From Aquabacterium lacunae (GTDB taxonomy: Bacteria > Pseudomonadota > Gammaproteobacteria > Burkholderiales > Burkholderiaceae_C): DNA of 64,000 bases. The notes below the pieces were generated by a model, which saw only the letters and a program-made list of their open reading frames with translations, ran no database searches and was not told where the DNA came from. Position 1 is the stretch's first letter, and each line of letters starts with the position of its first letter. This document shows positions 1 to 64,000 of this stretch, in pieces. The DNA lies in the NCBI RefSeq assembly GCF_004310865.1, contig NZ_SIXI01000001.1, forward strand, positions 496,001-560,000. Reading direction: 5' to 3'. Both the position numbers and the translations under genes were made by a program.

Positions 1-629
1 CTCACGTTGGTGGACGCATCGGCCGCCTCGAAATTGCGGTAGCCCCACCAGTGGCCCAGGCCATTGATGATGCCGGCCGCCGTGATCGGGATCCAGACCA
101 TCTGCACGGCCCACACGGTGATGCCGATGGCACCGAACAGGGCCAGGTCGATGGCCAGCATCAGGAAGATGCCCAAAGTGGCGTGCGGGGTGTAGAGCCT
201 GTTTTCCAGCCAGTCGTTCGGCGTGTTGTGGCCGTACTTCTTGAGCGTTTCGGCATTGGCAGCCTCGGCCGCGTACAGCTCGCGACCGCGCAGCAGCACG
301 GTCTCGATGCCGTGGGCCACGGGGCTGTGCGGGTCTTCGGCGGTCTCGCACTTGGCGTGGTGCTTGCGGTGCACGGCCACCCACTGCTTGGTCACCGTGG
401 CCGTGGTCAGCCACAGCCAGAACCTGAAGAAGTGCGACGGGATCGCATGCAGGTCCAGCGACCGGTGCGCCTGCGAGCGGTGCAGGAAGATGGTGACCGA
501 CGCGATGGTGATGTGCGTGAGCAGCAGCGTGTAAGCCACGATCTGCCAGGCACTGGCGTCGACCAGACCCTTGTCGGCCCACGTGAGGAAGGCGTCAACC
601 GCGGGCGAAGACATCAGGAATTCGAACAT
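1..629 (-). CDS. Fatty acid desaturase (acyl delta-9 type), partial at window edge
   Basis: Membrane di-iron enzyme that introduces a double bond into acyl chains of lipids. Translating the minus strand from ATG at 629 gives about 209 codons with no stop before the window edge, so the C-terminus is missing. The histidine boxes of the family are visible: HRSQAH at residues 50-55 and HRKHH at 87-91. Between and around them are hydrophobic segments (about 30-50, 66-80, 150-185), and a GHWWGYRNFE stretch near residue 195 resembles the region before the third box. A TGAGG ribosome binding site lies 6 bases before the ATG. Acyl-lipid and acyl-CoA substrates cannot be told apart here. The family call is secure. 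Confidence 0.9.
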   Translation of the reverse strand, partial: MFEFLMSSPAVDAFLTWADKGLVDASAWQIVAYTLLLTHITIASVTIFLHRSQAHRSLDLHAIPSHFFRFWLWLTTATVTKQWVAVHRKHHAKCETAEDPHSPVAHGIETVLLRGRELYAAEAANAETLKKYGHNTPNDWLENRLYTPHATLGIFLMLAIDLALFGAIGITVWAVQMVWIPITAAGIINGLGHWWGYRNFEAADASTNV

Positions 630-652
630 GGGGTACCTCAGACGAAGCCGCG

Positions 653-658
653 ATTGTA
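653..658 (-). promoter_or_regulatory. Candidate -10 box of the desaturase gene
   Basis: TACAAT on the minus strand, with 23 bases between it and the desaturase ATG. It leaves a short leader that contains the TGAGG ribosome binding site. No convincing -35 hexamer was found at 16-18 bases, so this is a weak call. Confidence 0.35.
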
Positions 659-778
659 GGACCCGGGCCGGGACTCAGCGCTTGCGGCAGCGCAAAGATG
701 GGGGTGAACCCCCACGGTCCAGTGTGTGTCGAACGCCAGCCGGTCAGCGCGTGGAAAACCCGTGGGCTTGTGGTGTTT

Positions 779-1534
779 TCACGGGCGAGCCAACTGCTGC
801 AATGCAGCATCGATCTCGGCCTGCAGGGTTTCGGCCAGGGCCCGCCGGTCGGCGTGTGTGACACGGTGGGCCGGCAGCACCTGAAGGGTCACGGTCAGGT
901 TTTTCGCACCGGCCACCCACCACAGTGACTGCACCAGTGTGGTGTCGCCCACATAGGCCGCTGCCGGGCTGATGGCGTGCTGCGCATCGCTGTAGCGCAC
1001 GGCCACGGGCTGAACCGGCACATCGGCGTCGATGGCCGACTGCAGCAGGTTGGCGTGGAAATGAAGCAGGGCTTGGCCATCACCCGTGGTGCCCTCAGGG
1101 AAGACCGCGGCCGTGCCCCCTTCTTGCAAGGTCTGCGTGAGCAGGCCCATCACGCGCATGGCGTCACGGCGGCGAGCGCGCTCGAGCAAGATGGTGCCGG
1201 CCAGCACCACCATGCGCCCCACCACGGGCCATTGCGCCACCTCGGCTTTCGACACGAAGCGTGCGGGGTGGGCTGCCAGGATGGCCACGATGTCCAGCCA
1301 CGACACATGGTTGCCCACCACCAGCTTGGCGCCCGGACGGAATTCACCCTGCACCTTCAACTGCACACCCAGGCCCCGCAGCACGCGCAGCGACCAGCGC
1401 TGCACCAGCTCGCGCTGGCGCTCAGGGGTGTGGCGGGCAAAGCTGCGGTTCATGCACCAGGCCACCCACAACAGGTTGACCAGGGTGCGCAGCAGGCGCA
1501 CCACCGCCACCGGCACACGCCACCAGGGGATCAT
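779..1534 (-). CDS. 1-acyl-sn-glycerol-3-phosphate acyltransferase family protein (PlsC-like)
   Basis: Lysophospholipid acyltransferase of 251 residues, expected at the inner membrane, where it would transfer an acyl chain to lysophosphatidic acid or a related lysolipid. The catalytic H-X4-D motif is NHVSWLD (His76, Asp81) and the substrate motif FPEGTT is at 145-150. A hydrophobic N-terminal segment (about 8-28) anchors the protein. The start at 1534 shares one base with the stop of the upstream pyrC' gene (TGATG), and longer in-frame starts run into that gene, so 1534 is preferred. It is the last gene of the yqgE-ruvX-pyrR-pyrB-pyrC' operon. Whether it is the essential PlsC or a paralogue such as an ornithine-lipid acyltransferase cannot be decided. 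Confidence 0.9.
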   Translation of the reverse strand: MIPWWRVPVAVVRLLRTLVNLLWVAWCMNRSFARHTPERQRELVQRWSLRVLRGLGVQLKVQGEFRPGAKLVVGNHVSWLDIVAILAAHPARFVSKAEVAQWPVVGRMVVLAGTILLERARRRDAMRVMGLLTQTLQEGGTAAVFPEGTTGDGQALLHFHANLLQSAIDADVPVQPVAVRYSDAQHAISPAAAYVGDTTLVQSLWWVAGAKNLTVTLQVLPAHRVTHADRRALAETLQAEIDAALQQLARP

Positions 1535-2871
1535 CAGGCCACCTGGGCTTCGTGGGCCACCTGCCCGGCCACCACCGTCAGGCGCACGCGCCCCGGCATT
1601 TCCATGCCGGTGCACTCGTAGGCAAACGGGGTGTGCTTGCCCTGGCTGACCAGGGCCTCGGGCTGCACACGCCAGCTGTCACGCGGGTCGAACACGCACA
1701 GATCGGCCACACCGCCCTGCACGATGCGACCTGCACTGGTGGCCAGCGAGCCCAGGGCGTCGCCCAGCACCTTCACGGGGCCCAGGGTGACGGTGCCCAG
1801 TGCGCGGCGCAGGGCCTCGGCTGGCAGGCTGGCGGCCTCACCGGCTTGCAGGCCCGCGGCCTTCAGCGCCAGGCTCAGCAGCAGCTCGACACCGGTGCCG
1901 CCGGGGGTGGCTTCGCCAAAAGGCAGCAGTTTTTCGTCTTCGCTGACCGGGGTGTGGTCAGACACCAGGGCGTCGAGCGTGCCGTCGGCCAGCGCGGCCT
2001 GCAGGGCATCGCGGTCACGGCCCTGGCGCAGCGGCGGGTTCAGGCGCATGGCCGAGTTGAAAAAGCCGATGTCCACGTCGGTCAGCATCAGCGAGTTGAT
2101 GCTCACGTCGGCCGTGATGGGCAGCCCCTGGGCCTTGGCCTGGCGCACGATCTCGATGCCGGCCGCGCTGGACAGGCGGCACAGGTGCACGCGGGCTCCG
2201 GTGGCGCGCGACAGCTCGACGATGGTGTTCAGGGCAATGGTTTCGGCGGCCACGGGCACACCCGACAGGCCCAGGCGCGTGGCCACGGCACCGCTGGCGG
2301 CAATGCCCTTGCCCAACCAGGCGTCTTGCGGGCGCAGCCAAACCGAGTACCCGAAGGTGGCCGCGTACTGCATGGCGCGTTGCAGCACCAGCGTGTCCTT
2401 GATGGCCACTTCGGCCTGCGAATAGCCCACGCAGCCGGCTTCGTGCAGCTCGGCCATCTCGGTCAGGTTCTCGCCCTTCAGGCCGCGGGTCAGCGCCCCC
2501 AGGGGGAACAGACGGCAACGGCTCAGCTTGCGGGCACGCAGCTTGAGCATCTCCACCAGGCCGGGCTCGTCGAGCGTGGGGTCGGTGTCGGGCAGGCAGA
2601 CCACGCTGGTCACCCCACCGGCAGCGGCAGCGGCCAGTTCGCTCTCCAGCATGCCTTCGTGCTCGTAGCCCGGCTCGCGCAGGCGCACGGCCAGATCCAC
2701 CAGGCCCGGGGCCACGATGCAGCCGGAAGCGTCGATGGTGCGGTCGGCCGTGAAGTCGGCACTGACCTGGCCGATGGACACGATGCGACCGGCGGCCATG
2801 GCGACATCGCCCTGCACGTCCAGGCCGCTGGCCGGGTCGATCACGCGGCCGTTCTTGATCAGGAGTTTCAT
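1534..2871 (-). CDS. Dihydroorotase-like protein without metal ligands (PyrC'/PyrX)
   Basis: A 445-residue protein of the dihydroorotase/amidohydrolase family. The HxH metal site normally found in the VDxHxHLREPG motif reads [11 protein letters not shown] at 58-68, so both zinc histidines are gone. The later HH-L motif reads INSLMLTD and the other histidine positions are also replaced; only a VSDHTP remnant resembles an active enzyme. It should therefore be catalytically dead. In pseudomonads and many betaproteobacteria such a protein (PyrC', encoded by pyrX) assembles with aspartate transcarbamoylase and is needed for the holoenzyme. The ATG at 2871 overlaps the pyrB stop by 4 bases (ATGA), which fits that role. 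True dihydroorotase activity must be encoded elsewhere. Confidence 0.9.
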
Positions 2872-3827
2872 GCTTCGTTCCCCGCGATGATGGACATGAC
2901 GGCCATGCGCACGGCAATGCCGAAAGTCACTTGCGGCAGGATCACGCTCTGGGCGCCATCGGCCACGCTGGAGTCGATCTCGACACCGCGGTTGATGGGG
3001 CCGGGGTGCATCACGATGGCGTCGGGTTTGGCCAGGGCCAGCTTTTCCGGGGTCAGGCCGAATTCCTTGAAGAACTCGCCCGAGCTGGGCAACATGCCGC
3101 CGCTCATGCGTTCGTTCTGCAGGCGCAGCATGATCACCACGTCGGCATCGCGGATGCCTTCTTCCATGCTGTGACACACGCGCACGCCCATCTCGCGCAG
3201 GTCACCGGGCACCAGGGTGCGCGGGCCCACCACACGCACCTCGGGCACGCCCAGCGTGGTCAGCGCGTGGATGTTGGAGCGGGCCACGCGCGAGTGCACG
3301 ATGTCGCCCACGATGGCCACCGTGAGGTTGGTGAAGTCTTTCTTGTAGTGCCGGATGGTGTACATGTCCAGCAGCGCCTGCGTGGGGTGCGCGTGGCGAC
3401 CGTCGCCGGCATTGACCACGTGCACATGCGGCGCGCAATGCTGGGCGATCAGGTAAGGCGCACCGCTTTCGCTGTGGCGCACCACGAACATGTCGGCGTG
3501 CATCGCGCTGAGGTTGGCGATGGTGTCCAGCAGGCTTTCACCCTTGGAGGCGCTGCTCTTGGCGATGTCCAGGTTGATGACATCGGCGCTCAGGCGCTTG
3601 GCCGCGATCTCGAAGGTGGTGCGGGTGCGGGTGCTGTTCTCGAAGAACAGATTGAACACGCTCTTGCCACGCAGCAGCGGGATCTTCTTGACCTCGCGGT
3701 CATTGACCGACACGAACTGGCCGGCGGTGTCCAGGATCTGGTGCAGCACGTCGCGGGGCAGGCCCTCGGTGGTGAGCAGGTGGATCAGCTCGCCATGCTG
3801 GTTGAGCTGGGGGTTGCGTCGTTGCAT
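2868..3827 (-). CDS. pyrB: Aspartate carbamoyltransferase, catalytic subunit
   Basis: Joins carbamoyl phosphate and aspartate to form carbamoyl aspartate, the committed step of pyrimidine synthesis, in the cytoplasm. Its 319 residues are standard for the family. The carbamoyl-phosphate motif STRTRT is at 65-70, HPTQALLD begins at 147, and [11 protein letters not shown] begins near 273. No pyrI regulatory subunit is adjacent; instead the noncatalytic pyrC' follows with a 4-base overlap, as in the pseudomonad-type holoenzyme. The start at 3827 shares one base with the pyrR stop (TGATG), indicating translational coupling. Confidence 0.97.
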
Positions 3828-4339
3828 CAGACCCTCTCGAAATGGAAAGTGAACTGGCCATCGGCCCCACGGCCCAGCGACACGCGCTCGGCCGCTGGCA
3901 GGGTGATGCGCGCGGCCGAGAAGGCCGGCTCGATGGGCAGCTCGCGGCCCCCGCGGTCGACAAGCACCACCAGGGTGACGCTGGCGGGGCGGCCGTAGTC
4001 GAACAGTTCGTTGATCACGGCGCGCGTGGTGCGGCCGGTGTACAGCACATCGTCGATCAGCAGGATGTGGCGGCCTTCGATCTCGAAAGGCAGGTGGGTG
4101 GCGTCACGCGAGGCGGCCATGCCGCGGCGCGAGAAATCATCACGGTGCAGGGCCGACGAGATGCAGCCATGCGGTTCGGTCCGCTGCAGGTCGTGGCTCA
4201 GGCGCTCGGCCAGCCAGGCGCCGCCGGACCACACGCCCACCAGGGCCGAATCGGGTTGCACCAGGCGTTGCACGCCCTTGAGGAGCACGCCATACAGCTG
4301 CTCGGCGTCCAGGCGAAGGGAGGCTTGGGTTTCGCTCAT
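3827..4339 (-). CDS. pyrR: Bifunctional pyr operon regulator / uracil phosphoribosyltransferase PyrR
   Basis: A 170-residue phosphoribosyltransferase-fold protein. The PRPP-binding loop [13 protein letters not shown] is at 92-104. In Gram-positive bacteria PyrR binds pyr mRNA to cause attenuation; in betaproteobacteria its role is less clear and it may act mainly as an enzyme or as a coupled regulator. It overlaps ruvX upstream by 4 bases and pyrB downstream by 1 base. No PyrR-binding RNA hairpin can be placed between them because there is no intergenic space. Confidence 0.92.
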
Positions 4340-4725
4340 GGGTTGTCGTTGAAAAACTGTTGCAGGATCACGGCCGCCGCGGCCGCATCCAGGTCATCGG
4401 GGTCGTCGCGTTCGGCTTCGACACTGGAATAGCGCTCATCGACCTCGTGCACCGGCAGGTGGTAGCGGCCGCTGAGCTGGCGGGCGAACTTGCGTGCCGC
4501 CAGGGTGATCTCGTGCTCGGCACCGTCAGGGTGGAAGGGCACCCCCACCACCAGGGCGTCGGGCTGCCATTCCTTGATCAGGCGCTGGATGTGCTCGAAG
4601 CGGGCCGAGCCTTCGGCGGCGATGGAGCGCAGGGGCTGGGCCTCGCGCAGCAAGGTGTTGCCACAAGCCACGCCCACGCGGCGGCGCCCGTAGTCGAAGG
4701 CCAGCAGGGTGAGGGGTGCCGTCAT
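4336..4725 (-). CDS. ruvX: Putative Holliday junction resolvase / pre-16S rRNA nuclease YqgF (RuvX)
   Basis: An RNase H-fold nuclease of 129 residues. In E. coli this protein (YqgF) matures the 5' end of 16S rRNA; it was first predicted to resolve Holliday junctions. The metal-binding Asp lies in DYGRRRVGVA (10-19). VVGVPFHPDG (about 59-68), VDERYSS near 95 and a C-terminal DDLDAAAAA segment supply the other acidic positions. It overlaps yqgE upstream and pyrR downstream by 4 bases each, a gene order common in betaproteobacteria. Confidence 0.93.
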   Translation of the reverse strand: MTAPLTLLAFDYGRRRVGVACGNTLLREAQPLRSIAAEGSARFEHIQRLIKEWQPDALVVGVPFHPDGAEHEITLAARKFARQLSGRYHLPVHEVDERYSSVEAERDDPDDLDAAAAAVILQQFFNDNP

Positions 4726-5303
4726 GCGTGGCCTGCGTCGAGCGACAGCACGCTGCGGTCGATGCCCAGCAGCGAGAGCGCCCGGTCGTAGCGCTGCTCC
4801 ACCGGGGTGTCGAAAATGATGGCGGGGTCGGCCTGCACGGTCAGCCAGCCGTTGCGAGACAGCTCGTCTTCCAGCTGGCCGGCGCTCCAGCCCGAGTAGC
4901 CCAGGCTGATGAACACCTTGCGCGGGCCGGCGCCACTGGCCATGGCTTCCAGCACGTCGCGCGACGTGGTCATTTCCAGGCCGCCGGGGATCTTGATGGA
5001 CGAGTTGTAGTGCCCGCCCTCTTCATCGAGCTGTTCGTGCAGCACGAAACCACGCTCGGTCTGCACCGGGCCGCCCAGGTACACGGGGGTGGACAAAAGG
5101 TCGTCACGCTCGAGGTTGAGGTTGACCTTTTCAAACAGGCCGCGGACATCGATGTCCACCGGCTTGTTGATGACCAGACCGAGGGCGCCGCGTTCGGTAT
5201 GCTCGCACATGTACACCACCGAGCCCGCGAAATTGCCGTCGCTCATGCCGGGCATGGCAATGAGGAACTGGTTGGTGAGATTGATGGGCGCTTGTTCGGA
5301 CAT
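4722..5303 (-). CDS. YqgE/AlgH family protein (UPF0301)
   Basis: A 193-residue cytoplasmic protein of the UPF0301 family, whose molecular role is still unclear; AlgH was linked to alginate regulation in Pseudomonas. Family signatures are the N-terminal LTNQFLIAMPGM, the ALGLVINKP segment, YLGGPVQTERGFVLH, and the ISLGYSGWSAGQLE segment. It is the first gene of a six-gene operon. Its ATG at 5303 has no Shine-Dalgarno sequence but is preceded 7 bases upstream by TAAAAT, suggesting a leaderless transcript. It is divergent from phrB, with 50 bases between the two start codons. Confidence 0.92.
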   Translation of the reverse strand: MSEQAPINLTNQFLIAMPGMSDGNFAGSVVYMCEHTERGALGLVINKPVDIDVRGLFEKVNLNLERDDLLSTPVYLGGPVQTERGFVLHEQLDEEGGHYNSSIKIPGGLEMTTSRDVLEAMASGAGPRKVFISLGYSGWSAGQLEDELSRNGWLTVQADPAIIFDTPVEQRYDRALSLLGIDRSVLSLDAGHA

Positions 5304-5310
5304 GCGCGCA

Positions 5311-5316
5311 ATTTTA
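5311..5316 (-). promoter_or_regulatory. Leaderless-type -10 box before yqgE
   Basis: TAAAAT on the minus strand, followed by 7 bases and then the yqgE ATG at 5303. This places the expected transcription start on the start codon. No clear -35 hexamer is visible. It is one of a set of similarly placed hexamers in the window. Confidence 0.5.
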
Positions 5317-5353
5317 GTCGCCCTGCAATGCCCCCGCCCGCTGAATCAGACAC

Positions 5354-6844
5354 ATGACCGAACGAATCGACTCTGCCCTGGTCTGGTTTCGCCGCGATCT
5401 GCGGCACACCGACCATGCCGCCCTGTACCACGCCCTGAAAAATGCCCGCCGGGTGTGGTGCGTGTTCGTGCTGGACACCGACATCCTCGATGCCCTGCCC
5501 CGCCATGACCGGCGCGTGGCCTTCATCCTCGACAGCCTGCGTGAGCTCGATGCCGCCCTGGCCCGGCTGGCCCCTGGCAGCGGCCTGATCGTGCGCCACG
5601 GCTCCGCGCGCACCGAACTGCCCCGGCTGGCGGCCGAACTGGGCGTGCAGGCCGTGTACGCCAACCACGACGACGAACCTGACGCCCTGGCCCGAGACGC
5701 CCAGGTACGCGGCAAGCTCAGCGGCCTGGGCGCCGCGCTGTTCACCTCGAAAGACCACGTGATCTTCGAGCGCCACGAGGTGCTGACCGGCAACGGCACG
5801 CCCTATGGCGTGTTCACGCCCTACAAGAACGCCTGGCTGAAAAAGCTGGAGCCCTTCTACGTCAAGCCCTACCCGGTGGCGCCCTACGCGGCCCACTTGG
5901 CGGCCATTCCGGAGAAGATCGCCCCCCTGTGGCCCGAGCGCGTGCCCACCCTGCCCGAGATCGGGTTCGAGCCCGTGACCGACCTGAAGGTGCCCACCGG
6001 CATGAGCGGTGCAGAGCAGCTGCTGGACGATTTCCTGGCGCGCATGGACCGCTACGACGAGCAGCGTGACTTCCCGGCCGTCAAGGGGCCCAGCTACCTG
6101 TCGACCCACCTGCGTTTTGGCACCGTCAGCATCCGCCACCTGGCGTCGCTGGCCTGGGCCCGCATGAAGGAGGGCTCGGAAGGCGCCCGCGTGTGGTTGT
6201 CGGAGCTGATCTGGCGCGATTTCTACCACCAGATCCTGCACCACCACCCGCACGTGGTGGGCGGCGCCTACAAGCGCGAGTACGACCGCATCAAGTGGGC
6301 CAAGGGCAAGGAGGCCGAGGCCCACTTCCAGGCCTGGTGCGAAGGCCGCACCGGCTACCCCCTGGTCGACGCGGCCATGCGCCAGCTCAACCAGACGGGC
6401 TACATGCACAACCGCCTGCGCATGGTGGTGGCCAGTTTCCTGATCAAGGACCTGGGCATCGACTGGCGCCGGGGCGAGGCCTACTTCGCCGAAAAGCTGC
6501 TGGATTTCGACCTGTCGGCCAACAACGGCGGCTGGCAATGGGCCGCCTCCAGTGGCTGCGATGCCCAGCCCTACTTCCGCATCTTCAACCCCACCAGCCA
6601 GAGCGAAAAGTTCGACCCGCAGGCCAGGTTCATCCGGCGCTACGTGCCCGAGCTGGCCCCGCTGCCCGATGCCGCCCTGCACGCCCCCTGGCTGGCCCGC
6701 CCGGCCGACCTGGCCGCCGCCGATGATTTCGTGCTGGGCCGCGACTACCCCCAGCCCATCGTGCAGCACGACGTGGCACGGGCCGAAACGCTGGCGCGCT
6801 ATGCAGTGGTGAAGGCGCCTGACACGGGCGCCAAAAAGCGCTGA
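5354..6844 (+). CDS. phrB: Deoxyribodipyrimidine photolyase (class I CPD photolyase)
   Basis: Light-driven FAD enzyme that splits cyclobutane pyrimidine dimers. Its 496 residues match class I photolyases. The N-terminal alpha/beta antenna domain begins with LVWFRRDLRHTDHAALYHA. The C-terminal FAD domain carries WRDFYHQIL, MRQLNQTGYMHNRLRM, the DLSANNGGWQWAASSG stretch, and IFNPTSQSEKFDP, all strongly conserved. The ATG at 5354 is the only plausible start and lies in the 50-base divergent region shared with yqgE. It is convergent with the diguanylate cyclase gene downstream. Confidence 0.96.
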   Translation: MTERIDSALVWFRRDLRHTDHAALYHALKNARRVWCVFVLDTDILDALPRHDRRVAFILDSLRELDAALARLAPGSGLIVRHGSARTELPRLAAELGVQAVYANHDDEPDALARDAQVRGKLSGLGAALFTSKDHVIFERHEVLTGNGTPYGVFTPYKNAWLKKLEPFYVKPYPVAPYAAHLAAIPEKIAPLWPERVPTLPEIGFEPVTDLKVPTGMSGAEQLLDDFLARMDRYDEQRDFPAVKGPSYLSTHLRFGTVSIRHLASLAWARMKEGSEGARVWLSELIWRDFYHQILHHHPHVVGGAYKREYDRIKWAKGKEAEAHFQAWCEGRTGYPLVDAAMRQLNQTGYMHNRLRMVVASFLIKDLGIDWRRGEAYFAEKLLDFDLSANNGGWQWAASSGCDAQPYFRIFNPTSQSEKFDPQARFIRRYVPELAPLPDAALHAPWLARPADLAAADDFVLGRDYPQPIVQHDVARAETLARYAVVKAPDTGAKKR

Positions 6845-6865
6845 CCGCCCCGGCTTCCGGGGTCA
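6842..6865. terminator. Hairpin between convergent phrB and cyclase genes
   Basis: An imperfect inverted repeat, TGACC(g)CCCCGG...CCGGGGTCA, spans both stop codons of two converging genes. There is no T-run, so it may be a weak bidirectional terminator or simply a stable 3' hairpin. Confidence 0.35.
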
Positions 6866-7909
6866 GAACAGCTCGACGTCGCCTTCCAGGTTGGCGTCTT
6901 TGATGGTGCCAGCGCGCAGCAACTCGGGGTGGCTGATCACGCGGTTGCGCCCATGGTGCTTGGCGTGATAAACCGCCACGTCGGCCCTTGAGAACGCCGC
7001 ACTGGGGCTGTCGCTGGGCTGCACAGACGTGAAGCCGACGCTGACCGTGACTTGCCCCACCTGCGGGAAGGCATAGCTGGCCACCCGCTGGCGGAACCGG
7101 TCGAAGGCGGCCAAGGCGCCTGCTTCTTCGGGGCAGCGCACCATCACCACGAACTCCTCGCCGCCAAAGCGGAAGAGGCGATCGTAATGCCGGAAGGTCT
7201 GGCGCATCAGGCGGGCCACCAGCACCAGCACCTCGTCACCGATCAAGTGGCCGTACTGGTCATTGACCTTTTTGAAGAAGTCGATGTCGAGCACGCCCAG
7301 CCACCACTGGTCGCCCACCCGCTGTCGGCGGTCGGTGTCGCCCGGGGCCAGCATGTCGCGCCGCAACGAAGCCGACAGGAACGAGGTGTCGAAGGTCTGG
7401 CGGTTCAGCAGGCCCGTGAGGGGGTCCCGCTGGCTGGACGCCAGCAGCCGCAGAAAGTTGTCGAACACCTGCAGCACGGTGTGCACGGTGCGCACGGCCT
7501 GGATGCCCAGGCTGTCGGGCGTGACCAGCTCCACCACGCCCACTTCGCCGTCGTCGGTGTTCAGGGGCATGACGGTCAGCCAACCCGGCGGCAGGGGTGC
7601 CCGTGTGGGCACCTGCAGCATGGACGGGTCTTCCAGGGCCTGCTGGCGCAAGGGTTCGTCGTCGAAGGCAGGCAAGCTCTCGGGCTCGGCCCAGGACGGG
7701 TCACAGTCGAAGCCGCCGCTGGCCGTGACCTTGGCGCACTTGAACCAGCGCCGCTGCCCTTCCCCGTCGCGGATGGTGCGGTGCACCCCCGCTTCGTGCG
7801 CATCAAGGATGCGGCAAAGCGCCTGCGCGAGCCCCTGGTCCAGTTGCTCGCGGTCACGCAGGCTGGTCAGGGTGACCAGCTGCTCCATGGCGCCTTGCGG
7901 GCTGTTCAT
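6863..7909 (-). CDS. Diguanylate cyclase (GGDEF domain) at the end of the Pil-Chp cluster
   Basis: Makes cyclic di-GMP. The 348-residue protein has a soluble N-terminal region (about 1-155) resembling a GAF-like sensor, then a GGDEF domain starting at RDPLTGLLNRQTF. The active-site motif is GGEEF at 249-253, and the inhibitory-site RxxD (RHYD, 240-243) lies at the correct 5-residue spacing, so product feedback is expected. No transmembrane segment is seen. The last residues, EGDVELF, match the tail of the CheZ-like protein at 34917-35369. It starts 13 bases after chpA stops, so it is probably co-transcribed and a likely output of the surface-sensing array. The ATG at 7888 with AAGG upstream is an alternative start. 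Confidence 0.9.
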   Translation of the reverse strand: MNSPQGAMEQLVTLTSLRDREQLDQGLAQALCRILDAHEAGVHRTIRDGEGQRRWFKCAKVTASGGFDCDPSWAEPESLPAFDDEPLRQQALEDPSMLQVPTRAPLPPGWLTVMPLNTDDGEVGVVELVTPDSLGIQAVRTVHTVLQVFDNFLRLLASSQRDPLTGLLNRQTFDTSFLSASLRRDMLAPGDTDRRQRVGDQWWLGVLDIDFFKKVNDQYGHLIGDEVLVLVARLMRQTFRHYDRLFRFGGEEFVVMVRCPEEAGALAAFDRFRQRVASYAFPQVGQVTVSVGFTSVQPSDSPSAAFSRADVAVYHAKHHGRNRVISHPELLRAGTIKDANLEGDVELF

Positions 7910-7922
7910 GCCTTGACATGGA

Positions 7923-10900
7923 TCAAGTGAGAATGGCTCGAGTGTAGCCAGCCACAAGGCTCAGCAGTTCGTCTTCGCTGTAAGGTTTGCCCAGATAGTG
8001 ATTCACACCGAGTTCTGCTGCGTAGTCCCGGTGTTTTTGCGCAATCCGCGAGGTGATCATCACCACAGGGATGTCGCGCCAGCGGGCATCCCCGCGCAGG
8101 TTGCGCACCAGGTCGAAGCCGTCCATGCGGGGCATTTCAATGTCCGACAGCACCACGGTGGGCGTTTCCTCGGCCATGCACTCCAGCGCCTCCAGGCCGT
8201 CCTTGGCCAGGATGACACGGTAGCCCTCGCGGGTCAGCAGACGCTGCGTGACGCGTCGCACGGTGAGCGAATCGTCCACCACCAACACCAGGGGCACGCG
8301 TGACGCTTCGGCCTCGGCCTGCGCAGCCAGGGCAGCAGCCGCCAAGCCCTCCTCGCGGGCCTGACGGGCCCAGTGCTGTGCTTCCTGACCGTACACCGTG
8401 GCCAGGGCCACCGGGTTGTAGATCAGCGAAATGGCACCCGATGCCAGCAGGGTCATGCCCGCCAGACCGGGCACGCGCGAGAGCTGCGGGCCCAGGTTCT
8501 TGACCACCACGTCCTGGTTGCCCAGCACTTCGTCGACGTGCAGGGCCACGCGTTGCTGAGCCGAGCGCACCACCACCACCGGCAGTGAGCGGCCTTCCGC
8601 GGAACCCCTGGGGCTGTGCTGCAGCAGCGCGCCGAACCAGAAGAACGGCAAGGTCAGGTCGGCATACGGCACGCTGCCCGAGGCGTAGGCCGCTTCGACC
8701 TCGTCGGCGCGGGCACGGCGCACGATCTCGACCAGGTTGGTCGGGATGGAGGCCACCATGTCGCCGCAACGCACCATGACCACCTTGGTCACGGCGGTGG
8801 TCAGGGGCAGCACGAGCTTGAAGCTGGTGCCCTGCCCGGCCGCCGTGGCGGTTTCGATGCGGCCGCCCATGGCGTTCACGTCCGAGCGCACCACGTCCAT
8901 GCCAATGCCCCGGCCCGCCAGTTCGGTGACGGTTTCAGCCGTGGAGAAGCCGGGCTGGAAGATCAGCTGGGCCAGTTCGGCTTCGGTGGGCTCGGCGTCA
9001 GGGGCCAGCAGGCCCTGAGCCACGGCCTTGTCGCGGATGCGTGGCAGGTTCAGGCCGGCACCGTCATCACGGAACTCGATGCTGACTTCGTTGGCTTCCT
9101 GGCGAATGGCCAGCACGATGGCGCCCATGGCGGGCTTGCCGGCGGCTTCGCGCACATCCGGCTTTTCGATGCCGTGGGTCACGCAATTGCGCAGCAAGTG
9201 TTCGAAGGCACCGGTCATGCGGTCGAGCACGCCGCGGTCGACCTCGGTCTGTCCACCCACGATGTCCAGGCGGGCCTGCTTGCCGGTTTCCTTGGCCGCC
9301 TGACGCACCACGCGGTACAGGCGGTCGGCCAGGCCTTCGAACTCCACCATGCGCGTGCGCAGCAGGTCATCCTGCAGGTCACGGGTCAGGCGCGACTGGG
9401 CAGCCAGCTGGTCTTCGGCGGTTTCCAGGTTGCGCACCAGGCCGCGCTGCACGGTGGCCACGTCGTTCACCGACTCGGCCATCATGCGGGTGAGTTCCTG
9501 GAAGCGCGTGTAGCGGTCGAACTCCAGCGGGTCGAACTCGGCCTGGTTGGCACGGGCCGCCTCCATGCGGGTGCTCAACTGGGTTTCGGCCTGCAGTTCG
9601 ATGTCACGCAGTTGCTGACGCAAGCGGTCCAGGTTGTCGGTCATGTCGACCACCGAGGTGCGCATCTGCGTGAGCTGGCTGGCCAGGCGTGTGCGGGTGA
9701 TCGACACCTCGCCCGAATGGTTCACCAAGCGGTCGAGCAGGCGTGGCTTGACGCGCACCACGGCCAGGGCCGCGCTTTGCTGCTCGCCGGCACCAGCGCT
9801 CTCGGACAGGCGGAATTCGCCCACCACGCTGGCCCAGTCGATGGGCTGGGGCACGGGGGCTTCAGCCTTGCCTGCCAGAGCGGGTGCAGACGCGTTCACG
9901 CTGACCTGAACATCCGCACCTTGGGCAACATCCGCCTCAAGGGCGTCGGCATTGCCTGCTTCGGGCATGGCTTCTGCGAGCCCTGATGGATCGCCAGCCA
10001 GCAGGTCGGGCTCCAGGGCCAGCACGTCGGCTTCGGCCGCCAGCACGGCATCGACGCTCACGGTCTCGGGCGACTCATGCAGGGCCACCGGAGCCAGCGG
10101 CTGGCTCAGGCCCGGCTGCAGCGGCTCGGCATGCACCTCGGGGATCTGGTTCAGGTCGGCACGTTGCAGCGCGTCGAACAGCTCGGACAGCACGTCGGAG
10201 CGATTCTGCAAGGCCTCGATCTCGTGCGGCTCAGCCACTTCGCGCACCACGATGCGTTCGACCGCCGATTCCATCCGGTGGGCCAGTTCGCCCAAGCGCA
10301 TGGCACCGGCGAGGCGAGCACCACCCTTGAAGGTGTGCAGCGTGCGCATGCAGGCGGTGGCCAGGTCCATGCGTTCCGGGTGGGCTACCCACTGTCGCAT
10401 GTCGGCGGCCAGCTGGGGCAGCAGCTCCTGGGCCTCTTCCTCGAAAATGGGGAACAGGTCGGGGTCGATGGCATCGACAGCGTCGATGTCGGCGTCATCC
10501 CCCAGGTCGATGCCCGCATCGGCTGCCAGCAAGCTCATGCGTGCGGGCTCGACCAGGGGCTCGAACGGCTTGAGCTCGGGCAGGCCCAACGGCATGGGCT
10601 GAGTGCCCGCATCGTCCAGGCTGAAATCCACCGCAGTTTCGGGTGCGGAAGGCAGCTCGGTGACGGGTGCTTGCGCTGTTTCTGCGGACGATTCAGGCGA
10701 CGCGAGTGCGGTGGCCTCCACCAGGTCAGCGGCGACTTCGGCGACCTCGTCGGACGCAGCGCCTCCTTCGGCCACCTCGACTGGCGCCATACCGTCGACA
10801 TCGAATTCGACAGCAAGGTTGGCAGAGCTCAGCTCGATGGCCTGGATGTCGCTTTCAGGGTTGCCTTCTGGCAGAGTACCGAGCGCTTCACCCGGTTCGG

Positions 10901-13900
10901 GCAGGTCATCGGCCGACTTCACCAGACGCAGATGCGGACGCCCGGCCTCAGGCATGACCCACTCGGCTTCGGCCACCGGGCCGGCATCGTAATGCTCCAG
11001 ACGATGGATCAGGTCGGCGCTGGGGGCCTTCAGGAAGCCTGCCGCAAACTGGTGCAGCAGGCGACGGATTTCTTCGGCGGCTTCGTTGAACAGCTCGGCC
11101 GAGACCTGGTCACCCCCACCTGCAGCCTGACGCTTTTCGAGTGCGTGTTCCAAGTGGCGGGCCAGTCCGGACAGGTCGTGGTAACCGACTGCCCCCGAGT
11201 TGCCGGCCAGCGAGTGGGCCAGGGCCACGACCTCGTCGCGCAGGGACTCGTGCCATTCCAATGCCCATTCGCTCAGCGCGGTGCTGAGCTTGCGCGACTG
11301 CTCGTCGGCTTCGTTGAGGAAGATGTTGAACAGCGGGATGCTGATGCGCAGGTCACCGATCACCTTGACCTGATCGTCCACCGGCTCGTCGACCGACTCG
11401 GCATCGGTGGCTTGGGGCACATGGTCGTGGGCAACGGGCAGGTCTGCCGCTTCGGACGCGTCGGCCACGTCGATCTGCGCAGGCTCGACCACTTCCGCTG
11501 GCTCGACCATCAGGGGGGGGTCTGAGAACGCCTGCGTGTCGAATTCCAGCGAGCCTGCGTCTGCCGCCCCCGCATCGGCCTGTCCTGCATCGGGCACTCG
11601 AGCTTCGGCGGCCCCCATCGCGGCGGAGGTCGAATCGGACATGTCGTCAAGCGCCGAGAGGTCCAGACTCAAACGCTCGATGTCCCCCACCTCACCCACC
11701 AGGGGCGCGGGCTGGGTTTCGGCCTGGTCCGGGTGCTCGGCGCCCATGGCCTGATCCAGGTCCATGGGCTCGGTGGCTGCCAGCAGCGGCTCAGCCGTTT
11801 CCAGGGCGATGTCGACCGACGGCTCGGGCTCGTCGAACACTTCGAGTGTGGGCAGGTCGTCAAGGGCGAGCGGTGCCAGGGTGACCGTGGCGGCTTGGCC
11901 CTGTGCCTCGACCTGTTGCGAGAGGTCCTGGTCAGGCACAGCGTCCAGCGCTTCAGCCGTTCCACCGGAATGCGTGTCGGTGAAGTCAGGCGTGAAACTC
12001 AGGGCTTGGGCATCGGGGCCTGTGTCGGGCGCTGCATCGCCATGTGCGGCGCGAAAGGCCTCGGGAGCCGTCACCTCCGGGGCGGCAGGCATCAGGCCGA
12101 TGCGGCGGCCTTCCAGTCGCAGGGCGTCGGCCGCAGCCACAATGGGCTGCGGACTGCGGTGAGCATCCTGATGGGTGGCGATGTCCTCGATCCAGCCAGC
12201 CAGGTCGTCCAGCACCTCGGCGCTCAGGCCCAACAGGGCTTCAGAGGCCGGCGCCTGCGACGCCAGACAGCTGTTGTACAGCTGCTCGCAAGCCCACGCA
12301 GCGTCACCAAAGTCCCGCAGACCCACCATGCGTGAGCTGCCCTTGAAGGTGTGGAAGGCACGGCGCACTGTGGTCATGGCTGCGATGTCATCGGGGTGGA
12401 TGGCCATGTCGGCCAGTCCAGCCCGTGCCTCGGCCAGCACCTCGCGGGCTTCCTCCAGGAAGATGCCGCGCATTTCGTCGTCTTCTTCCAGGCCCGTGTC
12501 AGGGAGCGCCACGGCCTGAGGCACCAGGGTCTCCTGCATGGCAGGCAGAGGTTCGACCTCCTGCGGCGCTGCCTCGGGCTCGACCACGGCCTGGGCCAGG
12601 TCATTCAAAGCCGCGGCAGCCTGCTCACGGGCTGCCTGCTCGGCATCAACGTCATCGGCCTGTACGGCGCGCTCCAGGGCCTGCTGCGCCTCGGCCACCG
12701 TGGCGGCCAGTTCGGGTTGTTCCTGCACCAGCGGGTTCTGCGCCAGGTCGGCCAGTTCCAGCGAGATTTCAGGCAAGGTGGTGTCGTCGCGCACCACCGA
12801 TTCGGCCAGCGATTCGGCCACATCGTGGGTGTACTCGCGCACTTCCTGCTCGGCCGGGCGGGCCATCACGTGCACTGGATCAACTTCGGGCGCCGGGGCT
12901 GCCACGCGGCCCATGATGGGGGCCAGCACACCCTTGTCGGCGTCGAAAGCGAACACCGACTTCACCAGGTTGGGCTGCACGCCCAGCATGTCGACCATGA
13001 AGCCGATGGCGCTGAGGTTGCTGGCCAGGCGATCATGCACACCCTGCTGGGCGGCCGCTTCGAGATCGGCATCAGGGGCCGTCAGGGCGTCCACGTCGTG
13101 GCGCATGCGCACCACAGCCTGAGAGCCGGCGTCCAGACCCAGCACGGCCATCACGCCCTTCATCGACTGCAGGCGGCCAGCAGCATCGGCCAGCGGCATG
13201 GTCTGGCTCGGGTCACGGAAAAACTGATCAATACCCTTTTCGCACTCGGCCAGGGTGTTGCGCAGCTCCTGCACGACGCTGCCGATGGTCTGGCGGTCGG
13301 AGACCTTGCGGTACAAGGCCTCCATCCAGGGCTCCAGAGGCTCGGCCTCACGGCCTTGCTGCACCTGGCGCATGCGCTGGGCCAGACGGTCAAGGCGATG
13401 CAGCTCATCGGGGTGATCGAATTCACCCTCGTCGAGCGAAGCTTCAAGGTACAGCAGGCTGGTGGCCACTTCCATGGCCAGCGTGGTCTCAGGCGCCTGA
13501 TTCGAGGCCACAGTGGCCGACACAGTGTCGGTCAGGGCCGAAGCGAGGTTTTCGCCATCTTGATAAAGCTTGCGCACTGAATCGGCCACCAGGGCGAACT
13601 GCTCGTTCAACCCCCCCAGGCGGATCAGTTCACCGGCTGAGACGGCCGACCAACCGTCTTTGGCCAGCACCACGCGCTTGATGGCCTGGGCCACCCAGCT
13701 GGGGTCGAAGCGGCCCAATGAGGCCTGGCGCAGGTCGATGGGGTGGTGGCGCTCCAGGCGGAAGGCCTGACGCAGCTGGTCCAGCACGCTGCTGACAGGC
13801 GCGGACTCGGCCGGAGTGTCGGCAAGGGTGTCAGGCGCAGGCTGCGCCTGCGCACAGAAAAACAGCAATTCGTGCGTGAGTCGATCCGACAGCAGCACGT

Positions 13901-14705
13901 GGCCCTTGGCCAGCTTGCGCAGCTGGCTGAGCAGGGCCGACAGCACGCGCTTGACATGCACCGTGACGGGCAGCCGCTCTTCGGCAATGGCCTGCAGGAA
14001 GCCGCAGGCCAGCACCCAGGTGGCCGACTCGCGGTGCGCCTGGCGGGCCGTGGCGCCAGCGGCCAGGTCGGAGCACAACCCCACCAGCGGGCGTGCATCG
14101 GCCGACTGGCCACTGCGCAGCAGCTTGAGCAACGCAATCTCAAACAGGTCGACAGCCTGCACGTCGGCTTCACGGGCGGCGCTGTCAGCCGGTGGGGCCA
14201 CCGGCACCTCCAGAGACAGTGAGGGCCACTCCTGCACCCACAGGTCAGAGGGGCGGGCCAGGTCGGCACCGGCCAGGGTCATCAGGCGCTCGTACTGCGG
14301 GAACAGGCCCATGACGGACACCTGCTTGCCCGCCAGGCGGCGGCGCATGTAGTCGAGCAAGGCGAACGAGGCCGATTCGATGGCCTTGACACCCTCTTCG
14401 TCGAGCGACTGGGGGCGGTTCACGTAGCGCTGCACCAGCGCTTCGCTGGCGCGCAGCAAGGTGGCGCCACCGGCCACGCCGGCGAGCTCCAGGGCACCGA
14501 CGCCCTGGTGGATCTGCTGGCGCGCGGTGCGCAGCACGGCCGGATCCACCGCATCAACATCGGAAAAGCCGGTGGTGACCGACTCTTTCAGGCAGCGCTG
14601 CAGCGACTTCTGAGCCGTCTCCAGAGACTTCTTGACTTCCTCGTAGACCCACGCAAGCGCGCTGAGGTCATCCGGCATGGGTGAGGGGTTCATGGTGTGA
14701 TCCAT
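7923..14705 (-). CDS. chpA: Pil-Chp hybrid sensor kinase ChpA (CheA-like, multiple Hpt domains plus receiver)
   Basis: Central histidine kinase of the type IV pilus chemosensory system, 2260 residues. Domains in order: an N-terminal Hpt-like bundle (IHQGVGAL, His66); a degenerate Hpt where Gln513-Ser514 replace the His (QSMKG); three intact Hpt domains, with His785 in HTFKGSS, His1164 in AHSLAGNSG and His1457 in HTFKGGA; then dimerization, HATPase (N-box LLRNCVTHGIE, DDGAGL, GRGIGMDVV), CheW-like and a terminal receiver domain from about 2137 (phosphoacceptor Asp2188 in SDIEMPRMDG). Long Ala/Glu/Asp-rich linkers join the Hpt domains. Pseudomonas ChpA/PilL is similar and uses the phosphorelay to control PilG and PilH. 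ATG 14705 is preferred over 14693. It follows pilJ by 33 bases. Confidence 0.95.
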   Translation of the reverse strand: MDHTMNPSPMPDDLSALAWVYEEVKKSLETAQKSLQRCLKESVTTGFSDVDAVDPAVLRTARQQIHQGVGALELAGVAGGATLLRASEALVQRYVNRPQSLDEEGVKAIESASFALLDYMRRRLAGKQVSVMGLFPQYERLMTLAGADLARPSDLWVQEWPSLSLEVPVAPPADSAAREADVQAVDLFEIALLKLLRSGQSADARPLVGLCSDLAAGATARQAHRESATWVLACGFLQAIAEERLPVTVHVKRVLSALLSQLRKLAKGHVLLSDRLTHELLFFCAQAQPAPDTLADTPAESAPVSSVLDQLRQAFRLERHHPIDLRQASLGRFDPSWVAQAIKRVVLAKDGWSAVSAGELIRLGGLNEQFALVADSVRKLYQDGENLASALTDTVSATVASNQAPETTLAMEVATSLLYLEASLDEGEFDHPDELHRLDRLAQRMRQVQQGREAEPLEPWMEALYRKVSDRQTIGSVVQELRNTLAECEKGIDQFFRDPSQTMPLADAAGRLQSMKGVMAVLGLDAGSQAVVRMRHDVDALTAPDADLEAAAQQGVHDRLASNLSAIGFMVDMLGVQPNLVKSVFAFDADKGVLAPIMGRVAAPAPEVDPVHVMARPAEQEVREYTHDVAESLAESVVRDDTTLPEISLELADLAQNPLVQEQPELAATVAEAQQALERAVQADDVDAEQAAREQAAAALNDLAQAVVEPEAAPQEVEPLPAMQETLVPQAVALPDTGLEEDDEMRGIFLEEAREVLAEARAGLADMAIHPDDIAAMTTVRRAFHTFKGSSRMVGLRDFGDAAWACEQLYNSCLASQAPASEALLGLSAEVLDDLAGWIEDIATHQDAHRSPQPIVAAADALRLEGRRIGLMPAAPEVTAPEAFRAAHGDAAPDTGPDAQALSFTPDFTDTHSGGTAEALDAVPDQDLSQQVEAQGQAATVTLAPLALDDLPTLEVFDEPEPSVDIALETAEPLLAATEPMDLDQAMGAEHPDQAETQPAPLVGEVGDIERLSLDLSALDDMSDSTSAAMGAAEARVPDAGQADAGAADAGSLEFDTQAFSDPPLMVEPAEVVEPAQIDVADASEAADLPVAHDHVPQATDAESVDEPVDDQVKVIGDLRISIPLFNIFLNEADEQSRKLSTALSEWALEWHESLRDEVVALAHSLAGNSGAVGYHDLSGLARHLEHALEKRQAAGGGDQVSAELFNEAAEEIRRLLHQFAAGFLKAPSADLIHRLEHYDAGPVAEAEWVMPEAGRPHLRLVKSADDLPEPGEALGTLPEGNPESDIQAIELSSANLAVEFDVDGMAPVEVAEGGAASDEVAEVAADLVEATALASPESSAETAQAPVTELPSAPETAVDFSLDDAGTQPMPLGLPELKPFEPLVEPARMSLLAADAGIDLGDDADIDAVDAIDPDLFPIFEEEAQELLPQLAADMRQWVAHPERMDLATACMRTLHTFKGGARLAGAMRLGELAHRMESAVERIVVREVAEPHEIEALQNRSDVLSELFDALQRADLNQIPEVHAEPLQPGLSQPLAPVALHESPETVSVDAVLAAEADVLALEPDLLAGDPSGLAEAMPEAGNADALEADVAQGADVQVSVNASAPALAGKAEAPVPQPIDWASVVGEFRLSESAGAGEQQSAALAVVRVKPRLLDRLVNHSGEVSITRTRLASQLTQMRTSVVDMTDNLDRLRQQLRDIELQAETQLSTRMEAARANQAEFDPLEFDRYTRFQELTRMMAESVNDVATVQRGLVRNLETAEDQLAAQSRLTRDLQDDLLRTRMVEFEGLADRLYRVVRQAAKETGKQARLDIVGGQTEVDRGVLDRMTGAFEHLLRNCVTHGIEKPDVREAAGKPAMGAIVLAIRQEANEVSIEFRDDGAGLNLPRIRDKAVAQGLLAPDAEPTEAELAQLIFQPGFSTAETVTELAGRGIGMDVVRSDVNAMGGRIETATAAGQGTSFKLVLPLTTAVTKVVMVRCGDMVASIPTNLVEIVRRARADEVEAAYASGSVPYADLTLPFFWFGALLQHSPRGSAEGRSLPVVVVRSAQQRVALHVDEVLGNQDVVVKNLGPQLSRVPGLAGMTLLASGAISLIYNPVALATVYGQEAQHWARQAREEGLAAAALAAQAEAEASRVPLVLVVDDSLTVRRVTQRLLTREGYRVILAKDGLEALECMAEETPTVVLSDIEMPRMDGFDLVRNLRGDARWRDIPVVMITSRIAQKHRDYAAELGVNHYLGKPYSEDELLSLVAGYTRAILT

Positions 14706-14738
14706 CGCTCAGGCGTCGCTCTCGGTGCGAAAGGTCGG

Positions 14739-17069
14739 TCAGGCGATGCGGAAACGCGCCACCGACTGCTGCAGTTCTTCGGCGGTGCGCGACAGTTCGC
14801 GCACCAGCTGGGCGGTCGAGCGGGTGCCGTCGCCGGCCTGTTCGGTCACCGCGAAAATGTGCTGGATGTTGGCCACCACCACGTTCGCCTGCTCGGCTTC
14901 TTTCAGAGCTTGCGACGAGATCTCTTCAATCAGCTCGGCCAGTCGACGTGACACGCGGTCGATGTCGTTCAGGGCGGTACCGGCCGCGTCGGACAGACGG
15001 GCCCCTTCCACCACCTTCTGCGTGGAGCGCTCCATCGCGCCCACGGCGTCTTGCGTGTCGGTCTGAATCGTGCGCACCAAGGCAGCAATCTGCCGGGTGG
15101 CATCGCCCGAACGTTCCGCCAGACGCTGCACTTCTTCGGCCACCACAGAGAAGCCGCGACCGGCTTCACCGGCAGATGCGGCCTGGATGGCGGCGTTCAG
15201 GGCCAGCACGTTGGTCTGTTCGGTAATGTCCGAGATCAGTTCGGTGATTTCACCGATCTCCTGCGACGATTCACCGAGGCGCTTGATGCGCTTGGAGGTT
15301 TCCTGGATCTGCTCGCGGATGGTGTTCATGCCCCCGATCGCGTCCTGCACGGCCTTCAGGCCGGAGTCGGCGGCTTCCAGCGATTGACGGGCCACCTCGG
15401 CGGAGTGCTGGGCCTGGGCCGACACTTCGTTGATTCGACCGGCCATGTTCAGCACCGATTCGCCAGTTTCGCGAATCTCGCGCAGCTGCTCGTCGGAAGC
15501 GGCCAGCAGTTCGGTCGAGGTGGCTTCCACCTGGCTGGTGGTGTCGGACACCCGGCTCACCGTCGCCTGCACCTGGGCCACCAGGCTGCGCAGCTCTTCC
15601 ACCGTGAAGTTCACCGAGTCGGCGATGGCGCCGGTGATGTCTTCGGTCACGGTGGCCTGTTGGGTCAGGTCACCTTCAGCGACCACCTGCAGTTCGTTCA
15701 TCAGGCGCAGAATGGCCGCCTGGTTGGCGTCGTTCACTCGCTTGGCTTCACGCTCTTGGCGTTCAGCTTCCTGGCGCTGGAACTCCGCGACCAGGGCGCG
15801 GTGGCGCTGCTCGGTCAGGTACACACGCAGCAAGCCGTAACCAGCACCGGCGACCAGACCCAGGAACAACACCACCAGGGCGACGTTCAGGCCGCCCACA
15901 CCGGCGCCTTCCGACAGCTGGCGCTGGGCCTGCTCCAGGCCTTTGCGCAGCGGTTCGCTGTCGGTCACGATGCTGACTTGCGCGTCACGCGCGGCCACCA
16001 GGCCTTGCAGGCTGCCCAGAATGAAAGTGGACTGGGTGCGCACCTGGTCGAACTGCTTGATCAGGGCATCGAGCTGCTCGCGCACTTCCGGGTCACGGGT
16101 GCCCTGCAGTTGCAACTCGTTGTTGCCATTGTTCAGGCCTTCAGCCAGCTCCTTGAAGGCGTTCAGGTCCTTGCCCAGCAGGAACACAGCCTCGGTCGAC
16201 ACACCTTCCACGGTCAGGAATTCGTTGGCTGATTTACCAATGCGCTGGGTCAGCATCACCAACTGGTTCAGCGCGATGTGCTCGGAGGTGGAAATGCCAC
16301 CCTTTTCGATCTTGGTGGTGGCAATGCCTTCGGCCAGGTCCAGCAGGTCGGACGAGTGGCTGTTCACTTCGCGCAGCGACTGGCTCACCTTGGTCAGCAC
16401 GTCTTTTTGCTTCAACACGAAGCCGGCGTTCTTTTCGGCGCGGTCGACCAGGGGCAGCAGAGGCTTGAGAACGTCCTTCACACCGGCGGGCGCTTCCGAG
16501 ATGCCCAGGGCACCGTCACCCTGCATCAGGCCACGCACGTTGGACGCCAGAATCTTGGACGACTCGGACACTTCCGGGAAGGCCTGCTGGCCACCCACCA
16601 GGGCCTGAGACACCGACTTGGCCAGACGTTGCGACTGCATCAGGGCCTGGCCGGTGGCCGCGGCCTGCGTGGCGCGTCGGTCGGCCGAGTTCACCGCCAG
16701 GAAGGCCGACACCATCAGGCCCAGGGCACCGATGGCCACCGCACCGAACAGCAGGCGCTGCTGGCGCTCCAGCGGCATGTGGCCCACCACCGGCAGGCCC
16801 GAGGCGGGCTCGGGCGGCAGCTGGTCGCCCATGTACTCGCCCTCGGGTTGCAGGCGGGTGTCGTTGTAGTCGAGCGGGAATTCCGAAGGTGCGGCCTCCG
16901 AAATGATGGAGACATCCCCCGTGGTGCTGGGCGCGTGGGTCTGGCTGCGGGTGTCGATGTTCTGGGCGCCATCGGTGGTCACCAGCACTTCGCCGGCCAG
17001 CGCGTCAGGCTGGATTTCCTCTTCGTCGCGCGACTTGCCCAGTTCTTTGATGCGGCTCAGGAAACTCAT
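14739..17069 (-). CDS. pilJ: Type IV pilus methyl-accepting chemotaxis protein PilJ
   Basis: Chemoreceptor of the Pil-Chp array, 776 residues. A cytoplasmic N-terminal extension of about 100 residues precedes TM1 (106-127). A periplasmic region with PilJ-type helical repeats follows, then TM2 (about 393-415), a HAMP-like segment and a long signalling coiled coil. The hairpin tip that contacts CheA/CheW contains [20 protein letters not shown] and [16 protein letters not shown]. In Pseudomonas, PilJ senses pilus contact or retraction and activates ChpA, raising cAMP and twitching. It has no C-terminal CheR-binding pentapeptide. It lies between pilI and chpA, with 40- and 33-base gaps. Confidence 0.95.
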
Positions 17070-17109
17070 GGTGGGATGCTCCGGTAATTCTTGTCTGCAC
17101 TGGGGTGGC

Positions 17110-17643
17110 TCAGGCGGCCACCTTCAGGAAGGCCTCGTCACAGGCCAGTGCGGCCAGGTTGATCTCGTACCAGGGGCGGCCCTTGGCATCGGTCAGCTCG
17201 GCGGTGATGAAGTGAGGGCGGGTGGCCGACGGTTCGGCCTGCGGCGTGAGGTCTTCCGGACGGCGCAGGCCCAGCAGGCGATCGATCAGCAGCGCGGCGT
17301 TGATTTGCAAACCGGCATTGAAGGCCACCAGGCGGCCCGCCTCACGCAGCGGCGTGTCATGGCGGGTGGCGGCACGGGGCAAGCCCAGAAAGCCTGCCAG
17401 ATCGATCACGCCGTGCAACTGGCCGCGGAGGTTGGCCACGCCCCGGAACCAGGGCAGGCTGTGCGGCACCGTCTGAATGGCCGACAGCGAAAAGATTTCG
17501 CCCGAATGTTCGAGCGGCAGCAGAAAGCCGTGACCGGCCACTTCCACGGCCAGCCAGTTCTTGGTCGGTGCAGTTTCACGGATGAGTCGCAGGCGCTCAG
17601 CCAGGCGCTGCTGCAACTCTCGAAGTGCGTCTTTGTTAGCCAT
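17110..17643 (-). CDS. pilI: CheW-like coupling protein PilI
   Basis: Scaffold protein of 177 residues that links the PilJ receptor to the ChpA kinase in the cytoplasm. It has a single CheW-like beta-barrel domain: [20 protein letters not shown] at the start, [20 protein letters not shown] in the middle and [13 protein letters not shown] further on. The order pilG-pilH-pilI-pilJ-chpA is that of Pseudomonas. The ATG at 17643 follows the pilH stop by 30 bases. Confidence 0.93.
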
Positions 17644-17673
17644 GTCCGGTCAGCCCTCCCCTGCTCGCCCGGA

Positions 17674-18039
17674 TCAGCCGAAGGCCTTGATCTTGGCCAG
17701 CAGCTCGTCCGGGTTGACCGGCTTGACCACGTAGTCCTTGGCCCCCTGTCGCATGCCCCAGACCCGGTCGGTTTCCTGGTTCTTGCTGGAGCAGATGATC
17801 ACGGGGATGTCGCTGTAGGCCGGGTCGCGCGTGATGGCGCGGGTCAGCTGGAAGCCGTTCTGGCCCGGCATGACCACGTCCATGATGACCAGATCGGGGC
17901 GCTCTTCGGCCAGGCGTTTGAAGGCGTCTTCACCGTTCTCGGCCGCACGCACCTGGTAGCCGCGCTTGGTCAGCAACTCGGTGAGCACGTGCAGCTCGGT
18001 CTTGGAGTCGTCAACGAGCAGAATCTTCTGAATGGGCAT
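17674..18039 (-). CDS. pilH: Single-domain response regulator PilH
   Basis: CheY-like receiver of 121 residues. Phosphoacceptor Asp54 lies in VIMDVVMPGQNG, acidic residues DD are at 10-11 and a conserved Lys occurs in VVKPVNPDE. In the Pil-Chp system, PilH opposes or tunes PilG during pilus retraction and extension and may act as a phosphate sink. It sits between pilG and pilI. The name rests on gene order as well as sequence, because CheY-type proteins are hard to separate by sequence alone. Confidence 0.92.
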   Translation of the reverse strand: MPIQKILLVDDSKTELHVLTELLTKRGYQVRAAENGEDAFKRLAEERPDLVIMDVVMPGQNGFQLTRAITRDPAYSDIPVIICSSKNQETDRVWGMRQGAKDYVVKPVNPDELLAKIKAFG

Positions 18040-18077
18040 TTGGATACCTTGCGCAGTACTACAGGGCCAGCAGCGGC

Positions 18078-18494
18078 TCAGGGGGCCGCGTCACCGTCGG
18101 GCTGCGCCGAGGTGTAGCGGGCCACGGTCTGGAGCAGCTGGTCCTTGGTGAAGGGTTTGGTGAGGTAGTCCTGCGACCCCACCATGCGGCCTCGCGCCTT
18201 GTCGAACAGACCGTCTTTGGAGGACAGCATGATCACCGGCGTGCGGGCGAATCGGGCGTTCTTCTTGATGATGGCGCAGGTCTGGTAGCCATCCAGCCGC
18301 GGCATCAGGATGTCGCAGAAGATCAGGTCGGGCGCGTGGTCATTGACCTTGGACAGCGCGTCGAAACCATCTTCGGCCAGCAGCACCTCGTGGCCTCCCT
18401 GCTTCAGGAAGATCTCGGCGCTTCGGCGGATGGTGTTGCTGTCATCGATGACCAGCACTTTCACGGGGGTGCCCGTATTTCCCAGATCACTCAC
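18078..18494 (-). CDS. pilG: Single-domain response regulator PilG
   Basis: CheY-like receiver of 138 residues and main output regulator of the Pil-Chp array; in Pseudomonas it promotes pilus extension and cAMP production. Phosphoacceptor Asp61 is in FCDILMPRLDGY, and the GSQDYLTKPF segment supplies the conserved Lys. The start is taken as GTG at 18494 because a strong GGAGGA lies 8-9 bases upstream; the longer open frame has no start with comparable signals. It is the first pil gene of the cluster, 95 bases after the rubredoxin gene. Confidence 0.92.
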   Translation of the reverse strand: MSDLGNTGTPVKVLVIDDSNTIRRSAEIFLKQGGHEVLLAEDGFDALSKVNDHAPDLIFCDILMPRLDGYQTCAIIKKNARFARTPVIMLSSKDGLFDKARGRMVGSQDYLTKPFTKDQLLQTVARYTSAQPDGDAAP

Positions 18495-18589
18495 GAAACC
18501 ATTCCTCCAGGTGTGTCGCCTTCGCGACAGACACGGCTTGGATGCGGGGCAGACACGAGCCACCCACCCCGGCATCCGTCAGGACTTGA

Positions 18590-18763
18590 TCAGACCTGAA
18601 CCATCTCGAAATCTTCCTTGCGGGCGCCACATTCCGGGCAGACCCAGTTCATCGGCACCTGCTCCCAGGGCGTTCCGGGCGCAATGCCCTCATCGGGCAG
18701 GCCTGCGGCCTCGTCATAAATCCACCCACAGATCAGGCACATCCAGGTTCGGGAAGCGTTCAC
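18590..18763 (-). CDS. Rubredoxin
   Basis: Small Fe(Cys)4 electron carrier of about 57 residues. The two cysteine knuckles are CLICGW (Cys9, Cys12) and CPECGA (Cys42, Cys45), with the family linker IYDEAAGLPDEGIAPGTPW between them. The start is uncertain: GTG 18763 gives a normal-length N-terminus, ATG 18742 would lose six residues and TTG 18787 would add eight atypical ones. Rubredoxin next to pilG on one side and a thiD-like gene on the other is a recurring Burkholderiales arrangement. Its redox partner (alkane hydroxylase, reductase or other) is not in the window. Confidence 0.9.
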   Translation of the reverse strand: MNASRTWMCLICGWIYDEAAGLPDEGIAPGTPWEQVPMNWVCPECGARKEDFEMVQV

Positions 18764-18794
18764 GTTTGTTTGGCAGCATGAATACAATCAAACC

Positions 18795-18800
18795 ATTGTA
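18795..18800 (-). promoter_or_regulatory. Candidate -10 box for rubredoxin and the Pil-Chp cluster
   Basis: TACAAT on the minus strand, with TTGGAG as a poor -35 match 16 bases further upstream. Transcription would start near 18788, about 25 bases before the preferred GTG start of rubredoxin. It could drive the whole downstream pil cluster. Confidence 0.4.
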
Positions 18801-18936
18801 GCCACGCCAACCCCCTCTCCAAGCAGGGTTTCCGGGCACAGCCTCCCCGTCTGCGGTGTTGTATCCAGACGCTACACAACCGGCCAGCGCCTTTTGCGCG
18901 GGCCCACGGCACTCCCGGTCACCCAGGCACCACTGC

Positions 18937-19896
18937 ATGAGCCAATACCCTGAAGGCACCCTCGGCACCGCCGAAGGCGACGCCACCGCCCAAGAACCCA
19001 GCGCACCCGCGTGCGTGCTGACCTTCAACACCAGCGACCCCAGCGGCGGCTCCGGCCTGGCCGCCGATGTCAGCACCATCGCCTCCATGGGAGCCCACGC
19101 CCTGCCCGTGGTCACCGGCATCCTGGTGCGCGACACCGCCGAGGTAATCGACAGCCACGAGATCGACCCCGACGTGGTGGTCGAGCAGGCCCGCGTCATC
19201 CTGGAAGACGTGCAGATCGCCGCCGTCAAGGTGGGTTTCCTGGCCAGCGCAGAGTGCATCAGCGCCGTGGCCGAGGTGCTGGCCGACTATTCCGATGTGC
19301 CGGTGGTGAGCTACCTGCCCAACCTGAGCTGGATGGACGACGAGCAGCAGGGCTCCTACCTCGACGCATTCAAAGAGTTGATCCTGCCGTCGACCACCCT
19401 GCTGGTGGGCAACCACAAGACCCTGACCGATTTCCTGTTGCCCGACTGGGAGTCCGAGCGGACGCCGTCGGCCCGAGAACTGGCCGTGGCCGCGGCCGAA
19501 AGCGGCACGCAGTTCGTGCTGGTCACAGGCATCAACCTGCCCGATCAGTTCATCGACAACGTGCTGGCTTCGCCGGAAGGCGCACTGGCGGGCGAACGCT
19601 TCGAGCGTTTCGAAGCCGGCTTCGTGGGGGCCGGCGAAACGCTGTCGGCTGCGCTGGCCGCCATCCTGGCCTCGTCGGATCAGGTCGATGCGGCCGTGTC
19701 CGAAGCCCTGAGCTTCCTCGACCAGGCCCTCGACTCCGGCTTCCGTCCCGGCATGGGCCATGTGGTGCCCGACCGCTTCTTCTGGGCCTTGCCCCCAGGT
19801 GAAGAAGGCGAAGCCGCCCCTGGCTCGCCCGCGGCCAGCCTGAACACCGGCGACGACACCTCGACCGCCCCGTCCAACCCTCGCCAAGTCCACTGA
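18937..19896 (+). CDS. Divergent hydroxymethylpyrimidine/phosphomethylpyrimidine kinase (ThiD-like)
   Basis: Ribokinase-fold protein of 319 residues, related to ThiD of thiamine synthesis. The N-terminal motif [20 protein letters not shown] (33-52) is clearly ThiD-like. Other signatures are altered: the usual VxDPV motif reads SYLPNLSW, the TPNxxEA segment reads [10 protein letters not shown], and the GTGCT anion-hole/catalytic motif reads GAGET with Glu234 in place of Cys. A 50-residue C-terminal tail is low in complexity. The ATG at 18937 is the first plausible start. It shares one base with hemL (TGATG), so the two are co-translated. Enzymatic activity on thiamine precursors is uncertain. 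Confidence 0.75.
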
Positions 19897-21191
19897 TGTC
19901 CAGCAACCAGGCCCTGTTCGAGCGCGCCCAGCGCGTCATCCCGGGCGGCGTGAATTCACCCGTGCGCGCCTTCCGCGCCGTGGGCGGCACACCGCGCTTC
20001 ATTGCCCGCGCCCAAGGCGCCTACATGTGGGACGCCGAAGGCCGCCAGCTGATCGACTACATCGGCTCGTGGGGCCCCATGATCCTGGGTCACGGCCACC
20101 CTGATGTGCTCGATGCAGTGCAGCGCGCCGTGACCGAAGGCTTTTCCTTCGGCGCCCCCACCGAGCGCGAGATCGAACTGGCCGAAGAAATCCTCAAGCT
20201 GGTGCCCTCGGCCGAGCAGGTGCGCCTGGTCAGCTCGGGCACCGAAGCGGCCATGACGGCCATCCGCCTGGCGCGCGGTGCCACCGGCCGCAGCAAGCTC
20301 ATCAAGTTCGAGGGCTGCTACCACGGCCACGCCGACGCCCTGCTGGTCAAGGCCGGCTCGGGTCTGGCCACCTTCGGCCATCCCACCAGCGCTGGCGTGC
20401 CCGCCGAAGTGGTCCAGCACACCCTGGTGCTTGAATACAACAACCTTGAGCAGCTGGACGAAGCCTTCCGCCAGCACGGTGCCGACATCGCCTGCGTGAT
20501 GATCGAGCCCATTGCCGGCAACATGAACTTCGTGCGCGCCAGCGTGCCGTTCATGACCCGCCTGCGCGCGCTGTGCAGCCAGCACGGCGCCCTGCTGGTG
20601 TTCGACGAGGTGATGTCGGGCTTCCGCGTGGCCCTGGGCAGCGCCCAGAGCCTGTACGCCCAGCAGATCCCCGGCTTCCAGCCTGATCTGTCGGTGTTCG
20701 GCAAGGTGATCGGTGGCGGCATGCCGCTGGCCGCCTTCGCGGGCCCCAAGGCCATCATGGAAAAGCTGGCCCCGCTGGGCGCGGTCTACCAGGCCGGCAC
20801 GCTGTCGGGCAACCCAGTGGCCACCGCCTGCGGCCTGGCCACGCTGCGCCTGATCCAGCAGCCCGGCTTTTTCGACACCCTGGGCGCCCGCACCCGCCGC
20901 CTGACCGAGGGCCTGCAGGCCGCGGCCACGGCAGCCGGCATCGACCTGCGGGGCGACTGCCAGGGCGGCATGTTCGGATTCTTCTTTGCCGACCACCTGC
21001 CCCAGAACTACCCGGCCGTCATGGCCACCGACAAGGAGCGCTTCAACCGCTTCTTCCACCTCATGCTCGACGGTGGCGTGTACCTGGCCCCGGCCATGTA
21101 CGAAGCGGGTTTTGTGAGTGCCGCCCACACCGACGCCGACATCGACCAGACCCTGGCGGTGGCCACCCGGGCTTTCCAGACCCTCGGCTGA
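19896..21191 (+). CDS. hemL: Glutamate-1-semialdehyde 2,1-aminomutase
   Basis: PLP enzyme that converts glutamate-1-semialdehyde to 5-aminolevulinate, the second step of C5-pathway heme synthesis. Its 431 residues are standard. The N-terminus ([14 protein letters not shown]) and [17 protein letters not shown] are typical. The PLP-binding lysine is Lys270 in [14 protein letters not shown], and the [16 protein letters not shown] segment binds the cofactor phosphate. It is translationally coupled to the thiD-like gene upstream by a TGATG junction. Confidence 0.97.
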
Positions 21192-21310
21192 GGGGGAACG
21201 CCTCACAAACCCTGATGATCGCCCGCCGTGGAATGAGGCATCCTCGACTGTGATTTTTTCCCATCCGCCAGCACGGCGGGTGGCCCCCAGTCCAGCACGC
21301 CCCCTCTGAC

Positions 21311-22990
21311 ATGGCAGTGAACTTCAGACGCACCTGGATGGCCTGCGCAGCGCTCGCCCTGAGCCTGACGCTCAGCGGCTGTTTCGAGCCCGCCGAACCC
21401 AGCACGCCCCCCACGACCGACACCGCCGCACGTTTCCTGAACATGACCACGTTCGGTGCCACGCAGGCCGACGTGGACAAGCTGGTGGCGCTGGGCTACG
21501 AAGGCTGGCTGAACGAGCAATTCGCGGCCACCCCCATCGACACGCATTACGGCTATGCCGACCGCGGAGGCCCGCCTGACTGCGCGGTCTGCCCGGCCGA
21601 AGCCATTGGCGGCGTCATCGACAGTTTCTGGTACCAGGCGATCAAGAGCCCCGACCAGTTGCGACAGCGCGTGGCCCTGGCCTGGCTGGAACTGTTCGTG
21701 GTCAGCGCCGCCACCGACAGCGCCATCGAGCTGGAGCCTTATGCCATGGCGGCTTACCTGGATCTGCTGTCCAGGAACGCTTTTGCCAACTACCGACAGG
21801 TTCTGGAAGCCGTGACGCTGAGCCCTGCCATGGGGCATTACCTGTCGCACATGCAAAACGACAAGGAAGACCCTGCGACTGGCCGGCTTCCAGACGAAAA
21901 CTACGCGCGGGAGGTGATGCAGCTGTTCACCATCGGCAAGTGGATGCTCAACACCGACGGCACCCGCATGACGGACGGCAATGGCAACCCCATTCCGACC
22001 TATTCGCAAGCTGATGTGATGGGCCTGGCCAAAGTGCTGACCGGCTGGAGCTGGGGCGGCCCCGACACCTCCGAAGAACGCTGGGTGGGCGGCCCGATCA
22101 ATTTTGCGATGGCCCGCAGCTGGGAGCTGCCCATGCAGCCCTATCCACAGCACCACTCCACATCCGAGGCGCAGATCGTCGGTGGCGTGACCATCCCGGC
22201 CAACACCTCCGCGCCCGACAGCCTGAAGATCGCGCTGGACACCCTGTTCAACCACCCGAACGCCGGCCCCTTCATCGCCACGCACTTCATCAAGCGGCTG
22301 ACCACGAGCAACCCCTCGCCGGAGTACGTGGCACGGGTTGCCGCCGTCTTCAATGCCAACAAGGCCAATGAACGCGGGAACATGCAATCGGTGATCCGTG
22401 CCGTCTTGTTCGATCCCGAAGTGTGGGATGGCCGACACCTGACCAGCCCCACCTGGGGCAAACCGCGCGAACCCATCGTCAAAGCGGCCCAACTGGTTCG
22501 CGGGCTGTCATGCCGATCGTCCAGTGGCATGTACCCCTTGGGCACACTCCAGGCCACCAATTACGACCTGGGTCAGGCACCGTTGATGTCGAACTCGGTG
22601 TTCAACTTTTTCCTGCCCGACCACCAGCCCCAAGGCGAACTGAGCAACCTCAACCTCAGTGCTCCTGAGTTCCAGATTGCCAACGACAACACCACCATCG
22701 GCCACTTGAACTACATGTGGTCGCTGCTGGGTTTTGGCTTGACCACCAACCAGAACAGCCTGGTGTGCGACTACAGCGCCTTCACGCCGCTGGCCAGCCA
22801 GCCCGACGCCCTGATCGACGCCCTGGTCAACCGGTTCGTGGGTGCCCCCATTTCGGCCCAAGGGCGCCAAACGATCAAGGACGGCATCACCAGCATCGCC
22901 GACAACGGCACGGTGGCTGCTCGCGAAAACCGGGTGAAGACCGCCCTGCTGCTGCTGGCCAGCACGCCTGAATTCAACGTGCAGCGTTGA
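21311..22990 (+). CDS. DUF1800 family exported lipoprotein
   Basis: A 559-residue protein of the DUF1800 family, function unknown. The N-terminus has a signal peptide ending in the lipobox LSGC (Cys24), so it is predicted to be lipid-anchored. Family features include RFLNMTTFGATQADVDKLVA near the start, RQRVALAWLELFVVS, the NYAREVMQLFTIG segment, FIATHFIKRLTTSNPS and FNFFLPDHQPQG. It is followed after 12 bases by a DUF1501 gene, the usual partner, so the two probably work as one exported module. A 119-base gap after hemL separates it from that operon. Confidence 0.85.
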   Translation: MAVNFRRTWMACAALALSLTLSGCFEPAEPSTPPTTDTAARFLNMTTFGATQADVDKLVALGYEGWLNEQFAATPIDTHYGYADRGGPPDCAVCPAEAIGGVIDSFWYQAIKSPDQLRQRVALAWLELFVVSAATDSAIELEPYAMAAYLDLLSRNAFANYRQVLEAVTLSPAMGHYLSHMQNDKEDPATGRLPDENYAREVMQLFTIGKWMLNTDGTRMTDGNGNPIPTYSQADVMGLAKVLTGWSWGGPDTSEERWVGGPINFAMARSWELPMQPYPQHHSTSEAQIVGGVTIPANTSAPDSLKIALDTLFNHPNAGPFIATHFIKRLTTSNPSPEYVARVAAVFNANKANERGNMQSVIRAVLFDPEVWDGRHLTSPTWGKPREPIVKAAQLVRGLSCRSSSGMYPLGTLQATNYDLGQAPLMSNSVFNFFLPDHQPQGELSNLNLSAPEFQIANDNTTIGHLNYMWSLLGFGLTTNQNSLVCDYSAFTPLASQPDALIDALVNRFVGAPISAQGRQTIKDGITSIADNGTVAARENRVKTALLLLASTPEFNVQR

Positions 22991-23002
22991 CTGGAGCCCC
23001 AC

Positions 23003-24334
23003 ATGATGAATCGACGTGAAGCACTGCGCCTGATCGGTCATGGTGGCGCTGGCCTGAGCCTGAGCGCCCTGGCCCCCTCTTTGATGGCCGCCACCGATGG
23101 CACCCACTACAAGGCCGTGGTGTGCATCTTCCTGTTTGGCGGCAACGACCAATCCAACACCATCGTCCCCACCAGCAGCGCTGCCTACAGCGCTTACCGC
23201 ACGGCGCGCCCCACACTGGCGCTTCCCACCAACAGCCTGCTGCCCATGACCGGCACCGGCCTGGGCCTGCACCCGAACCTGGCTGGCATCCAGGGCCTGT
23301 TCAACAGCGGCAAGGCCGCGGTGCTGGCCAATGTGGGCCCGCTGGTCGAGCCCATCAACAAGGCTCAATGGAACAACGGGCAACCGCTGGTCACCGTGCC
23401 CAGTCAGTTGTTCTCGCACTCCGATCAGGCCGCCCACTGGCAAACCGCCACGCCCACCCAGACGTCACGCACAGGCTGGCTGGGGCGCCTGTCGGACCAG
23501 CTGCTGCCCACCTTCAACGGCAGCAGCCAGATCCCCGGAGTGATCTCTGCCGGCGCGCCGGCACTGATCACCACAGGCGCCAACGGCCAGGCCTTCCAGA
23601 TTGCGGCCACTGGCAAGCCGGCCACGCCCAGCATGGCGGGCAGCATGTTCGGTGCAGGGCCCAGCAGCACACTCACCAGCCGCATCCTGGCCAGCGACAC
23701 CGACAACGCCCTGATGCGCCACTGGAGCAATGTCAGCACCCAGGCCATCGGTCGGGCCGCCACGCTCAGCACCGCCATGAACTCGGTGTCGGTCAGCACG
23801 GCTTTTCCCGCCACCAGCCTGGGCAACCAGCTCAAGACGATTGCCACCCTGATCGCCGCACGCAGCCGGCTCGGCCATGGCCGCCAGGTGTTTTTCGCCA
23901 GCATGATCGGCTTCGACCAGCATGACAATCTGCTGATTGACCATGCCAAACGGCTGCAAGAGCTCAACGACGCGGTCAAGGCCTTCCATGACGCCACAGT
24001 GGCGCTGGGCGTGGATCAACAGGTCACCACCTTCACAGCGTCTGACTTCGGCCGCGCCCTGCTGTCCAACGGCAAGGGCTCGGACCACGGTTGGGGCGGG
24101 CACCACTTCGTCATCGGTGGCGCAGTCAAGGGCGGCAAGGTGTACGGCAGCTTCCCCACTGTGGCCCTGGGCGGCCCGGAAGACGCTGGGCAGGGCCGCC
24201 TGATCCCGACCACGGCCACCGACCAGTACGCCGCCACCATCGCGAAATGGTTCGGTGCCGACGCCACGGCCCTGGCGGCCGCCCTGCCCAACCTGAAGAA
24301 CTTCGCCACCCAGGACCTGGGCTTCATGGCCTGA
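23003..24334 (+). CDS. DUF1501 family exported protein
   Basis: A 443-residue protein of the DUF1501 family, which has an alkaline phosphatase/sulfatase-like fold; its substrate is unknown. The N-terminus MMNRREALRLIGHGGAG carries a twin-arginine-like motif and a hydrophobic stretch ending in SLMAA, suggesting Tat export. Characteristic segments are FLFGGNDQSNTIVP, the FDQHDNLLIDHAKRLQELND region, and ASDFGRALLSNGKGSDHGWG. GGAG lies upstream of the ATG. The partner DUF1800 gene ends 12 bases before it. Confidence 0.85.
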   Translation: MMNRREALRLIGHGGAGLSLSALAPSLMAATDGTHYKAVVCIFLFGGNDQSNTIVPTSSAAYSAYRTARPTLALPTNSLLPMTGTGLGLHPNLAGIQGLFNSGKAAVLANVGPLVEPINKAQWNNGQPLVTVPSQLFSHSDQAAHWQTATPTQTSRTGWLGRLSDQLLPTFNGSSQIPGVISAGAPALITTGANGQAFQIAATGKPATPSMAGSMFGAGPSSTLTSRILASDTDNALMRHWSNVSTQAIGRAATLSTAMNSVSVSTAFPATSLGNQLKTIATLIAARSRLGHGRQVFFASMIGFDQHDNLLIDHAKRLQELNDAVKAFHDATVALGVDQQVTTFTASDFGRALLSNGKGSDHGWGGHHFVIGGAVKGGKVYGSFPTVALGGPEDAGQGRLIPTTATDQYAATIAKWFGADATALAAALPNLKNFATQDLGFMA

Positions 24335-24347
24335 CTTGCGGGAATGA

Positions 24348-24374
24348 GCGGGGGGTGGGCACGCCCCACCCCGC
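24348..24374. terminator. Strong GC hairpin between the DUF1501 gene and mpl
   Basis: Inverted repeat GCGGGG(G)GTGGG / CCCCACCCCGC with a 4-base loop. It lacks a T-run, so it is at best a non-canonical terminator for the DUF1800/DUF1501 pair. It ends 3 bases before the TAGAAT hexamer of mpl and covers the place where a -35 element would be. Confidence 0.4.
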
Positions 24375-24377
24375 CGC

Positions 24378-24383
24378 TAGAAT
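24378..24383 (+). promoter_or_regulatory. Leaderless-type -10 box before mpl
   Basis: TAGAAT followed by 6 bases and the mpl ATG. There is no Shine-Dalgarno sequence in the 6-base gap, so transcription is expected to begin on the start codon. Confidence 0.5.
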
Positions 24384-24389
24384 CGGCGC

Positions 24390-25766
24390 ATGCACATTCA
24401 CATCCTCGGCATCTGCGGCACCTTCATGGGTGGCGTGGCTGCCCTGGCCCGGGAAGCGGGCCACCGAGTGACCGGCTGCGACGCCGGCGTCTACCCGCCC
24501 ATGAGCGACCAGTTGCGCGCCCTGGGCATCGACCTGATCGAGGGCTACACGCCCGACCAGCTCGCGCTCAAGCCTGATCTGTTCGTGATCGGCAATGTGG
24601 TCTCTCGCGGCAATGCCCTGATGGAAGCCATCCTGGATGCCGGCCTGCCCTACATCAGCGGCCCGCAATGGCTGGCCGAACACGTGCTGCAGGGCCGCCA
24701 TGTGCTGGCCGTGGCCGGCACCCACGGCAAGACCACCACCACCTCGATGCTGACCTGGATCCTGGAGGACTGCGGCCTGCAGCCCGGCTTCCTGGTGGGC
24801 GGGGTGCCCCAGAACTTCGGTGTGTCGGCCCGCCTGGGTCGCCTGGACGAGGCCTCGCGCCCGGCCAGTGGTCACCCCTTTGTGATCGAGGCCGACGAGT
24901 ACGACACTGCCTTCTTCGACAAGCGCAGCAAGTTCGTGCATTACCGGCCCCGCACCGCCGTGCTGAACAACCTCGAATTCGATCACGCCGACATCTTTGC
25001 CGACCTGGCCGCCATCGAGACGCAGTTCCACCACCTGGTGCGCACGGTGCCGGCCTCGGGTCGCCTCGTGGTCAACGCACGGGAAGAATCGCTGGAGCGC
25101 GTGCTCAAGCGCGGCTGCTGGAGCGACGTGGCGCGCTTCGGCGTGCGCGGTGACGTGCCCGGCTTCCGAGCCCGTGGCGAGCCCCATGCCTTCGACGTGC
25201 TGAAGTCGGGCGTGCTGGTGGGGCGTGTGGAGTGGAGCCTGCTGGGCGAGCACAACCAGATGAATGCACTGGCTGCCATCGCCGCGGCCGAACATGTGGG
25301 CGTGGCCCCGAAAGACGCTTGCGCGGCCCTGGGGCGCTTTGCCAACGTCAAGCGCCGGCTGGAGTTGCGCGGCACGGTGCGCGACATCACCGTGTACGAC
25401 GATTTCGCCCACCACCCCACGGCCATCCGCACCACGGTCGATGGGCTGCGCCGCAAGGTGGGGCCTGGCCAGCGCATCCTGGCCGTGTTCGAGCCCCGTT
25501 CCAACACCATGAAACTGGGCACCATGAAGGCCCAGCTGCCCTGGTCACTGGAAGAAGCCGACCTGGCCTTCTGCCACAGCGGCGGGCTGGGCTGGGACGC
25601 CCATGAGGCCCTGCTGGAAATGGGCGAGCGCGCCGTGGTGTCCGACCACATCGACACCCTGGTGGCCAAGGTGGCCAAGGTGGCCCGCCCGGGCGATCAC
25701 ATCCTGTGCATGAGCAACGGCGGCTTCGGCGGCATCCACGACAAGCTGCTCAAGGCGCTGGGCTGA
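24390..25766 (+). CDS. mpl: UDP-N-acetylmuramate:L-alanyl-gamma-D-glutamyl-meso-diaminopimelate ligase
   Basis: Recycles cell-wall peptide by joining the intact murein tripeptide to UDP-MurNAc, feeding peptidoglycan synthesis. The 458-residue Mur-ligase has the N-terminal Rossmann motif HILGICGTFMGGVA, the ATP loop AGTHGKTTT near 109-117, FVIEADEYDTAFFDKRSKF, which is specific to Mpl, and the C-terminal domain with FAHHPTAIRTT and FEPRSNTMK. It appears to be transcribed alone from a leaderless-type promoter. It converges on the glycerophosphodiesterase gene. Confidence 0.96.
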   Translation: MHIHILGICGTFMGGVAALAREAGHRVTGCDAGVYPPMSDQLRALGIDLIEGYTPDQLALKPDLFVIGNVVSRGNALMEAILDAGLPYISGPQWLAEHVLQGRHVLAVAGTHGKTTTTSMLTWILEDCGLQPGFLVGGVPQNFGVSARLGRLDEASRPASGHPFVIEADEYDTAFFDKRSKFVHYRPRTAVLNNLEFDHADIFADLAAIETQFHHLVRTVPASGRLVVNAREESLERVLKRGCWSDVARFGVRGDVPGFRARGEPHAFDVLKSGVLVGRVEWSLLGEHNQMNALAAIAAAEHVGVAPKDACAALGRFANVKRRLELRGTVRDITVYDDFAHHPTAIRTTVDGLRRKVGPGQRILAVFEPRSNTMKLGTMKAQLPWSLEEADLAFCHSGGLGWDAHEALLEMGERAVVSDHIDTLVAKVAKVARPGDHILCMSNGGFGGIHDKLLKALG

Positions 25767-25779
25767 GCCCTGCCCTTGA

Positions 25780-26586
25780 TCAGGTCGTCGCTTCGGCCCG
25801 GGCTTCGGGCTCGAACAGGTCCACCCGGTCGGTGATGAGGCCGTCCAGCCCGGCGGCCCACAGCGCCTTGGCCCGCTCGGCCTCGTTGACGGTGTAGGTC
25901 AGCACCCTCAGGCCCCGTGCGTGGGCCAGGGCGATGTTGCCTGCATCGAGCAGTGCATGGTGCGGCACCACGGCCACACAGCCCAGCGCCTGGGCTTCGT
26001 CCAGCCAGGTGGGGCGCGAGGCCTCCAACAGCAGGGCCCGGGGCAGCTGGGGCTGGGCCTGCTGTGCCGCGTGCAACGCGTCCACTTTGAACGACGACAG
26101 CAGCGGCTGCACGCCACGGGTGGGCCACCACCGTGCCACGGCGTCGGCCACCGCGCGGCCGGTCTCGGCTTCTTGCCCGGGGCTGGGCTTGATCTCCAGG
26201 TTCACCAGCAGGTCGTTGGCCTGCAACCAGGCCGCCAGCACCTCCAGGCTGAGCAGGGGCTCACCGACGTACATGGGGCTGTGCCAAGCGCCAGCATCCA
26301 GCCCGCGCAAGGCCGCCCAGGGCTGCAGCATGGCCGGCCCCTGCCCCGAGGTGGTGCGGGCCAGGTCGGCGTCGTGCAACAGGAACAGCTGCCCGTCGGC
26401 GCTGAGCTTGACGTCGCACTCGAACATGCGAAAACCATGCTGCGCCCCCAGGCGGAAAGCCGCGAGCGTGTTCTCGGGGGCCAGCTTGCCGGCGCCTCGG
26501 TGCGCCACCCAGCGGGGGTAGGGCCATGAGGCAGCACCCGAGCGGATGCCATCAGATGAAAAATCAGGGGACGCAGGGGCTGTCAT
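25780..26586 (-). CDS. Glycerophosphodiester phosphodiesterase
   Basis: Cleaves glycerophosphodiesters, such as glycerophosphocholine, to glycerol-3-phosphate and an alcohol. Its 268 residues form a single GDPD TIM-barrel domain. Catalytic residues are visible in VAHRGAG (His29), ECDVK (Glu56, Asp58) and LLHD (His71), followed by NLEIKP. There is no signal peptide, so it should be cytoplasmic like UgpQ. ATG 26586 is chosen because upstream in-frame codons lack family similarity. It has no Shine-Dalgarno, and TATGCT lies 6 bases before the ATG, a weaker case of the leaderless pattern. Confidence 0.92.
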   Translation of the reverse strand: MTAPASPDFSSDGIRSGAASWPYPRWVAHRGAGKLAPENTLAAFRLGAQHGFRMFECDVKLSADGQLFLLHDADLARTTSGQGPAMLQPWAALRGLDAGAWHSPMYVGEPLLSLEVLAAWLQANDLLVNLEIKPSPGQEAETGRAVADAVARWWPTRGVQPLLSSFKVDALHAAQQAQPQLPRALLLEASRPTWLDEAQALGCVAVVPHHALLDAGNIALAHARGLRVLTYTVNEAERAKALWAAGLDGLITDRVDLFEPEARAEATT

Positions 26587-26747
26587 GCGTTCAGCATAAC
26601 GCCCTGTCCAGGGTCGGGGCATGGGCGGTGCGGTAACATCCACCCTCAGGCGCGAAAACCCCCACATGTGTCGCCTGGGTCGACCGAAAGGCCCCCAGGC
26701 GCTTCGATCTTTTGTCAAACCAAGGCCTTTTCGCGTCTGGCGCACTC

Positions 26748-29700
26748 ATGAACGCACCCACCGAGCTGACCCACATGACCGCCCAGGCCGCCGACGCCCA
26801 CGCCGACGGCCAGCCTCGCCTGCGCGAGATCCCTTACAACTACACCTCCTTCTCCGACCGCGAGATCGTGCAGCGCCTGCTGGGCCAGCGTGCCTGGGAA
26901 GTGCTGAGCCTGCTGCGCACCGAACGCCAGACCGGCCGTTCGGCCCGCATGCTCTACGAGGTGCTGGGCGATGTCTGGGTGGTGCAACGCAACCCCTACC
27001 TGCAGGACGACCTGCTGGACAACCCCAAGCGCCGCGCACAGCTGATCGAGGCCCTGCAGCACCGCCTGGGCGAGGTCGACAAGCGCCGCACCCCCGGCAG
27101 CGACGCCGGCCGCGACAAGCTGGTGGCCGAGTTGCTGGACGCCGCCCGTCAAGCCGTGCAGCGCTTTGCCCGCGCCTTCGACGACATGGGCGCCCTGCGC
27201 CAGCGCGCCAAAACCGCGCTGGGCAAGGTCACCCGCGCCGACAACATCAAGTTCGACGGCCTGAGCCGTGTCTCGCACGTCACCGACGCCACCGACTGGC
27301 GCGTCGAGTACCCCTTTGTCGTGCTCACGCCCGACACCGAAGAAGAAATGGCCGCCCTGGTCAAGGGCTGCGTCGAACTGGGCCTGACCATCATCCCGCG
27401 TGGGGGTGGCACCGGCTACACCGGCGGCGCCGTGCCCCTGACCTGGAAGAGCGCGGTCATCAACACCGAAAAGCTCGAAGCCATGACCGAGGTCGAGCTG
27501 GTCGACCTGCCCGGCGTGGCCCACAAGGTGCCCACGGTGTGGACAGGCGCTGGCGTGGTCACGCAGCGCGTGGCCGATGCGGCCGAGCGGGCCGGCTATG
27601 TGTTCGCGGTGGACCCCACCTCGGCCGAGGCCTCGTGCGTGGGTGGCAACGTCGCCATGAACGCCGGCGGCAAAAAGGCCGTGCTGTGGGGCACCGCGCT
27701 GGACAACCTGGCCAGCTGGCGCATGGTCACGCCCAACGCCGAATGGCTGGAAGTGGTCCGCGTCAACCACAACCTGGGCAAGATCCACGACGTGGCAGTG
27801 GCCAACTTCGAGCTGCATTACTACGCGGCCGACGGCAAGACCCACCTGCGCACCGAAAAGCTGGACATCCCCGGCCGGGTGTTCCGCAAGGAAGGCCTGG
27901 GCAAGGACGTCACCGACAAGTTCCTGGCGGGCCTGCCCGGCATCCAGAAGGAGGGCTGCGACGGCCTGATCACCAGCTGCCGCTGGGTGGTGCACCGCAT
28001 GCCCAAGCACACCCGCACGGTGTGCCTGGAGTTCTTCGGCAACCCCACGCTGTGCGTGCCCTCGATCGTCGAGATCAAAGATTTCATGTTCGAGGAAATG
28101 AAGCAACCGGGCGGCGCCATCCTGGCCGGCCTGGAGCACCTGGACGACCGCTACCTCAAGGCCGTGGGCTACGCGACCAAGAGCAAGCGGAACGTGGGCG
28201 GCAATGGCCTGCCCAAGATGGTCCTCATTGGCGACATCGTCGGTGACGACGAAGACCGCGTGGCCCGCGCCACCAGCGAAGTGATCCGCCTGGCCAATGG
28301 CCGCAACGGCGAAGGCTTCGTGGCCGTCAGTGCCGACGCCCGCAAGAAGTTCTGGGCCGATCGCAAGCGCACCGCCGCGATTGCCAAGCACACCAACGCC
28401 TTCAAGGTGAACGAAGACGTGGTGATCCCGCTGCCGCGCATGGGTGAATACACCCTGGGCATCGAGCGCATCAACATCGAGCTGTCGATTCGCAACAAGC
28501 TGGCCCTGCTGGACGCCTTCGACGCCTTCTTCGCCAAGGGCAATGCCCACGTCGGCCAGTTCATGGGCAAGGCCGAAGACCCCAGCGAGCTGCCCAGCCC
28601 CGAGCAGCTCACCGAGAAGGTGCAAGGCGCCCAGGCCCTGCTGGCCCAGGTGCGCGCGCGCTGGCAGTACCTGTACGACCACCTCGACACGCCGCTGAGC
28701 ACCGTGGGCGACCCGTTGGTGGCCCTGGGCTACACCCAGCACCGCGACGGCACCTACGTGCCCGCCGAGAACAGCAACGGCCAGGACACCGTTTTCAACC
28801 TGCTGCAGACCTGGTCGGTGCGCGTGGGCTGGAAGAAGGAGATCCGCGAGCCACTGACCAAGCTGTTCAACGGTGCCGCCCTCAGCCCCGTGATCGACGA
28901 GCTCAAGCGCATCCACAAGCAGGTGCTGCGCGGCCGCGTGTGGGTGGCCCTGCACATGCACGCCGGCGACGGCAACGTGCACACCAACCTGCCGGTCAAC
29001 AGCGACAACTACGAGATGCTGCAGACGGCGCACGAAGCCGTGGCGCGCATCATGCAACTGGCCCGCAGCCTGGACGGCGTGATCTCGGGCGAACACGGCA
29101 TCGGCATCACCAAGCTGGAGTTCCTGTCGGACGACGAGATCGCCAACTTCGCGGCCTACAAGGCCAAGGTCGACCCCGAAGGCCGCTTCAACAAGGGCAA
29201 GCTGCTGCGCGGCGCGCACCTCAAGGCCCTGGGCGACGACGTGCACGCGGCCGACCTGAGCGAGGCCTACACGCCCTCGTTCGGCCTGATGGGCCACGAG
29301 TCGCTGATCATGCAGCAGAGCGACATCGGCGACATCGCCACGTCGGTCAAAGACTGCCTGCGCTGCGGCAAGTGCAAGCCGGTGTGCAACACGCACATCC
29401 CGCGTGCCAACCTGCTGTACAGCCCGCGCAACAAGATCCTGGCCACTTCGCTGCTGGTCGAGGCCTTCCTGTACGAAGAGCAGACGCGCCGTGGCGTGTC
29501 CATCAAGCACTGGGAAGAGTTCGAAGACGTGGCCGACCACTGCACGATCTGCCACAAGTGCCTGACGCCCTGCCCGGTCAAGATCGACTTCGGTGACGTG
29601 TCGATGCACATGCGCAACTTGCTCAACAAGATGGGCAAGAAGAGCTTCCGCCCCGCCGGTGCGGCCGCCATGGCCATGCTCAACACCAACAACCCGCAGA

Positions 29701-30767
29701 CCATCAAGGTGATCCGCTCGATCACCACCGACGTGGCCATGCCGCTGCAGCGCATCGCCAACGACGTGATGAAGGTGGTGGCCCGCAAGCAGACCAGCGC
29801 CCCCCCGGCCACGGTGGGCAAGGCGCCGCTCAAAGAAGAGATCATCCACTTCATCAACAAGAAGATGCCGGGTGGCCTGCCCAAGCGCACGGCCCGCGCG
29901 TTGCTGGACATCGAAGACCGCGACTACGTGCCCATCATCCGCGACCCGAAGCAGACCACCGCCGACACCGAGGCCGTGTTCTATTTCCCTGGCTGCGGCT
30001 CGGAGCGCCTGTATTCGCAGGTGGGTCTGGCCACGCAGGCCATGCTGTGGCATGCCGGCGTGCAGACCGTGATGCCCCCGGGCTACCTGTGCTGCGGCTA
30101 CCCGCAACGCGGCGCCGGCCAGTTCGATGTGGCCGAGAAGATGATCACCGACAACCGGGTGCTGTTCCACCGCGTGGCCAACACGCTGAACTACCTGGAC
30201 ATCAAGACCGTGGTGGTCAGCTGCGGCACCTGCTTCGACCAGCTGCAGGGCTACCAGTTCGACAAGATCTTCCCGGGCTGCCGCATCGTCGACATCCACG
30301 AGTACCTGCTCGAAAAGGGTGTCACCCTGCAAGGCAAGGGCGCCTTCCTGTACCACGATCCCTGCCACAGCCCCATGAAGCAGCAGGACCCGATGAAGAC
30401 CGTCAAGGCCCTGGTGGGCGATGGCGTGGTCAAGTCGGAGCGCTGCTGCGGTGAATCGGGCACGCTGGCCGTGAACCGCCCGGACATCTCCACGCAGGTG
30501 CGCTTCCGCAAGGAAGAAGAGATCCGCAAGGGCGAGGCCGAGCTGCGCGGCAAGGGCCTGCTGGGCGAGAAAGACAACGTCAAGATCCTGACCTCGTGCC
30601 CCGCCTGCCTGCAGGGCCTGAGCCGTTACGAAGACGATGCCAAGAGCGGCCTGGTCGAGGCCGACTACATCGTGGTCGAGATGGCCCGCCAGATCCTGGG
30701 CGAGAACTGGATGCGCGAGTACGTCGACCGGGCCAACGCGGGCGGCATCGAGCGCGTGCTGGTTTGA
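26748..30767 (+). CDS. FAD-linked oxidoreductase fused to iron-sulfur/CCG domains (DUF3683 family)
   Basis: A 1339-residue fusion related to D-lactate/glycolate dehydrogenases. It has an N-terminal DUF3683 region, an FAD-binding domain ([15 protein letters not shown] near 217) and an FAD-oxidase C-terminal domain with [12 protein letters not shown] and [12 protein letters not shown]. Two 4Fe-4S motifs follow ([11 protein letters not shown] near 870, [12 protein letters not shown] near 932), then CCG-type cysteine-rich repeats ([41 protein letters not shown]). It thus combines GlcD- and GlcF-like subunits in one chain and should oxidize a 2-hydroxy acid and pass electrons to a quinone or another carrier. 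The substrate is not evident. ATG 26748 is preferred over an upstream TTG. Confidence 0.92.
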
Positions 30768-31219
30768 TGAGCAGCGCCGCGATGCCCACGGTGGCCACGG
30801 TGCCCAGCTGCGAGCTGTGTGACCGCGATGGGGGCCTCCTCATCGCGCGCAACGCCCAGCTGCGCATCATCCGTGCCGAAGACGCCGACCACCCGGCCTT
30901 CTACCGCGTGATCTGGAACGCGCACGTGGCCGAATGGACCGACCTGCCCCCGGCCGACCGCAGCGCGATCATGCAGGTGGTGGCCAAGGTGGAAACCGTG
31001 CTGCGGCAGGCGCTGCAGCCCACCAAGGTGAACCTGGCCAGCCTGGGCAATGTGGTGCCCCACCTGCATTGGCACGTGATCGCCCGCTTCGACTGGGATG
31101 CCCGATGGCCTGCGCCGGTGTGGGCGCCCAAAAACAAAGAGGTGGCCGATGCCACCTCTCGTCTGCCAATCCCGCTGACCGAACTCGATCAGCAAGTGGC
31201 CCAGGTGCTGAACACTTGA
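30767..31219 (+). CDS. HIT family protein
   Basis: Histidine-triad nucleotide hydrolase or transferase of 150 residues. The triad is HLHWHV (His99, His101, His103) and CELC at 15-18 is a likely zinc knuckle. Its ATG shares one base with the TGA of the flavoprotein gene (TGATG), so the two are translated together; a functional link is inferred from this only. It converges on the Cache-protein gene, with 24 bases between stop codons. Confidence 0.92.
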   Translation: MSSAAMPTVATVPSCELCDRDGGLLIARNAQLRIIRAEDADHPAFYRVIWNAHVAEWTDLPPADRSAIMQVVAKVETVLRQALQPTKVNLASLGNVVPHLHWHVIARFDWDARWPAPVWAPKNKEVADATSRLPIPLTELDQQVAQVLNT

Positions 31220-31243
31220 GCCGCGCGCTGGCGCATCAATGCG

Positions 31244-31702
31244 TCACTTGTACACACCGCCGCACACCACGGTGTCGTCCAGGCGTTCGCAGTACATTTC
31301 CTTGGGCTCGATCTTCTTGGTCTCGGGGTTGGTGAACTTGTAGTCCTGCCAGAAGGTGCCCTTGGCCTTCGCCAGTTCCACACGCTCCTTCACGAAGGCC
31401 TTGCCATCGATGTCCTTGAGGTCGATCAGGTTCTTGCCAATCATCTTGGCATTGGCGCCATGGGCGAACACGGTGCCGTCCAGGCCATAGACCACCAGGT
31501 ACAGGTCATGCAAACGCCAGGCGGCGTTGCCCTTGTCACTGAACTCGGCATAGGCCTTGTCCTTGGCACCGCCCTTGAGTGCTGCAACCCCTTTCTTGAC
31601 CATGGCCACGGCATCGTCGCGGCTGGCGCCGCCGTCGGCGGCCTGGGCGTTGAGGGTCAGGCCGGCACAGGCCAGCAACAGGCTTGCAGCGATGGTGCGC
31701 AT
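31244..31702 (-). CDS. Secreted single Cache-domain protein of the chemotaxis operon
   Basis: A 152-residue protein with a signal peptide (cleavage probably after NAQA, residue about 21) and one Cache-type sensor domain; there is no transmembrane or signalling domain. The segment LVVYGLDGTVFAHGANAKMIG is typical of single-Cache domains (sCache_2). It is the last gene of the operon CheZ-like-cheY-cheA-cheW-cache, 24 bases after cheW. It may bind a small ligand in the periplasm and present it to a receptor, but that is inference. Confidence 0.82.
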   Translation of the reverse strand: MRTIAASLLLACAGLTLNAQAADGGASRDDAVAMVKKGVAALKGGAKDKAYAEFSDKGNAAWRLHDLYLVVYGLDGTVFAHGANAKMIGKNLIDLKDIDGKAFVKERVELAKAKGTFWQDYKFTNPETKKIEPKEMYCERLDDTVVCGGVYK

Positions 31703-31726
31703 GGGCGTTCTCCTTGAGGGTTCAGG

Positions 31727-32206
31727 TCAGTCCACCAGGCCCATGTCCGGGCTGGTCAGCATGCTTTCGATGTCCAGCAGGATCACCATGCGCTCACCCA
31801 CCTGGGCCAGGCCCCGGATGTAAGCCGCATCGATGGCCGAACTCATGTCAGGGGCCGGGCGCAGGGACTCGGCCGGGATCTCCATCACGTCGCTCACCGA
31901 ATCCACCACCACACCAATGGTGCGCTGGCCGATGTGCAGGATGATCGACACCGTGAAGCTGTTGTACTCGGCCTGCGAGCAGCCGAAGCGCATGCGCAGA
32001 TCCACGATCGGCACGATGGTGCCGCGCAGGTTGACCACGCCTTTGAGGAAATGCGGTGCGTTGGCGATGCGGGTGGGGTTTTCGTAACCGCGAATCTCCT
32101 GCACCTTCAGGATGTCGATGCCGTATTCCTCGTCACCCAGACGGAAGGTCAGGTACTCCCGAGCCACGGCCTCGGTCTGAACATCGATCTTTTCCATCAT
32201 GCCCAT
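31727..32206 (-). CDS. cheW: Chemotaxis coupling protein CheW
   Basis: Adaptor of 159 residues linking chemoreceptors to CheA. The CheW barrel shows YLTFRLGDEEYGIDILKVQE, FLKGVVNLRGTIVPIVDLRM and GVVVDSVSDVM. A GGAGACGAG ribosome binding site precedes ATG 32206. The cheA stop is 14 bases upstream, and the gene is within a chemotaxis operon separate from the Pil-Chp set. Confidence 0.95.
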   Translation of the reverse strand: MGMMEKIDVQTEAVAREYLTFRLGDEEYGIDILKVQEIRGYENPTRIANAPHFLKGVVNLRGTIVPIVDLRMRFGCSQAEYNSFTVSIILHIGQRTIGVVVDSVSDVMEIPAESLRPAPDMSSAIDAAYIRGLAQVGERMVILLDIESMLTSPDMGLVD

Positions 32207-32220
32207 GATCTCGTCTCCAG

Positions 32221-34398
32221 TCAGTGGCGCGAACGGCGCACCAGGGATGCCACATCCAGGATCAGGGCCACGCGGCCATCGCCCATGATGGTGGCACCCG
32301 ACACATCATTGACCTTGCGGTAGTTGGTTTCCAGGTTCTTGACGACCACCTGTTGCTGGCCCAGCAGCTCGTCGACCAGCACAGCCACCCGGCCGCTCTC
32401 GGCTTCGACCACCACCATGATCCCGCTGTTGTGCTCCCAATCGAATCGGGGCACATCGAACACCTTTTCCAGCTCGATCACCGGCATGTATTCGTCGCGC
32501 ACTTCCACGACCCGGCCGGAGCCGCCCACGGTCTTGATCATCTCGGGGCTGACCTGGAAGCTCTCCACCACCGACGACAGCGGCAGGATGTAGACCTCTT
32601 CGCCCACACCCACGCTCATGCCGTCCATGATGGCCAGCGTCAGGGGCAGCCGCACCGCCACGCGCATGCCGTAGCCTTCGGCCGAGTCGATTTCGACCGT
32701 ACCGCCCAGCGAGGTGATGTTCTTCTTGACCACGTCCATGCCTACCCCGCGGCCCGACACGTCGGTGACCTGCTCGGCAGTGGAAAAACCTGGCGCGAAG
32801 ATGAGGTTCCACACCTCCTGGTCGGTCAGGCTGTCCGGCGCGTCGATGCCCTTTTCTCGGGCCTTCTTGAGCAGCTTCTCGCGCGACAGGCCCTTGCCGT
32901 CGTCACGCACTTCGATCACGATCGAGCCGCCCTGGTGCGAGGCCGCCAGGGTGATGGTGCCCACTTCCGGCTTGCCGGTGGCGATGCGATCGGCCGGCAT
33001 TTCGATGCCGTGGTCGCAGCTGTTGCGCACCAGGTGAGTCAGCGGGTCGGTGATCTTCTCGACCAGCCCCTTGTCCAGTTCGGTGGCTTCGCCCTGCGTC
33101 ACCAGCTCAACCTTCTTGCCCAGCTTGTTGGCCAGGTCGCGCAGCATGCGCGGGAAGCGACTGAACACCGTCGACATCGGAATCATCCGGATCGACATCA
33201 CGGCCTCTTGCAGGTCGCGGGTGTTGCGGTCCAGATCGGTCAGGCCGGTCACCAGCTGCTGGTAGACCACCGGGTCGAGCGAGCGGCTGTTCTGGGCCAG
33301 CATGGCCTGGGTGATCACCAGTTCGCCCACCAGGTTGATGAGCTGGTCGACCTTCTCGACCGACACGCGGATGGTCGAGGCCTCCAGGCCCGCAGCGGCA
33401 GGTTTGTCGGCTTTGGGTGCGGCCTTGGCAGCCGGGGTCGGCGCCGAGGTGGCCGACGGCGCGGCGGCCACCGGGGCGGCCTGCTGGGGTGCACCCGGCG
33501 CGTTGTCGAAGAAGCCGTAACCGGTTTCGGGCGAAGCCGCTGCAACGGCCGGGCTTGCCTCTGGCTCGAAGAAGCCGTAGCCGGGGTCGGCAGCCGGTGC
33601 CACGGTGGCCGCACCATCGGCAAAGGCCACGAACTTCACCTGCTCACGCGAGACGTGGAAGGTGAACAAATCCATCATGTCCGACTCGGGGGTGGCGGTG
33701 CTGACCTTGAATCGGCGCACACCGGCCAGTTCGGGCGCATCGGGCAAGGCCTCGATCTGTCCCAGGTCGGTGATTTCCTTGAACAACTCCAGCAGGTTGT
33801 CGGCCTGCGAGGGGTTGCTCAGAGGACCCACTTGCAGCTCGACCACGCGCTGACCGGTGGTCGGGGCGGGCTGGGTGCTGGGGCTTGCGGCAACTGCCGC
33901 CACAGGCGCGGCCACGGGGGCCGAGGCGGGTGCAGCAGCCGCAGCAGGACGTGCGGTGGGCAGTGTGGCAGGGGCTTCACCCGACACCATGGCGCGGATG
34001 TTGAACAGCAACTCGGTGGTGTCCACTTCGGCACCGCCGGAGCCCTGGTGGCGTGCCAGCATCGCCTTGAGCGCGTCACCCGACTGCAGCAGCACGTCCA
34101 CCATCGCAGGCGTGGGCGTGAGTTCGTGGCGGCGCAGCTTGTCGAGCAATGTTTCCATCTGGTGGGTCAGCTCGGCCACGTCGGCAAAGCCGAAGGTGGC
34201 GGCCCCACCCTTGATCGAGTGCGCGCAGCGGAAGATGGCGTTCAGCTCTTCGTCGTCGGCCGCGGTCACGTCGAGCTCGAGCAATTGCTGCTCCATTTGC
34301 TCGAGGTTCTCACCAGCTTCTTCGAAGAAGACCTGATAGAACTGGCTGAGGTCGATCCCGGCCGATGCCGAGCTGCTGTCCATGCTGGTTTCTGCCAT
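32221..34398 (-). CDS. cheA: Chemotaxis histidine kinase CheA
   Basis: Central kinase of the chemotaxis array, 725 residues. The P1 Hpt domain has phospho-His60 in AHSIKGGAATFGF. A P2-like regulator-docking domain covers about 185-275. A Pro/Ala linker contains two GYGFF motifs. P3 dimerization, P4 ATPase (HLVRNSCDHGIE, VRDDGKGLS, GRGVGMDVVKK) and P5 CheW-like domains follow. No receiver domain is attached, unlike ChpA. Two genes upstream is cheY, its phosphoacceptor partner. ATG 34398 is the only plausible start. Confidence 0.96.
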   Translation of the reverse strand: MAETSMDSSSASAGIDLSQFYQVFFEEAGENLEQMEQQLLELDVTAADDEELNAIFRCAHSIKGGAATFGFADVAELTHQMETLLDKLRRHELTPTPAMVDVLLQSGDALKAMLARHQGSGGAEVDTTELLFNIRAMVSGEAPATLPTARPAAAAAPASAPVAAPVAAVAASPSTQPAPTTGQRVVELQVGPLSNPSQADNLLELFKEITDLGQIEALPDAPELAGVRRFKVSTATPESDMMDLFTFHVSREQVKFVAFADGAATVAPAADPGYGFFEPEASPAVAAASPETGYGFFDNAPGAPQQAAPVAAAPSATSAPTPAAKAAPKADKPAAAGLEASTIRVSVEKVDQLINLVGELVITQAMLAQNSRSLDPVVYQQLVTGLTDLDRNTRDLQEAVMSIRMIPMSTVFSRFPRMLRDLANKLGKKVELVTQGEATELDKGLVEKITDPLTHLVRNSCDHGIEMPADRIATGKPEVGTITLAASHQGGSIVIEVRDDGKGLSREKLLKKAREKGIDAPDSLTDQEVWNLIFAPGFSTAEQVTDVSGRGVGMDVVKKNITSLGGTVEIDSAEGYGMRVAVRLPLTLAIMDGMSVGVGEEVYILPLSSVVESFQVSPEMIKTVGGSGRVVEVRDEYMPVIELEKVFDVPRFDWEHNSGIMVVVEAESGRVAVLVDELLGQQQVVVKNLETNYRKVNDVSGATIMGDGRVALILDVASLVRRSRH

Positions 34399-34455
34399 GA
34401 CTGGCTCCCCTGGTCCTGAATCCTGAGAAATGCTGGGTGACAGGCGCAGAGGCCG

Positions 34456-34824
34456 TCAGACAATGACCTTGCGGATCACCTCGATCAGCTTGTTCGGGTC
34501 GAAGGGCTTGACCAGCCAGCCGGTGGCACCAGCAGCGCGGCCCGCCTGCTTCATCTGGTCGCTCGACTCGGTGGTCAGGATCAGGATGGGCGTGGCCTTG
34601 AACTGCGGCGATTCGCGCAGCTTCTTGGTCAGGCTGATGCCGTCCATGCGGGGCATGTTCTGGTCGGTGAGCACGAGGTCGAAGGTGCGTCCGCCGGCCT
34701 TCTCCCATGCGTCCTGGCCGTCCACGGCCTCGACGACGTTGTAGCCGGCACTCTTGAGCGTGAACGACACCATCTGGCGCATCGAAGCAGAGTCATCAAC
34801 GGCAAGGATCGAATGCATGGTCAT
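34456..34824 (-). CDS. cheY: Chemotaxis response regulator CheY
   Basis: Single receiver domain of 122 residues that carries phosphate from CheA to the motor or another target. The acidic pair is in AVDDSASMRQM, the phosphoacceptor Asp in LVLTDQNMPRMDG, and the conserved Lys in LVKPFDPNK. ATG 34824 or 34818 could be the start. It lies between the CheZ-like gene and cheA, 57 bases before the latter. Confidence 0.94.
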   Translation of the reverse strand: MTMHSILAVDDSASMRQMVSFTLKSAGYNVVEAVDGQDAWEKAGGRTFDLVLTDQNMPRMDGISLTKKLRESPQFKATPILILTTESSDQMKQAGRAAGATGWLVKPFDPNKLIEVIRKVIV

Positions 34825-34916
34825 CTCCGAGAGGGATGTATCTGGAAAATCAGGCAGAACTGCAACCTAAATACGATTTACGACTTTTTCGGCACGTGGT
34901 GGCTGAACTTGAGCGC

Positions 34917-35369
34917 TCAGAACAACTCGACCGAGCCCGCGTCCATTTCGTCCTGGGTCACGGGGTTGGGTTTGAGCGGAAGCTCTTCCACCACGGCCAT
35001 GCCATCGGGGTCATCGCCCATGGCATCGCGCGCGATCTGGTCGGCACAACTGCGCAATCGCTTGTTGGTGTGCACGATCAGCTGTGACGCCATGTCCTGG
35101 AACTGCAGAGCGGTCACGGCCTTGTAGAGGGTCTGCAAGGTTTCCTGCAGAGAAGGCGAATCATGTTTGCCCTCGTCAATGGCGGAGCCCAGCTGGTGCG
35201 CCGCGCCCTGAAAGCCATCGATCAGCACCACATAGGCGTCATCGATCAGGCGCTGGAGGCGTTCCAGGTCATTCGTCGCTGTCATGAGATGGTCCTGCAG
35301 ATCGGCAGCGACCAGCAGCGAAATCTCTCGCGGGGGTGCCGAAACTTCAGGCGCTTCGTTGGTGTGCAT
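34917..35369 (-). CDS. CheZ-like phospho-CheY phosphatase
   Basis: A helical protein of 150 residues. The segment ALQFQDMASQLIVHTNKRL matches the CheZ active-site helix, including the Asp-x3-Gln pair that hydrolyses CheY-P. It lies just upstream of cheY in the same operon, which supports dephosphorylation of CheY. The protein is shorter than E. coli CheZ (214). Its tail, DEMDAGSVELF, may replace the CheZ C-terminal peptide that grips CheY and closely resembles the tail of the cyclase at 6863-7909. Start: ATG 35369 has GGAG 5 bases upstream; GTG 35384 is an alternative. Confidence 0.82.
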   Translation of the reverse strand: MHTNEAPEVSAPPREISLLVAADLQDHLMTATNDLERLQRLIDDAYVVLIDGFQGAAHQLGSAIDEGKHDSPSLQETLQTLYKAVTALQFQDMASQLIVHTNKRLRSCADQIARDAMGDDPDGMAVVEELPLKPNPVTQDEMDAGSVELF

Positions 35370-35529
35370 CACGACTCCACTCACCTGTTGAACAAGGGGC
35401 TTTGCTTCGCGGCCACCCCTCGATGAAGAATCACAGTCTGTAAGGTCGGCCGGTTGCTAGAATTTTTCACATCGGCGTTTGCCAAGTAGTGCCGATGTCC
35501 CGGCAAAACTTGGCACATATCCCTGGATC

Positions 35530-36732
35530 GTGAGTCAGCCTGTGGCCCCAGACCATTCCGACACCGCCCCGGCGCCCGTCCAACTGCGGGTGCTGCACCT
35601 CGAAGACAACGACGCCGACCACGCGCTGGTGGCAGCCCACCTGCGCCGAGGCGGCATCGATGCCGACCTGCACCGCATCGAGGACGAAGACGGCCTGACC
35701 GACGCCCTGTTCGAAGACTGGGACATCATCCTGTCGGACTACAACCTGCCGGGCTATTCCGGTCTGGCTGCCCTGGAAAAGGTGCGCAAAGTGGGCAAGC
35801 TGGTGCCCTTCATCCTGGTGTCGGGCGAGATCGGGGAAGACATCGCGGTGCAGGCCATGCGCAATGGCGCCAACGACTACCTGCTCAAGAGCAACCTGGC
35901 CCGCCTGGCCCCGGCCGCCCTGCTGGCCATCGAGGCCAACCGCACCCGGATTGCCAAGCAGCAGGCCGACCTGGCGCTGAGCCAGTCCCGCCAGCAGCTG
36001 CGCGAGCTGGCGCAGCACCTCCAGGGCAGCATCGAGCAGGAACGCGCAGCCATCGCACGGGAAATCCACGACGACGTGGGCGGGGCCCTCACGGCCGTGA
36101 AGTTCGACATCGCCTGGATCCTGCGCCATGTGGACGAACACTCGCCCGTGGCCGAGCGGGCCCGCCAGGCGCTGGAGGCCATCGCCATGGCCCACGAAGC
36201 CAGCCAGCGCATCATGCACAACCTGCGCCCGGCCATCCTGGAGCAAGGCCTGATCGCGGCCCTGCAGTGGATGACCGACCGCTTCGCCAAGCGCACCGGC
36301 ATCGTGGCCGAGTTCCGCACCAGCCACGAGCAGCCCGAACTGCCGCCCTCCGTGCCCCTGGTGGCCTACCGCTTCTGCCAGGAGGCCCTGACCAACGTGT
36401 CCAAGCACGCGCAGGCCAGCCGCGTCAGCGTGGACCTGACCGTGGCCGGCGGCGTGCTGTCGCTCGAAATCAGCGACAACGGCAGGGGCCTGAACACCGA
36501 CGATCTGGCCAAGGCCCGGTCCTTCGGCATCCGCGGCCTGAAGGAACGCGCCGAGAACGTGGGCGGCTGGGTCGACCTCAGCAGTGGTGCACAAGGCACA
36601 ACCTTGATCCTTTCCGTGCCTCTTTCAGGTCCTGAAAACGGATTCATCGATGCGCTTGGGTCAGAATTGGGCACGAACTCGGCCTACGCCGACCTTGATC
36701 CCGATGATCCCACCGTCTGGTCGCAACCATGA
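35530..36732 (+). CDS. Soluble sensor kinase with N-terminal receiver domain (HisKA_3 type)
   Basis: A histidine kinase of 400 residues with no membrane segment. An N-terminal receiver domain (phosphoacceptor Asp70 in ILSDYNLPGYSG) precedes a NarL-family kinase core: phospho-His180 in AREIHDDVGGALT, and an ATPase domain with ALTNVSKHAQAS and ISDNGRGL. The receiver probably takes a signal from another kinase. The start is uncertain: GTG 35530 is chosen, and TTG 35479 is possible. It overlaps the next gene by 4 bases. It diverges from the chemotaxis operon across 160 bases, with a TAGAAT hexamer at 35458-35463 as possible -10. Confidence 0.88.
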   Translation: MSQPVAPDHSDTAPAPVQLRVLHLEDNDADHALVAAHLRRGGIDADLHRIEDEDGLTDALFEDWDIILSDYNLPGYSGLAALEKVRKVGKLVPFILVSGEIGEDIAVQAMRNGANDYLLKSNLARLAPAALLAIEANRTRIAKQQADLALSQSRQQLRELAQHLQGSIEQERAAIAREIHDDVGGALTAVKFDIAWILRHVDEHSPVAERARQALEAIAMAHEASQRIMHNLRPAILEQGLIAALQWMTDRFAKRTGIVAEFRTSHEQPELPPSVPLVAYRFCQEALTNVSKHAQASRVSVDLTVAGGVLSLEISDNGRGLNTDDLAKARSFGIRGLKERAENVGGWVDLSSGAQGTTLILSVPLSGPENGFIDALGSELGTNSAYADLDPDDPTVWSQP

Positions 36733-37358
36733 TCAAAGTCATCCTCTGTGACGACCACGCCCTGATCCGCCGCGGCATCCGCGACACCCTGCTCGACGCC
36801 GAAGACATCGACGTGGTCGGCGAAGCCGGCGACTACGGCGAGCTGCGCGCCTTGCTGCGCGAAAAAAGCTGCGACGTGCTGGTGCTGGACATCAACCTGC
36901 CCGGCCGCAGTGGCCTGGACGTGCTGCATGTGCTCAAGGAAGAGGGCATGCCCATCAAGGTGCTGGTGGTCTCGATGTTCCCCGAAGACCAGTACGCCAT
37001 GCGGGCCCTGAAGGCCGGCGCCAGTGGCTACCTGAACAAGGGCAGTGATGCGGCCCAGATCGTGGCGGCCGTGCGCACCGTGTCACAGGGCAAGAAGTAC
37101 GTCACGCCCGAGATGGCGCAGATGCTGGTGGACAACCTGACGGCCCCGGCACCCGAGGACGCGCACCAGAAGCTGTCCGACCGCGAGTTGCAGACCCTGG
37201 TGATGATCGCTTCGGGCAAGCGCCTGTCGGACATCGCAGAGCAATTGCTGCTGAGCCCGAAGACCGTGAGCGTGTACCGCGCCCGGGTGCTGGAAAAACT
37301 CGGGCTGACCAACAATTCCGAGCTGACGGTTTACGCCATCCGCAACGGCCTGGTCTGA
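36729..37358 (+). CDS. LuxR/NarL-family response regulator
   Basis: Transcription factor of 209 residues. The receiver has DDH at 8-10 and phosphoacceptor Asp54 in LVLDINLPGRSG. The C-terminal LuxR helix-turn-helix starts at LSDRELQTLVMIASGKRLSD and has LLLSPKTVSVYRARVLEKLG as the recognition region. The 4-base overlap (ATGA) with the kinase gene marks it as the cognate partner. Target genes cannot be told from sequence. Confidence 0.93.
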   Translation: MIKVILCDDHALIRRGIRDTLLDAEDIDVVGEAGDYGELRALLREKSCDVLVLDINLPGRSGLDVLHVLKEEGMPIKVLVVSMFPEDQYAMRALKAGASGYLNKGSDAAQIVAAVRTVSQGKKYVTPEMAQMLVDNLTAPAPEDAHQKLSDRELQTLVMIASGKRLSDIAEQLLLSPKTVSVYRARVLEKLGLTNNSELTVYAIRNGLV

Positions 37359-37373
37359 GGGGCCCGGGCCCCT
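37358..37373. terminator. Perfect GC palindrome between convergent genes
   Basis: The 16-base perfect palindrome AGGGGCCC/GGGCCCCT begins in the response-regulator stop codon and ends 6 bases before the uvrD stop. There is no T-run. It could act as a weak bidirectional transcript-end hairpin. Confidence 0.35.
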
Positions 37374-37379
37374 CCCCGC

Positions 37380-39863
37380 TCACTCGATCGGCGTGAGCTT
37401 GGCCACGCTCAGCATCAGCCACTTGCTGCCGTGGCGGCCGAAGTTCACCTGAACCCGCGCATCAGGGCCGCTGCCCTCCAGGGTCAGCACCACACCTTCG
37501 CCGAACTTGTTGTGGAACACCTGCTGGCCCACCTTGAAGCCACCTTCGCTGCGGTTGGCCGCCATGGCCTTGGGCATGGGCGCGGTCAGATCCTTGAACT
37601 CGTCTTGCGGACGGCGTTCGGCCCACTTCTGGCCGCCGCTGTATCCACCGTTGTATCCGCTCCCCTGGCCACCACCCGAGCGCCAGGGCTGCGCGCCAGC
37701 TCCCACCACCGAGCCCAGGCCCTTGCCCGAGGCCCAGGCGTCCTGGTACTGCTTGGCATAACCTGAGCCAAAGCCCTGGTTGCGCGGCGTGAGCCACTTC
37801 AGGCTGGCTTCGGGCAGCTCATCGAGGAAACGGCTCTTGATGTTGTAGCGCGTCTGCCCGTGCAGCATGCGCGTCTGGCAGAAGCTGATGTGCAGCTTCT
37901 TGCGCGCCCGCGTGATGGCCACATACATCAGCCGGCGCTCTTCTTCCAGGCTCTCGCCGTCGTTCATCGAGTTCTCGTGCGGGAACATGCCATCTTCCAG
38001 CCCGGTGATGAACACGTTGTTGAACTCCAGGCCCTTGGCTGCGTGCACCGTCATCAGCTGCACGGCGTCCTGCCCGGCCTGGGCCTGGTTGTCGCCCGCT
38101 TCCAGCGCCGCATGGGTCAGGAAGGCCACCAGGGGCGAAATGATCTCGCCGGTCTCGGCATCGGGCAGCACGTCCACCCGGGCCACCGCGGTGGGCAGCC
38201 CCTGGGCTATTGCACCCGCGCCCTCGTCCACTGGCATGGCCACGGCGTCCTTGCCAAAGCCCTCCTGGGTCACGAAGGCCTCGGCCGCGTTCACCAGTTC
38301 GGCCAGGTTCTCCAGCCGTTCCTGGCCTTCTTTTTCGGTGCGGTAGAAATCGGCCAGCCCCGAGGCCTGCACCACGTGTTCGATGATGGCGCGCAGCGTC
38401 AGCCCGGCCGTCGCCTCGCGCATGGCGTCGATCAGGCCATTGAAGGCGGCCAGGTTGGCGCCAGCCTTGCCGGGCACGGCCGTGACGCTCTGGTACAGGC
38501 TGCGGCCGCTGATGCGGGCGGCATCCTGCAGCTGCTCCAGCGTGCGGGCACCAATGCCCCGCGCCGGGAAGTTCACCACCCGCAAGAAGCTGGTGTCGTC
38601 GTTGGGGTTCTCGATCAGGCGCAGGTAGGCCAGCGCGTGCTTGACTTCGGCCCGCTCGAAAAATCGCAGGCCGCCATACACCTTGTAGGGCACGCCCGCG
38701 TTGAACAGCGCCGATTCGATCACCCGCGACTGCGCGTTGCTTCGGTACAAAAAGGCCACCTCGTGCAGTGGCCCGCCCTCGCGGCGCAGCTGCCTGGCCT
38801 CATCCACCAGCCATTGGGCCTCGGCGAAGTCACTGGCCGCCTCGTAGATGCGGATGGGCTCGCCCTGGCCCTGGTCGGTGCGCAAGGTCTTGCCCAGGCG
38901 CTTGCTGTTGCGCGCGATCAGCTCGTTGGCCGCATCGAGGATGTGGCCGTGGCTGCGGTAGTTCTGCTCCAGCTTGATCACGCGCTGCACGCGGTACTCG
39001 CGCTCGAAATCGGCCATGTTGCTGACCTGCGCGCCGCGGAAGGCGTAGATGCTCTGGTCGTCGTCGCCCACGGCCATCACGCTGCAGCCATTCACATCAG
39101 GCCGCCCCGAGAACATCTTCAGCCAGGCGTACTGCAGCTTGTTGGTGTCCTGGAACTCGTCGACCAGGATGTGCCGGAAGCGGCGCTGGTAGTGTTCGCG
39201 CACCGGCGCGTTGTCGCGCAAGATCTCGTAGGTGCGCAGCATCAGCTCGGCAAAATCGACCACGCCTTCGCGCTGACACTGGTCTTCGTAGGCCTGGTAC
39301 ACCTCCAGCTGCATGCGGCCCAGGTCGTCACGCGGCACCAGGTCACGCGGGCGCTTGCCTTCTTCCTTGGCGTTGGCAATGAACCAGGTGGTGGCCTTGG
39401 GCACCACTTTTTCTTCGTCGAACTTCAGGCCCTTGATCACGCGCTTGACGGCCGACAGCTGGTCTTGCGTGTCCAGGATCTGAAAAGCCTGCGGCAGGTG
39501 GGCCAGCTGGTAGTGCGCGCGCAAAAAACGGTTGCACAGGCCGTGGAAGGTGCCAATCCACATGCCGCGGGCATTGATGGGCAGCATGGCCTGCAGGCGG
39601 GTCAGCATTTCCTTGGCCGCCTTGTTGGTGAAGGTCACGGCCATGATGCCGCCGGGCGTGGCCTGACCGGTCTGCAGCAGCCAGGCGATGCGGGTGGTCA
39701 GCACCCGGGTCTTGCCCGAGCCCGCGCCGGCCAGCACCAGGTTCGGCCCCGGGGGCGCCGTGACGGCGGCCAGCTGCTCCGGGTTCAGCCCCGCCAGCAA
39801 GGGGGAATCGGACAGGGCCTGGTCTGGGCCAGAATGGAAGGGGTCGAACAGATCGGAACTCAT
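37380..39863 (-). CDS. uvrD: DNA helicase II UvrD/PcrA
   Basis: ATP-dependent 3'-5' superfamily 1 helicase used in nucleotide excision and mismatch repair. Of its 827 residues, motif I is GAGSGKT at 46-52; DEFQDTN, VGDDDQSIYAFRGA, LEQNYRSHGHILDAAN and VHAAKGLEF mark later motifs. The C-terminal part has a Gly-rich linker and ends in a Tudor-like domain (VGQQVFHNKFGEGVVLTLEG), as in UvrD of many bacteria. ATG 39863 has no Shine-Dalgarno; TAGAAT lies 7 bases upstream, so a leaderless transcript is likely. No LexA box was found. Confidence 0.96.
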   Translation of the reverse strand: MSSDLFDPFHSGPDQALSDSPLLAGLNPEQLAAVTAPPGPNLVLAGAGSGKTRVLTTRIAWLLQTGQATPGGIMAVTFTNKAAKEMLTRLQAMLPINARGMWIGTFHGLCNRFLRAHYQLAHLPQAFQILDTQDQLSAVKRVIKGLKFDEEKVVPKATTWFIANAKEEGKRPRDLVPRDDLGRMQLEVYQAYEDQCQREGVVDFAELMLRTYEILRDNAPVREHYQRRFRHILVDEFQDTNKLQYAWLKMFSGRPDVNGCSVMAVGDDDQSIYAFRGAQVSNMADFEREYRVQRVIKLEQNYRSHGHILDAANELIARNSKRLGKTLRTDQGQGEPIRIYEAASDFAEAQWLVDEARQLRREGGPLHEVAFLYRSNAQSRVIESALFNAGVPYKVYGGLRFFERAEVKHALAYLRLIENPNDDTSFLRVVNFPARGIGARTLEQLQDAARISGRSLYQSVTAVPGKAGANLAAFNGLIDAMREATAGLTLRAIIEHVVQASGLADFYRTEKEGQERLENLAELVNAAEAFVTQEGFGKDAVAMPVDEGAGAIAQGLPTAVARVDVLPDAETGEIISPLVAFLTHAALEAGDNQAQAGQDAVQLMTVHAAKGLEFNNVFITGLEDGMFPHENSMNDGESLEEERRLMYVAITRARKKLHISFCQTRMLHGQTRYNIKSRFLDELPEASLKWLTPRNQGFGSGYAKQYQDAWASGKGLGSVVGAGAQPWRSGGGQGSGYNGGYSGGQKWAERRPQDEFKDLTAPMPKAMAANRSEGGFKVGQQVFHNKFGEGVVLTLEGSGPDARVQVNFGRHGSKWLMLSVAKLTPIE

Positions 39864-39870
39864 TTTCGAA

Positions 39871-39876
39871 ATTCTA
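39871..39876 (-). promoter_or_regulatory. Leaderless-type -10 box before uvrD
   Basis: TAGAAT on the minus strand, 7 bases before the uvrD ATG. The gap has no ribosome binding site and no good -35 hexamer is seen. Confidence 0.5.
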
Positions 39877-39968
39877 GGCGCCCCATGGCGCCCGGACGCT
39901 GCCAGACGACAAGCGCTGGGATCTGTTCAGGCCAGCACACACAAATCAGAGAGCCCCGAAAGCGCGCC

Positions 39969-41144
39969 ATGTCCCTGCCCCCTTTGTCGGACACGCCACC
40001 GGTCACCAGCCCGGCCCTGCCACCGGTGGCCATCAGCCGCCATGCCCTGGTGTTCACCGGCTCGGGCAGCGAATACTTCCGCATCTGGATCGTCAACCTG
40101 CTGCTGATGTTCCTCACCCTGGGCCTGTACTACCCCTGGGCCCGGGTGCGCAAGTTGCAGTACTTCTACCGCAACACCCAGGTGGCAGGCCATGCACTCG
40201 ACTTCCACGGTGACCCCAAGCAGATGCTGCGGGGCTTTTTGCTGATGGTCGTGTTCCTGGGTCTGTACAACTGGGCCGGCAATGTGTCGCCTGTGGCCTA
40301 TGGGGTGGCCACCCTGGCCTTCGTGCTGCTGTGGCCTGCCCTGATGCGCGCCTCGCTCATCTACCGGCTGGGGCACACCAGCTGGCGCGGCCTGCGCTTC
40401 CAGTTCCATGGCAGCCTGAAAGGCGCCTACCTGGTCATCGGCAAGCCGCTGGCGGCCATGGCCGCACTGGGCACCCTGGGGGTTGCGCTGCTGGCCACCG
40501 ACGCGGTGCTGACCAAACTGCTCGGAGGCCTGTGCCTGCTGGGTGTGTACGGTGCGGCACCCTACGCCTACTACTGCCTGAAGCGCTACCAGCACGACCA
40601 CTACGGCTTTGCCTCGCTGCAAACCCACTGGCGCGCCACCTTCAGTGATGTGTTCAAGGTGTTCATGCGCACGGGCATTGTCTCGCTGGGCACCCTGCTG
40701 GCCATCGTGGTGGTGGGTGGCGTGCTGGCCGGTGGCGCCCTGCTGGGCGGTGCCGAAAGCGGCGGTGCTGCCGCGGCCAAACGCCTCCTGCCCCTGCTGG
40801 TGGTGGCCATTTTCCTGGCGCAGTTCGTGCCAGTGCCCTTTTTCCAGACCCTGATGCAGAACCTGCTCTGGAACGAAACCGGCAGCCGCTGGGTGCGCTT
40901 CAAAAGCCACCTGCGCTTCGGGGCGCTGTTTCGCCGCACGGTGCTGAACTGGGTGCTCACGGTGCTCACACTGGGCCTGTACTGGCCGTTCGCCCAGATT
41001 GCCCTGGCCCGCCTGAAACTCGAAGCCATCACCGTGCACCTGCGCATGGACCCGGACACTCTCACGGCGCAGCTGCAAAGCGGGCGCCCCGATGCCGCCG
41101 GCGATGCAGCGCTGGACCTGGCAGGCTTCGACATCGGGCTTTGA
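39969..41144 (+). CDS. DUF898 (YjgN) family membrane protein
   Basis: Integral membrane protein of 391 residues and unknown function, with about six or more hydrophobic segments. The family hallmark occurs twice, LTLGLYYPWARV at 49-60 and LTLGLYWPFAQI near 334-345, pointing to an internal duplication of the N- and C-terminal parts. The start at ATG 39969 is chosen because the open frame upstream is only antisense to uvrD. An M48 peptidase gene starts 19 bases downstream, so the two form a probable operon. Confidence 0.87.
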   Translation: MSLPPLSDTPPVTSPALPPVAISRHALVFTGSGSEYFRIWIVNLLLMFLTLGLYYPWARVRKLQYFYRNTQVAGHALDFHGDPKQMLRGFLLMVVFLGLYNWAGNVSPVAYGVATLAFVLLWPALMRASLIYRLGHTSWRGLRFQFHGSLKGAYLVIGKPLAAMAALGTLGVALLATDAVLTKLLGGLCLLGVYGAAPYAYYCLKRYQHDHYGFASLQTHWRATFSDVFKVFMRTGIVSLGTLLAIVVVGGVLAGGALLGGAESGGAAAAKRLLPLLVVAIFLAQFVPVPFFQTLMQNLLWNETGSRWVRFKSHLRFGALFRRTVLNWVLTVLTLGLYWPFAQIALARLKLEAITVHLRMDPDTLTAQLQSGRPDAAGDAALDLAGFDIGL

Positions 41145-41163
41145 CGCCACGTCCACGCACACC

Positions 41164-42258
41164 ATGGCCACCTTGCCCCCCACACCCAGCCTGGAAGCCC
41201 ACTGGTTCGACGGGCGCAGCGCCCGTGCCAACCGGGTGCTGCTGCAGGTCGAAGGTGACACCCTGTGCCTGCGCTCTCCGCAGGACGGACACACCCTGAA
41301 CCATTACCCCATGCGCAGCGTGCGGTGGCCCGAGCGGACCCGGCACGGGGCCCGCATCGCGCAGCTGCCCGATGGCGGCAGCCTCCAGGCCATGGCCCCC
41401 AGCCAGTGGGACGCCTGGCTGCAAGCCACCGGGCACCAGGGTCGCTGGGTCGAAAAAGCCCAGCTCAGCTGGCGCGCCACCCTGGGGGCCGCCGTGGTCA
41501 TGGTGCTGCTGCTGGGCGCCCTGTGGCAATGGGGCCTGCCCTGGGCAGCCCGTGAGGTCGTCGCCTTCGCGCCCCGATCGGTCGACCAGGCCATCGGCCA
41601 ACGCGCGCTGGCTGAACTGGACGGCCGCCTGATGCGGCCCAGCCGTTTACCGCTGGCCTACCGGCAGCAACTGGCCCAGCGCTTCCAGCAGGCGCTTGAC
41701 CGACACCGCCTTCAACCCGCCCACCCAGCCACCACCGCACGCTGGGACCACAGCGCCACCGTGTCGGTGGTGTTCCGACAATCGCGCATCGGGCCCAACG
41801 CGCTGGCCCTGCCCGATGGCACCCTGGTGCTCACCGACGAACTGGTCGACCTGGTGGAACGCCGCGAAGACGTGCTGCTGGGCGTGCTGGCCCACGAATG
41901 GGGTCATGTGCAGGCCCGCCACAGCGTGCGCCAGCTGTTCCAGGCGGGCGCCCTGGGTCTGATGGCCTCGGCCGCCCTGGGCGACTTCAGTGGCCTGGTG
42001 AGCGCGCTGCCTGTGTTGCTGGGCCAGATGGCCTACTCGCGCGAGCTGGAGCGGGAGGCCGACGACAGCGCCATCGCCGTGCTCAAGGCCAACGGCATTT
42101 CACCGGCGGTCATGACCACCCTGTTCGAACGCCTCGAAAAACACGGTCGAGCGCCTGACGATGCCGCAGACAACTCCTGGCTGGGCATCGCCTTCAGCAG
42201 CCATCCTGCCACGCATGAACGCATCAAACGCTTCAGCCAGGCCGCGCCAGCTCAGTGA
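41164..42258 (+). CDS. M48 family membrane-anchored metallopeptidase
   Basis: Zinc protease of 364 residues. A single transmembrane segment (about 105-125) follows an N-terminal region of about 100 residues. The zinc motif is HEWGH at 244-248, and ELEREAD further on supplies the third ligand, typical of HtpX/Oma1-type peptidases. It may act in membrane protein quality control. ATG 41164 follows the DUF898 gene by 19 bases, so the two may cooperate. Its 3' end overlaps the converging stress-protein gene by 7 bases. Confidence 0.9.
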   Translation: MATLPPTPSLEAHWFDGRSARANRVLLQVEGDTLCLRSPQDGHTLNHYPMRSVRWPERTRHGARIAQLPDGGSLQAMAPSQWDAWLQATGHQGRWVEKAQLSWRATLGAAVVMVLLLGALWQWGLPWAAREVVAFAPRSVDQAIGQRALAELDGRLMRPSRLPLAYRQQLAQRFQQALDRHRLQPAHPATTARWDHSATVSVVFRQSRIGPNALALPDGTLVLTDELVDLVERREDVLLGVLAHEWGHVQARHSVRQLFQAGALGLMASAALGDFSGLVSALPVLLGQMAYSRELEREADDSAIAVLKANGISPAVMTTLFERLEKHGRAPDDAADNSWLGIAFSSHPATHERIKRFSQAAPAQ

Positions 42259-42698
42259 ACCACCAGAAGCGGGATCTGGCTGTGCGACAACACGCTCTTG
42301 GTCAATGAGCCATTGATCAAAGCGTCCAGCCCGTGGCGACCGTGCGTGGCCATCACGATCAGGTCGCACTCGGCACGCCGCGCCATGTCCACGATGGCAT
42401 CGGCCACCTGGTCGGTCAGCATGAACTGCCCGTCAAAAGGTACGCCGGCTGCCTGCGCACGGTGCCCGAACTCGGTCAGCACTTTGCGCGCATGCTGCTC
42501 GCTTCGGGCCTGGTGCTCCTGCAGCATCTCGGCAGAAAATGCCACCGCGCCTGGGTCTCCCAACAGCAAAGGCAGGGGCAACTCCACCGTGAAACCCGTG
42601 ATGCGGGCGCCCAGCATCTTGGCCAGCCCGACGCTGTGGTCCATGGCCTTGAACGACAGATCGCTGCCGTCCACCGGCACCAGCAAATGCTCGTACAT
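42252..42698 (-). CDS. Universal stress protein (UspA family)
   Basis: Nucleotide-binding stress protein of 148 residues. It starts with HLLVPVDGSDLS and ends with the ATP-binding signature THGRHGLDALINGSLTKSVL. Such proteins help survival in stress or stationary phase; the exact role is not known. A clear AAGGAG site precedes the ATG at 42698, in contrast to the leaderless valS gene on the other side of the 144-base divergent gap. Confidence 0.93.
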   Translation of the reverse strand: MYEHLLVPVDGSDLSFKAMDHSVGLAKMLGARITGFTVELPLPLLLGDPGAVAFSAEMLQEHQARSEQHARKVLTEFGHRAQAAGVPFDGQFMLTDQVADAIVDMARRAECDLIVMATHGRHGLDALINGSLTKSVLSHSQIPLLVVH

Positions 42699-42830
42699 GG
42701 CTCACTCCTTGAGGCGCAACCCGCAACCCACGGGCTTTTGTCCCATGGTACGGCGAACAGTCACCCGGCACCACCGGGCCAGATCAAACTTCTGCCATGT
42801 GCAGAACGGTCTGGACAGGGTGGCGCCAAT

Positions 42831-42836
42831 TAAAAT
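42831..42836 (+). promoter_or_regulatory. Leaderless-type -10 box before valS
   Basis: TAAAAT followed by 6 bases and the valS ATG. No Shine-Dalgarno sequence is present. A TGGACA motif at 42812-42817 lies too close (13 bases) for a standard -35. Confidence 0.5.
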
Positions 42837-42842
42837 GCCCGC

Positions 42843-45689
42843 ATGACCGAACTCGCCAAATCCTTCGAACCCGGCCCCATTGAAGCCAAATATGGCCCCC
42901 AATGGGAGCAGCGCGGCCTGTACAAGCCCACGCTCGACGCGTCCAAGCCCTCGTTCTGCATCCAGCTGCCGCCCCCCAACGTGACCGGCACGCTTCACAT
43001 GGGCCACGCCTTCAACCAGACCATCATGGACTCGTTGACGCGTTACCACCGCATGAAGGGCCACAACACGCTGTGGGTGCCCGGCACCGACCACGCCGGC
43101 ATCGCCACCCAGATCGTGGTGGAACGCCAGCTGCAGGAAAAGGGCCAGAACCGGCACGACCTGGGCCGCAAGAACTTCGTCGCCAAGATCTGGGAATGGA
43201 AAGAGCAAAGCGGCTCGACCATCACCCAGCAAATGCGCCGCATGGGCGATTCGGTCTCGTGGGAACACGAATACTTCACCATGGACGACAAGCTGTCCAA
43301 GGTGGTCACGGAAACCTTCGTCAAGCTGCACGAAGAAGGCCTGATCTACCGCGGCAAGCGCCTGGTGAGCTGGGATCCCATCCTGAAATCGGCCGTGTCC
43401 GACCTCGAAGTCGAAAGCGAGGAAGAAGACGGCTCGATGTGGCACATCCGCTATGCGGTCAACGGCAGCGCCGACACCCTGGTCGTGGCCACCACCCGCC
43501 CTGAAACCCTGCTGGGTGACACGGCCGTGATGGTGCACCCGGAAGATGAACGCTACGCCCACCTGATCGGCCTGCAGGTCAAGCTGCCCATCACCGGCCG
43601 CCTGGTGCCCGTGATCGCCGACGAATACGTGGACAAAGAGTTTGGCACCGGCGTGGTGAAGGTCACCCCCGCCCACGACACCAACGACTACCAGGTCGGC
43701 CTGCGCCACAAGCTGCCCATGCTGACCATTTTCGACCTGGAAGCCAAGGTCAGCGCCCACGAAGCCAGCGACATCCCGGCAGCGTATGTGGGCCTGGACC
43801 GCTTCGTGGCCCGCAAGCAGATCGTGGCCCAGCTCGAAGCCGACGGCCAGCTGGTCGAGGTGAAAAAGCACAAGCTGATGGTGCCCCGCTGCGCCCGCAC
43901 CGGCCAGGTGATCGAGCCCATGCTGACCGACCAGTGGTTCGTGGCCATGACCAAGCCCGGTGCCACAGGCAAGAGCATCGCCGAGCAGGCCATCGAGGCC
44001 GTCGAATCGGGTGACGTGAAATTCGTGCCCGAGAACTGGGTGAACACCTACAACCAGTGGATGAAGAACATCCAGGACTGGTGCATCAGTCGCCAGCTGT
44101 GGTGGGGCCATCAGATCCCGGCCTGGTACGGCAGCAACGGCGAAGTGTTCGTCGCCCGCTCGGAAGACGAAGCCCGCACCAAAGCCACCGCCGCCGGCTA
44201 CATCGGCGAGCTCACCCGCGACGAAGACGTGCTGGACACCTGGTACTCGTCGGCGCTGGTGCCCTTCTCGACCCTGGGCTGGCCCGAGCAGACGAAGGAA
44301 ATGGACCTGTTCCTGCCTTCGTCGGTGCTGGTCACCGGCTACGACATCATCTTCTTCTGGGTCGCCCGGATGATCATGATGACCAAGCACTTCACCGGCA
44401 AGGTGCCTTTCAAGCACGTGTACATCCACGGCCTGGTGCGTGATGCGCAGGGCAACAAGATGTCGAAGTCGGAAGGCAATGTGCTCGACCCGGTCGACCT
44501 GATCGACGGCATCGAACTGGGCCCCCTGCTCGACAAGCGCACCACCGGCCTGCGCAAGCCCGAGACCGCGCCCAAGGTGCGAAAGGCCACCGAGAAGGAA
44601 TTCCCGGACGGCATCCCCGGCTATGGCGCCGATGCGCTGCGCTTCACCTTCGCGGCGCTGGCCAGCCTGGGCCGCGCCGTGAACTTCGACTCCAAGCGCT
44701 GCGAGGGCTACCGCAACTTCTGCAACAAGCTCTGGAACGCCACCAAGTTCGTGCTCATGAACACCGAAGGCCAGGACTGTGGCCTCAAGACGCATGAGCC
44801 GGGCGTATGCGCCGCCGGTGGCTACCTGCAGTTCAGCCCGGCCGACAAGTGGATCGTGTCCGAACTGCAGCGCGTGGAAGCCGCCGTGGAACAAGGCTTT
44901 GCCGAGTTCCGCCTCGACAACGTGGCCAACGCCATCTACCAGTTCGTGTGGGACGAATACTGCGACTGGTACATCGAGATCGCCAAGGCCCAGCTGAACG
45001 CCGCCAAAGATTCTGGCAACGAAGCCGCCGCCCGCGCCACCCGCCGCACCCTGATTCGCGTGCTGGAAACCGTGCTGCGCCTGCTGCACCCCATCACGCC
45101 CTTCATCACCGAAGAGCTGTGGCAGGTGGTGGCCCCGGTGGCCGGCCGCAAGGCCGAAGGCAGCGACGACACCCTGGTGCTGGCCGCCTACCCGCAGCCT
45201 GACCTGGGCCGCGTGTGCGCCGAGTCAGACGCCTGGGTGGCCAAGCTCAAGGCCGTGGTGGGCACCGCCCGCAACCTGCGCAGCGAAATGAGCCTGTCGC
45301 CCGCCGAGCGCGTGCCCCTGCTCACCACGGGTGACGCCGCCTTCATCGAACAGGCAGCCCCCGTCATCAAGGCCCTGGCCAAGCTGAGCGAAGTCAAGCT
45401 GCTGGACGAAGCCGCTTTTGCCCAAGCCACCACCATGGCCCCTGTGGCCGTGCAGGGTGAAGCCCGCCTGGCGCTGCACGTCGAGATCGACGTGGAAGCC
45501 GAAAAGGCCCGCCTGACCAAGGAAGTGGCCCGACTGGAAGGCGAGATCGCCAAGGCACAGGCCAAGCTGGGCAACGAAAGCTTCGTGGCCCGCGCGCCCG
45601 CTGCGGTGGTGGAACAGGAAAAGGCCCGCGTGGCCGATTTCGGTGCCACGCTGGCCCGCGTGAAAGAGCAGCTCAGCCGACTGGGCTGA
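42843..45689 (+). CDS. valS: Valyl-tRNA synthetase
   Basis: Class I aminoacyl-tRNA synthetase of 948 residues that charges tRNA-Val. The HIGH motif is HMGH in [16 protein letters not shown], and KMSKS occurs as [10 protein letters not shown]. The CP1 editing domain includes [20 protein letters not shown]. The C-terminal coiled coil ([18 protein letters not shown]) is the tRNA-binding arm. The gene is monocistronic, bounded by a leaderless-type promoter and a strong terminator. Confidence 0.98.
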
Positions 45690-45734
45690 TGCGCCCCTCT
45701 GCCCGGCTGCACATCAGGCCGGCCGGGCAGACAC

Positions 45735-45766
45735 AAAAAAGCCCGCTGACTCAGCGGGCTTTTTTC
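45735..45766. terminator. Bidirectional intrinsic terminator between valS and aroK
   Basis: An A-run, a stem AGCCCGCTGA/TCAGCGGGCT and a T-run. The symmetric A and T tracts allow it to end both valS (+) and the converging aroK operon (-). Confidence 0.9.
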
Positions 45767-45804
45767 ATGGGCCTGGTCCAGCACCAATCAGCCGGTTCGA
45801 ACAG

Positions 45805-46359
45805 TCAGGACTCGGACGGCATTCCCGGGCCGCTTTTGCCGGCCAGGTCCAACTGCATGAGGATCATGTTGACCAAGGTCGCCACCGAAGGCCGCCCGGT
45901 ATCGACCGAGTAATGGGCGGTTTCTTCGTACAGCGGGTGACGCTGCGCATACAGCTCACGCAACTTGGCCAAAGGATCCCCCACCTGCAGCAAGGGCCTC
46001 TGCGTGTCATTCTTCAGACGCCGGAACAACTCATCGGGGCTGGAGCGGAGGTACACGACCGTGGTGCGGTCTTTCAGGTGTTGGCGATTGACCTCCCGCA
46101 GCACGGCACCGCCACCTGTGGCCAACACACGACCCGCCTCAGGGTGGCCAGCGGGCAACTGCGTCAGCTCGTCGATCACCTGCTCTTCCAGATCACGGAA
46201 GGCAGCTTCGCCGTGCTGCTCGAAATACGAACGGATCGGCATGCCGATCCGCTCTTCCAGCACGGAGTCCGCATCCAGAAAGCGAACACCGAGCTTGCGT
46301 GCCAACTGCTTGCCGACGGTGGATTTGCCACCGCCGGGGAGACCGATCAAAGAAATCAC
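45805..46359 (-). CDS. aroK: Shikimate kinase
   Basis: Phosphorylates shikimate in the aromatic amino acid pathway. The 184-residue P-loop protein has GLPGGGKST at 6-14, the shikimate-binding DADSVLEERIG region and ATGGGAVLRE. The start is GTG at 46359; the TGA of the upstream lipoprotein gene ends 4 bases before it, so it is likely co-translated. In many proteobacteria aroK directly follows pilQ; here a lipoprotein gene lies between them. Confidence 0.94.
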   Translation of the reverse strand: MISLIGLPGGGKSTVGKQLARKLGVRFLDADSVLEERIGMPIRSYFEQHGEAAFRDLEEQVIDELTQLPAGHPEAGRVLATGGGAVLREVNRQHLKDRTTVVYLRSSPDELFRRLKNDTQRPLLQVGDPLAKLRELYAQRHPLYEETAHYSVDTGRPSVATLVNMILMQLDLAGKSGPGMPSES

Positions 46360-46363
46360 AGCG

Positions 46364-47407
46364 TCAGGGAACCGTAATTTCCAGGTTTGTAAAGTTATTG
46401 CCCGAAGAGCCTGTCACCAGCACCTTGGAACCCGACGCACAGCCGGCGTAATTGACCGTGTGAACAGTCGGAGCGGCACCTGTGGCACTCACCGTTTCGG
46501 GCGTGACAGTCGGCGTGCACCCAGAGCCCGAAACAGCCACTGTGGAGCCTGTGGGCGCCATCGTGAACACATTGCCATCGAGTGACCTGCTGTAGAACAC
46601 AACATCAGACGATGTAGCGCCCGGATTGCTGGTGGTCAGCGCCAAGCCCAACCTCCTCGGGTCAGCCACTGACACATAAGCATGCGCACGCACCAAGGTC
46701 GGGCCCCACACACCATCACAGGTGTTGTCGACAGACAGAGGACGCTCGTTCGGAGCAGCTTCCAGATCTCGCACACAGGTCGCGCTGCCCACACCAATGT
46801 TACCCGTACCGTCGACCGCGGCTACCCTCAGACCATCGACGCCAGGCGTGAAGATGTCATCAGCGTCATCATCACGAAACAGTTCTCCACCCTCGAAGAA
46901 CTTCTCACCGGCGTCATAGCGACCATTGCTGTTGCTGTCGTAATAGGCTTCTTCTCCAACCACCCAGGCCACAATGGCCACAATTCCGTTGGCTGGTCTT
47001 GGATCTTGGGTCGTGAGAGTGACCGAGCAGCCTGTGCTGTCCCTCGCGGCGGACTCACCGGAGGTGATGGTTCCTGTCGTGCAAAATTTGGTGATGGCAC
47101 CACCAGAGGCTGAAAACTGGACTTTCACCCCTGGAGGCACCGGGTTACCTGCGGTGTCCACCAAACGAACCGTGACCCGTGTGCTCGAACCATCGAAACT
47201 CCAGTCAGGCGCGAAGTCACTGACCGAAATGCTGATGCCTTTCTGAGTCACCTTGCCGGTGCTGACACTGGCCAGACCTTCATTGGTGCCAGCATTCGCC
47301 AACGATGTGTACTTCGGCGTCCCCGCATCCCCGCCGCCACCGCAAGCAGACAGCATGCTGGCCACCGCCAGCATGCTGACAGCCAACTTCATTTTTTTCT
47401 GAATCAT
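46364..47407 (-). CDS. Ig-like domain lipoprotein between pilQ and aroK
   Basis: Predicted outer-surface or periplasmic lipoprotein of 347 residues; no specific function is recognized. It has a signal peptide with lipobox LSAC (Cys22) followed by GGGG. A bacterial Ig-like fold is suggested by RVTVRLVDTAGNPVPPGVKV and QFSASGGAI. A calcium-binding-like loop (DSNSNGRYD) and an acidic RDDDADDIF stretch follow. ATG 47407 has GGGAG 5 bases upstream. The gene starts 11 bases after the pilQ stop and looks lower in G+C than its neighbours. The position suggests a role with the secretin or pilus; this is inference. Confidence 0.8.
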   Translation of the reverse strand: MIQKKMKLAVSMLAVASMLSACGGGGDAGTPKYTSLANAGTNEGLASVSTGKVTQKGISISVSDFAPDWSFDGSSTRVTVRLVDTAGNPVPPGVKVQFSASGGAITKFCTTGTITSGESAARDSTGCSVTLTTQDPRPANGIVAIVAWVVGEEAYYDSNSNGRYDAGEKFFEGGELFRDDDADDIFTPGVDGLRVAAVDGTGNIGVGSATCVRDLEAAPNERPLSVDNTCDGVWGPTLVRAHAYVSVADPRRLGLALTTSNPGATSSDVVFYSRSLDGNVFTMAPTGSTVAVSGSGCTPTVTPETVSATGAAPTVHTVNYAGCASGSKVLVTGSSGNNFTNLEITVP

Positions 47408-47418
47408 CACCACTCCCG

Positions 47419-49560
47419 TTATCGCAAAGCGCTGCGCTCAGACACCACACGTGGCGTCAGGAAAATCAGCAACTCTGATTTGTTCAAGGTCTTGGCCGTG
47501 TTCTTGAACAGGTGCCCCACCACCGGCAGGTCACCAATCAAAGGCACCTTCTGTTCGTCGTTGCGTTCTTCCTGGATGAAGATGCCACCGATGACCACGG
47601 TGCCACCGTTTTCCACCAGCACTTGGGTCTGCACGTGCTTGGTGTCGATGGCGTAGCCCGCAGGGGTCTGAATGCCCACACTGTCCTTGTTCACATCGAC
47701 GTCGAGGATGATGCCGCCCTCCGGTGTGATTTGCGGCGTGACCTCCAGCTTGAGGTTGGCCTTGCGGAAGGTGATGGACGTAGCCCCGCTGGACGAAGCC
47801 GTCAGGTAGGGCAACTCGGTGCCTTGCTCGATCAGCGCCTTGACCTGGTCGGCCGTGATCACACGCGGGCTCGAAACGATGCGGCCGCGACCGTCGGCTT
47901 CCAGGGCCGACAGTTCAAGGTTCAGGAAACGGTTGGACCCCGCACCAAACAGCGAAAGTGCCACCGACGCCGCACTGAAGCCGTTCTGCGCGGCCGCGGG
48001 CAGGTTCACGAAATAGGTGTTGGGCAGGTAAGAGCGTTCGGTGATCTCGGCCTGCAAGGTTTGCTCACCCACGCCCAGGTAGGTACCCGACACCGCCACC
48101 TGGCTGCCGCCCACCTTGTAGCCTGGCACCCCACCCTGGTAACCGCGCATGTCGTGGGCACCGAGCTTGGCCCCCAGCGAACGACCGAACTTGTCATCGG
48201 CCTCGACAATGCGTGCTTCGATCATCACCTGGCGAACCGGGATGTCGATCTTGGCGATCAGCTGCTGGATCTCTTCCAGCTTGGACGGGATGTCGTTGAC
48301 AAAGATCTGGTTGGTGCGGGTTTCAAACAGCACACTGCCACGAGGCGACAGGATCTTGGTCGACGACGTCCCGCTGTCGCCATCGCTTTTGCCGATCAGC
48401 CCCTTGGACAGCTCTTCTGCTTTCACGTAGTTGAGCTGGAAAGACTGGGTGCGCAATGGCTCAAGGGTTGCGACCTGGGCTTTGGCCTCGAGGTCCATCT
48501 TTTCCTTGGCGTTGATTTCGTCCTTGGGCGCCACCCACAGCACATTGCCCGACTTGCGAACACCCAGCCCCTTGGACTGCAAGATGATGTCCAAAGCCTG
48601 GTCCCACGGCACGTCTTTCAGACGGAGCGTGACATTGCCCGTGACCGAGTCACTGGTCACCACGTTGAAGTTGGTGAAATCTGCAATGACTTGCAGCAGC
48701 GCACGCACTTCGATGTTCTGGAAATTCAGCGACAGCTTGTCACCCGCATAGCCAGGCCCCTGGGTGAGCTTGTTGGGGTCGATCTTCTGCTTGCGAACCT
48801 CCAGCACGAACTGGTTGTCGCTCTGGTAGGCCGAATGCTCCCAATCGCCTCGGGGGTCGATCACGAGCTTGACACGATCACCCACCTGCGTGGCGCTGAA
48901 GCTTTGCACCGGGGTGCCAAAATCATTGACGTCAAACCGACGGCGCAGTTTCTCGGGCAGGGAGGTCTTGGCAAACTCGACGACCAGGTTCTTGCCCTGT
49001 TGGCGAATGTCCACACCGACATTGCTGTTGGGCAACTCCACCACCACGCGACCCGCACCGTCCTGACCACGGCGGAAATCCAGATCCTTGATGGGTGAAG
49101 TCTGAACGGCACGCGCCTCAGCAAATCGTGTGGTGCCGCCGTCCTGTCGAGCGGCGGCCGTGTCACTGGCGGCCTGCGTGCCATTGTCGAGCGTCACGAT
49201 CAGGAACTTGTCCTTGATGGTGGCCGTGTAATTGGATGGGTTGCGCAAGTTGAGCACCAGACGGGTGCGTTCCCCTGCCTGTGCCACATTCACCGTGCGC
49301 ACATTGCCCTGGTTGACCTCGATCTGCCCACGACCCAGGCCGTTGCTGACGCCTGGCAGGTCGATGGCGACCCGGGCTGGCGACTGGATGACAAAGCCCG
49401 ATGGCACCGAGGCAAGCGGCTCGGACAGCTCGATGCGCAACACATCGGTGCCGGCCACCTGCGACGCCGTGACCGATTGGATGGCCGGAGCAGCCTGCAC
49501 GGCGCTGGCGGCAAAGGCCACGCTGCAAACTGCGGCCAGGAAATGTTGTCGATGGCTCAC
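47419..49560 (-). CDS. pilQ: Type IV pilus secretin PilQ
   Basis: Forms the outer-membrane pore for the pilus, 713 residues. A signal peptide (about 1-23) is followed by two AMIN domains (about 28-110 and 140-235) that bind peptidoglycan, an STN/N0 domain (LSLNFQNIEVRALLQVIADF), an N1 domain and the secretin channel with the signature VPLIGDLPVVGHLF near the end. GTG 49560 is the start: it overlaps the pilP stop by 4 bases (GTGA) and has AGGAGG 7 bases upstream. It is part of the pilMNOPQ operon. Confidence 0.96.
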   Translation of the reverse strand: MSHRQHFLAAVCSVAFAASAVQAAPAIQSVTASQVAGTDVLRIELSEPLASVPSGFVIQSPARVAIDLPGVSNGLGRGQIEVNQGNVRTVNVAQAGERTRLVLNLRNPSNYTATIKDKFLIVTLDNGTQAASDTAAARQDGGTTRFAEARAVQTSPIKDLDFRRGQDGAGRVVVELPNSNVGVDIRQQGKNLVVEFAKTSLPEKLRRRFDVNDFGTPVQSFSATQVGDRVKLVIDPRGDWEHSAYQSDNQFVLEVRKQKIDPNKLTQGPGYAGDKLSLNFQNIEVRALLQVIADFTNFNVVTSDSVTGNVTLRLKDVPWDQALDIILQSKGLGVRKSGNVLWVAPKDEINAKEKMDLEAKAQVATLEPLRTQSFQLNYVKAEELSKGLIGKSDGDSGTSSTKILSPRGSVLFETRTNQIFVNDIPSKLEEIQQLIAKIDIPVRQVMIEARIVEADDKFGRSLGAKLGAHDMRGYQGGVPGYKVGGSQVAVSGTYLGVGEQTLQAEITERSYLPNTYFVNLPAAAQNGFSAASVALSLFGAGSNRFLNLELSALEADGRGRIVSSPRVITADQVKALIEQGTELPYLTASSSGATSITFRKANLKLEVTPQITPEGGIILDVDVNKDSVGIQTPAGYAIDTKHVQTQVLVENGGTVVIGGIFIQEERNDEQKVPLIGDLPVVGHLFKNTAKTLNKSELLIFLTPRVVSERSALR

Positions 49561-50105
49561 TGTGCGCCCTCCTGAAGCTGCAATGCGGCGGGGCGCTCGA
49601 TCCACTCGCCTGAAGCATCCTGCACGTATTCGCGCAAGCTGATCTCTGTCTCGGTGATCTTCATGATCTTTCCGTAGTTCTGTCCGAGGTAGTCACCCAC
49701 CTTGACCTGGTAGAGCAGGTTGTCGACCTTGAGGAGGCCAAACTGCGTGCCGCTACGCACCACGCTGCCCACCATGCGGACGGTGTCCAGCGGGAAAGCT
49801 TCCAGTGGCTCACGCCGCCGGTTCAGCTCCGCGGCCACCAGCGCGCTCGGTTGGGCTGACTCTTGCCGGTTTGCGGCGATCAGTTTCTGCGGGCTGAAAG
49901 GCTCCACCAGATCGATCACCTCATAGCGCTGGGGATCGAAGCGCTGGGGTGACTGCAAAGGCTCGACCTTCGGTGGCGTCAATCGCTTTTGATCTTCCAT
50001 CCATTGGTCCAGATCATCCAGCTCGCCCGTGCATGCCGTCAGCCCCAAGGCCAGCATCACAGCCAGACACGACAGGCCACTTTTCATGAGGGTCCGATGT
50101 GTCAT
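49557..50105 (-). CDS. pilP: Type IV pilus lipoprotein PilP
   Basis: Inner-membrane lipoprotein that links the PilNO complex to the PilQ secretin, 182 residues. The lipobox is LTAC (Cys25). A disordered Pro-rich region is followed by the beta-sandwich domain (MVGSVVRSGTQFGLLKVDNL, YQVKVGDYLGQNYGKI). It overlaps pilO by 4 bases upstream and pilQ by 4 bases downstream. Confidence 0.95.
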   Translation of the reverse strand: MTHRTLMKSGLSCLAVMLALGLTACTGELDDLDQWMEDQKRLTPPKVEPLQSPQRFDPQRYEVIDLVEPFSPQKLIAANRQESAQPSALVAAELNRRREPLEAFPLDTVRMVGSVVRSGTQFGLLKVDNLLYQVKVGDYLGQNYGKIMKITETEISLREYVQDASGEWIERPAALQLQEGAQ

Positions 50106-50815
50106 GGCTTGGCCCCTTCCTGGTCGGCGCGAGCCGCTGCGTTGCCTCGGCGAGCCTTGGACTTGGCCACACGCTGACTTTCTACCTCGGCGGCGTCCAG
50201 ATACCGGTAAGTGCGGGCCACGGCATCCATCATCAAACCACCAGAGGACTCTTTGCCTGACTGTGTGGTGATGGTGATGTTGTGCAAGGTGACGATGCGC
50301 GAGAGATTGGCGATGTCCGAGGCAAAGGCACCCACATCGTGGAAGCGTCCCGAAACTTTGATCGTGATCGGCAGTTCGGCGTAGTAGTCCTTGACCTCGA
50401 CCTGGCCGGGCTTGAACAACTGGAACTCCAGGCCACGGCCCAGACCGGCTTGGTTGATGTCTGAAAGCAAAGCATCCATTTCAGCCTTGCCTGGCAACTG
50501 TTTCTCCAGTTGGTTGACATACTCCTGAACCTGAACGCGCTGCTTGCTCAACTCGGCCAGATTGACAGCCTTGGCCAACTTTTCGTTGTACTCAGCCTTC
50601 AGTTGCGGCTCTTTCTGGACCACATCATCCAGCGTGGTGGACTCAGCCTGCAGAAGCAACACCCAGCCCAACAGCAACACGGCAAAAACGGTGCCGGCAA
50701 ACGCAGCCACCTTGGGCAGCAGCGGCCACTGGCCTGGCTCGTTGGGATTGAGCCCCTGGAACTGGGACTGAGCCTCCTGAAAGAGACTTGCGACGTCGAT
50801 GTTGTATCTGGACAT
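50102..50815 (-). CDS. pilO: Type IV pilus inner-membrane protein PilO
   Basis: Alignment-complex protein of 237 residues. A short cytoplasmic N-terminus precedes one transmembrane helix (about 36-56), a coiled coil (about 60-115) and a periplasmic ferredoxin-like domain (YYAELPITIKVSGRFHDVGA, with IVTLHNITIT). It pairs with PilN. The start is uncertain: ATG 50815 is 1 base from the pilN stop, whereas GTG 50824 has AGGA at better spacing and would add three residues. It is in the pilMNOPQ operon. Confidence 0.93.
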   Translation of the reverse strand: MSRYNIDVASLFQEAQSQFQGLNPNEPGQWPLLPKVAAFAGTVFAVLLLGWVLLLQAESTTLDDVVQKEPQLKAEYNEKLAKAVNLAELSKQRVQVQEYVNQLEKQLPGKAEMDALLSDINQAGLGRGLEFQLFKPGQVEVKDYYAELPITIKVSGRFHDVGAFASDIANLSRIVTLHNITITTQSGKESSGGLMMDAVARTYRYLDAAEVESQRVAKSKARRGNAAARADQEGAKP

Positions 50816-50816
50816 G

Positions 50817-51434
50817 TCAGACACCGGCCTTCCTGGGCGCAGATGCCGCGCTGGCCGATTCAGCCGCCTCACCTGGACGCTTGAGCACCACACGCACCGA
50901 GAAATCAAACAACTTCTGAGTGACCTTTTTGTCGCCGCCGGTGTCCGCGGACGCTTTGATCTCCACCAGTTCCGGGCGCTCGAGCCAGGGCGAATTGTTG
51001 GCCGTGTTGCGCAAGAGTTCAGACACGCGTTCGTTCGATTGGGCCTGACCTGCGATCAGCACATCAGCGCCTTCCTGCCGGATGGACTTGAGGACAATGC
51101 CTTCGGGGGTCTGTCGAACCAGCTCGTTGAGCAGGTGCACAGGCATGTTGCGGTCTGTCTGGAGGTTCTCGACGGCGCGCTGACGGGCCTTGAGTGCGTC
51201 GATTTCTTCTTTGAGCGTGGCGACAGACTTGATCTGTTCATCCAATGCCAGGATGGCCTGAGCCAATTTGTCATTGCGTGCCTGCTGCGCACTGATCTGC
51301 TGCTGGATGAGACCATACCAGAGCATCAGCAACACCAGACCAGCAAGCGCCGACAACCCAAGACCGGCGAAAAACGCCTGCTTTCGCAGTTTGCGTTTTT
51401 CTTCGCGGTGCGGCAGGAGGTTGATGAGGATCAT
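50817..51434 (-). CDS. pilN: Type IV pilus inner-membrane protein PilN
   Basis: Bitopic protein of 205 residues. Its conserved cytoplasmic tail INLLPHREEKR binds the actin-like PilM. A transmembrane helix (about 21-42), a coiled coil (48-90) and a periplasmic domain follow. It dimerizes with PilO to connect the cytoplasmic motor to PilP/PilQ. The ATG overlaps the pilM stop by 4 bases. Confidence 0.95.
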   Translation of the reverse strand: MILINLLPHREEKRKLRKQAFFAGLGLSALAGLVLLMLWYGLIQQQISAQQARNDKLAQAILALDEQIKSVATLKEEIDALKARQRAVENLQTDRNMPVHLLNELVRQTPEGIVLKSIRQEGADVLIAGQAQSNERVSELLRNTANNSPWLERPELVEIKASADTGGDKKVTQKLFDFSVRVVLKRPGEAAESASAASAPRKAGV

Positions 51435-52510
51435 CCGACGAACCTCCGCATGGCCAGGCCACAGGCCGTCAGGTACGAGGGCGCTTCACGGCGCAATTTG
51501 CTTTCACGCACGGAGCTGCCCAGCTTCATGCCCTCGAAGGGGTTCACCACCATGGAGGCAAAGCCCGTGAGTTCGGTCACGCGCTCTTTCAAGCCCGGCA
51601 GAGAGGCGGTGCCTCCCGCCAGCATCACGTAATGCACCTTGTGATGTGGAGTGCTGGTGAAAAAATACTGCAAGGCGCGTCCGATTTCCTGGGACAGGCT
51701 GTCCACAAAAGGCATCAGCAGGTCGCTCTGATAGTCTTCCGGCAGGTCACCACTGAGCTTTTTCTGCTCGGCTTCTTCAAAGGAAAAGCCGTACTGGCGG
51801 GAGATCAGTTGGGTGAGTTGCGCGCCGCCGAAGGCCTGGTCACGGTCGTAAAGCAGTTCGTCGTCGCGTAGCACCTTGAGACCCGTGGTTTCGGCGCCGA
51901 TCTCGAACAAGGCCACGAGGGCATCCTTGCCCTCACCAGGCAAACCGGAAATGAGGCGCCCAACGGCCATGCGGGCAGCATGCGATTCGATGTCGAGCAC
52001 CGCGGGCTTGAGGCCTGCGGCTTCGGCCAGGCCCTGCCGGTCCTGCACGCGGTCTTTGCGCGAAGCAGCAATCATGACCTCGACGTCACCCGCCGAGGTC
52101 GGGCTGGGACCGATCACGCAGAAATCGAGGCTGACCTCATCGAGCGAGAACGGGATGTATTGATTGGCCTCGGCCTCGACCTGAACTTCCATCTCTTCTT
52201 CCCGCAACCCGGCGGGCAGCATGATCTTTTTGGTGATCACAGAAGACTGCGGCATGGCCAAGGCAGCCAGCTTGGTGCGGGTGCCGCTTTTTGACACGAC
52301 AGACCGAACGGCTTCGGCCACCTCGTCAAATCTTTCAATCTGACCGTCTGTGATCCAGCCTTTGGCCAGGGGCTCGGATGCAAAGCGCTCCAGCGTGAGT
52401 TCGCCTGCAGCGTTTCGGCTCAGTTCAACGAGCTTGACGCTGGACGAACTCACGTCGAGCCCGATCATCGGCGGGTGCTTGCGCCCCAGCAGCGTGTCTA
52501 GAAAGCTCAC
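51431..52510 (-). CDS. pilM: Type IV pilus actin-like ATPase PilM
   Basis: Cytoplasmic actin/FtsA-fold protein of 359 residues that assembles under the pilus machine and binds PilN. IGLDVSSSSVKLVEL is the phosphate-1 motif, and VMLAGGTASLPGL near the end is the adenosine motif. The start is GTG at 52510, with GGAGG 5 bases upstream. It is the first gene of pilMNOPQ-lipoprotein-aroK and is divergent from mrcA across 245 bases. Confidence 0.96.
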   Translation of the reverse strand: MSFLDTLLGRKHPPMIGLDVSSSSVKLVELSRNAAGELTLERFASEPLAKGWITDGQIERFDEVAEAVRSVVSKSGTRTKLAALAMPQSSVITKKIMLPAGLREEEMEVQVEAEANQYIPFSLDEVSLDFCVIGPSPTSAGDVEVMIAASRKDRVQDRQGLAEAAGLKPAVLDIESHAARMAVGRLISGLPGEGKDALVALFEIGAETTGLKVLRDDELLYDRDQAFGGAQLTQLISRQYGFSFEEAEQKKLSGDLPEDYQSDLLMPFVDSLSQEIGRALQYFFTSTPHHKVHYVMLAGGTASLPGLKERVTELTGFASMVVNPFEGMKLGSSVRESKLRREAPSYLTACGLAMRRFVG

Positions 52511-52723
52511 TCAATCCTCCATGCCTGCAGGACGCAAGCCCTGGAAAGTTAATAAACCACTTCAATGCTAGCAGCAAAGTTTTTGAACATGAAACGCGAT
52601 GTAGCCCGGCTTTTCACCTAGTCGTTGTTCCTTCCAGACGCCTTACACATGGTTTCACAAACCCCTTGCCAACTGTGGCGAGGGCTGACGAAGAGGCCTG
52701 GCAGAGGTTTCACAGGGCATTTC

Positions 52724-52729
52724 TATAAT
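52724..52729 (+). promoter_or_regulatory. Candidate -10 box of the PBP1A gene
   Basis: Perfect TATAAT, 26 bases before the mrcA ATG, within the 245-base region shared with pilM. No good -35 hexamer is seen at 16-18 bases. The leader lacks a strong Shine-Dalgarno sequence. Confidence 0.5.
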
Positions 52730-52755
52730 GCAGGGATTGCCCTGAATGCCCGCCA

Positions 52756-55146
52756 ATGAGCGAAACCGCCCCCCAGTCTTCTACGCCGGCGCCTGCCGGA
52801 CGTCCCGCGTCCCCCTGGTGGATGACCTGGCTGCTCAAGCCCCTGCTCTGGCTGATCGGGCTGACGGCTGCGGGCGTGCTGGCGGGTGCCATGCTGATCA
52901 GCCTGGGCCTGGCCATGGTGTACCCCAACCTGCCTCCGCTCAATGGCTTGATGGACTATCGCCCCAAGGTGCCTCTGCGGGTGTACTCGGCCGACGGCGT
53001 GCTGCTGGGTGAATTCGGCGAAGAAAAACGAAACTTCGTGCCAGTCCGGGCCATTCCCCAGGTGATGCGCGATGCGGTGCTGGCCATCGAAGACGCGCGC
53101 TTCTATCAGCACGGCGGGGTGGACTACATCGGGATTCTGCGGGCCGGCCTGGCCAACTTCGGGGAATCTCGCAGCCAGGGCGCATCGACGATCACGATGC
53201 AGGTGGCGCGCAATTTCTACCTGAGCACCGAAAAGACATTCACCCGCAAGATCTATGAAATCCTGCTAGCGCTGAAGATCGAGAGCCTGCTGACCAAAGA
53301 CCAGATCCTCGAGCTCTACATGAACCAGATCTTCCTGGGACAGAGGGCCTATGGGTTTGCGGCCGCCGCCGAAACCTACTTTGGCAAGTCGCTCAACGAA
53401 CTGACGGTGGCCGAGGCCGCCATGCTGGCCGGTCTGCCCAAGGCGCCTTCGGCCTACAACCCCTTGCGCAACCTCAAGCGCGCGACCATCCGGCAGCAGC
53501 ACATCCTGGGGCGCATGCTGGAGAACAGGTTCATCACGGAAGACCAGTATGAAGAGGCACGGGCCGAAAAACTGGTGTACCGCAGCAAGGCGCCCATTTC
53601 GCCCGCCGGGGCCTACGTGGCCGAAGCCGCCCGGGGGCTGATGTACGAACAGTACGGCCCGGAGGCCTACACACGCGGGCTGATCGTGCACACCACGGTG
53701 CGCATGGCCGAACAGGCGGCAGCCACACGCGCACTGCGCAAGGGCCTGCTGGACTACGATCGCCGCCAGGCCTGGCGCGGTCCGGAAGCCTTTGTGGAGT
53801 TGCCCGCCGACCCCAAACAGACCGATGTGCGCATCGCTGAAGCGCTGGAGGAGCACCCCGACAGCGACAACATCCATGCGGCGGTGGTGCTGAACGCCAC
53901 CCCTCGCGGGGTGACGGCGCTGCTGCAGAACGGCGAATCGATCGACATTGGCCCGGACGGCCTGAAGGCGGCCCTGCCCGGCCTCAACGACAAGGCGACG
54001 CCCAAAACGCAGGTGCGCCGCGGCTCGGTGATCCGAGTGGTTCGCCAGAACACCGAAGAGCGACGGTGGCAGATCGTGCAGTTGCCCGAGGTGGAAGGCG
54101 CCTTCGTGGCCCTGGACCCCCAGACAGGCGCTGTGCGCGCCATGGCAGGCGGCTTCGACTTCGAGCGCAACAAGTTCAACCATGTGACCCAGGCCTGGCG
54201 CCAGCCCGGCTCGAGTTTCAAGCCGTTCATCTACTCGAGCGCGCTGGAAAAGGGCTTCACGCCCGCCACTTCGGTCAATGACGCGCCACTGTTCTTCGAC
54301 GCAGGCGTGACGGGTGGTCAGCCCTGGGAGCCGAAGAACTACGACGGCAAGTTCGAGGGGCCCATGAGCATGCGCCGTGCGCTGGCCAAGTCGAAGAACA
54401 TGGTGTCGATCCGCATTTTGAAGTCGGTCGGCGCCAAGTACGGGCAGAACTGGGTGACGCGCTTCGGCTTCGAAGCGGCCAAACACCCGGCCTACCTGAC
54501 CATGGCCCTGGGCGCAGGTTCGGTCACACCCATGCAGATGGCCGATGGTTATGCCGTGTTCGCCAATGGTGGCTACCGTGTCAACCCCATCCTGGTCGAC
54601 CGCGTGACCGACAACCGTGGTGCACTGCTGAGCAAAGCCCGCTACACCCCGCTGGACGAAACCATGCGCGCCATCGATGCACGCAACGCCTTCGTCATGA
54701 GCAGCCTGCTGCAGGAGGTGACGCGCTCAGGCACAGCCGCCCGCGCACAGGCCGTGCTCAAGCGCCCCGACCTGTACGGCAAGACCGGCACCACCAACGA
54801 TTCGATGGACGCCTGGTTCGCAGGCTACAACCGGCACGTGGTGGCGGTGGTCTGGATTGGGCATGACACCCCGCGCAAGCTCGGTGACAAGGAAACCGGC
54901 GGCGGCCTGGCCTTGCCCGTGTGGATCGACTACATGCAGACCGCCCTGAAGGGCCTGCCCGTGGAAGAAATGGCCCCGCCCGAGGGCGTGGTGAACATTG
55001 GCGGCGAGTGGTACTACGAAGAGTACACACGCAGCACGGGTGTGACCGAACTGGTGGGCGACGACAGCGACCGCCCCATGCCCGCCCCGGCCGACGAGAC
55101 CGAGAAAAAAGGCATCCTGGACCTGTTTGGCACCGAAGCCCGCTGA
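52756..55146 (+). CDS. mrcA: Penicillin-binding protein 1A (bifunctional)
   Basis: Polymerizes and cross-links peptidoglycan at the inner membrane, 796 residues. One transmembrane helix is at about 29-54. The glycosyltransferase domain has catalytic Glu112 in EDARFYQHGG and GASTITMQVARNFYL. The transpeptidase has SSFK (Ser486, Lys489), SKN, and KTGT (Lys676). An OB-like insert lies between the domains, as usual for PBP1A. Divergent mrcA and pilMNOPQ is the arrangement seen widely in gamma- and betaproteobacteria. Confidence 0.96.
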   Translation: MSETAPQSSTPAPAGRPASPWWMTWLLKPLLWLIGLTAAGVLAGAMLISLGLAMVYPNLPPLNGLMDYRPKVPLRVYSADGVLLGEFGEEKRNFVPVRAIPQVMRDAVLAIEDARFYQHGGVDYIGILRAGLANFGESRSQGASTITMQVARNFYLSTEKTFTRKIYEILLALKIESLLTKDQILELYMNQIFLGQRAYGFAAAAETYFGKSLNELTVAEAAMLAGLPKAPSAYNPLRNLKRATIRQQHILGRMLENRFITEDQYEEARAEKLVYRSKAPISPAGAYVAEAARGLMYEQYGPEAYTRGLIVHTTVRMAEQAAATRALRKGLLDYDRRQAWRGPEAFVELPADPKQTDVRIAEALEEHPDSDNIHAAVVLNATPRGVTALLQNGESIDIGPDGLKAALPGLNDKATPKTQVRRGSVIRVVRQNTEERRWQIVQLPEVEGAFVALDPQTGAVRAMAGGFDFERNKFNHVTQAWRQPGSSFKPFIYSSALEKGFTPATSVNDAPLFFDAGVTGGQPWEPKNYDGKFEGPMSMRRALAKSKNMVSIRILKSVGAKYGQNWVTRFGFEAAKHPAYLTMALGAGSVTPMQMADGYAVFANGGYRVNPILVDRVTDNRGALLSKARYTPLDETMRAIDARNAFVMSSLLQEVTRSGTAARAQAVLKRPDLYGKTGTTNDSMDAWFAGYNRHVVAVVWIGHDTPRKLGDKETGGGLALPVWIDYMQTALKGLPVEEMAPPEGVVNIGGEWYYEEYTRSTGVTELVGDDSDRPMPAPADETEKKGILDLFGTEAR

Positions 55147-55159
55147 GGGCCGCAGCAGA

Positions 55160-55513
55160 TCAGAAAGTCAGCGGTTGCCCGGCCTGGGCCGTGGCGCACG
55201 CCGACAGCATGTCGAAGAAGTCTTCACCGGTGCGGGTGTCGGGCCAGCGGTCACCGCCGGCGTACCGGAAGTGATAACCGCCCTGGCGTGCGGCCAGCCA
55301 CAGCTCATGCAGGGGCGGCTGCATGTTGACGATCAGCTGGCTGCGATTGGGCAGGCTGAGCGTGACCATGCCGCCGGTGCGGGCCGCGTCGATGTCGATG
55401 AGGTCATCTTCGAGCCAGGCATCGACCTGCGCTTCGATTCGGGCCAGCGCACGGCGAGCCGCTGCGTCGTAGTCGGCATCAGGGAAGCCGGAAGGCGTGG
55501 AGGCGTCGGACAT
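55160..55513 (-). CDS. cyaY: Iron donor protein CyaY (frataxin)
   Basis: Small acidic frataxin homologue of 117 residues that binds iron and modulates iron-sulfur cluster assembly on IscS. The N-terminal helix is acidic (DYDAAARRALARIEAQVD, with EDDLIDID), and LVNMQPPLHELW and GGYHFRY are family features. Only 23 bases separate its ATG from the divergent lptM start. It converges on mrcA, 13 bases from the mrcA stop. Confidence 0.95.
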   Translation of the reverse strand: MSDASTPSGFPDADYDAAARRALARIEAQVDAWLEDDLIDIDAARTGGMVTLSLPNRSQLIVNMQPPLHELWLAARQGGYHFRYAGGDRWPDTRTGEDFFDMLSACATAQAGQPLTF

Positions 55514-55523
55514 GGCTCTTACT

Positions 55524-55529
55524 TAGAAT
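55524..55529 (+). promoter_or_regulatory. Leaderless-type -10 box before lptM
   Basis: TAGAAT followed by 7 bases and the lptM ATG, in the 23-base gap between the divergent cyaY and lptM starts. A separate leader with a ribosome binding site cannot fit here. Confidence 0.55.
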
Positions 55530-55536
55530 GGCGGGC

Positions 55537-55701
55537 ATGAAAGCACAGAAGCCTCGAATTCTAAAGACGCCATGGCGAGCCTGCCTGGCGGCACTGCTTT
55601 GCTGCACCGCACTGGCCGGGCTTTCCGGCTGCGGACAGAAAGGGGCCCTGTACCTGCCTGCCCCGGCCACCCCGTCGGCGCCCGCCGCCCCCACCCCCTG
55701 A
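55537..55701 (+). CDS. lptM: LPS-assembly lipoprotein LptM (YifL-type)
   Basis: Small lipoprotein of 54 residues. A hydrophobic signal peptide ends in LSGC (Cys32), and the conserved mature start CGQKGALYLP matches LptM/YifL, which helps oxidative maturation of the LptD translocon at the outer membrane. A Pro/Ala-rich tail follows. It lies between cyaY and lysA, as in many proteobacteria. lysA starts 13 bases downstream, so it is likely co-transcribed. Confidence 0.9.
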   Translation: MKAQKPRILKTPWRACLAALLCCTALAGLSGCGQKGALYLPAPATPSAPAAPTP

Positions 55702-55714
55702 AAGCATTCCTGCC

Positions 55715-56980
55715 ATGAACCTGCCTGGCTCCCCGTTCCTGCAATACCGCGGCGAAGACCTCTACCTGGAAGACGTGCGACTGGCCGACCTGGCCACCCA
55801 GCACGGCACCCCCCTGTATGTGTACTCGCGCAATGCCATGCGCGCGGCCCTGGCGCCCTACCAACAGGCGCTGGAAGGTCGCCAGCACCTGATCTGCTAT
55901 GCGGTCAAGGCCAACTCCAACCTGGCCGTGCTGCAGACCTTTGCCCAGGCCGGCTGCGGCTTTGACATCGTGTCGGCCGGTGAATTGGCCCGCGTGCTGG
56001 CCGCCGGTGGCCAGCCAGGCAAGGTGGTGTTTTCGGGGGTGGGCAAGACCCGCGACGAAATGAAGCTGGCCATGCAGGCCGGCGTGAAGTGTTTCAACGT
56101 GGAAAGCACGGCCGAGCTGGAGGTGCTGTCAGACGTGGCCAGCCAGAACGGCCTGACCGCCCGCGTCAGCCTGCGCGTGAACCCCGACGTGGACGCCGGC
56201 ACCCACCCCTACATCTCGACCGGCCTGAAGGGCAACAAGTTCGGCATCGCGCACGAACTGGCCGTCGAAACCTATCGCCGTGCCGCACAACTGCCCGGCA
56301 TCGAGGTGGTGGGCATTGACTGCCACATCGGCTCGCAGATCACTGACGTGTCGCCCTACCTCGACGCATTGGAACGCGTGCTGGACCTGGTCGAAGCCAT
56401 CGAATCGCACGGCATCACCCTGCACCACCTGGACCTGGGCGGCGGCCTGGGCATTCGCTACACCGACGAGACCCCGCCGGACGCCCGCACCCTGATCGGG
56501 CAGCTGCTGGCCCGCATCGATGTGCGCGGCCACGGCCACCGCGAGGTGATGTTTGAACCCGGCCGCTCGCTGGTGGGCAATGCCGGCGTGCTGCTGACCG
56601 AGGTGATGTTCCTCAAGCCCGGTGAGCAGAAGAATTTCTGCGTGGTCGATGCCGCCATGAACGACCTGATGCGCCCTGCGCTGTACGAGGCCTACATGGG
56701 CATCGTGAACACCCGCCAACGCAGAGGTGAGACCACCACCTGGGACGTGGTGGGTCCGGTCTGCGAATCGGGTGACTGGCTGGGCCGCGACCGCGACCTG
56801 AATGTGCAGCCCGGCGATGTGCTGGCGGTGCTGTCGGCCGGTGCCTACGGCATGACCATGGCCAGCAACTACAACTCGCGCGGACGCGCCGCCGAACTGA
56901 TGGTCGATGGTGCGCAGGTGCACGTGATCCGTGCACGGGAAACGGTCGAGAGCCTGTTTGCCGAAGAGCGTTTGATCTGA
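55715..56980 (+). CDS. lysA: Diaminopimelate decarboxylase
   Basis: PLP enzyme that converts meso-diaminopimelate to lysine, the last step of that pathway. Of its 421 residues, the PLP lysine is Lys65 in CYAVKANSNL. GFDIVSAGEL, HIGSQITD, LDLGGGLGI and GPVCESGDWLGRDR are family motifs; the Cys in the last is part of the active site. It is the second gene of the lptM-lysA pair and is followed by an intrinsic terminator. dapF, often next in this neighbourhood, is absent here. Confidence 0.97.
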   Translation: MNLPGSPFLQYRGEDLYLEDVRLADLATQHGTPLYVYSRNAMRAALAPYQQALEGRQHLICYAVKANSNLAVLQTFAQAGCGFDIVSAGELARVLAAGGQPGKVVFSGVGKTRDEMKLAMQAGVKCFNVESTAELEVLSDVASQNGLTARVSLRVNPDVDAGTHPYISTGLKGNKFGIAHELAVETYRRAAQLPGIEVVGIDCHIGSQITDVSPYLDALERVLDLVEAIESHGITLHHLDLGGGLGIRYTDETPPDARTLIGQLLARIDVRGHGHREVMFEPGRSLVGNAGVLLTEVMFLKPGEQKNFCVVDAAMNDLMRPALYEAYMGIVNTRQRRGETTTWDVVGPVCESGDWLGRDRDLNVQPGDVLAVLSAGAYGMTMASNYNSRGRAAELMVDGAQVHVIRARETVESLFAEERLI

Positions 56981-57000
56981 TACAGCCAAACGCAGCGAAG

Positions 57001-57025
57001 GCGCACCACCCCGGTGCGCTTTTTG
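57001..57025 (+). terminator. Intrinsic terminator of lysA
   Basis: Stem GCGCACC/GGTGCGC with a short loop, followed by a T-tract. It lies 20 bases after the lysA stop. Confidence 0.85.
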
Positions 57026-57211
57026 CATTTTGGAGACACATCAAACGGCCGTTTGTGGCCCACCCACCACACAAACGGCGGAAAAAGGCAAGTGCCTATA
57101 CCCGCCCACCCCCTGATCTGGTGGAATGCAACCAACTCTTCAACGGAGAGTTCGGGGCAGACGCCTTGCGCGGAAGAACCTGTCCCACCGTTCAACTCTG
57201 GAGAACACCTC

Positions 57212-58249
57212 ATGAAAAAGTCTCTGATCGCTCTGGCCGCACTGGGTGCTTTTGCTGGCTCTGCCATGGCTCAATCGTCCGTCACGCTGTACGGTGTTGT
57301 TGACCTGGGTCTGGTCAAGCAGAACCGTGCTGACGCCTCCCCGGCTGGCATCACCGCGCTGGGCGCCGTGGGTTTGACGAACAAAGAACTGAACGTTGCC
57401 CAGGCCACCAAGTCGCGTCTGGGCTTCCGCGGCGTGGAAGACCTGGGTGGCGGCTACAAGGCCAAGTTCAAGCTGGAACACCGCTTCACTCCCGACAACG
57501 GCGCTCAATCTGCGACCGCTGACTTCTGGGACATGAGCGTGGTGGCCCTCGAAACCCCCGTGGGTGAAATCGGCGCTGGTCGTGACTACATGCCCGCTTT
57601 CTACCTGCAATTCAAGCAAGACCCGTGGCTGAACCAGGGCATTGCTGAAGTGGGTGGCACCACCACTTACGCCTTTGCAACCTACATCACGCCGACCACC
57701 CGCAGCGCACGCGTGAACAACGCTCTGTTCTACTCGATGGCAGCAAGCGGCTTCACCGTTCAAGCTGCTGCATCGATGAAGGAAAGTGGCACCCCAGGAA
57801 CGACCCCCGGCGCCACTGGAGACGCTGGTGCCAAGAACCGCTTCGGTCTGGGCGTGAGCTACGAAGCGGGCCCCTTGTTTGTTGGCCTGGCGTACGACCA
57901 ATCGGAACGGACCGTGGGAGCTGATCACAACCTGACCATGCTGGGCGCATCCTACGATTTCGGCATGGTCAAGCCCCGAGTCAGCTATGCACGCGCTGAT
58001 TTGGGCGCCACCACTCCTACCTCTTACATCGTGGCCGCCACTGTGCCCGTGGACACCAACATCGTGAAGCTGGGCTACGCCCATTTCGATGCTGACAACG
58101 CCACCAGCACCAAGGCCAACAAGTTCTCGATCGGTTACGAGCATGTGTTGAGCAAGCGCACCGCGGTTTACACCGACGTGACAAGCGGCAAGATCAAGGG
58201 TTCTCAAACCGTCACCGGTTTCGACGTGGGCGTTCGCCACACCTTCTGA
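57212..58249 (+). CDS. Gram-negative porin (first of two)
   Basis: Outer-membrane trimeric beta-barrel of 345 residues for general diffusion of small solutes. The signal peptide MKKSLIALAALGAFAGSAMA is followed by the family start QSSVTLYGVVDLGL. GFRGVEDLGGGYKAKFKLEH and the C-terminal FDVGVRHTF (terminal Phe, an outer-membrane targeting signal) are typical of the Burkholderia/Comamonas Porin_4 group. GGAG precedes ATG 57212. About 230 bases with no other gene lie upstream and presumably hold its promoter. It is convergent with a paralogue at 58404-59465. Confidence 0.95.
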   Translation: MKKSLIALAALGAFAGSAMAQSSVTLYGVVDLGLVKQNRADASPAGITALGAVGLTNKELNVAQATKSRLGFRGVEDLGGGYKAKFKLEHRFTPDNGAQSATADFWDMSVVALETPVGEIGAGRDYMPAFYLQFKQDPWLNQGIAEVGGTTTYAFATYITPTTRSARVNNALFYSMAASGFTVQAAASMKESGTPGTTPGATGDAGAKNRFGLGVSYEAGPLFVGLAYDQSERTVGADHNLTMLGASYDFGMVKPRVSYARADLGATTPTSYIVAATVPVDTNIVKLGYAHFDADNATSTKANKFSIGYEHVLSKRTAVYTDVTSGKIKGSQTVTGFDVGVRHTF

Positions 58250-58277
58250 TCCCGGCAGGTCTCGCACCTGACGTCAG

Positions 58278-58302
58278 ACGCCCCGCCCTGCGGGGCGTTT
58301 TT
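58278..58302 (+). terminator. Intrinsic terminator of the first porin
   Basis: Stem ACGCCCCG/CGGGGCGT with a 5-base loop and a T-tract, 29 bases after the stop codon. Confidence 0.9.
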
Positions 58303-58335
58303 CTTTGGGGCGACGCCATGGTTGGCAAGGCCCAA

Positions 58336-58365
58336 AAGAAAGCCGGGCCCAAAGGCCCGGCTTTC
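58336..58365 (-). terminator. Intrinsic terminator of the second porin
   Basis: Stem AAAGCCGGGCC/GGCCCGGCTTT with a loop of about 4 bases. On the minus strand it is followed by a T-rich stretch and lies about 40 bases after the stop of the minus-strand porin. Confidence 0.85.
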
Positions 58366-58403
58366 AGCTGTTGAGTTGCGAGCGCCCCAAGGGCGCTGCC
58401 TCA

Positions 58404-59465
58404 TCAGAAGGCGTGGCGAACGCCGAAGGCGATGCCGTGGCTGCTCTTGCCGGCGCCAGGCATTTGCTGAGCCACACCGATGTTGGCGTTGGAGGTGGTG
58501 CCGTTGTCGTTGTCGACGGCAGTCAGCAGACCGTACACGGCGGTGCGCTTGCTCAGGTTGTACTGACCCTTCAGTGCGACGATCAGGGCGTCGGCGTTGG
58601 CCACAAAGTTCACGTTCGAAGCCTGGGCCACAGAAGCGGTCAGGGTGAAGTCCTTCGACAGGGGCACAGCGGCCTTCAGGCCAGCCAGTGCGCGCTTGTC
58701 GTAGGCAGCGGACGTGTTGTTGCTGTCGCTGTCGTCTTGCTCGAAGTAAGCCGTGACCTTGGCCAGACCGAAGTCATACGAACCGTACACCAGCACGGCA
58801 TCGGCTTCTTGGGTACCGTTGGTGTTCTGCTTGGCCGACACGTAACCCAAGCCCAGGCCCAGGGGGCCAGCCACGTATTGGGCGTTCAGGCCGTAGGCTT
58901 CACCGGTGTCAACACCCGAGGTTTCGGTGCCAACGGCCGACGAGGAGCCCACAGCAGTCGAGTACTGCACTTGAGCCGACAGGCCATCCACCAGCTTGGG
59001 CAGGATGTAGGTGATGCCGTTGTCCACGCGACGGTAGGTCGACGAAGCCAGCATGTTGGCAATGCGCAGGTCGTCATAAGCCTGGGTGCCCAGGATGGCG
59101 CTGTTGCCGGCGATCACGCCGATCGACGAATCTTGACGGCCCAGGCGCAGTTCGCCGTAGCCGGTTTCCAGACCCAGCCAGGCGGCGCGGTCGAAGAAGC
59201 GGGTAGCGCCGCCGCCGTTGGCGCCGGTGTCCACGGCCACAGCAGTTTCCAGGGTGAACTTGCCCTTCAGGCCGCCACCGATGTCTTCCACGCCGCGGAA
59301 GCCCAGGCGCGAAGAGGCCAGGTTGTCAGACGACACGCGGGTGACCGACTTGGCACCCTTGACGTTTTCGATCGAAGCGTCAACCACGCCGTACAGGGTC
59401 ACGGACGATTGAGCGAAGGCAGAGGCGGAAACCAGAGCGGCCAGAGCGATCAGGGTCTTTTTCAT
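58404..59465 (-). CDS. Gram-negative porin (second of two)
   Basis: Outer-membrane beta-barrel of 353 residues. The signal peptide MKKTLIALAALVSASAFA precedes QSSVTLYGVVDASIE; GFRGVEDIGGGLKGKFTLE and the C-terminal FGVRHAF place it in the same family as the first porin, but the loops differ clearly. GGAGAG precedes ATG 59465. It is convergent with the paralogue, and each has its own terminator in the 154-base gap. The two probably differ in substrate or in regulation. Confidence 0.95.
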   Translation of the reverse strand: MKKTLIALAALVSASAFAQSSVTLYGVVDASIENVKGAKSVTRVSSDNLASSRLGFRGVEDIGGGLKGKFTLETAVAVDTGANGGGATRFFDRAAWLGLETGYGELRLGRQDSSIGVIAGNSAILGTQAYDDLRIANMLASSTYRRVDNGITYILPKLVDGLSAQVQYSTAVGSSSAVGTETSGVDTGEAYGLNAQYVAGPLGLGLGYVSAKQNTNGTQEADAVLVYGSYDFGLAKVTAYFEQDDSDSNNTSAAYDKRALAGLKAAVPLSKDFTLTASVAQASNVNFVANADALIVALKGQYNLSKRTAVYGLLTAVDNDNGTTSNANIGVAQQMPGAGKSSHGIAFGVRHAF

Positions 59466-59730
59466 GAAATTCTCTCCAGAAGACTTGCAAATGCGGCAGG
59501 AACAAACAGGTGTGTGCTCCGTGATCCGAGTATCAAGCCCGATGAAGCCGGCGCTTGCGACTTGAACGCATGGGTTCATGAGAGAACCGCATGTGACCCA
59601 GTGCAGCGCCTGCTCGGGGCTTCGACAGGCGAGATTGAACCCGCTTTGTGTGAATGAATTGATGACAACCCTGTCACATGTGGTCTTCCACGCGGATCAT
59701 GTTGTGTGACCGCAACAGTGACCAAACGCG

Positions 59731-59736
59731 TATGAT
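59731..59736 (+). promoter_or_regulatory. Leaderless-type -10 box before ruvB
   Basis: TATGAT followed by 6 bases and the ruvB ATG. No Shine-Dalgarno sequence is present. The LexA-type box begins 3 bases after the hexamer. Confidence 0.5.
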
Positions 59737-59738
59737 CA

Positions 59739-59754
59739 CTGTATGAGCATACAG
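59739..59754 (+). promoter_or_regulatory. LexA (SOS) box across the ruvB start codon
   Basis: CTGT-N8-ACAG, the exact core of the gamma/betaproteobacterial LexA operator (CTGTATGAGCATACAG). The ATG of ruvB is inside it. Repressor bound here would block RNA polymerase at the predicted -10 and start site. ruvAB is SOS-regulated in E. coli, so the assignment fits the gene's role. Confidence 0.75.
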
Positions 59755-60831
59755 ACCGACGACCTCATGCCCCTGCCCTCCAGCCCGGCACCGCGTGCCC
59801 GGCAAGAGGTGGATCGGGTGGTCACGGCCGGGGTGGCGTCCAGCCACGAAGAGGCGCTGGAGCGTGCCCTGCGGCCCAAGTGGCTGGACGATTACGTGGG
59901 CCAGACCAAGGCCCGCGAGCAGCTCGAAATCTTCATCCACGCCACGAAGAAGCGCAACGAGGCCCTGGACCACGTGCTGCTGTTCGGCCCGCCCGGGCTG
60001 GGCAAGACCACGCTGAGCCACATCGTGGCGGCCGAGCTGGGCGTGAACCTGCGCCAGACCTCGGGCCCGGTGCTGGAAAAGCCGAAAGACCTGGCCGCCA
60101 TCCTGACGAACCTGGAGCGCAACGATGTGCTCTTCATCGACGAGATCCACCGCCTGAGCCCGGTGGTGGAAGAAATTCTTTACCCGGCGATGGAGGACTA
60201 CCAGATCGACATCATGATCGGTGAAGGCCCGGCGGCGCGCTCGATCAAGCTCGACCTGCAGCCTTTCACGCTGGTGGGCGCCACCACACGGGCCGGCATG
60301 CTGACCAACCCGCTGCGTGATCGCTTCGGCATCGTGGCGCGGCTGGAGTTCTACACGTCCGACGAGCTGTGCCGCATCGTGACCCGCTCGGCCGGGCTGC
60401 TGGGCGCCCCCATCGACGCGGAAGGCGCCCTGGAAGTGGCGCGCCGTTCGCGCGGCACACCCCGCATTGCCAACCGGCTGCTGCGCCGGGTGCGTGACTA
60501 CGCCGAAGTGAAGGGCACCGGTCGCATCACGAAGGACATGGCCGACAAGGCCCTGTCGATGCTGGACGTGGACCCGCTGGGTTTCGACCTGATGGACCGC
60601 AAGCTGCTGGAGGCCGTGATCCACCGCTTCGATGGCGGCCCTGTCGGGCTGGACAACCTGGCGGCGGCCATCGGGGAAGAGCGCGACACCATCGAAGACG
60701 TGATCGAGCCTTATCTGATCCAGCAGGGTTTCCTGCAGCGCACGCCCCGCGGGCGGATTGCCACAGCGCAATCTTTCCGACACCTGGGGCTGAACCCGCC
60801 ACAGGGTGGCGATCTGTTGTCTGAAGCCTGA
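59743..60831 (+). CDS. ruvB: Holliday junction branch migration helicase RuvB
   Basis: AAA+ motor that, with RuvA, drives branch migration in recombination repair. Of its 362 residues, Walker A is GPPGLGKT at 82-89, Walker B is LFIDEIH, sensor 1 is [10 protein letters not shown], and the RuvB winged-helix C-terminus ends with [13 protein letters not shown]. ruvA is not adjacent. It is probably transcribed alone from a leaderless-type promoter under LexA control. It converges on the TusA-like gene. Confidence 0.98.
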
Positions 60832-60870
60832 ACGCGCGTCAGCCCGAGGCAAAGCGCTGCCCCGGCACCC

Positions 60871-60889
60871 GCGCTGATTCTTTCAGCGC
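60871..60889. terminator. Hairpin between convergent ruvB and TusA-like genes
   Basis: GCGCTGA, a 5-base loop and TCAGCGC. The repeat includes the stop codon of the minus-strand gene. No T-run is seen, so terminator function is doubtful. Confidence 0.3.
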
Positions 60890-61122
60890 CTGCGCAACAG
60901 GTGCACGAATTCGTCCTGGCCGTTGGCCTGCAGGCTTTGCTGCTCGACCAGCTCGTTGCCCGTCTGACGGGCGAAGGCCTGGAAATCTCGCACCGAGCCG
61001 GGGTCGGTGGCCAGCACCTTGAGCACTTCGCCGCTGTGCATGTCTGACAGGGCCTTCTTGGCGCGCAGGATGGGCAGCGGGCAGGTCAGGCCGCGGGCGT
61101 CGACTTCCTTGTGAACGTCCAT
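60883..61122 (-). CDS. TusA-family sulfurtransferase-like protein
   Basis: A 79-residue protein with the TusA/SirA signature DARGLTCPLPILRAKKAL; the sulfur-carrying residue would be Cys14 in the CPxP motif. Such proteins relay persulfide sulfur for tRNA thiolation, molybdenum cofactor synthesis or other pathways. ATG 61122 has AAGGA 7 bases upstream and is preferred to an upstream TTG. It follows cysM by 39 bases on the same strand, so a link to sulfur assimilation is plausible. Confidence 0.9.
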   Translation of the reverse strand: MDVHKEVDARGLTCPLPILRAKKALSDMHSGEVLKVLATDPGSVRDFQAFARQTGNELVEQQSLQANGQDEFVHLLRRR

Positions 61123-61161
61123 GATGGGGTCCTTGAACAATGGGCAGATGCGGCCGCGGGC

Positions 61162-62064
61162 TCAGGCCGGGAACACGCCGGTGGACAGGTAGCGGTCGCC
61201 CCGGTCGCACACGATGAACACGATGGTGGCGTTGCGCTGGGTGCGCGCCAGCTGCAGAGCGGCCCAGCAGGCACCCGCGGCCGAGATGCCGCAGAACAGG
61301 CCTTCTTCGCGCGCCAGGCGGCGGGCCATGTCTTCGGCGTCGGCCTGGCTGACATGGATGAGCTCGTCGACCTGGCTGGGGTCGTAGATCTTGGGCAGGT
61401 AGGCCTCGGGCCACTTGCGGATGCCCGGGATGCGGGAGCCGTCTTGCGGCTGGGCGCCCACGATGCGCACCGCGGCGTTTTGCTCTTTGAGATAGCGCGA
61501 CGTGCCAGTGATGGTGCCGGTGGTGCCCATGGCGCTCACGAAATGGGTGATGCGGCCTTGCGTGTCGGCCCAGATTTCGGGGCCGGTGGTTTCGTAGTGC
61601 ACGCGCGGGTTGTCGGCATTGGCGAACTGGTCGAGCACCACGCCCTTGCCTTCGCGCACCATCTGGTCGGCCAGATCTCGCGCGTATTCCATGCCGCCGC
61701 TCTTGGGCGTGAGGATGAGCTCGGCGCCAAAGGCCTTCATGGTCTGGGCGCGCTCGATGGACAGGTCTTCCGGCATGATCAGCACCATGCGGTAGCCCCG
61801 GATGGCCGCGGCCATGGCCAGGGCGATGCCGGTGTTGCCCGAGGTGGCTTCAATGAGCGTGTCGCCGGGCTTGATGTCGCCGCGCTCTTCGGCCCGGCGG
61901 ATCATGCTGATGGCCGGGCGGTCTTTCACGGAGCCGGCGGGGTTGTTGCCTTCCAGCTTCGCGAGGATGACATTGCCGCGGTAGTCGTTGTCCTGACCGG
62001 GTACACGTTGCAAACGCACCAGGGGCGTTTGGCCAATGACGTCTTCGAGCGTGGGGTAGTTCAT
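61162..62064 (-). CDS. cysM: Cysteine synthase B (O-acetylserine sulfhydrylase)
   Basis: PLP enzyme that makes cysteine from O-acetylserine (or O-phosphoserine) and sulfide or thiosulfate. It has 300 residues. The PLP lysine is Lys47 in AGSVKDRP, and TSGNTG binds the substrate carboxylate. Relative to CysK, motifs such as EEGLFCGISAAG and the KIYDPSQVDE region favour CysM. ATG 62064 is chosen because CAGAAT lies 7 bases upstream (leaderless pattern); ATG 62073 is an alternative. The open frame further upstream runs through the tRNA gene and is not coding. Confidence 0.93.
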   Translation of the reverse strand: MNYPTLEDVIGQTPLVRLQRVPGQDNDYRGNVILAKLEGNNPAGSVKDRPAISMIRRAEERGDIKPGDTLIEATSGNTGIALAMAAAIRGYRMVLIMPEDLSIERAQTMKAFGAELILTPKSGGMEYARDLADQMVREGKGVVLDQFANADNPRVHYETTGPEIWADTQGRITHFVSAMGTTGTITGTSRYLKEQNAAVRIVGAQPQDGSRIPGIRKWPEAYLPKIYDPSQVDELIHVSQADAEDMARRLAREEGLFCGISAAGACWAALQLARTQRNATIVFIVCDRGDRYLSTGVFPA

Positions 62065-62071
62065 CACCGAC

Positions 62072-62077
62072 ATTCTG
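62072..62077 (-). promoter_or_regulatory. Possible leaderless-type -10 box before cysM
   Basis: CAGAAT on the minus strand, 7 bases before ATG 62064. It overlaps the alternative ATG at 62073. It is a weaker hexamer than the others of this type. Confidence 0.35.
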
Positions 62078-62186
62078 ACAGGCTGCAAAAAACGAGCAGC
62101 GTGTGGGGCGGTGGTAGTGGCTTCAGGCCGTTGGGGCCAGCGACCACAGCCTTTGGGCCCCACATCGGTTGCGGGCAGGCTGGGCC

Positions 62187-62271
62187 TGGTGCCCCGGGTC
62201 GGACTCGAACCGACACTCCTTTCGGAACCGGATTTTGAATCCGGCGCGTCTACCAGTTTCACCACCAGGGC
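62187..62271 (-). tRNA. tRNA-Leu (anticodon CAA)
   Basis: An 85-base class II tRNA on the minus strand. The acceptor stem is GCCCTGG/CCGGGGC, the anticodon stem-loop CCGGA-TTCAAAA-TCCGG gives anticodon CAA (template 62235-62237), a long variable arm is present, the T-loop is GGTTCGAGTCC, and the 3' CCA is encoded. It decodes UUG. Confidence 0.96.
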
Positions 62272-62288
62272 ACGGCTGTGAGGGCGAG

Positions 62289-62294
62289 AGAATA
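62289..62294 (-). promoter_or_regulatory. Candidate -10 box of tRNA-Leu
   Basis: TATTCT on the minus strand, with GTGAAC as a poor -35 candidate at a 17-base spacer, and 17 bases before the tRNA 5' end. Confidence 0.35.
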
Positions 62295-62341
62295 GCACAG
62301 CCAAGACTGTGGTTCACGGCCCGCCAGCACCCTGTGTGCAC

Positions 62342-63616
62342 TCAATGCTGCAGAAAATCAACGCTGACCGCGCCTGACGGCAGTTGCAGGCGGGCCACCT
62401 TGGGTGGTGTGCGGGCGATGACCTGCCCGCGGCGGATCACGGCCAGTCGGGTGGCGCGCACGCGCAAGGCCTCGACCGGGTCACGGGCCTGCAGCAGCAC
62501 CAGATCGGCCCGGCAGCCAGGGGCCAGCCCCCAGCCTTCGATGCCCAGGATGCGGGCCGGGGTGGTGGTGACGGCCTCGAAGCACTGGCGCATGGCCTGC
62601 TGGCCCGTCATCTGGGCCACGTGCAGGCCCATGTGGGCCACTTCCAGCATGTCGCCCGTGCCCAGGCTGTACCAGGGGTCCATCACGCAGTCGTGGCCAA
62701 AGGCCACATCCACCCCGGCAGCCAGCAGCTCGGGCACGCGGGTCATGCCACGGCGTTTGGGGTAGGTGTCGTGGCGCCCCTGCAGGGTGATGTTGATGAG
62801 CGGGTTGGCGATGGCCGCCACCCCGGCTTCGCGCATGAGCGGGATCAGCTTGCTGACGTGGTAGTTGTCCATGCTGTGCATGGAGGTGAGGTGCGAGCCG
62901 GCCACCCTGCCCTGCAGGCCCAGGCGCTGGGTGTGGAAGGCCAGGGTGTCGATGTGGCGCGACAGGGGGTCATCGCTTTCGTCACAGTGCATGTCGACGC
63001 GCAGACCCCGTTCGGCCGCCAGTTCGCACAGCAGGCGCACCGATTCGGCGCCTTCGGCCATGGTGCGCTCGAAATGCGGGATGCCGCCGACCACGTCGAC
63101 ACCCATGTCCAGCGCCTGCTTGAGCTGGGCGACGGCCCCCGGGCTGCGCAGGTAGCCGTCTTGCGGGAAGGCCACCAGTTGCAGATCAATGAAGGGGCTG
63201 AGTTCGCGTCGCACGGACAGCAGGGCCTCGACCGCCAGCAGGCGCGGGTCGCACACATCGACATGGGTGCGGATGGCCAGCAGGCCCTGGGCCATGGCCC
63301 ACTGGGCGTATTGGCGCGCGCGCTGCGCGATGGCCTCCTGCGTGAGGTGCGGTTTGAGTTCGCCCCACAGCTGGATGCCCTCCAGCAAGGTGCCCGACTG
63401 GTTCAGCCTCGGCTGCCCCAGGCTGAGGGTGGAGTCCATGTGGAAATGGGCATCGACGAAGGGGGTGCTGACCAGATGGCCGGCCGCGTCGATTTCTTCG
63501 GCGGCCTGGGCTGGCAAGGCGGGCTGCACCGCCACGATGCGGCCGGCCTGGATGCCGATGTCCTGGTCTTGCCGGCCATCGGGCAGGCTGCAGTGGCGAA
63601 GGATGAGGTCGAGCAT
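62342..63616 (-). CDS. Cytosine deaminase-like amidohydrolase
   Basis: Metal-dependent deaminase of 424 residues, collinear with E. coli CodA (427), which converts cytosine to uracil. Metal ligands are present: His57 and His59 (DAHFHMD), His210 and Glu213 (HCDE), His242 (SHLTSMHS), Asp309 (FGHDC). The residue after the metal Asp is Cys310, where E. coli CodA has Asp314, a substrate-pocket position that affects specificity. The true substrate could therefore be another pyrimidine or related base. No permease (codB) gene is adjacent. GGAG lies upstream of ATG 63616. Confidence 0.85.
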   Translation of the reverse strand: MLDLILRHCSLPDGRQDQDIGIQAGRIVAVQPALPAQAAEEIDAAGHLVSTPFVDAHFHMDSTLSLGQPRLNQSGTLLEGIQLWGELKPHLTQEAIAQRARQYAQWAMAQGLLAIRTHVDVCDPRLLAVEALLSVRRELSPFIDLQLVAFPQDGYLRSPGAVAQLKQALDMGVDVVGGIPHFERTMAEGAESVRLLCELAAERGLRVDMHCDESDDPLSRHIDTLAFHTQRLGLQGRVAGSHLTSMHSMDNYHVSKLIPLMREAGVAAIANPLINITLQGRHDTYPKRRGMTRVPELLAAGVDVAFGHDCVMDPWYSLGTGDMLEVAHMGLHVAQMTGQQAMRQCFEAVTTTPARILGIEGWGLAPGCRADLVLLQARDPVEALRVRATRLAVIRRGQVIARTPPKVARLQLPSGAVSVDFLQH

Positions 63617-63698
63617 GAAAGGCTCCGCGTGCCGTCACACGAAGAGCCTAGCAGGAGTCGGGCCGGCGCCCTGCGCCAGCGGTTAGCCGGTCAGCCGG

Positions 63699-64000
63699 TC
63701 AGAAGGTTTCCCATTCCTCGTCGGACGATGCCTTGGCGGGGCTGTGGCCGAGGCTGGGGGCTGACGGAGCGGCCATGCGAGGCGCCTCCGGCCGGGCCGA
63801 AGGCAGCGGCCGTGCTGGCTCTGAACCACGCGCCGTGCTGGGAGCGCGTGTGGCGGTCGCGACCGGCTTGAGCGGGCTGACACTCACTGGCGGACGTGTG
63901 GCGTGCGCCGCGCCCTGACTCGTGGCGGTGGCTGTGGCTGTGGCGGCTCGTCCACCGTCTCGCCCTCCGGTGCGGAAGAAGGCCATGGCTTCGTTCAGGC
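63699..64000 (-). CDS. Methyl-accepting chemotaxis protein, C-terminal tail (partial)
   Basis: The frame is open to the window edge, so only about the last 100 residues are seen. The visible start, LNEAMAFFRTGG, resembles the end of an MCP signalling helix. A low-complexity Ala/Pro/Ser/Thr-rich tether of about 80 residues follows and ends in SSDEEWETF. The last five residues, EWETF, match the NWETF pentapeptide of E. coli Tar/Tsr that docks CheR and CheB. The gene's start and sensor domain lie outside the window. ATG 63986 is internal, not a start. Confidence 0.8.
   Translation of the reverse strand, partial: LNEAMAFFRTGGRDGGRAATATATATSQGAAHATRPPVSVSPLKPVATATRAPSTARGSEPARPLPSARPEAPRMAAPSAPSLGHSPAKASSDEEWETF

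Follow-up and report, generated by a model that had tools for sequence, protein, structure and literature searches.

The 64,000-nucleotide stretch of Aquabacterium lacunae analysed here (the window) holds several genes with a hexamer of the form TANNAT, resembling a -10 box, only 6 or 7 nt before the ATG. This raises the question of whether these genes are transcribed from the start codon itself into leaderless mRNAs and whether they are kept that way by selection. The original prediction named six strong sites, all of which were recovered with the spacings it gave, and gene identities were checked with NCBIfam profiles. On the minus strand, TAAAAT at 5311..5316 lies 7 nt before the ATG (A at 5303) of yqgE (4722..5303; YqgE/AlgH family, NF001267, 309 bits). 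This is the first ORF in a minus-strand run of ORFs, and the ORFs that follow it we take, by order and length, to be ruvX, pyrR, pyrB and a pyrC-like gene. Also on the minus strand, TAGAAT at 39871..39876 precedes by 7 nt the ATG (A at 39863) of a uvrD-type DNA helicase II gene (37380..39863; TIGR01075, 960 bits, under the cut-off of 1144). The plus strand carries TAGAAT at 24378..24383, 6 nt before ATG 24390 of mpl, encoding murein peptide ligase (24390..25766; TIGR01081, 707 bits); TAAAAT at 42831..42836, 6 nt before ATG 42843 of valS, encoding valine--tRNA ligase (42843..45689; TIGR00422, 1077 bits); TAGAAT at 55524..55529, 7 nt before ATG 55537 of lptM (55537..55701, 54 aa; NF047847, 32.5 bits, cut-off 27.7); and TATGAT at 59731..59736, 6 nt before ATG 59743 of the Holliday junction helicase gene ruvB (59743..60831; TIGR00635, 488 bits). 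Three weaker strings were likewise present with the predicted spacings, namely CAGAAT-N7-ATG at cysM (ATG 62064, with a further in-frame ATG 9 nt upstream), TATGCT-N6-ATG at the glycerophosphodiesterase gene (ATG 26586) and TACAAT-N7-TTG at 18787. Over both strands the window contains seven TANNAT-N6/7-ATG strings, six of which are the start-linked sites while the seventh is internal to a different ORF. Sequences simulated from the window with a first-order Markov model had 1.05 such strings on average and at most 4 in 60 runs.

A genome-wide count of distances against shuffled sequence had been proposed with the original prediction. Made on a sample of the genome, the count gave a sharp peak at 6–7 nt, and the refuting outcome named with it, no distance peak, did not occur. 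The sample consisted of 60 stretches of 20 kb (1.2 Mb) and the window, about a third of the genome, in which 1006 genes were called without the use of upstream motifs, 999 of them with 100 nt upstream. TANNNT was found 6 or 7 nt before 35 of the 999 called starts (16 at 6, 19 at 7), as compared to 0 to 3 genes at each of the other spacings from 0 to 19 (3 at 8, 1 at 9). The TANNAT subset comprised 12 genes at spacing 6 and 5 at spacing 7 in this 999-gene sample. Five of the six strong window genes are within the 35; lptM, at 54 aa, is too short for the gene caller. Dinucleotide shuffles gave a mean of 4.2 genes at 6/7 (maximum 10 in 100), and column permutation, which preserves positional composition and hence part of the signal, a mean of 17.1 (maximum 31 in 2000). 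Sample-wide, 12 of 20 TANNAT-N6-ATG strings and 5 of 13 with N7 fell on called starts, while the control spacings N12, N13, N18 and N19 yielded 0/3, 1/8, 0/6 and 0/6. For the N7 pattern only, the whole genome contained 31 matches versus 13 for the reversed pattern. The peak was repeated in a second genome of the family (G066), with 8 genes at spacing 6 and 6 at spacing 7 among 336; in 18 orthologue pairs between the two samples, 17 were boxless in both and one was boxed in G066 alone, a set too small for use. An unconstrained EM motif search converged on a Shine-Dalgarno-like motif instead of the -10 box, and because of this drift the gene share was taken from the strict pattern, under which roughly 3% of sampled genes lie above chance. 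With looser boxes we estimate the share at 3–5%.

The genes in the peak differ from others in start codon and in translation signal. TANNNT at 6/7 preceded 35 of 788 ATG starts, none of 182 GTG starts and none of 29 TTG starts (Fisher p 0.0004), while the control spacing of 12/13 gave 3 of the 788 ATG genes and internal in-frame ATGs carried the box at 6/7 in 13 of 7440 cases. In G066, 13 of the 14 candidates start on ATG and one on GTG (1 of 47 GTG genes). A Shine-Dalgarno 4-mer was observed before 1 of the 35 candidates versus 292 of 964 other genes (p 1e-4), and in G066 before 0 of 14 versus 104 of 322; over the whole sample 29% of genes have such a 4-mer, while a control stretch, scanned for three of the 4-mers, has one in 6.7%. 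A peak that is poor in Shine-Dalgarno sequences, restricted to ATG in the own genome and repeated in a second one supports the original suggestion of leaderless mRNAs. The candidates sit mostly at divergent promoters (24/35). By context, 24 of 304 divergent genes, 5 of 278 with a gap above 60 bp and 6 of 414 operon-like genes were candidates, the last including mpl, which starts 55 bp behind a same-strand gene, and 5 others at most 60 bp behind one. Their functions appeared mixed (33 of the 35 scanned). The occurrence of C before the ATG was rejected as a sign of transcription start, as it was found in 77% of candidates and 75% of other ATG genes.

These genes are very probably leaderless transcription units, which is the explanation that best fits the sequence. 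The sequence shows the position of the box, the preference for ATG, the lack of Shine-Dalgarno sequences and a conservation in which box and ATG move together. From this we infer where transcription starts, which sigma factor is used and how translation is initiated: polymerase carrying the housekeeping sigma factor would bind the TANAAT-like -10 box, the last base of which lies 6–8 nt before the A of the ATG; transcription would begin on that A or one or two bases away from it; and the 5'-terminal AUG would be read directly by the ribosome, through 70S initiation, with no Shine-Dalgarno contact.

Conservation was investigated further at yqgE, using the best 80 of 525 relatives with the own genome left out. 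Among these 80, TANNNT was present at 6–8 nt in 79, at the control spacings of 13–15 nt in 1 and at 20–22 nt in 11. The start was ATG in all 79 boxed relatives. In these 79 loci the distance from the ATG to the conserved core varies from 6 to 12 codons and the box is still found 6–8 nt before the ATG, meaning that box and start codon move together. The search pattern itself dictates positions 1, 2 and 6 of the family box alignments; positions 4 and 5, which it leaves largely free, were A in 100% and 97% of the 79 loci, and the 20 nt upstream of the box were 51% conserved on average. A Shine-Dalgarno 4-mer preceded the ATG in 6 of the 79 loci; a later in-frame start before the core was found in 7, none of them preceded by a Shine-Dalgarno sequence. 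At greater distance, starts were chosen blind to the motif, a broader hexamer was used and loci without a start under the blind rule were dropped, keeping 32 of 33 at the order, 40 of 45 at the class and 27 of 28 at the phylum level. Among the matches listed and 20 added places (16 class, 4 order), the box lay at 6–8 nt in 24 of 32 genomes of the order (shuffle mean 1.5, maximum 7 in 500), in 19 of 40 from other orders of the class (mean 3.1, maximum 9 in 500) and in 8 of 27 at the phylum level. One genome of the order set is from the own family, and two class genomes recur in the phylum set; genomes that have a yqgE match but stand outside these counts number 11 in the order, 3 in the class and 29 in the phylum. 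In the remaining 8 of 32 order-level loci the box was at 9 nt in one, at 12–18 nt in five and at 22–24 nt in two, and two of the eight had a Shine-Dalgarno sequence (AGGAG, GGAG).

The spacing in the 79 loci was 6 nt in 51, 7 nt in 22 and 8 nt in 6. This variation, along with the five order-level boxes at 12–18 nt, would suit very short leaders, with transcription starting 1–8 nt upstream of the ATG or just inside it and start-codon selection tolerating a few extra bases. In Burkholderia cenocepacia J2315, Sass et al. (2015) likewise report 42 primary start sites within 10 nt of the start codon beside 72 exactly on it, 24 of these start sites being tRNAs, with 2089 genes having a primary start site (PMC4603805). 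The genome profile is sharp, however, with 16 and 19 genes at spacings 6 and 7 versus 3 at 8 and 1 at 9, and one-base variation of the start site accounts for a range of 6–8 nt; short leaders are unlikely.

The other genes behaved differently in relatives. Family counts exclude the own genome and loci with an alignment beginning after residue 60, which kept, among the matches listed, 29 of 30 loci for uvrD, 28 of 29 for mpl, 26 of 30 for valS and 29 of 30 for ruvB. Among these matches, TANNNT at 6–8 nt was observed in 22 of 29 uvrD loci (controls at 13–15: 0, at 20–22: 1) and in 21 of 28 mpl relatives (controls 2 and 3), with ATG as the start in all boxed loci (22/22 and 21/21). Counted by genome the uvrD figure is 21 of 28, as two positive loci (L229 and L230) belong to one genome, and with a wider start range (75 vs 60 nt) it is 23 of 29. 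At the order level the box was found in 7 of 29 uvrD loci (controls 2 and 0), a count that the broader hexamer raises to 9, and in 3 of 29 mpl loci, one of them on TTG (controls 1 and 1). Both arrangements are held mainly within the family and fade in the order. In the family set a conserved TTCC/TTTC stands ahead of the uvrD box. For lptM, 5 of 7 detectable relatives have an ATG close to the aligned start with TACAAT or TACACT 6–8 nt in front of it. Among the matches listed, the valS box was present in 3 of 26 relatives (two on ATG, one on GTG) and the ruvB box in 0 of 29, or 6 of 29 with the broader hexamer at 5–8 nt; these two arrangements look lineage-specific. Across the order a few of the listed ruvB loci have a box, and an inverted repeat surrounds the one in the window.

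The original prediction had proposed that such housekeeping and repair genes could be a deliberate class. The idea of the six genes as one conserved class was dropped after relatives showed 3/26 for valS and 0/29 for ruvB; with mpl and uvrD keeping the arrangement mainly in the family and the candidates functionally mixed, what stands of the proposal is yqgE, the only window gene that looks like one kept leaderless by long-term selection. Most such arrangements seem to come and go.

In valS and ruvB relatives that lack the box, transcription has to come from somewhere else, and mpl follows another gene at short distance. Both observations are compatible with genuine -10 boxes at genes whose main, leadered mRNA comes from a second promoter upstream, leaderless output being minor. 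At yqgE, on the other hand, the gap between the ATG and the start of the divergent photolyase gene is just 50 bp, which leaves little room for a second promoter (usable photolyase relatives numbered 72 of 76), and yqgE has no Shine-Dalgarno sequence to serve a leadered mRNA. We consider this explanation quite doubtful.

The absence of -35 boxes, a caveat of the original prediction, is real in the family. In the own-genome set and in the yqgE, uvrD and mpl sets from the family the best -35 match was at most 1 sd above shuffles, and a general promoter scan, which demands a -35, gave no match at yqgE. Because no -35 is detectable, the promoter is identified in the own genome and family by the -10 box alone. 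TTG 17–18 bp upstream of the yqgE box was found in 9 of 24 boxed loci of the order, 15 of 19 of the class and 3 of 8 of the phylum, and within the family the most frequent yqgE, uvrD and mpl hexamers are alike except at the third base. The hexamer could instead be a regulator site or a translational element and no promoter, as the TTCC/TTTC before the uvrD box and the repeat around the ruvB box might suggest, but the sigma-70 geometry of yqgE outside the order (15/19) and the near identity of the three family hexamers make this very improbable. Accidental placement of TA-rich hexamers is hardly credible for the class as a whole given the peak height, ATG preference, Shine-Dalgarno anticorrelation and conservation, although valS and ruvB, most or all of whose relatives lack the box, could be young or accidental.

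With leaderless transcription as the preferred reading, the notable part is the deep conservation of the yqgE arrangement. It is about an even call that yqgE is anciently leaderless, a promoter-start fusion at 6–8 bp having persisted through the beta-/gamma-proteobacterial divergence with -35, flanks and N-terminus changing and leaderless initiation itself being selected. As part of that history, the -35 of yqgE would have become undetectable in the window's family and the -10 nearly invariant (TA[AGC]AAT). Such selection may perhaps couple how strongly the yqgE operon is expressed to the condition of the ribosome pool. Found across many orders of the class, the fusion makes yqgE a test case for what leaderless initiation is selected for, if for anything. 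Five look-alike sites were tested in relatives, three being kept in the family and one well beyond, and conserved leaderlessness has to be demonstrated for each gene separately. Annotators of start sites in this order should take the -10 box into account.

In Actinobacteria and Deinococcus-Thermus, TANNNT is placed so that the start codon becomes +1. The leaderless kind is already known, having been predicted in beta-Proteobacteria in 2011 and mapped in B. cenocepacia in 2015 (PMC3160421, PMC4603805). According to Zheng et al. (2011), high-GC groups have TAnnnT some 10 bp ahead of the start in place of a Shine-Dalgarno sequence, and the pattern is seen also in Actinobacteria and Deinococcus-Thermus, with leaderless shares of ~20% and ~40% as compared to a few per cent here; among beta-Proteobacteria it is given for 9 of 71 genomes with a mean of 6.8% of genes (2.8–10.6) (PMC3160421). 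The Aquabacterium share of ~3–5% fits this TA-led range. Leaderless genes are reported there as per-genome proportions with rates of change between genomes (PMC3160421), and the parts available of both papers describe them as per-genome shares that change between relatives (PMC3160421, PMC4603805). By comparison yqgE would be a single gene leaderless across orders, and the available part of PMC3160421 names none such. B. cenocepacia belongs to the same order, and its 5'-end mapping gives the same -10 consensus, TAnAAT, with starts at start codons; its weak -35 consensus, TTGCC, agrees with the missing -35 in the Aquabacterium family (PMC4603805). Transcriptional regulators are over-represented in B. 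cenocepacia (PMC4603805), whereas the Aquabacterium candidates appear functionally mixed. In contrast to Actinobacteria and Deinococcus-Thermus, GTG is hardly used by the candidates here (0/182 in the own sample, 1/47 in G066).

A pattern scan of the window (64 kb, 65.3% GC) recovered, with their spacings, all six sites at which the original prediction had placed a TANNAT -10 hexamer 6 or 7 bases before the ATG, namely those of yqgE, mpl, uvrD, valS, lptM and ruvB. These six are among seven TANNAT-N6/7-ATG strings found, against about one expected from a Markov model of the window. The identities of the six genes were obtained from NCBIfam models, of which the uvrD model scored below its cut-off.

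The spacing was evaluated further by analysing the window together with 60 stretches of 20 kb, picked by round coordinates on five contigs, in which 1006 genes were called from codon usage and start-codon weight only. TANNNT was found 16 times at 6 nt and 19 times at 7 nt from the start and 0 to 3 times at every remaining spacing from 0 to 19 nt, with counts climbing broadly again at about 20 to 40 nt, the zone where leadered promoters are expected. A distance peak at 6–7 bases, the absence of which had been named in advance as counter-evidence, is present in this sample. Shuffled upstream regions gave 4.2 matches at spacing 6/7 compared to the 35 real ones. All 35 candidates begin with ATG (35/788; GTG/TTG 0/211), and a Shine-Dalgarno (SD) 4-mer precedes 1/35 versus 292 of the 964 remaining genes. 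By gene context they comprise 24/304 divergent genes, 5/278 behind a gap >60 bp and 6/414 in operon-like positions. In another genus of the family (400 kb, 336 genes) TANNNT occurred 8 times at spacing 6 and 6 times at spacing 7; one of these 14 genes starts with GTG and none has an SD. A function scan covered 33 of the 35 candidates, the two spanning tile borders being left out. Beyond the genes of the window it returned uvrC, dnaB, ubiD, hemC, coaBC-like, rsmB, an RlmJ-type protein, a UPF0176 protein, an SRAP (SOS-associated) peptidase, a PEP-utilising enzyme, regulators and transporters, the names being our presumptive assignments for candidates with Pfam matches. Repair or replication genes among the candidates are uvrD, ruvB, uvrC, dnaB and SRAP.

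Conservation within the family was scored by requiring TANNNT 6–8 nt ahead of an in-frame start that lay no more than 60 nt from the aligned one, leaving out the own genome. The box was present in 79/80 yqgE loci (the 80 closest of 525 relatives, the closest named ones being Aquabacterium species at 84% YqgE identity, which places the organism in the Burkholderiales), 22/29 uvrD loci, 21/28 mpl relatives and 3/26 valS relatives. For ruvB it was found in 0/29 relatives, and a looser hexamer at 5–8 nt in 6/29. Control spacings of 13–15 nt gave 1, 0, 2, 0 and 0 matches for yqgE, uvrD, mpl, valS and ruvB, respectively, and 20–22 nt gave 11, 1, 3, 0 and 1. The short, fast-varying lptM was detected in 7/29 other genomes; in 5/7 of these, TACAAT or TACACT stands 6–8 nt upstream of an ATG close to the aligned start. 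The family box reads TA[AGC]AAT. At the third position the T of the sigma-70 consensus is absent from the aligned family boxes (yqgE 79, uvrD 23, mpl 22); a T there occurs in 14% of the 35 own-genome candidates and in order-level uvrD boxes.

Outside the family yqgE differs from mpl and uvrD in how deeply the box is conserved. Across the order's families, 3/29 mpl and 7/29 uvrD loci retained it. For yqgE the start was picked blind to the motif, by taking the nearest ATG upstream of the conserved core, and a few close variants were accepted besides TANNNT; a hexamer of this kind lay at 6–8 nt in 24/32 genomes of the order and 19/40 of the class (shuffle means 1.5 and 3.1; other three-base windows 0–6 and 0–5). 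The class is taken to be GTDB Gammaproteobacteria, which includes the beta-proteobacteria. At phylum level the box was found in 8/27; because additional members of the class are pooled there with genomes from further away, the conservation claim stops at the class. In the eight remaining order-level genomes the box lies elsewhere, at 12–18 nt in 5/8, and two (L310, L301) have an SD, indicating that the predicted leaderless state of yqgE can be lost.

The leaderless reading of these genes predicts a 5' end at the start codon. Translation of yqgE from a start further down appears unlikely, since only 7/79 family loci offer any other in-frame start between the ATG and the conserved core, none with an SD. 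Across the 79 loci the box keeps its distance to the ATG, while the position of the ATG relative to the protein varies by several codons and the flanking sequence drifts. TTG at 16–18 bp upstream of the box was found in 0/79 family loci. At 17–18 bp it was found in 9/24 order-level loci and in 15/19 from other orders of the class, where the box is frequently GATACT or CATACT and a complete sigma-70 promoter would end at the start codon. This geometry outside the family argues for the box being a promoter element. CTTG was seen at the same spacer in 13 of the 19 class loci with a box (L356–L384, L462–L477).

The arrangement in the window is an ordinary feature of the order that has been measured before, as two studies report its prediction and mapping. 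TA-led genes were predicted in many bacteria, including 9/71 beta-proteobacterial genomes (Zheng et al. 2011, PMC3160421). In B. cenocepacia 72 primary starts coincided exactly with a start codon and another 42 lay no more than 10 nt from one; 24 of these 114 are tRNAs, leaving 90 by our subtraction. The -10 consensus there is TAnAAT, and the -35 is weak (Sass et al. 2015, PMC4603805).

The yqgE and photolyase genes diverge over 50 bp (window 5304–5353; relatives L061–L140). Among relatives, 44/72 photolyase loci show a separate -10-like hexamer (such as CACACT, CAGACT or TAGACT) 6–8 nt from the photolyase ATG, 14/72 with strict TANNNT, and the pattern occurred at control spacing 14–16 in 0/72. 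On account of the 44 loci the two genes may form a back-to-back leaderless pair; in the window itself the photolyase hexamer is by eye not clear. Upstream of ruvB (window 59715–59742) the inverted repeat ACAGTGA-N14-TCACTGT, whose right arm reaches the ATG, is possibly an operator or chance. At cysM two in-frame ATGs lie 9 nt apart (window 62064–62073), and the start and box need checking because the predicted CAGAAT box overlaps the upstream ATG. In the own-genome stretch L029 the SRAP gene (14386–15027, minus strand) carries TACGAT-N7-ATG and, just upstream, CTGT-N8-ACAG, which resembles a LexA box; the gene is possibly leaderless and SOS-controlled. In another stretch (L048:17875–17911) an AMP-binding enzyme gene and an 84-aa ORF with no Pfam match diverge over 35 bp, with TANNNT 6–7 nt before the ATG on both sides.
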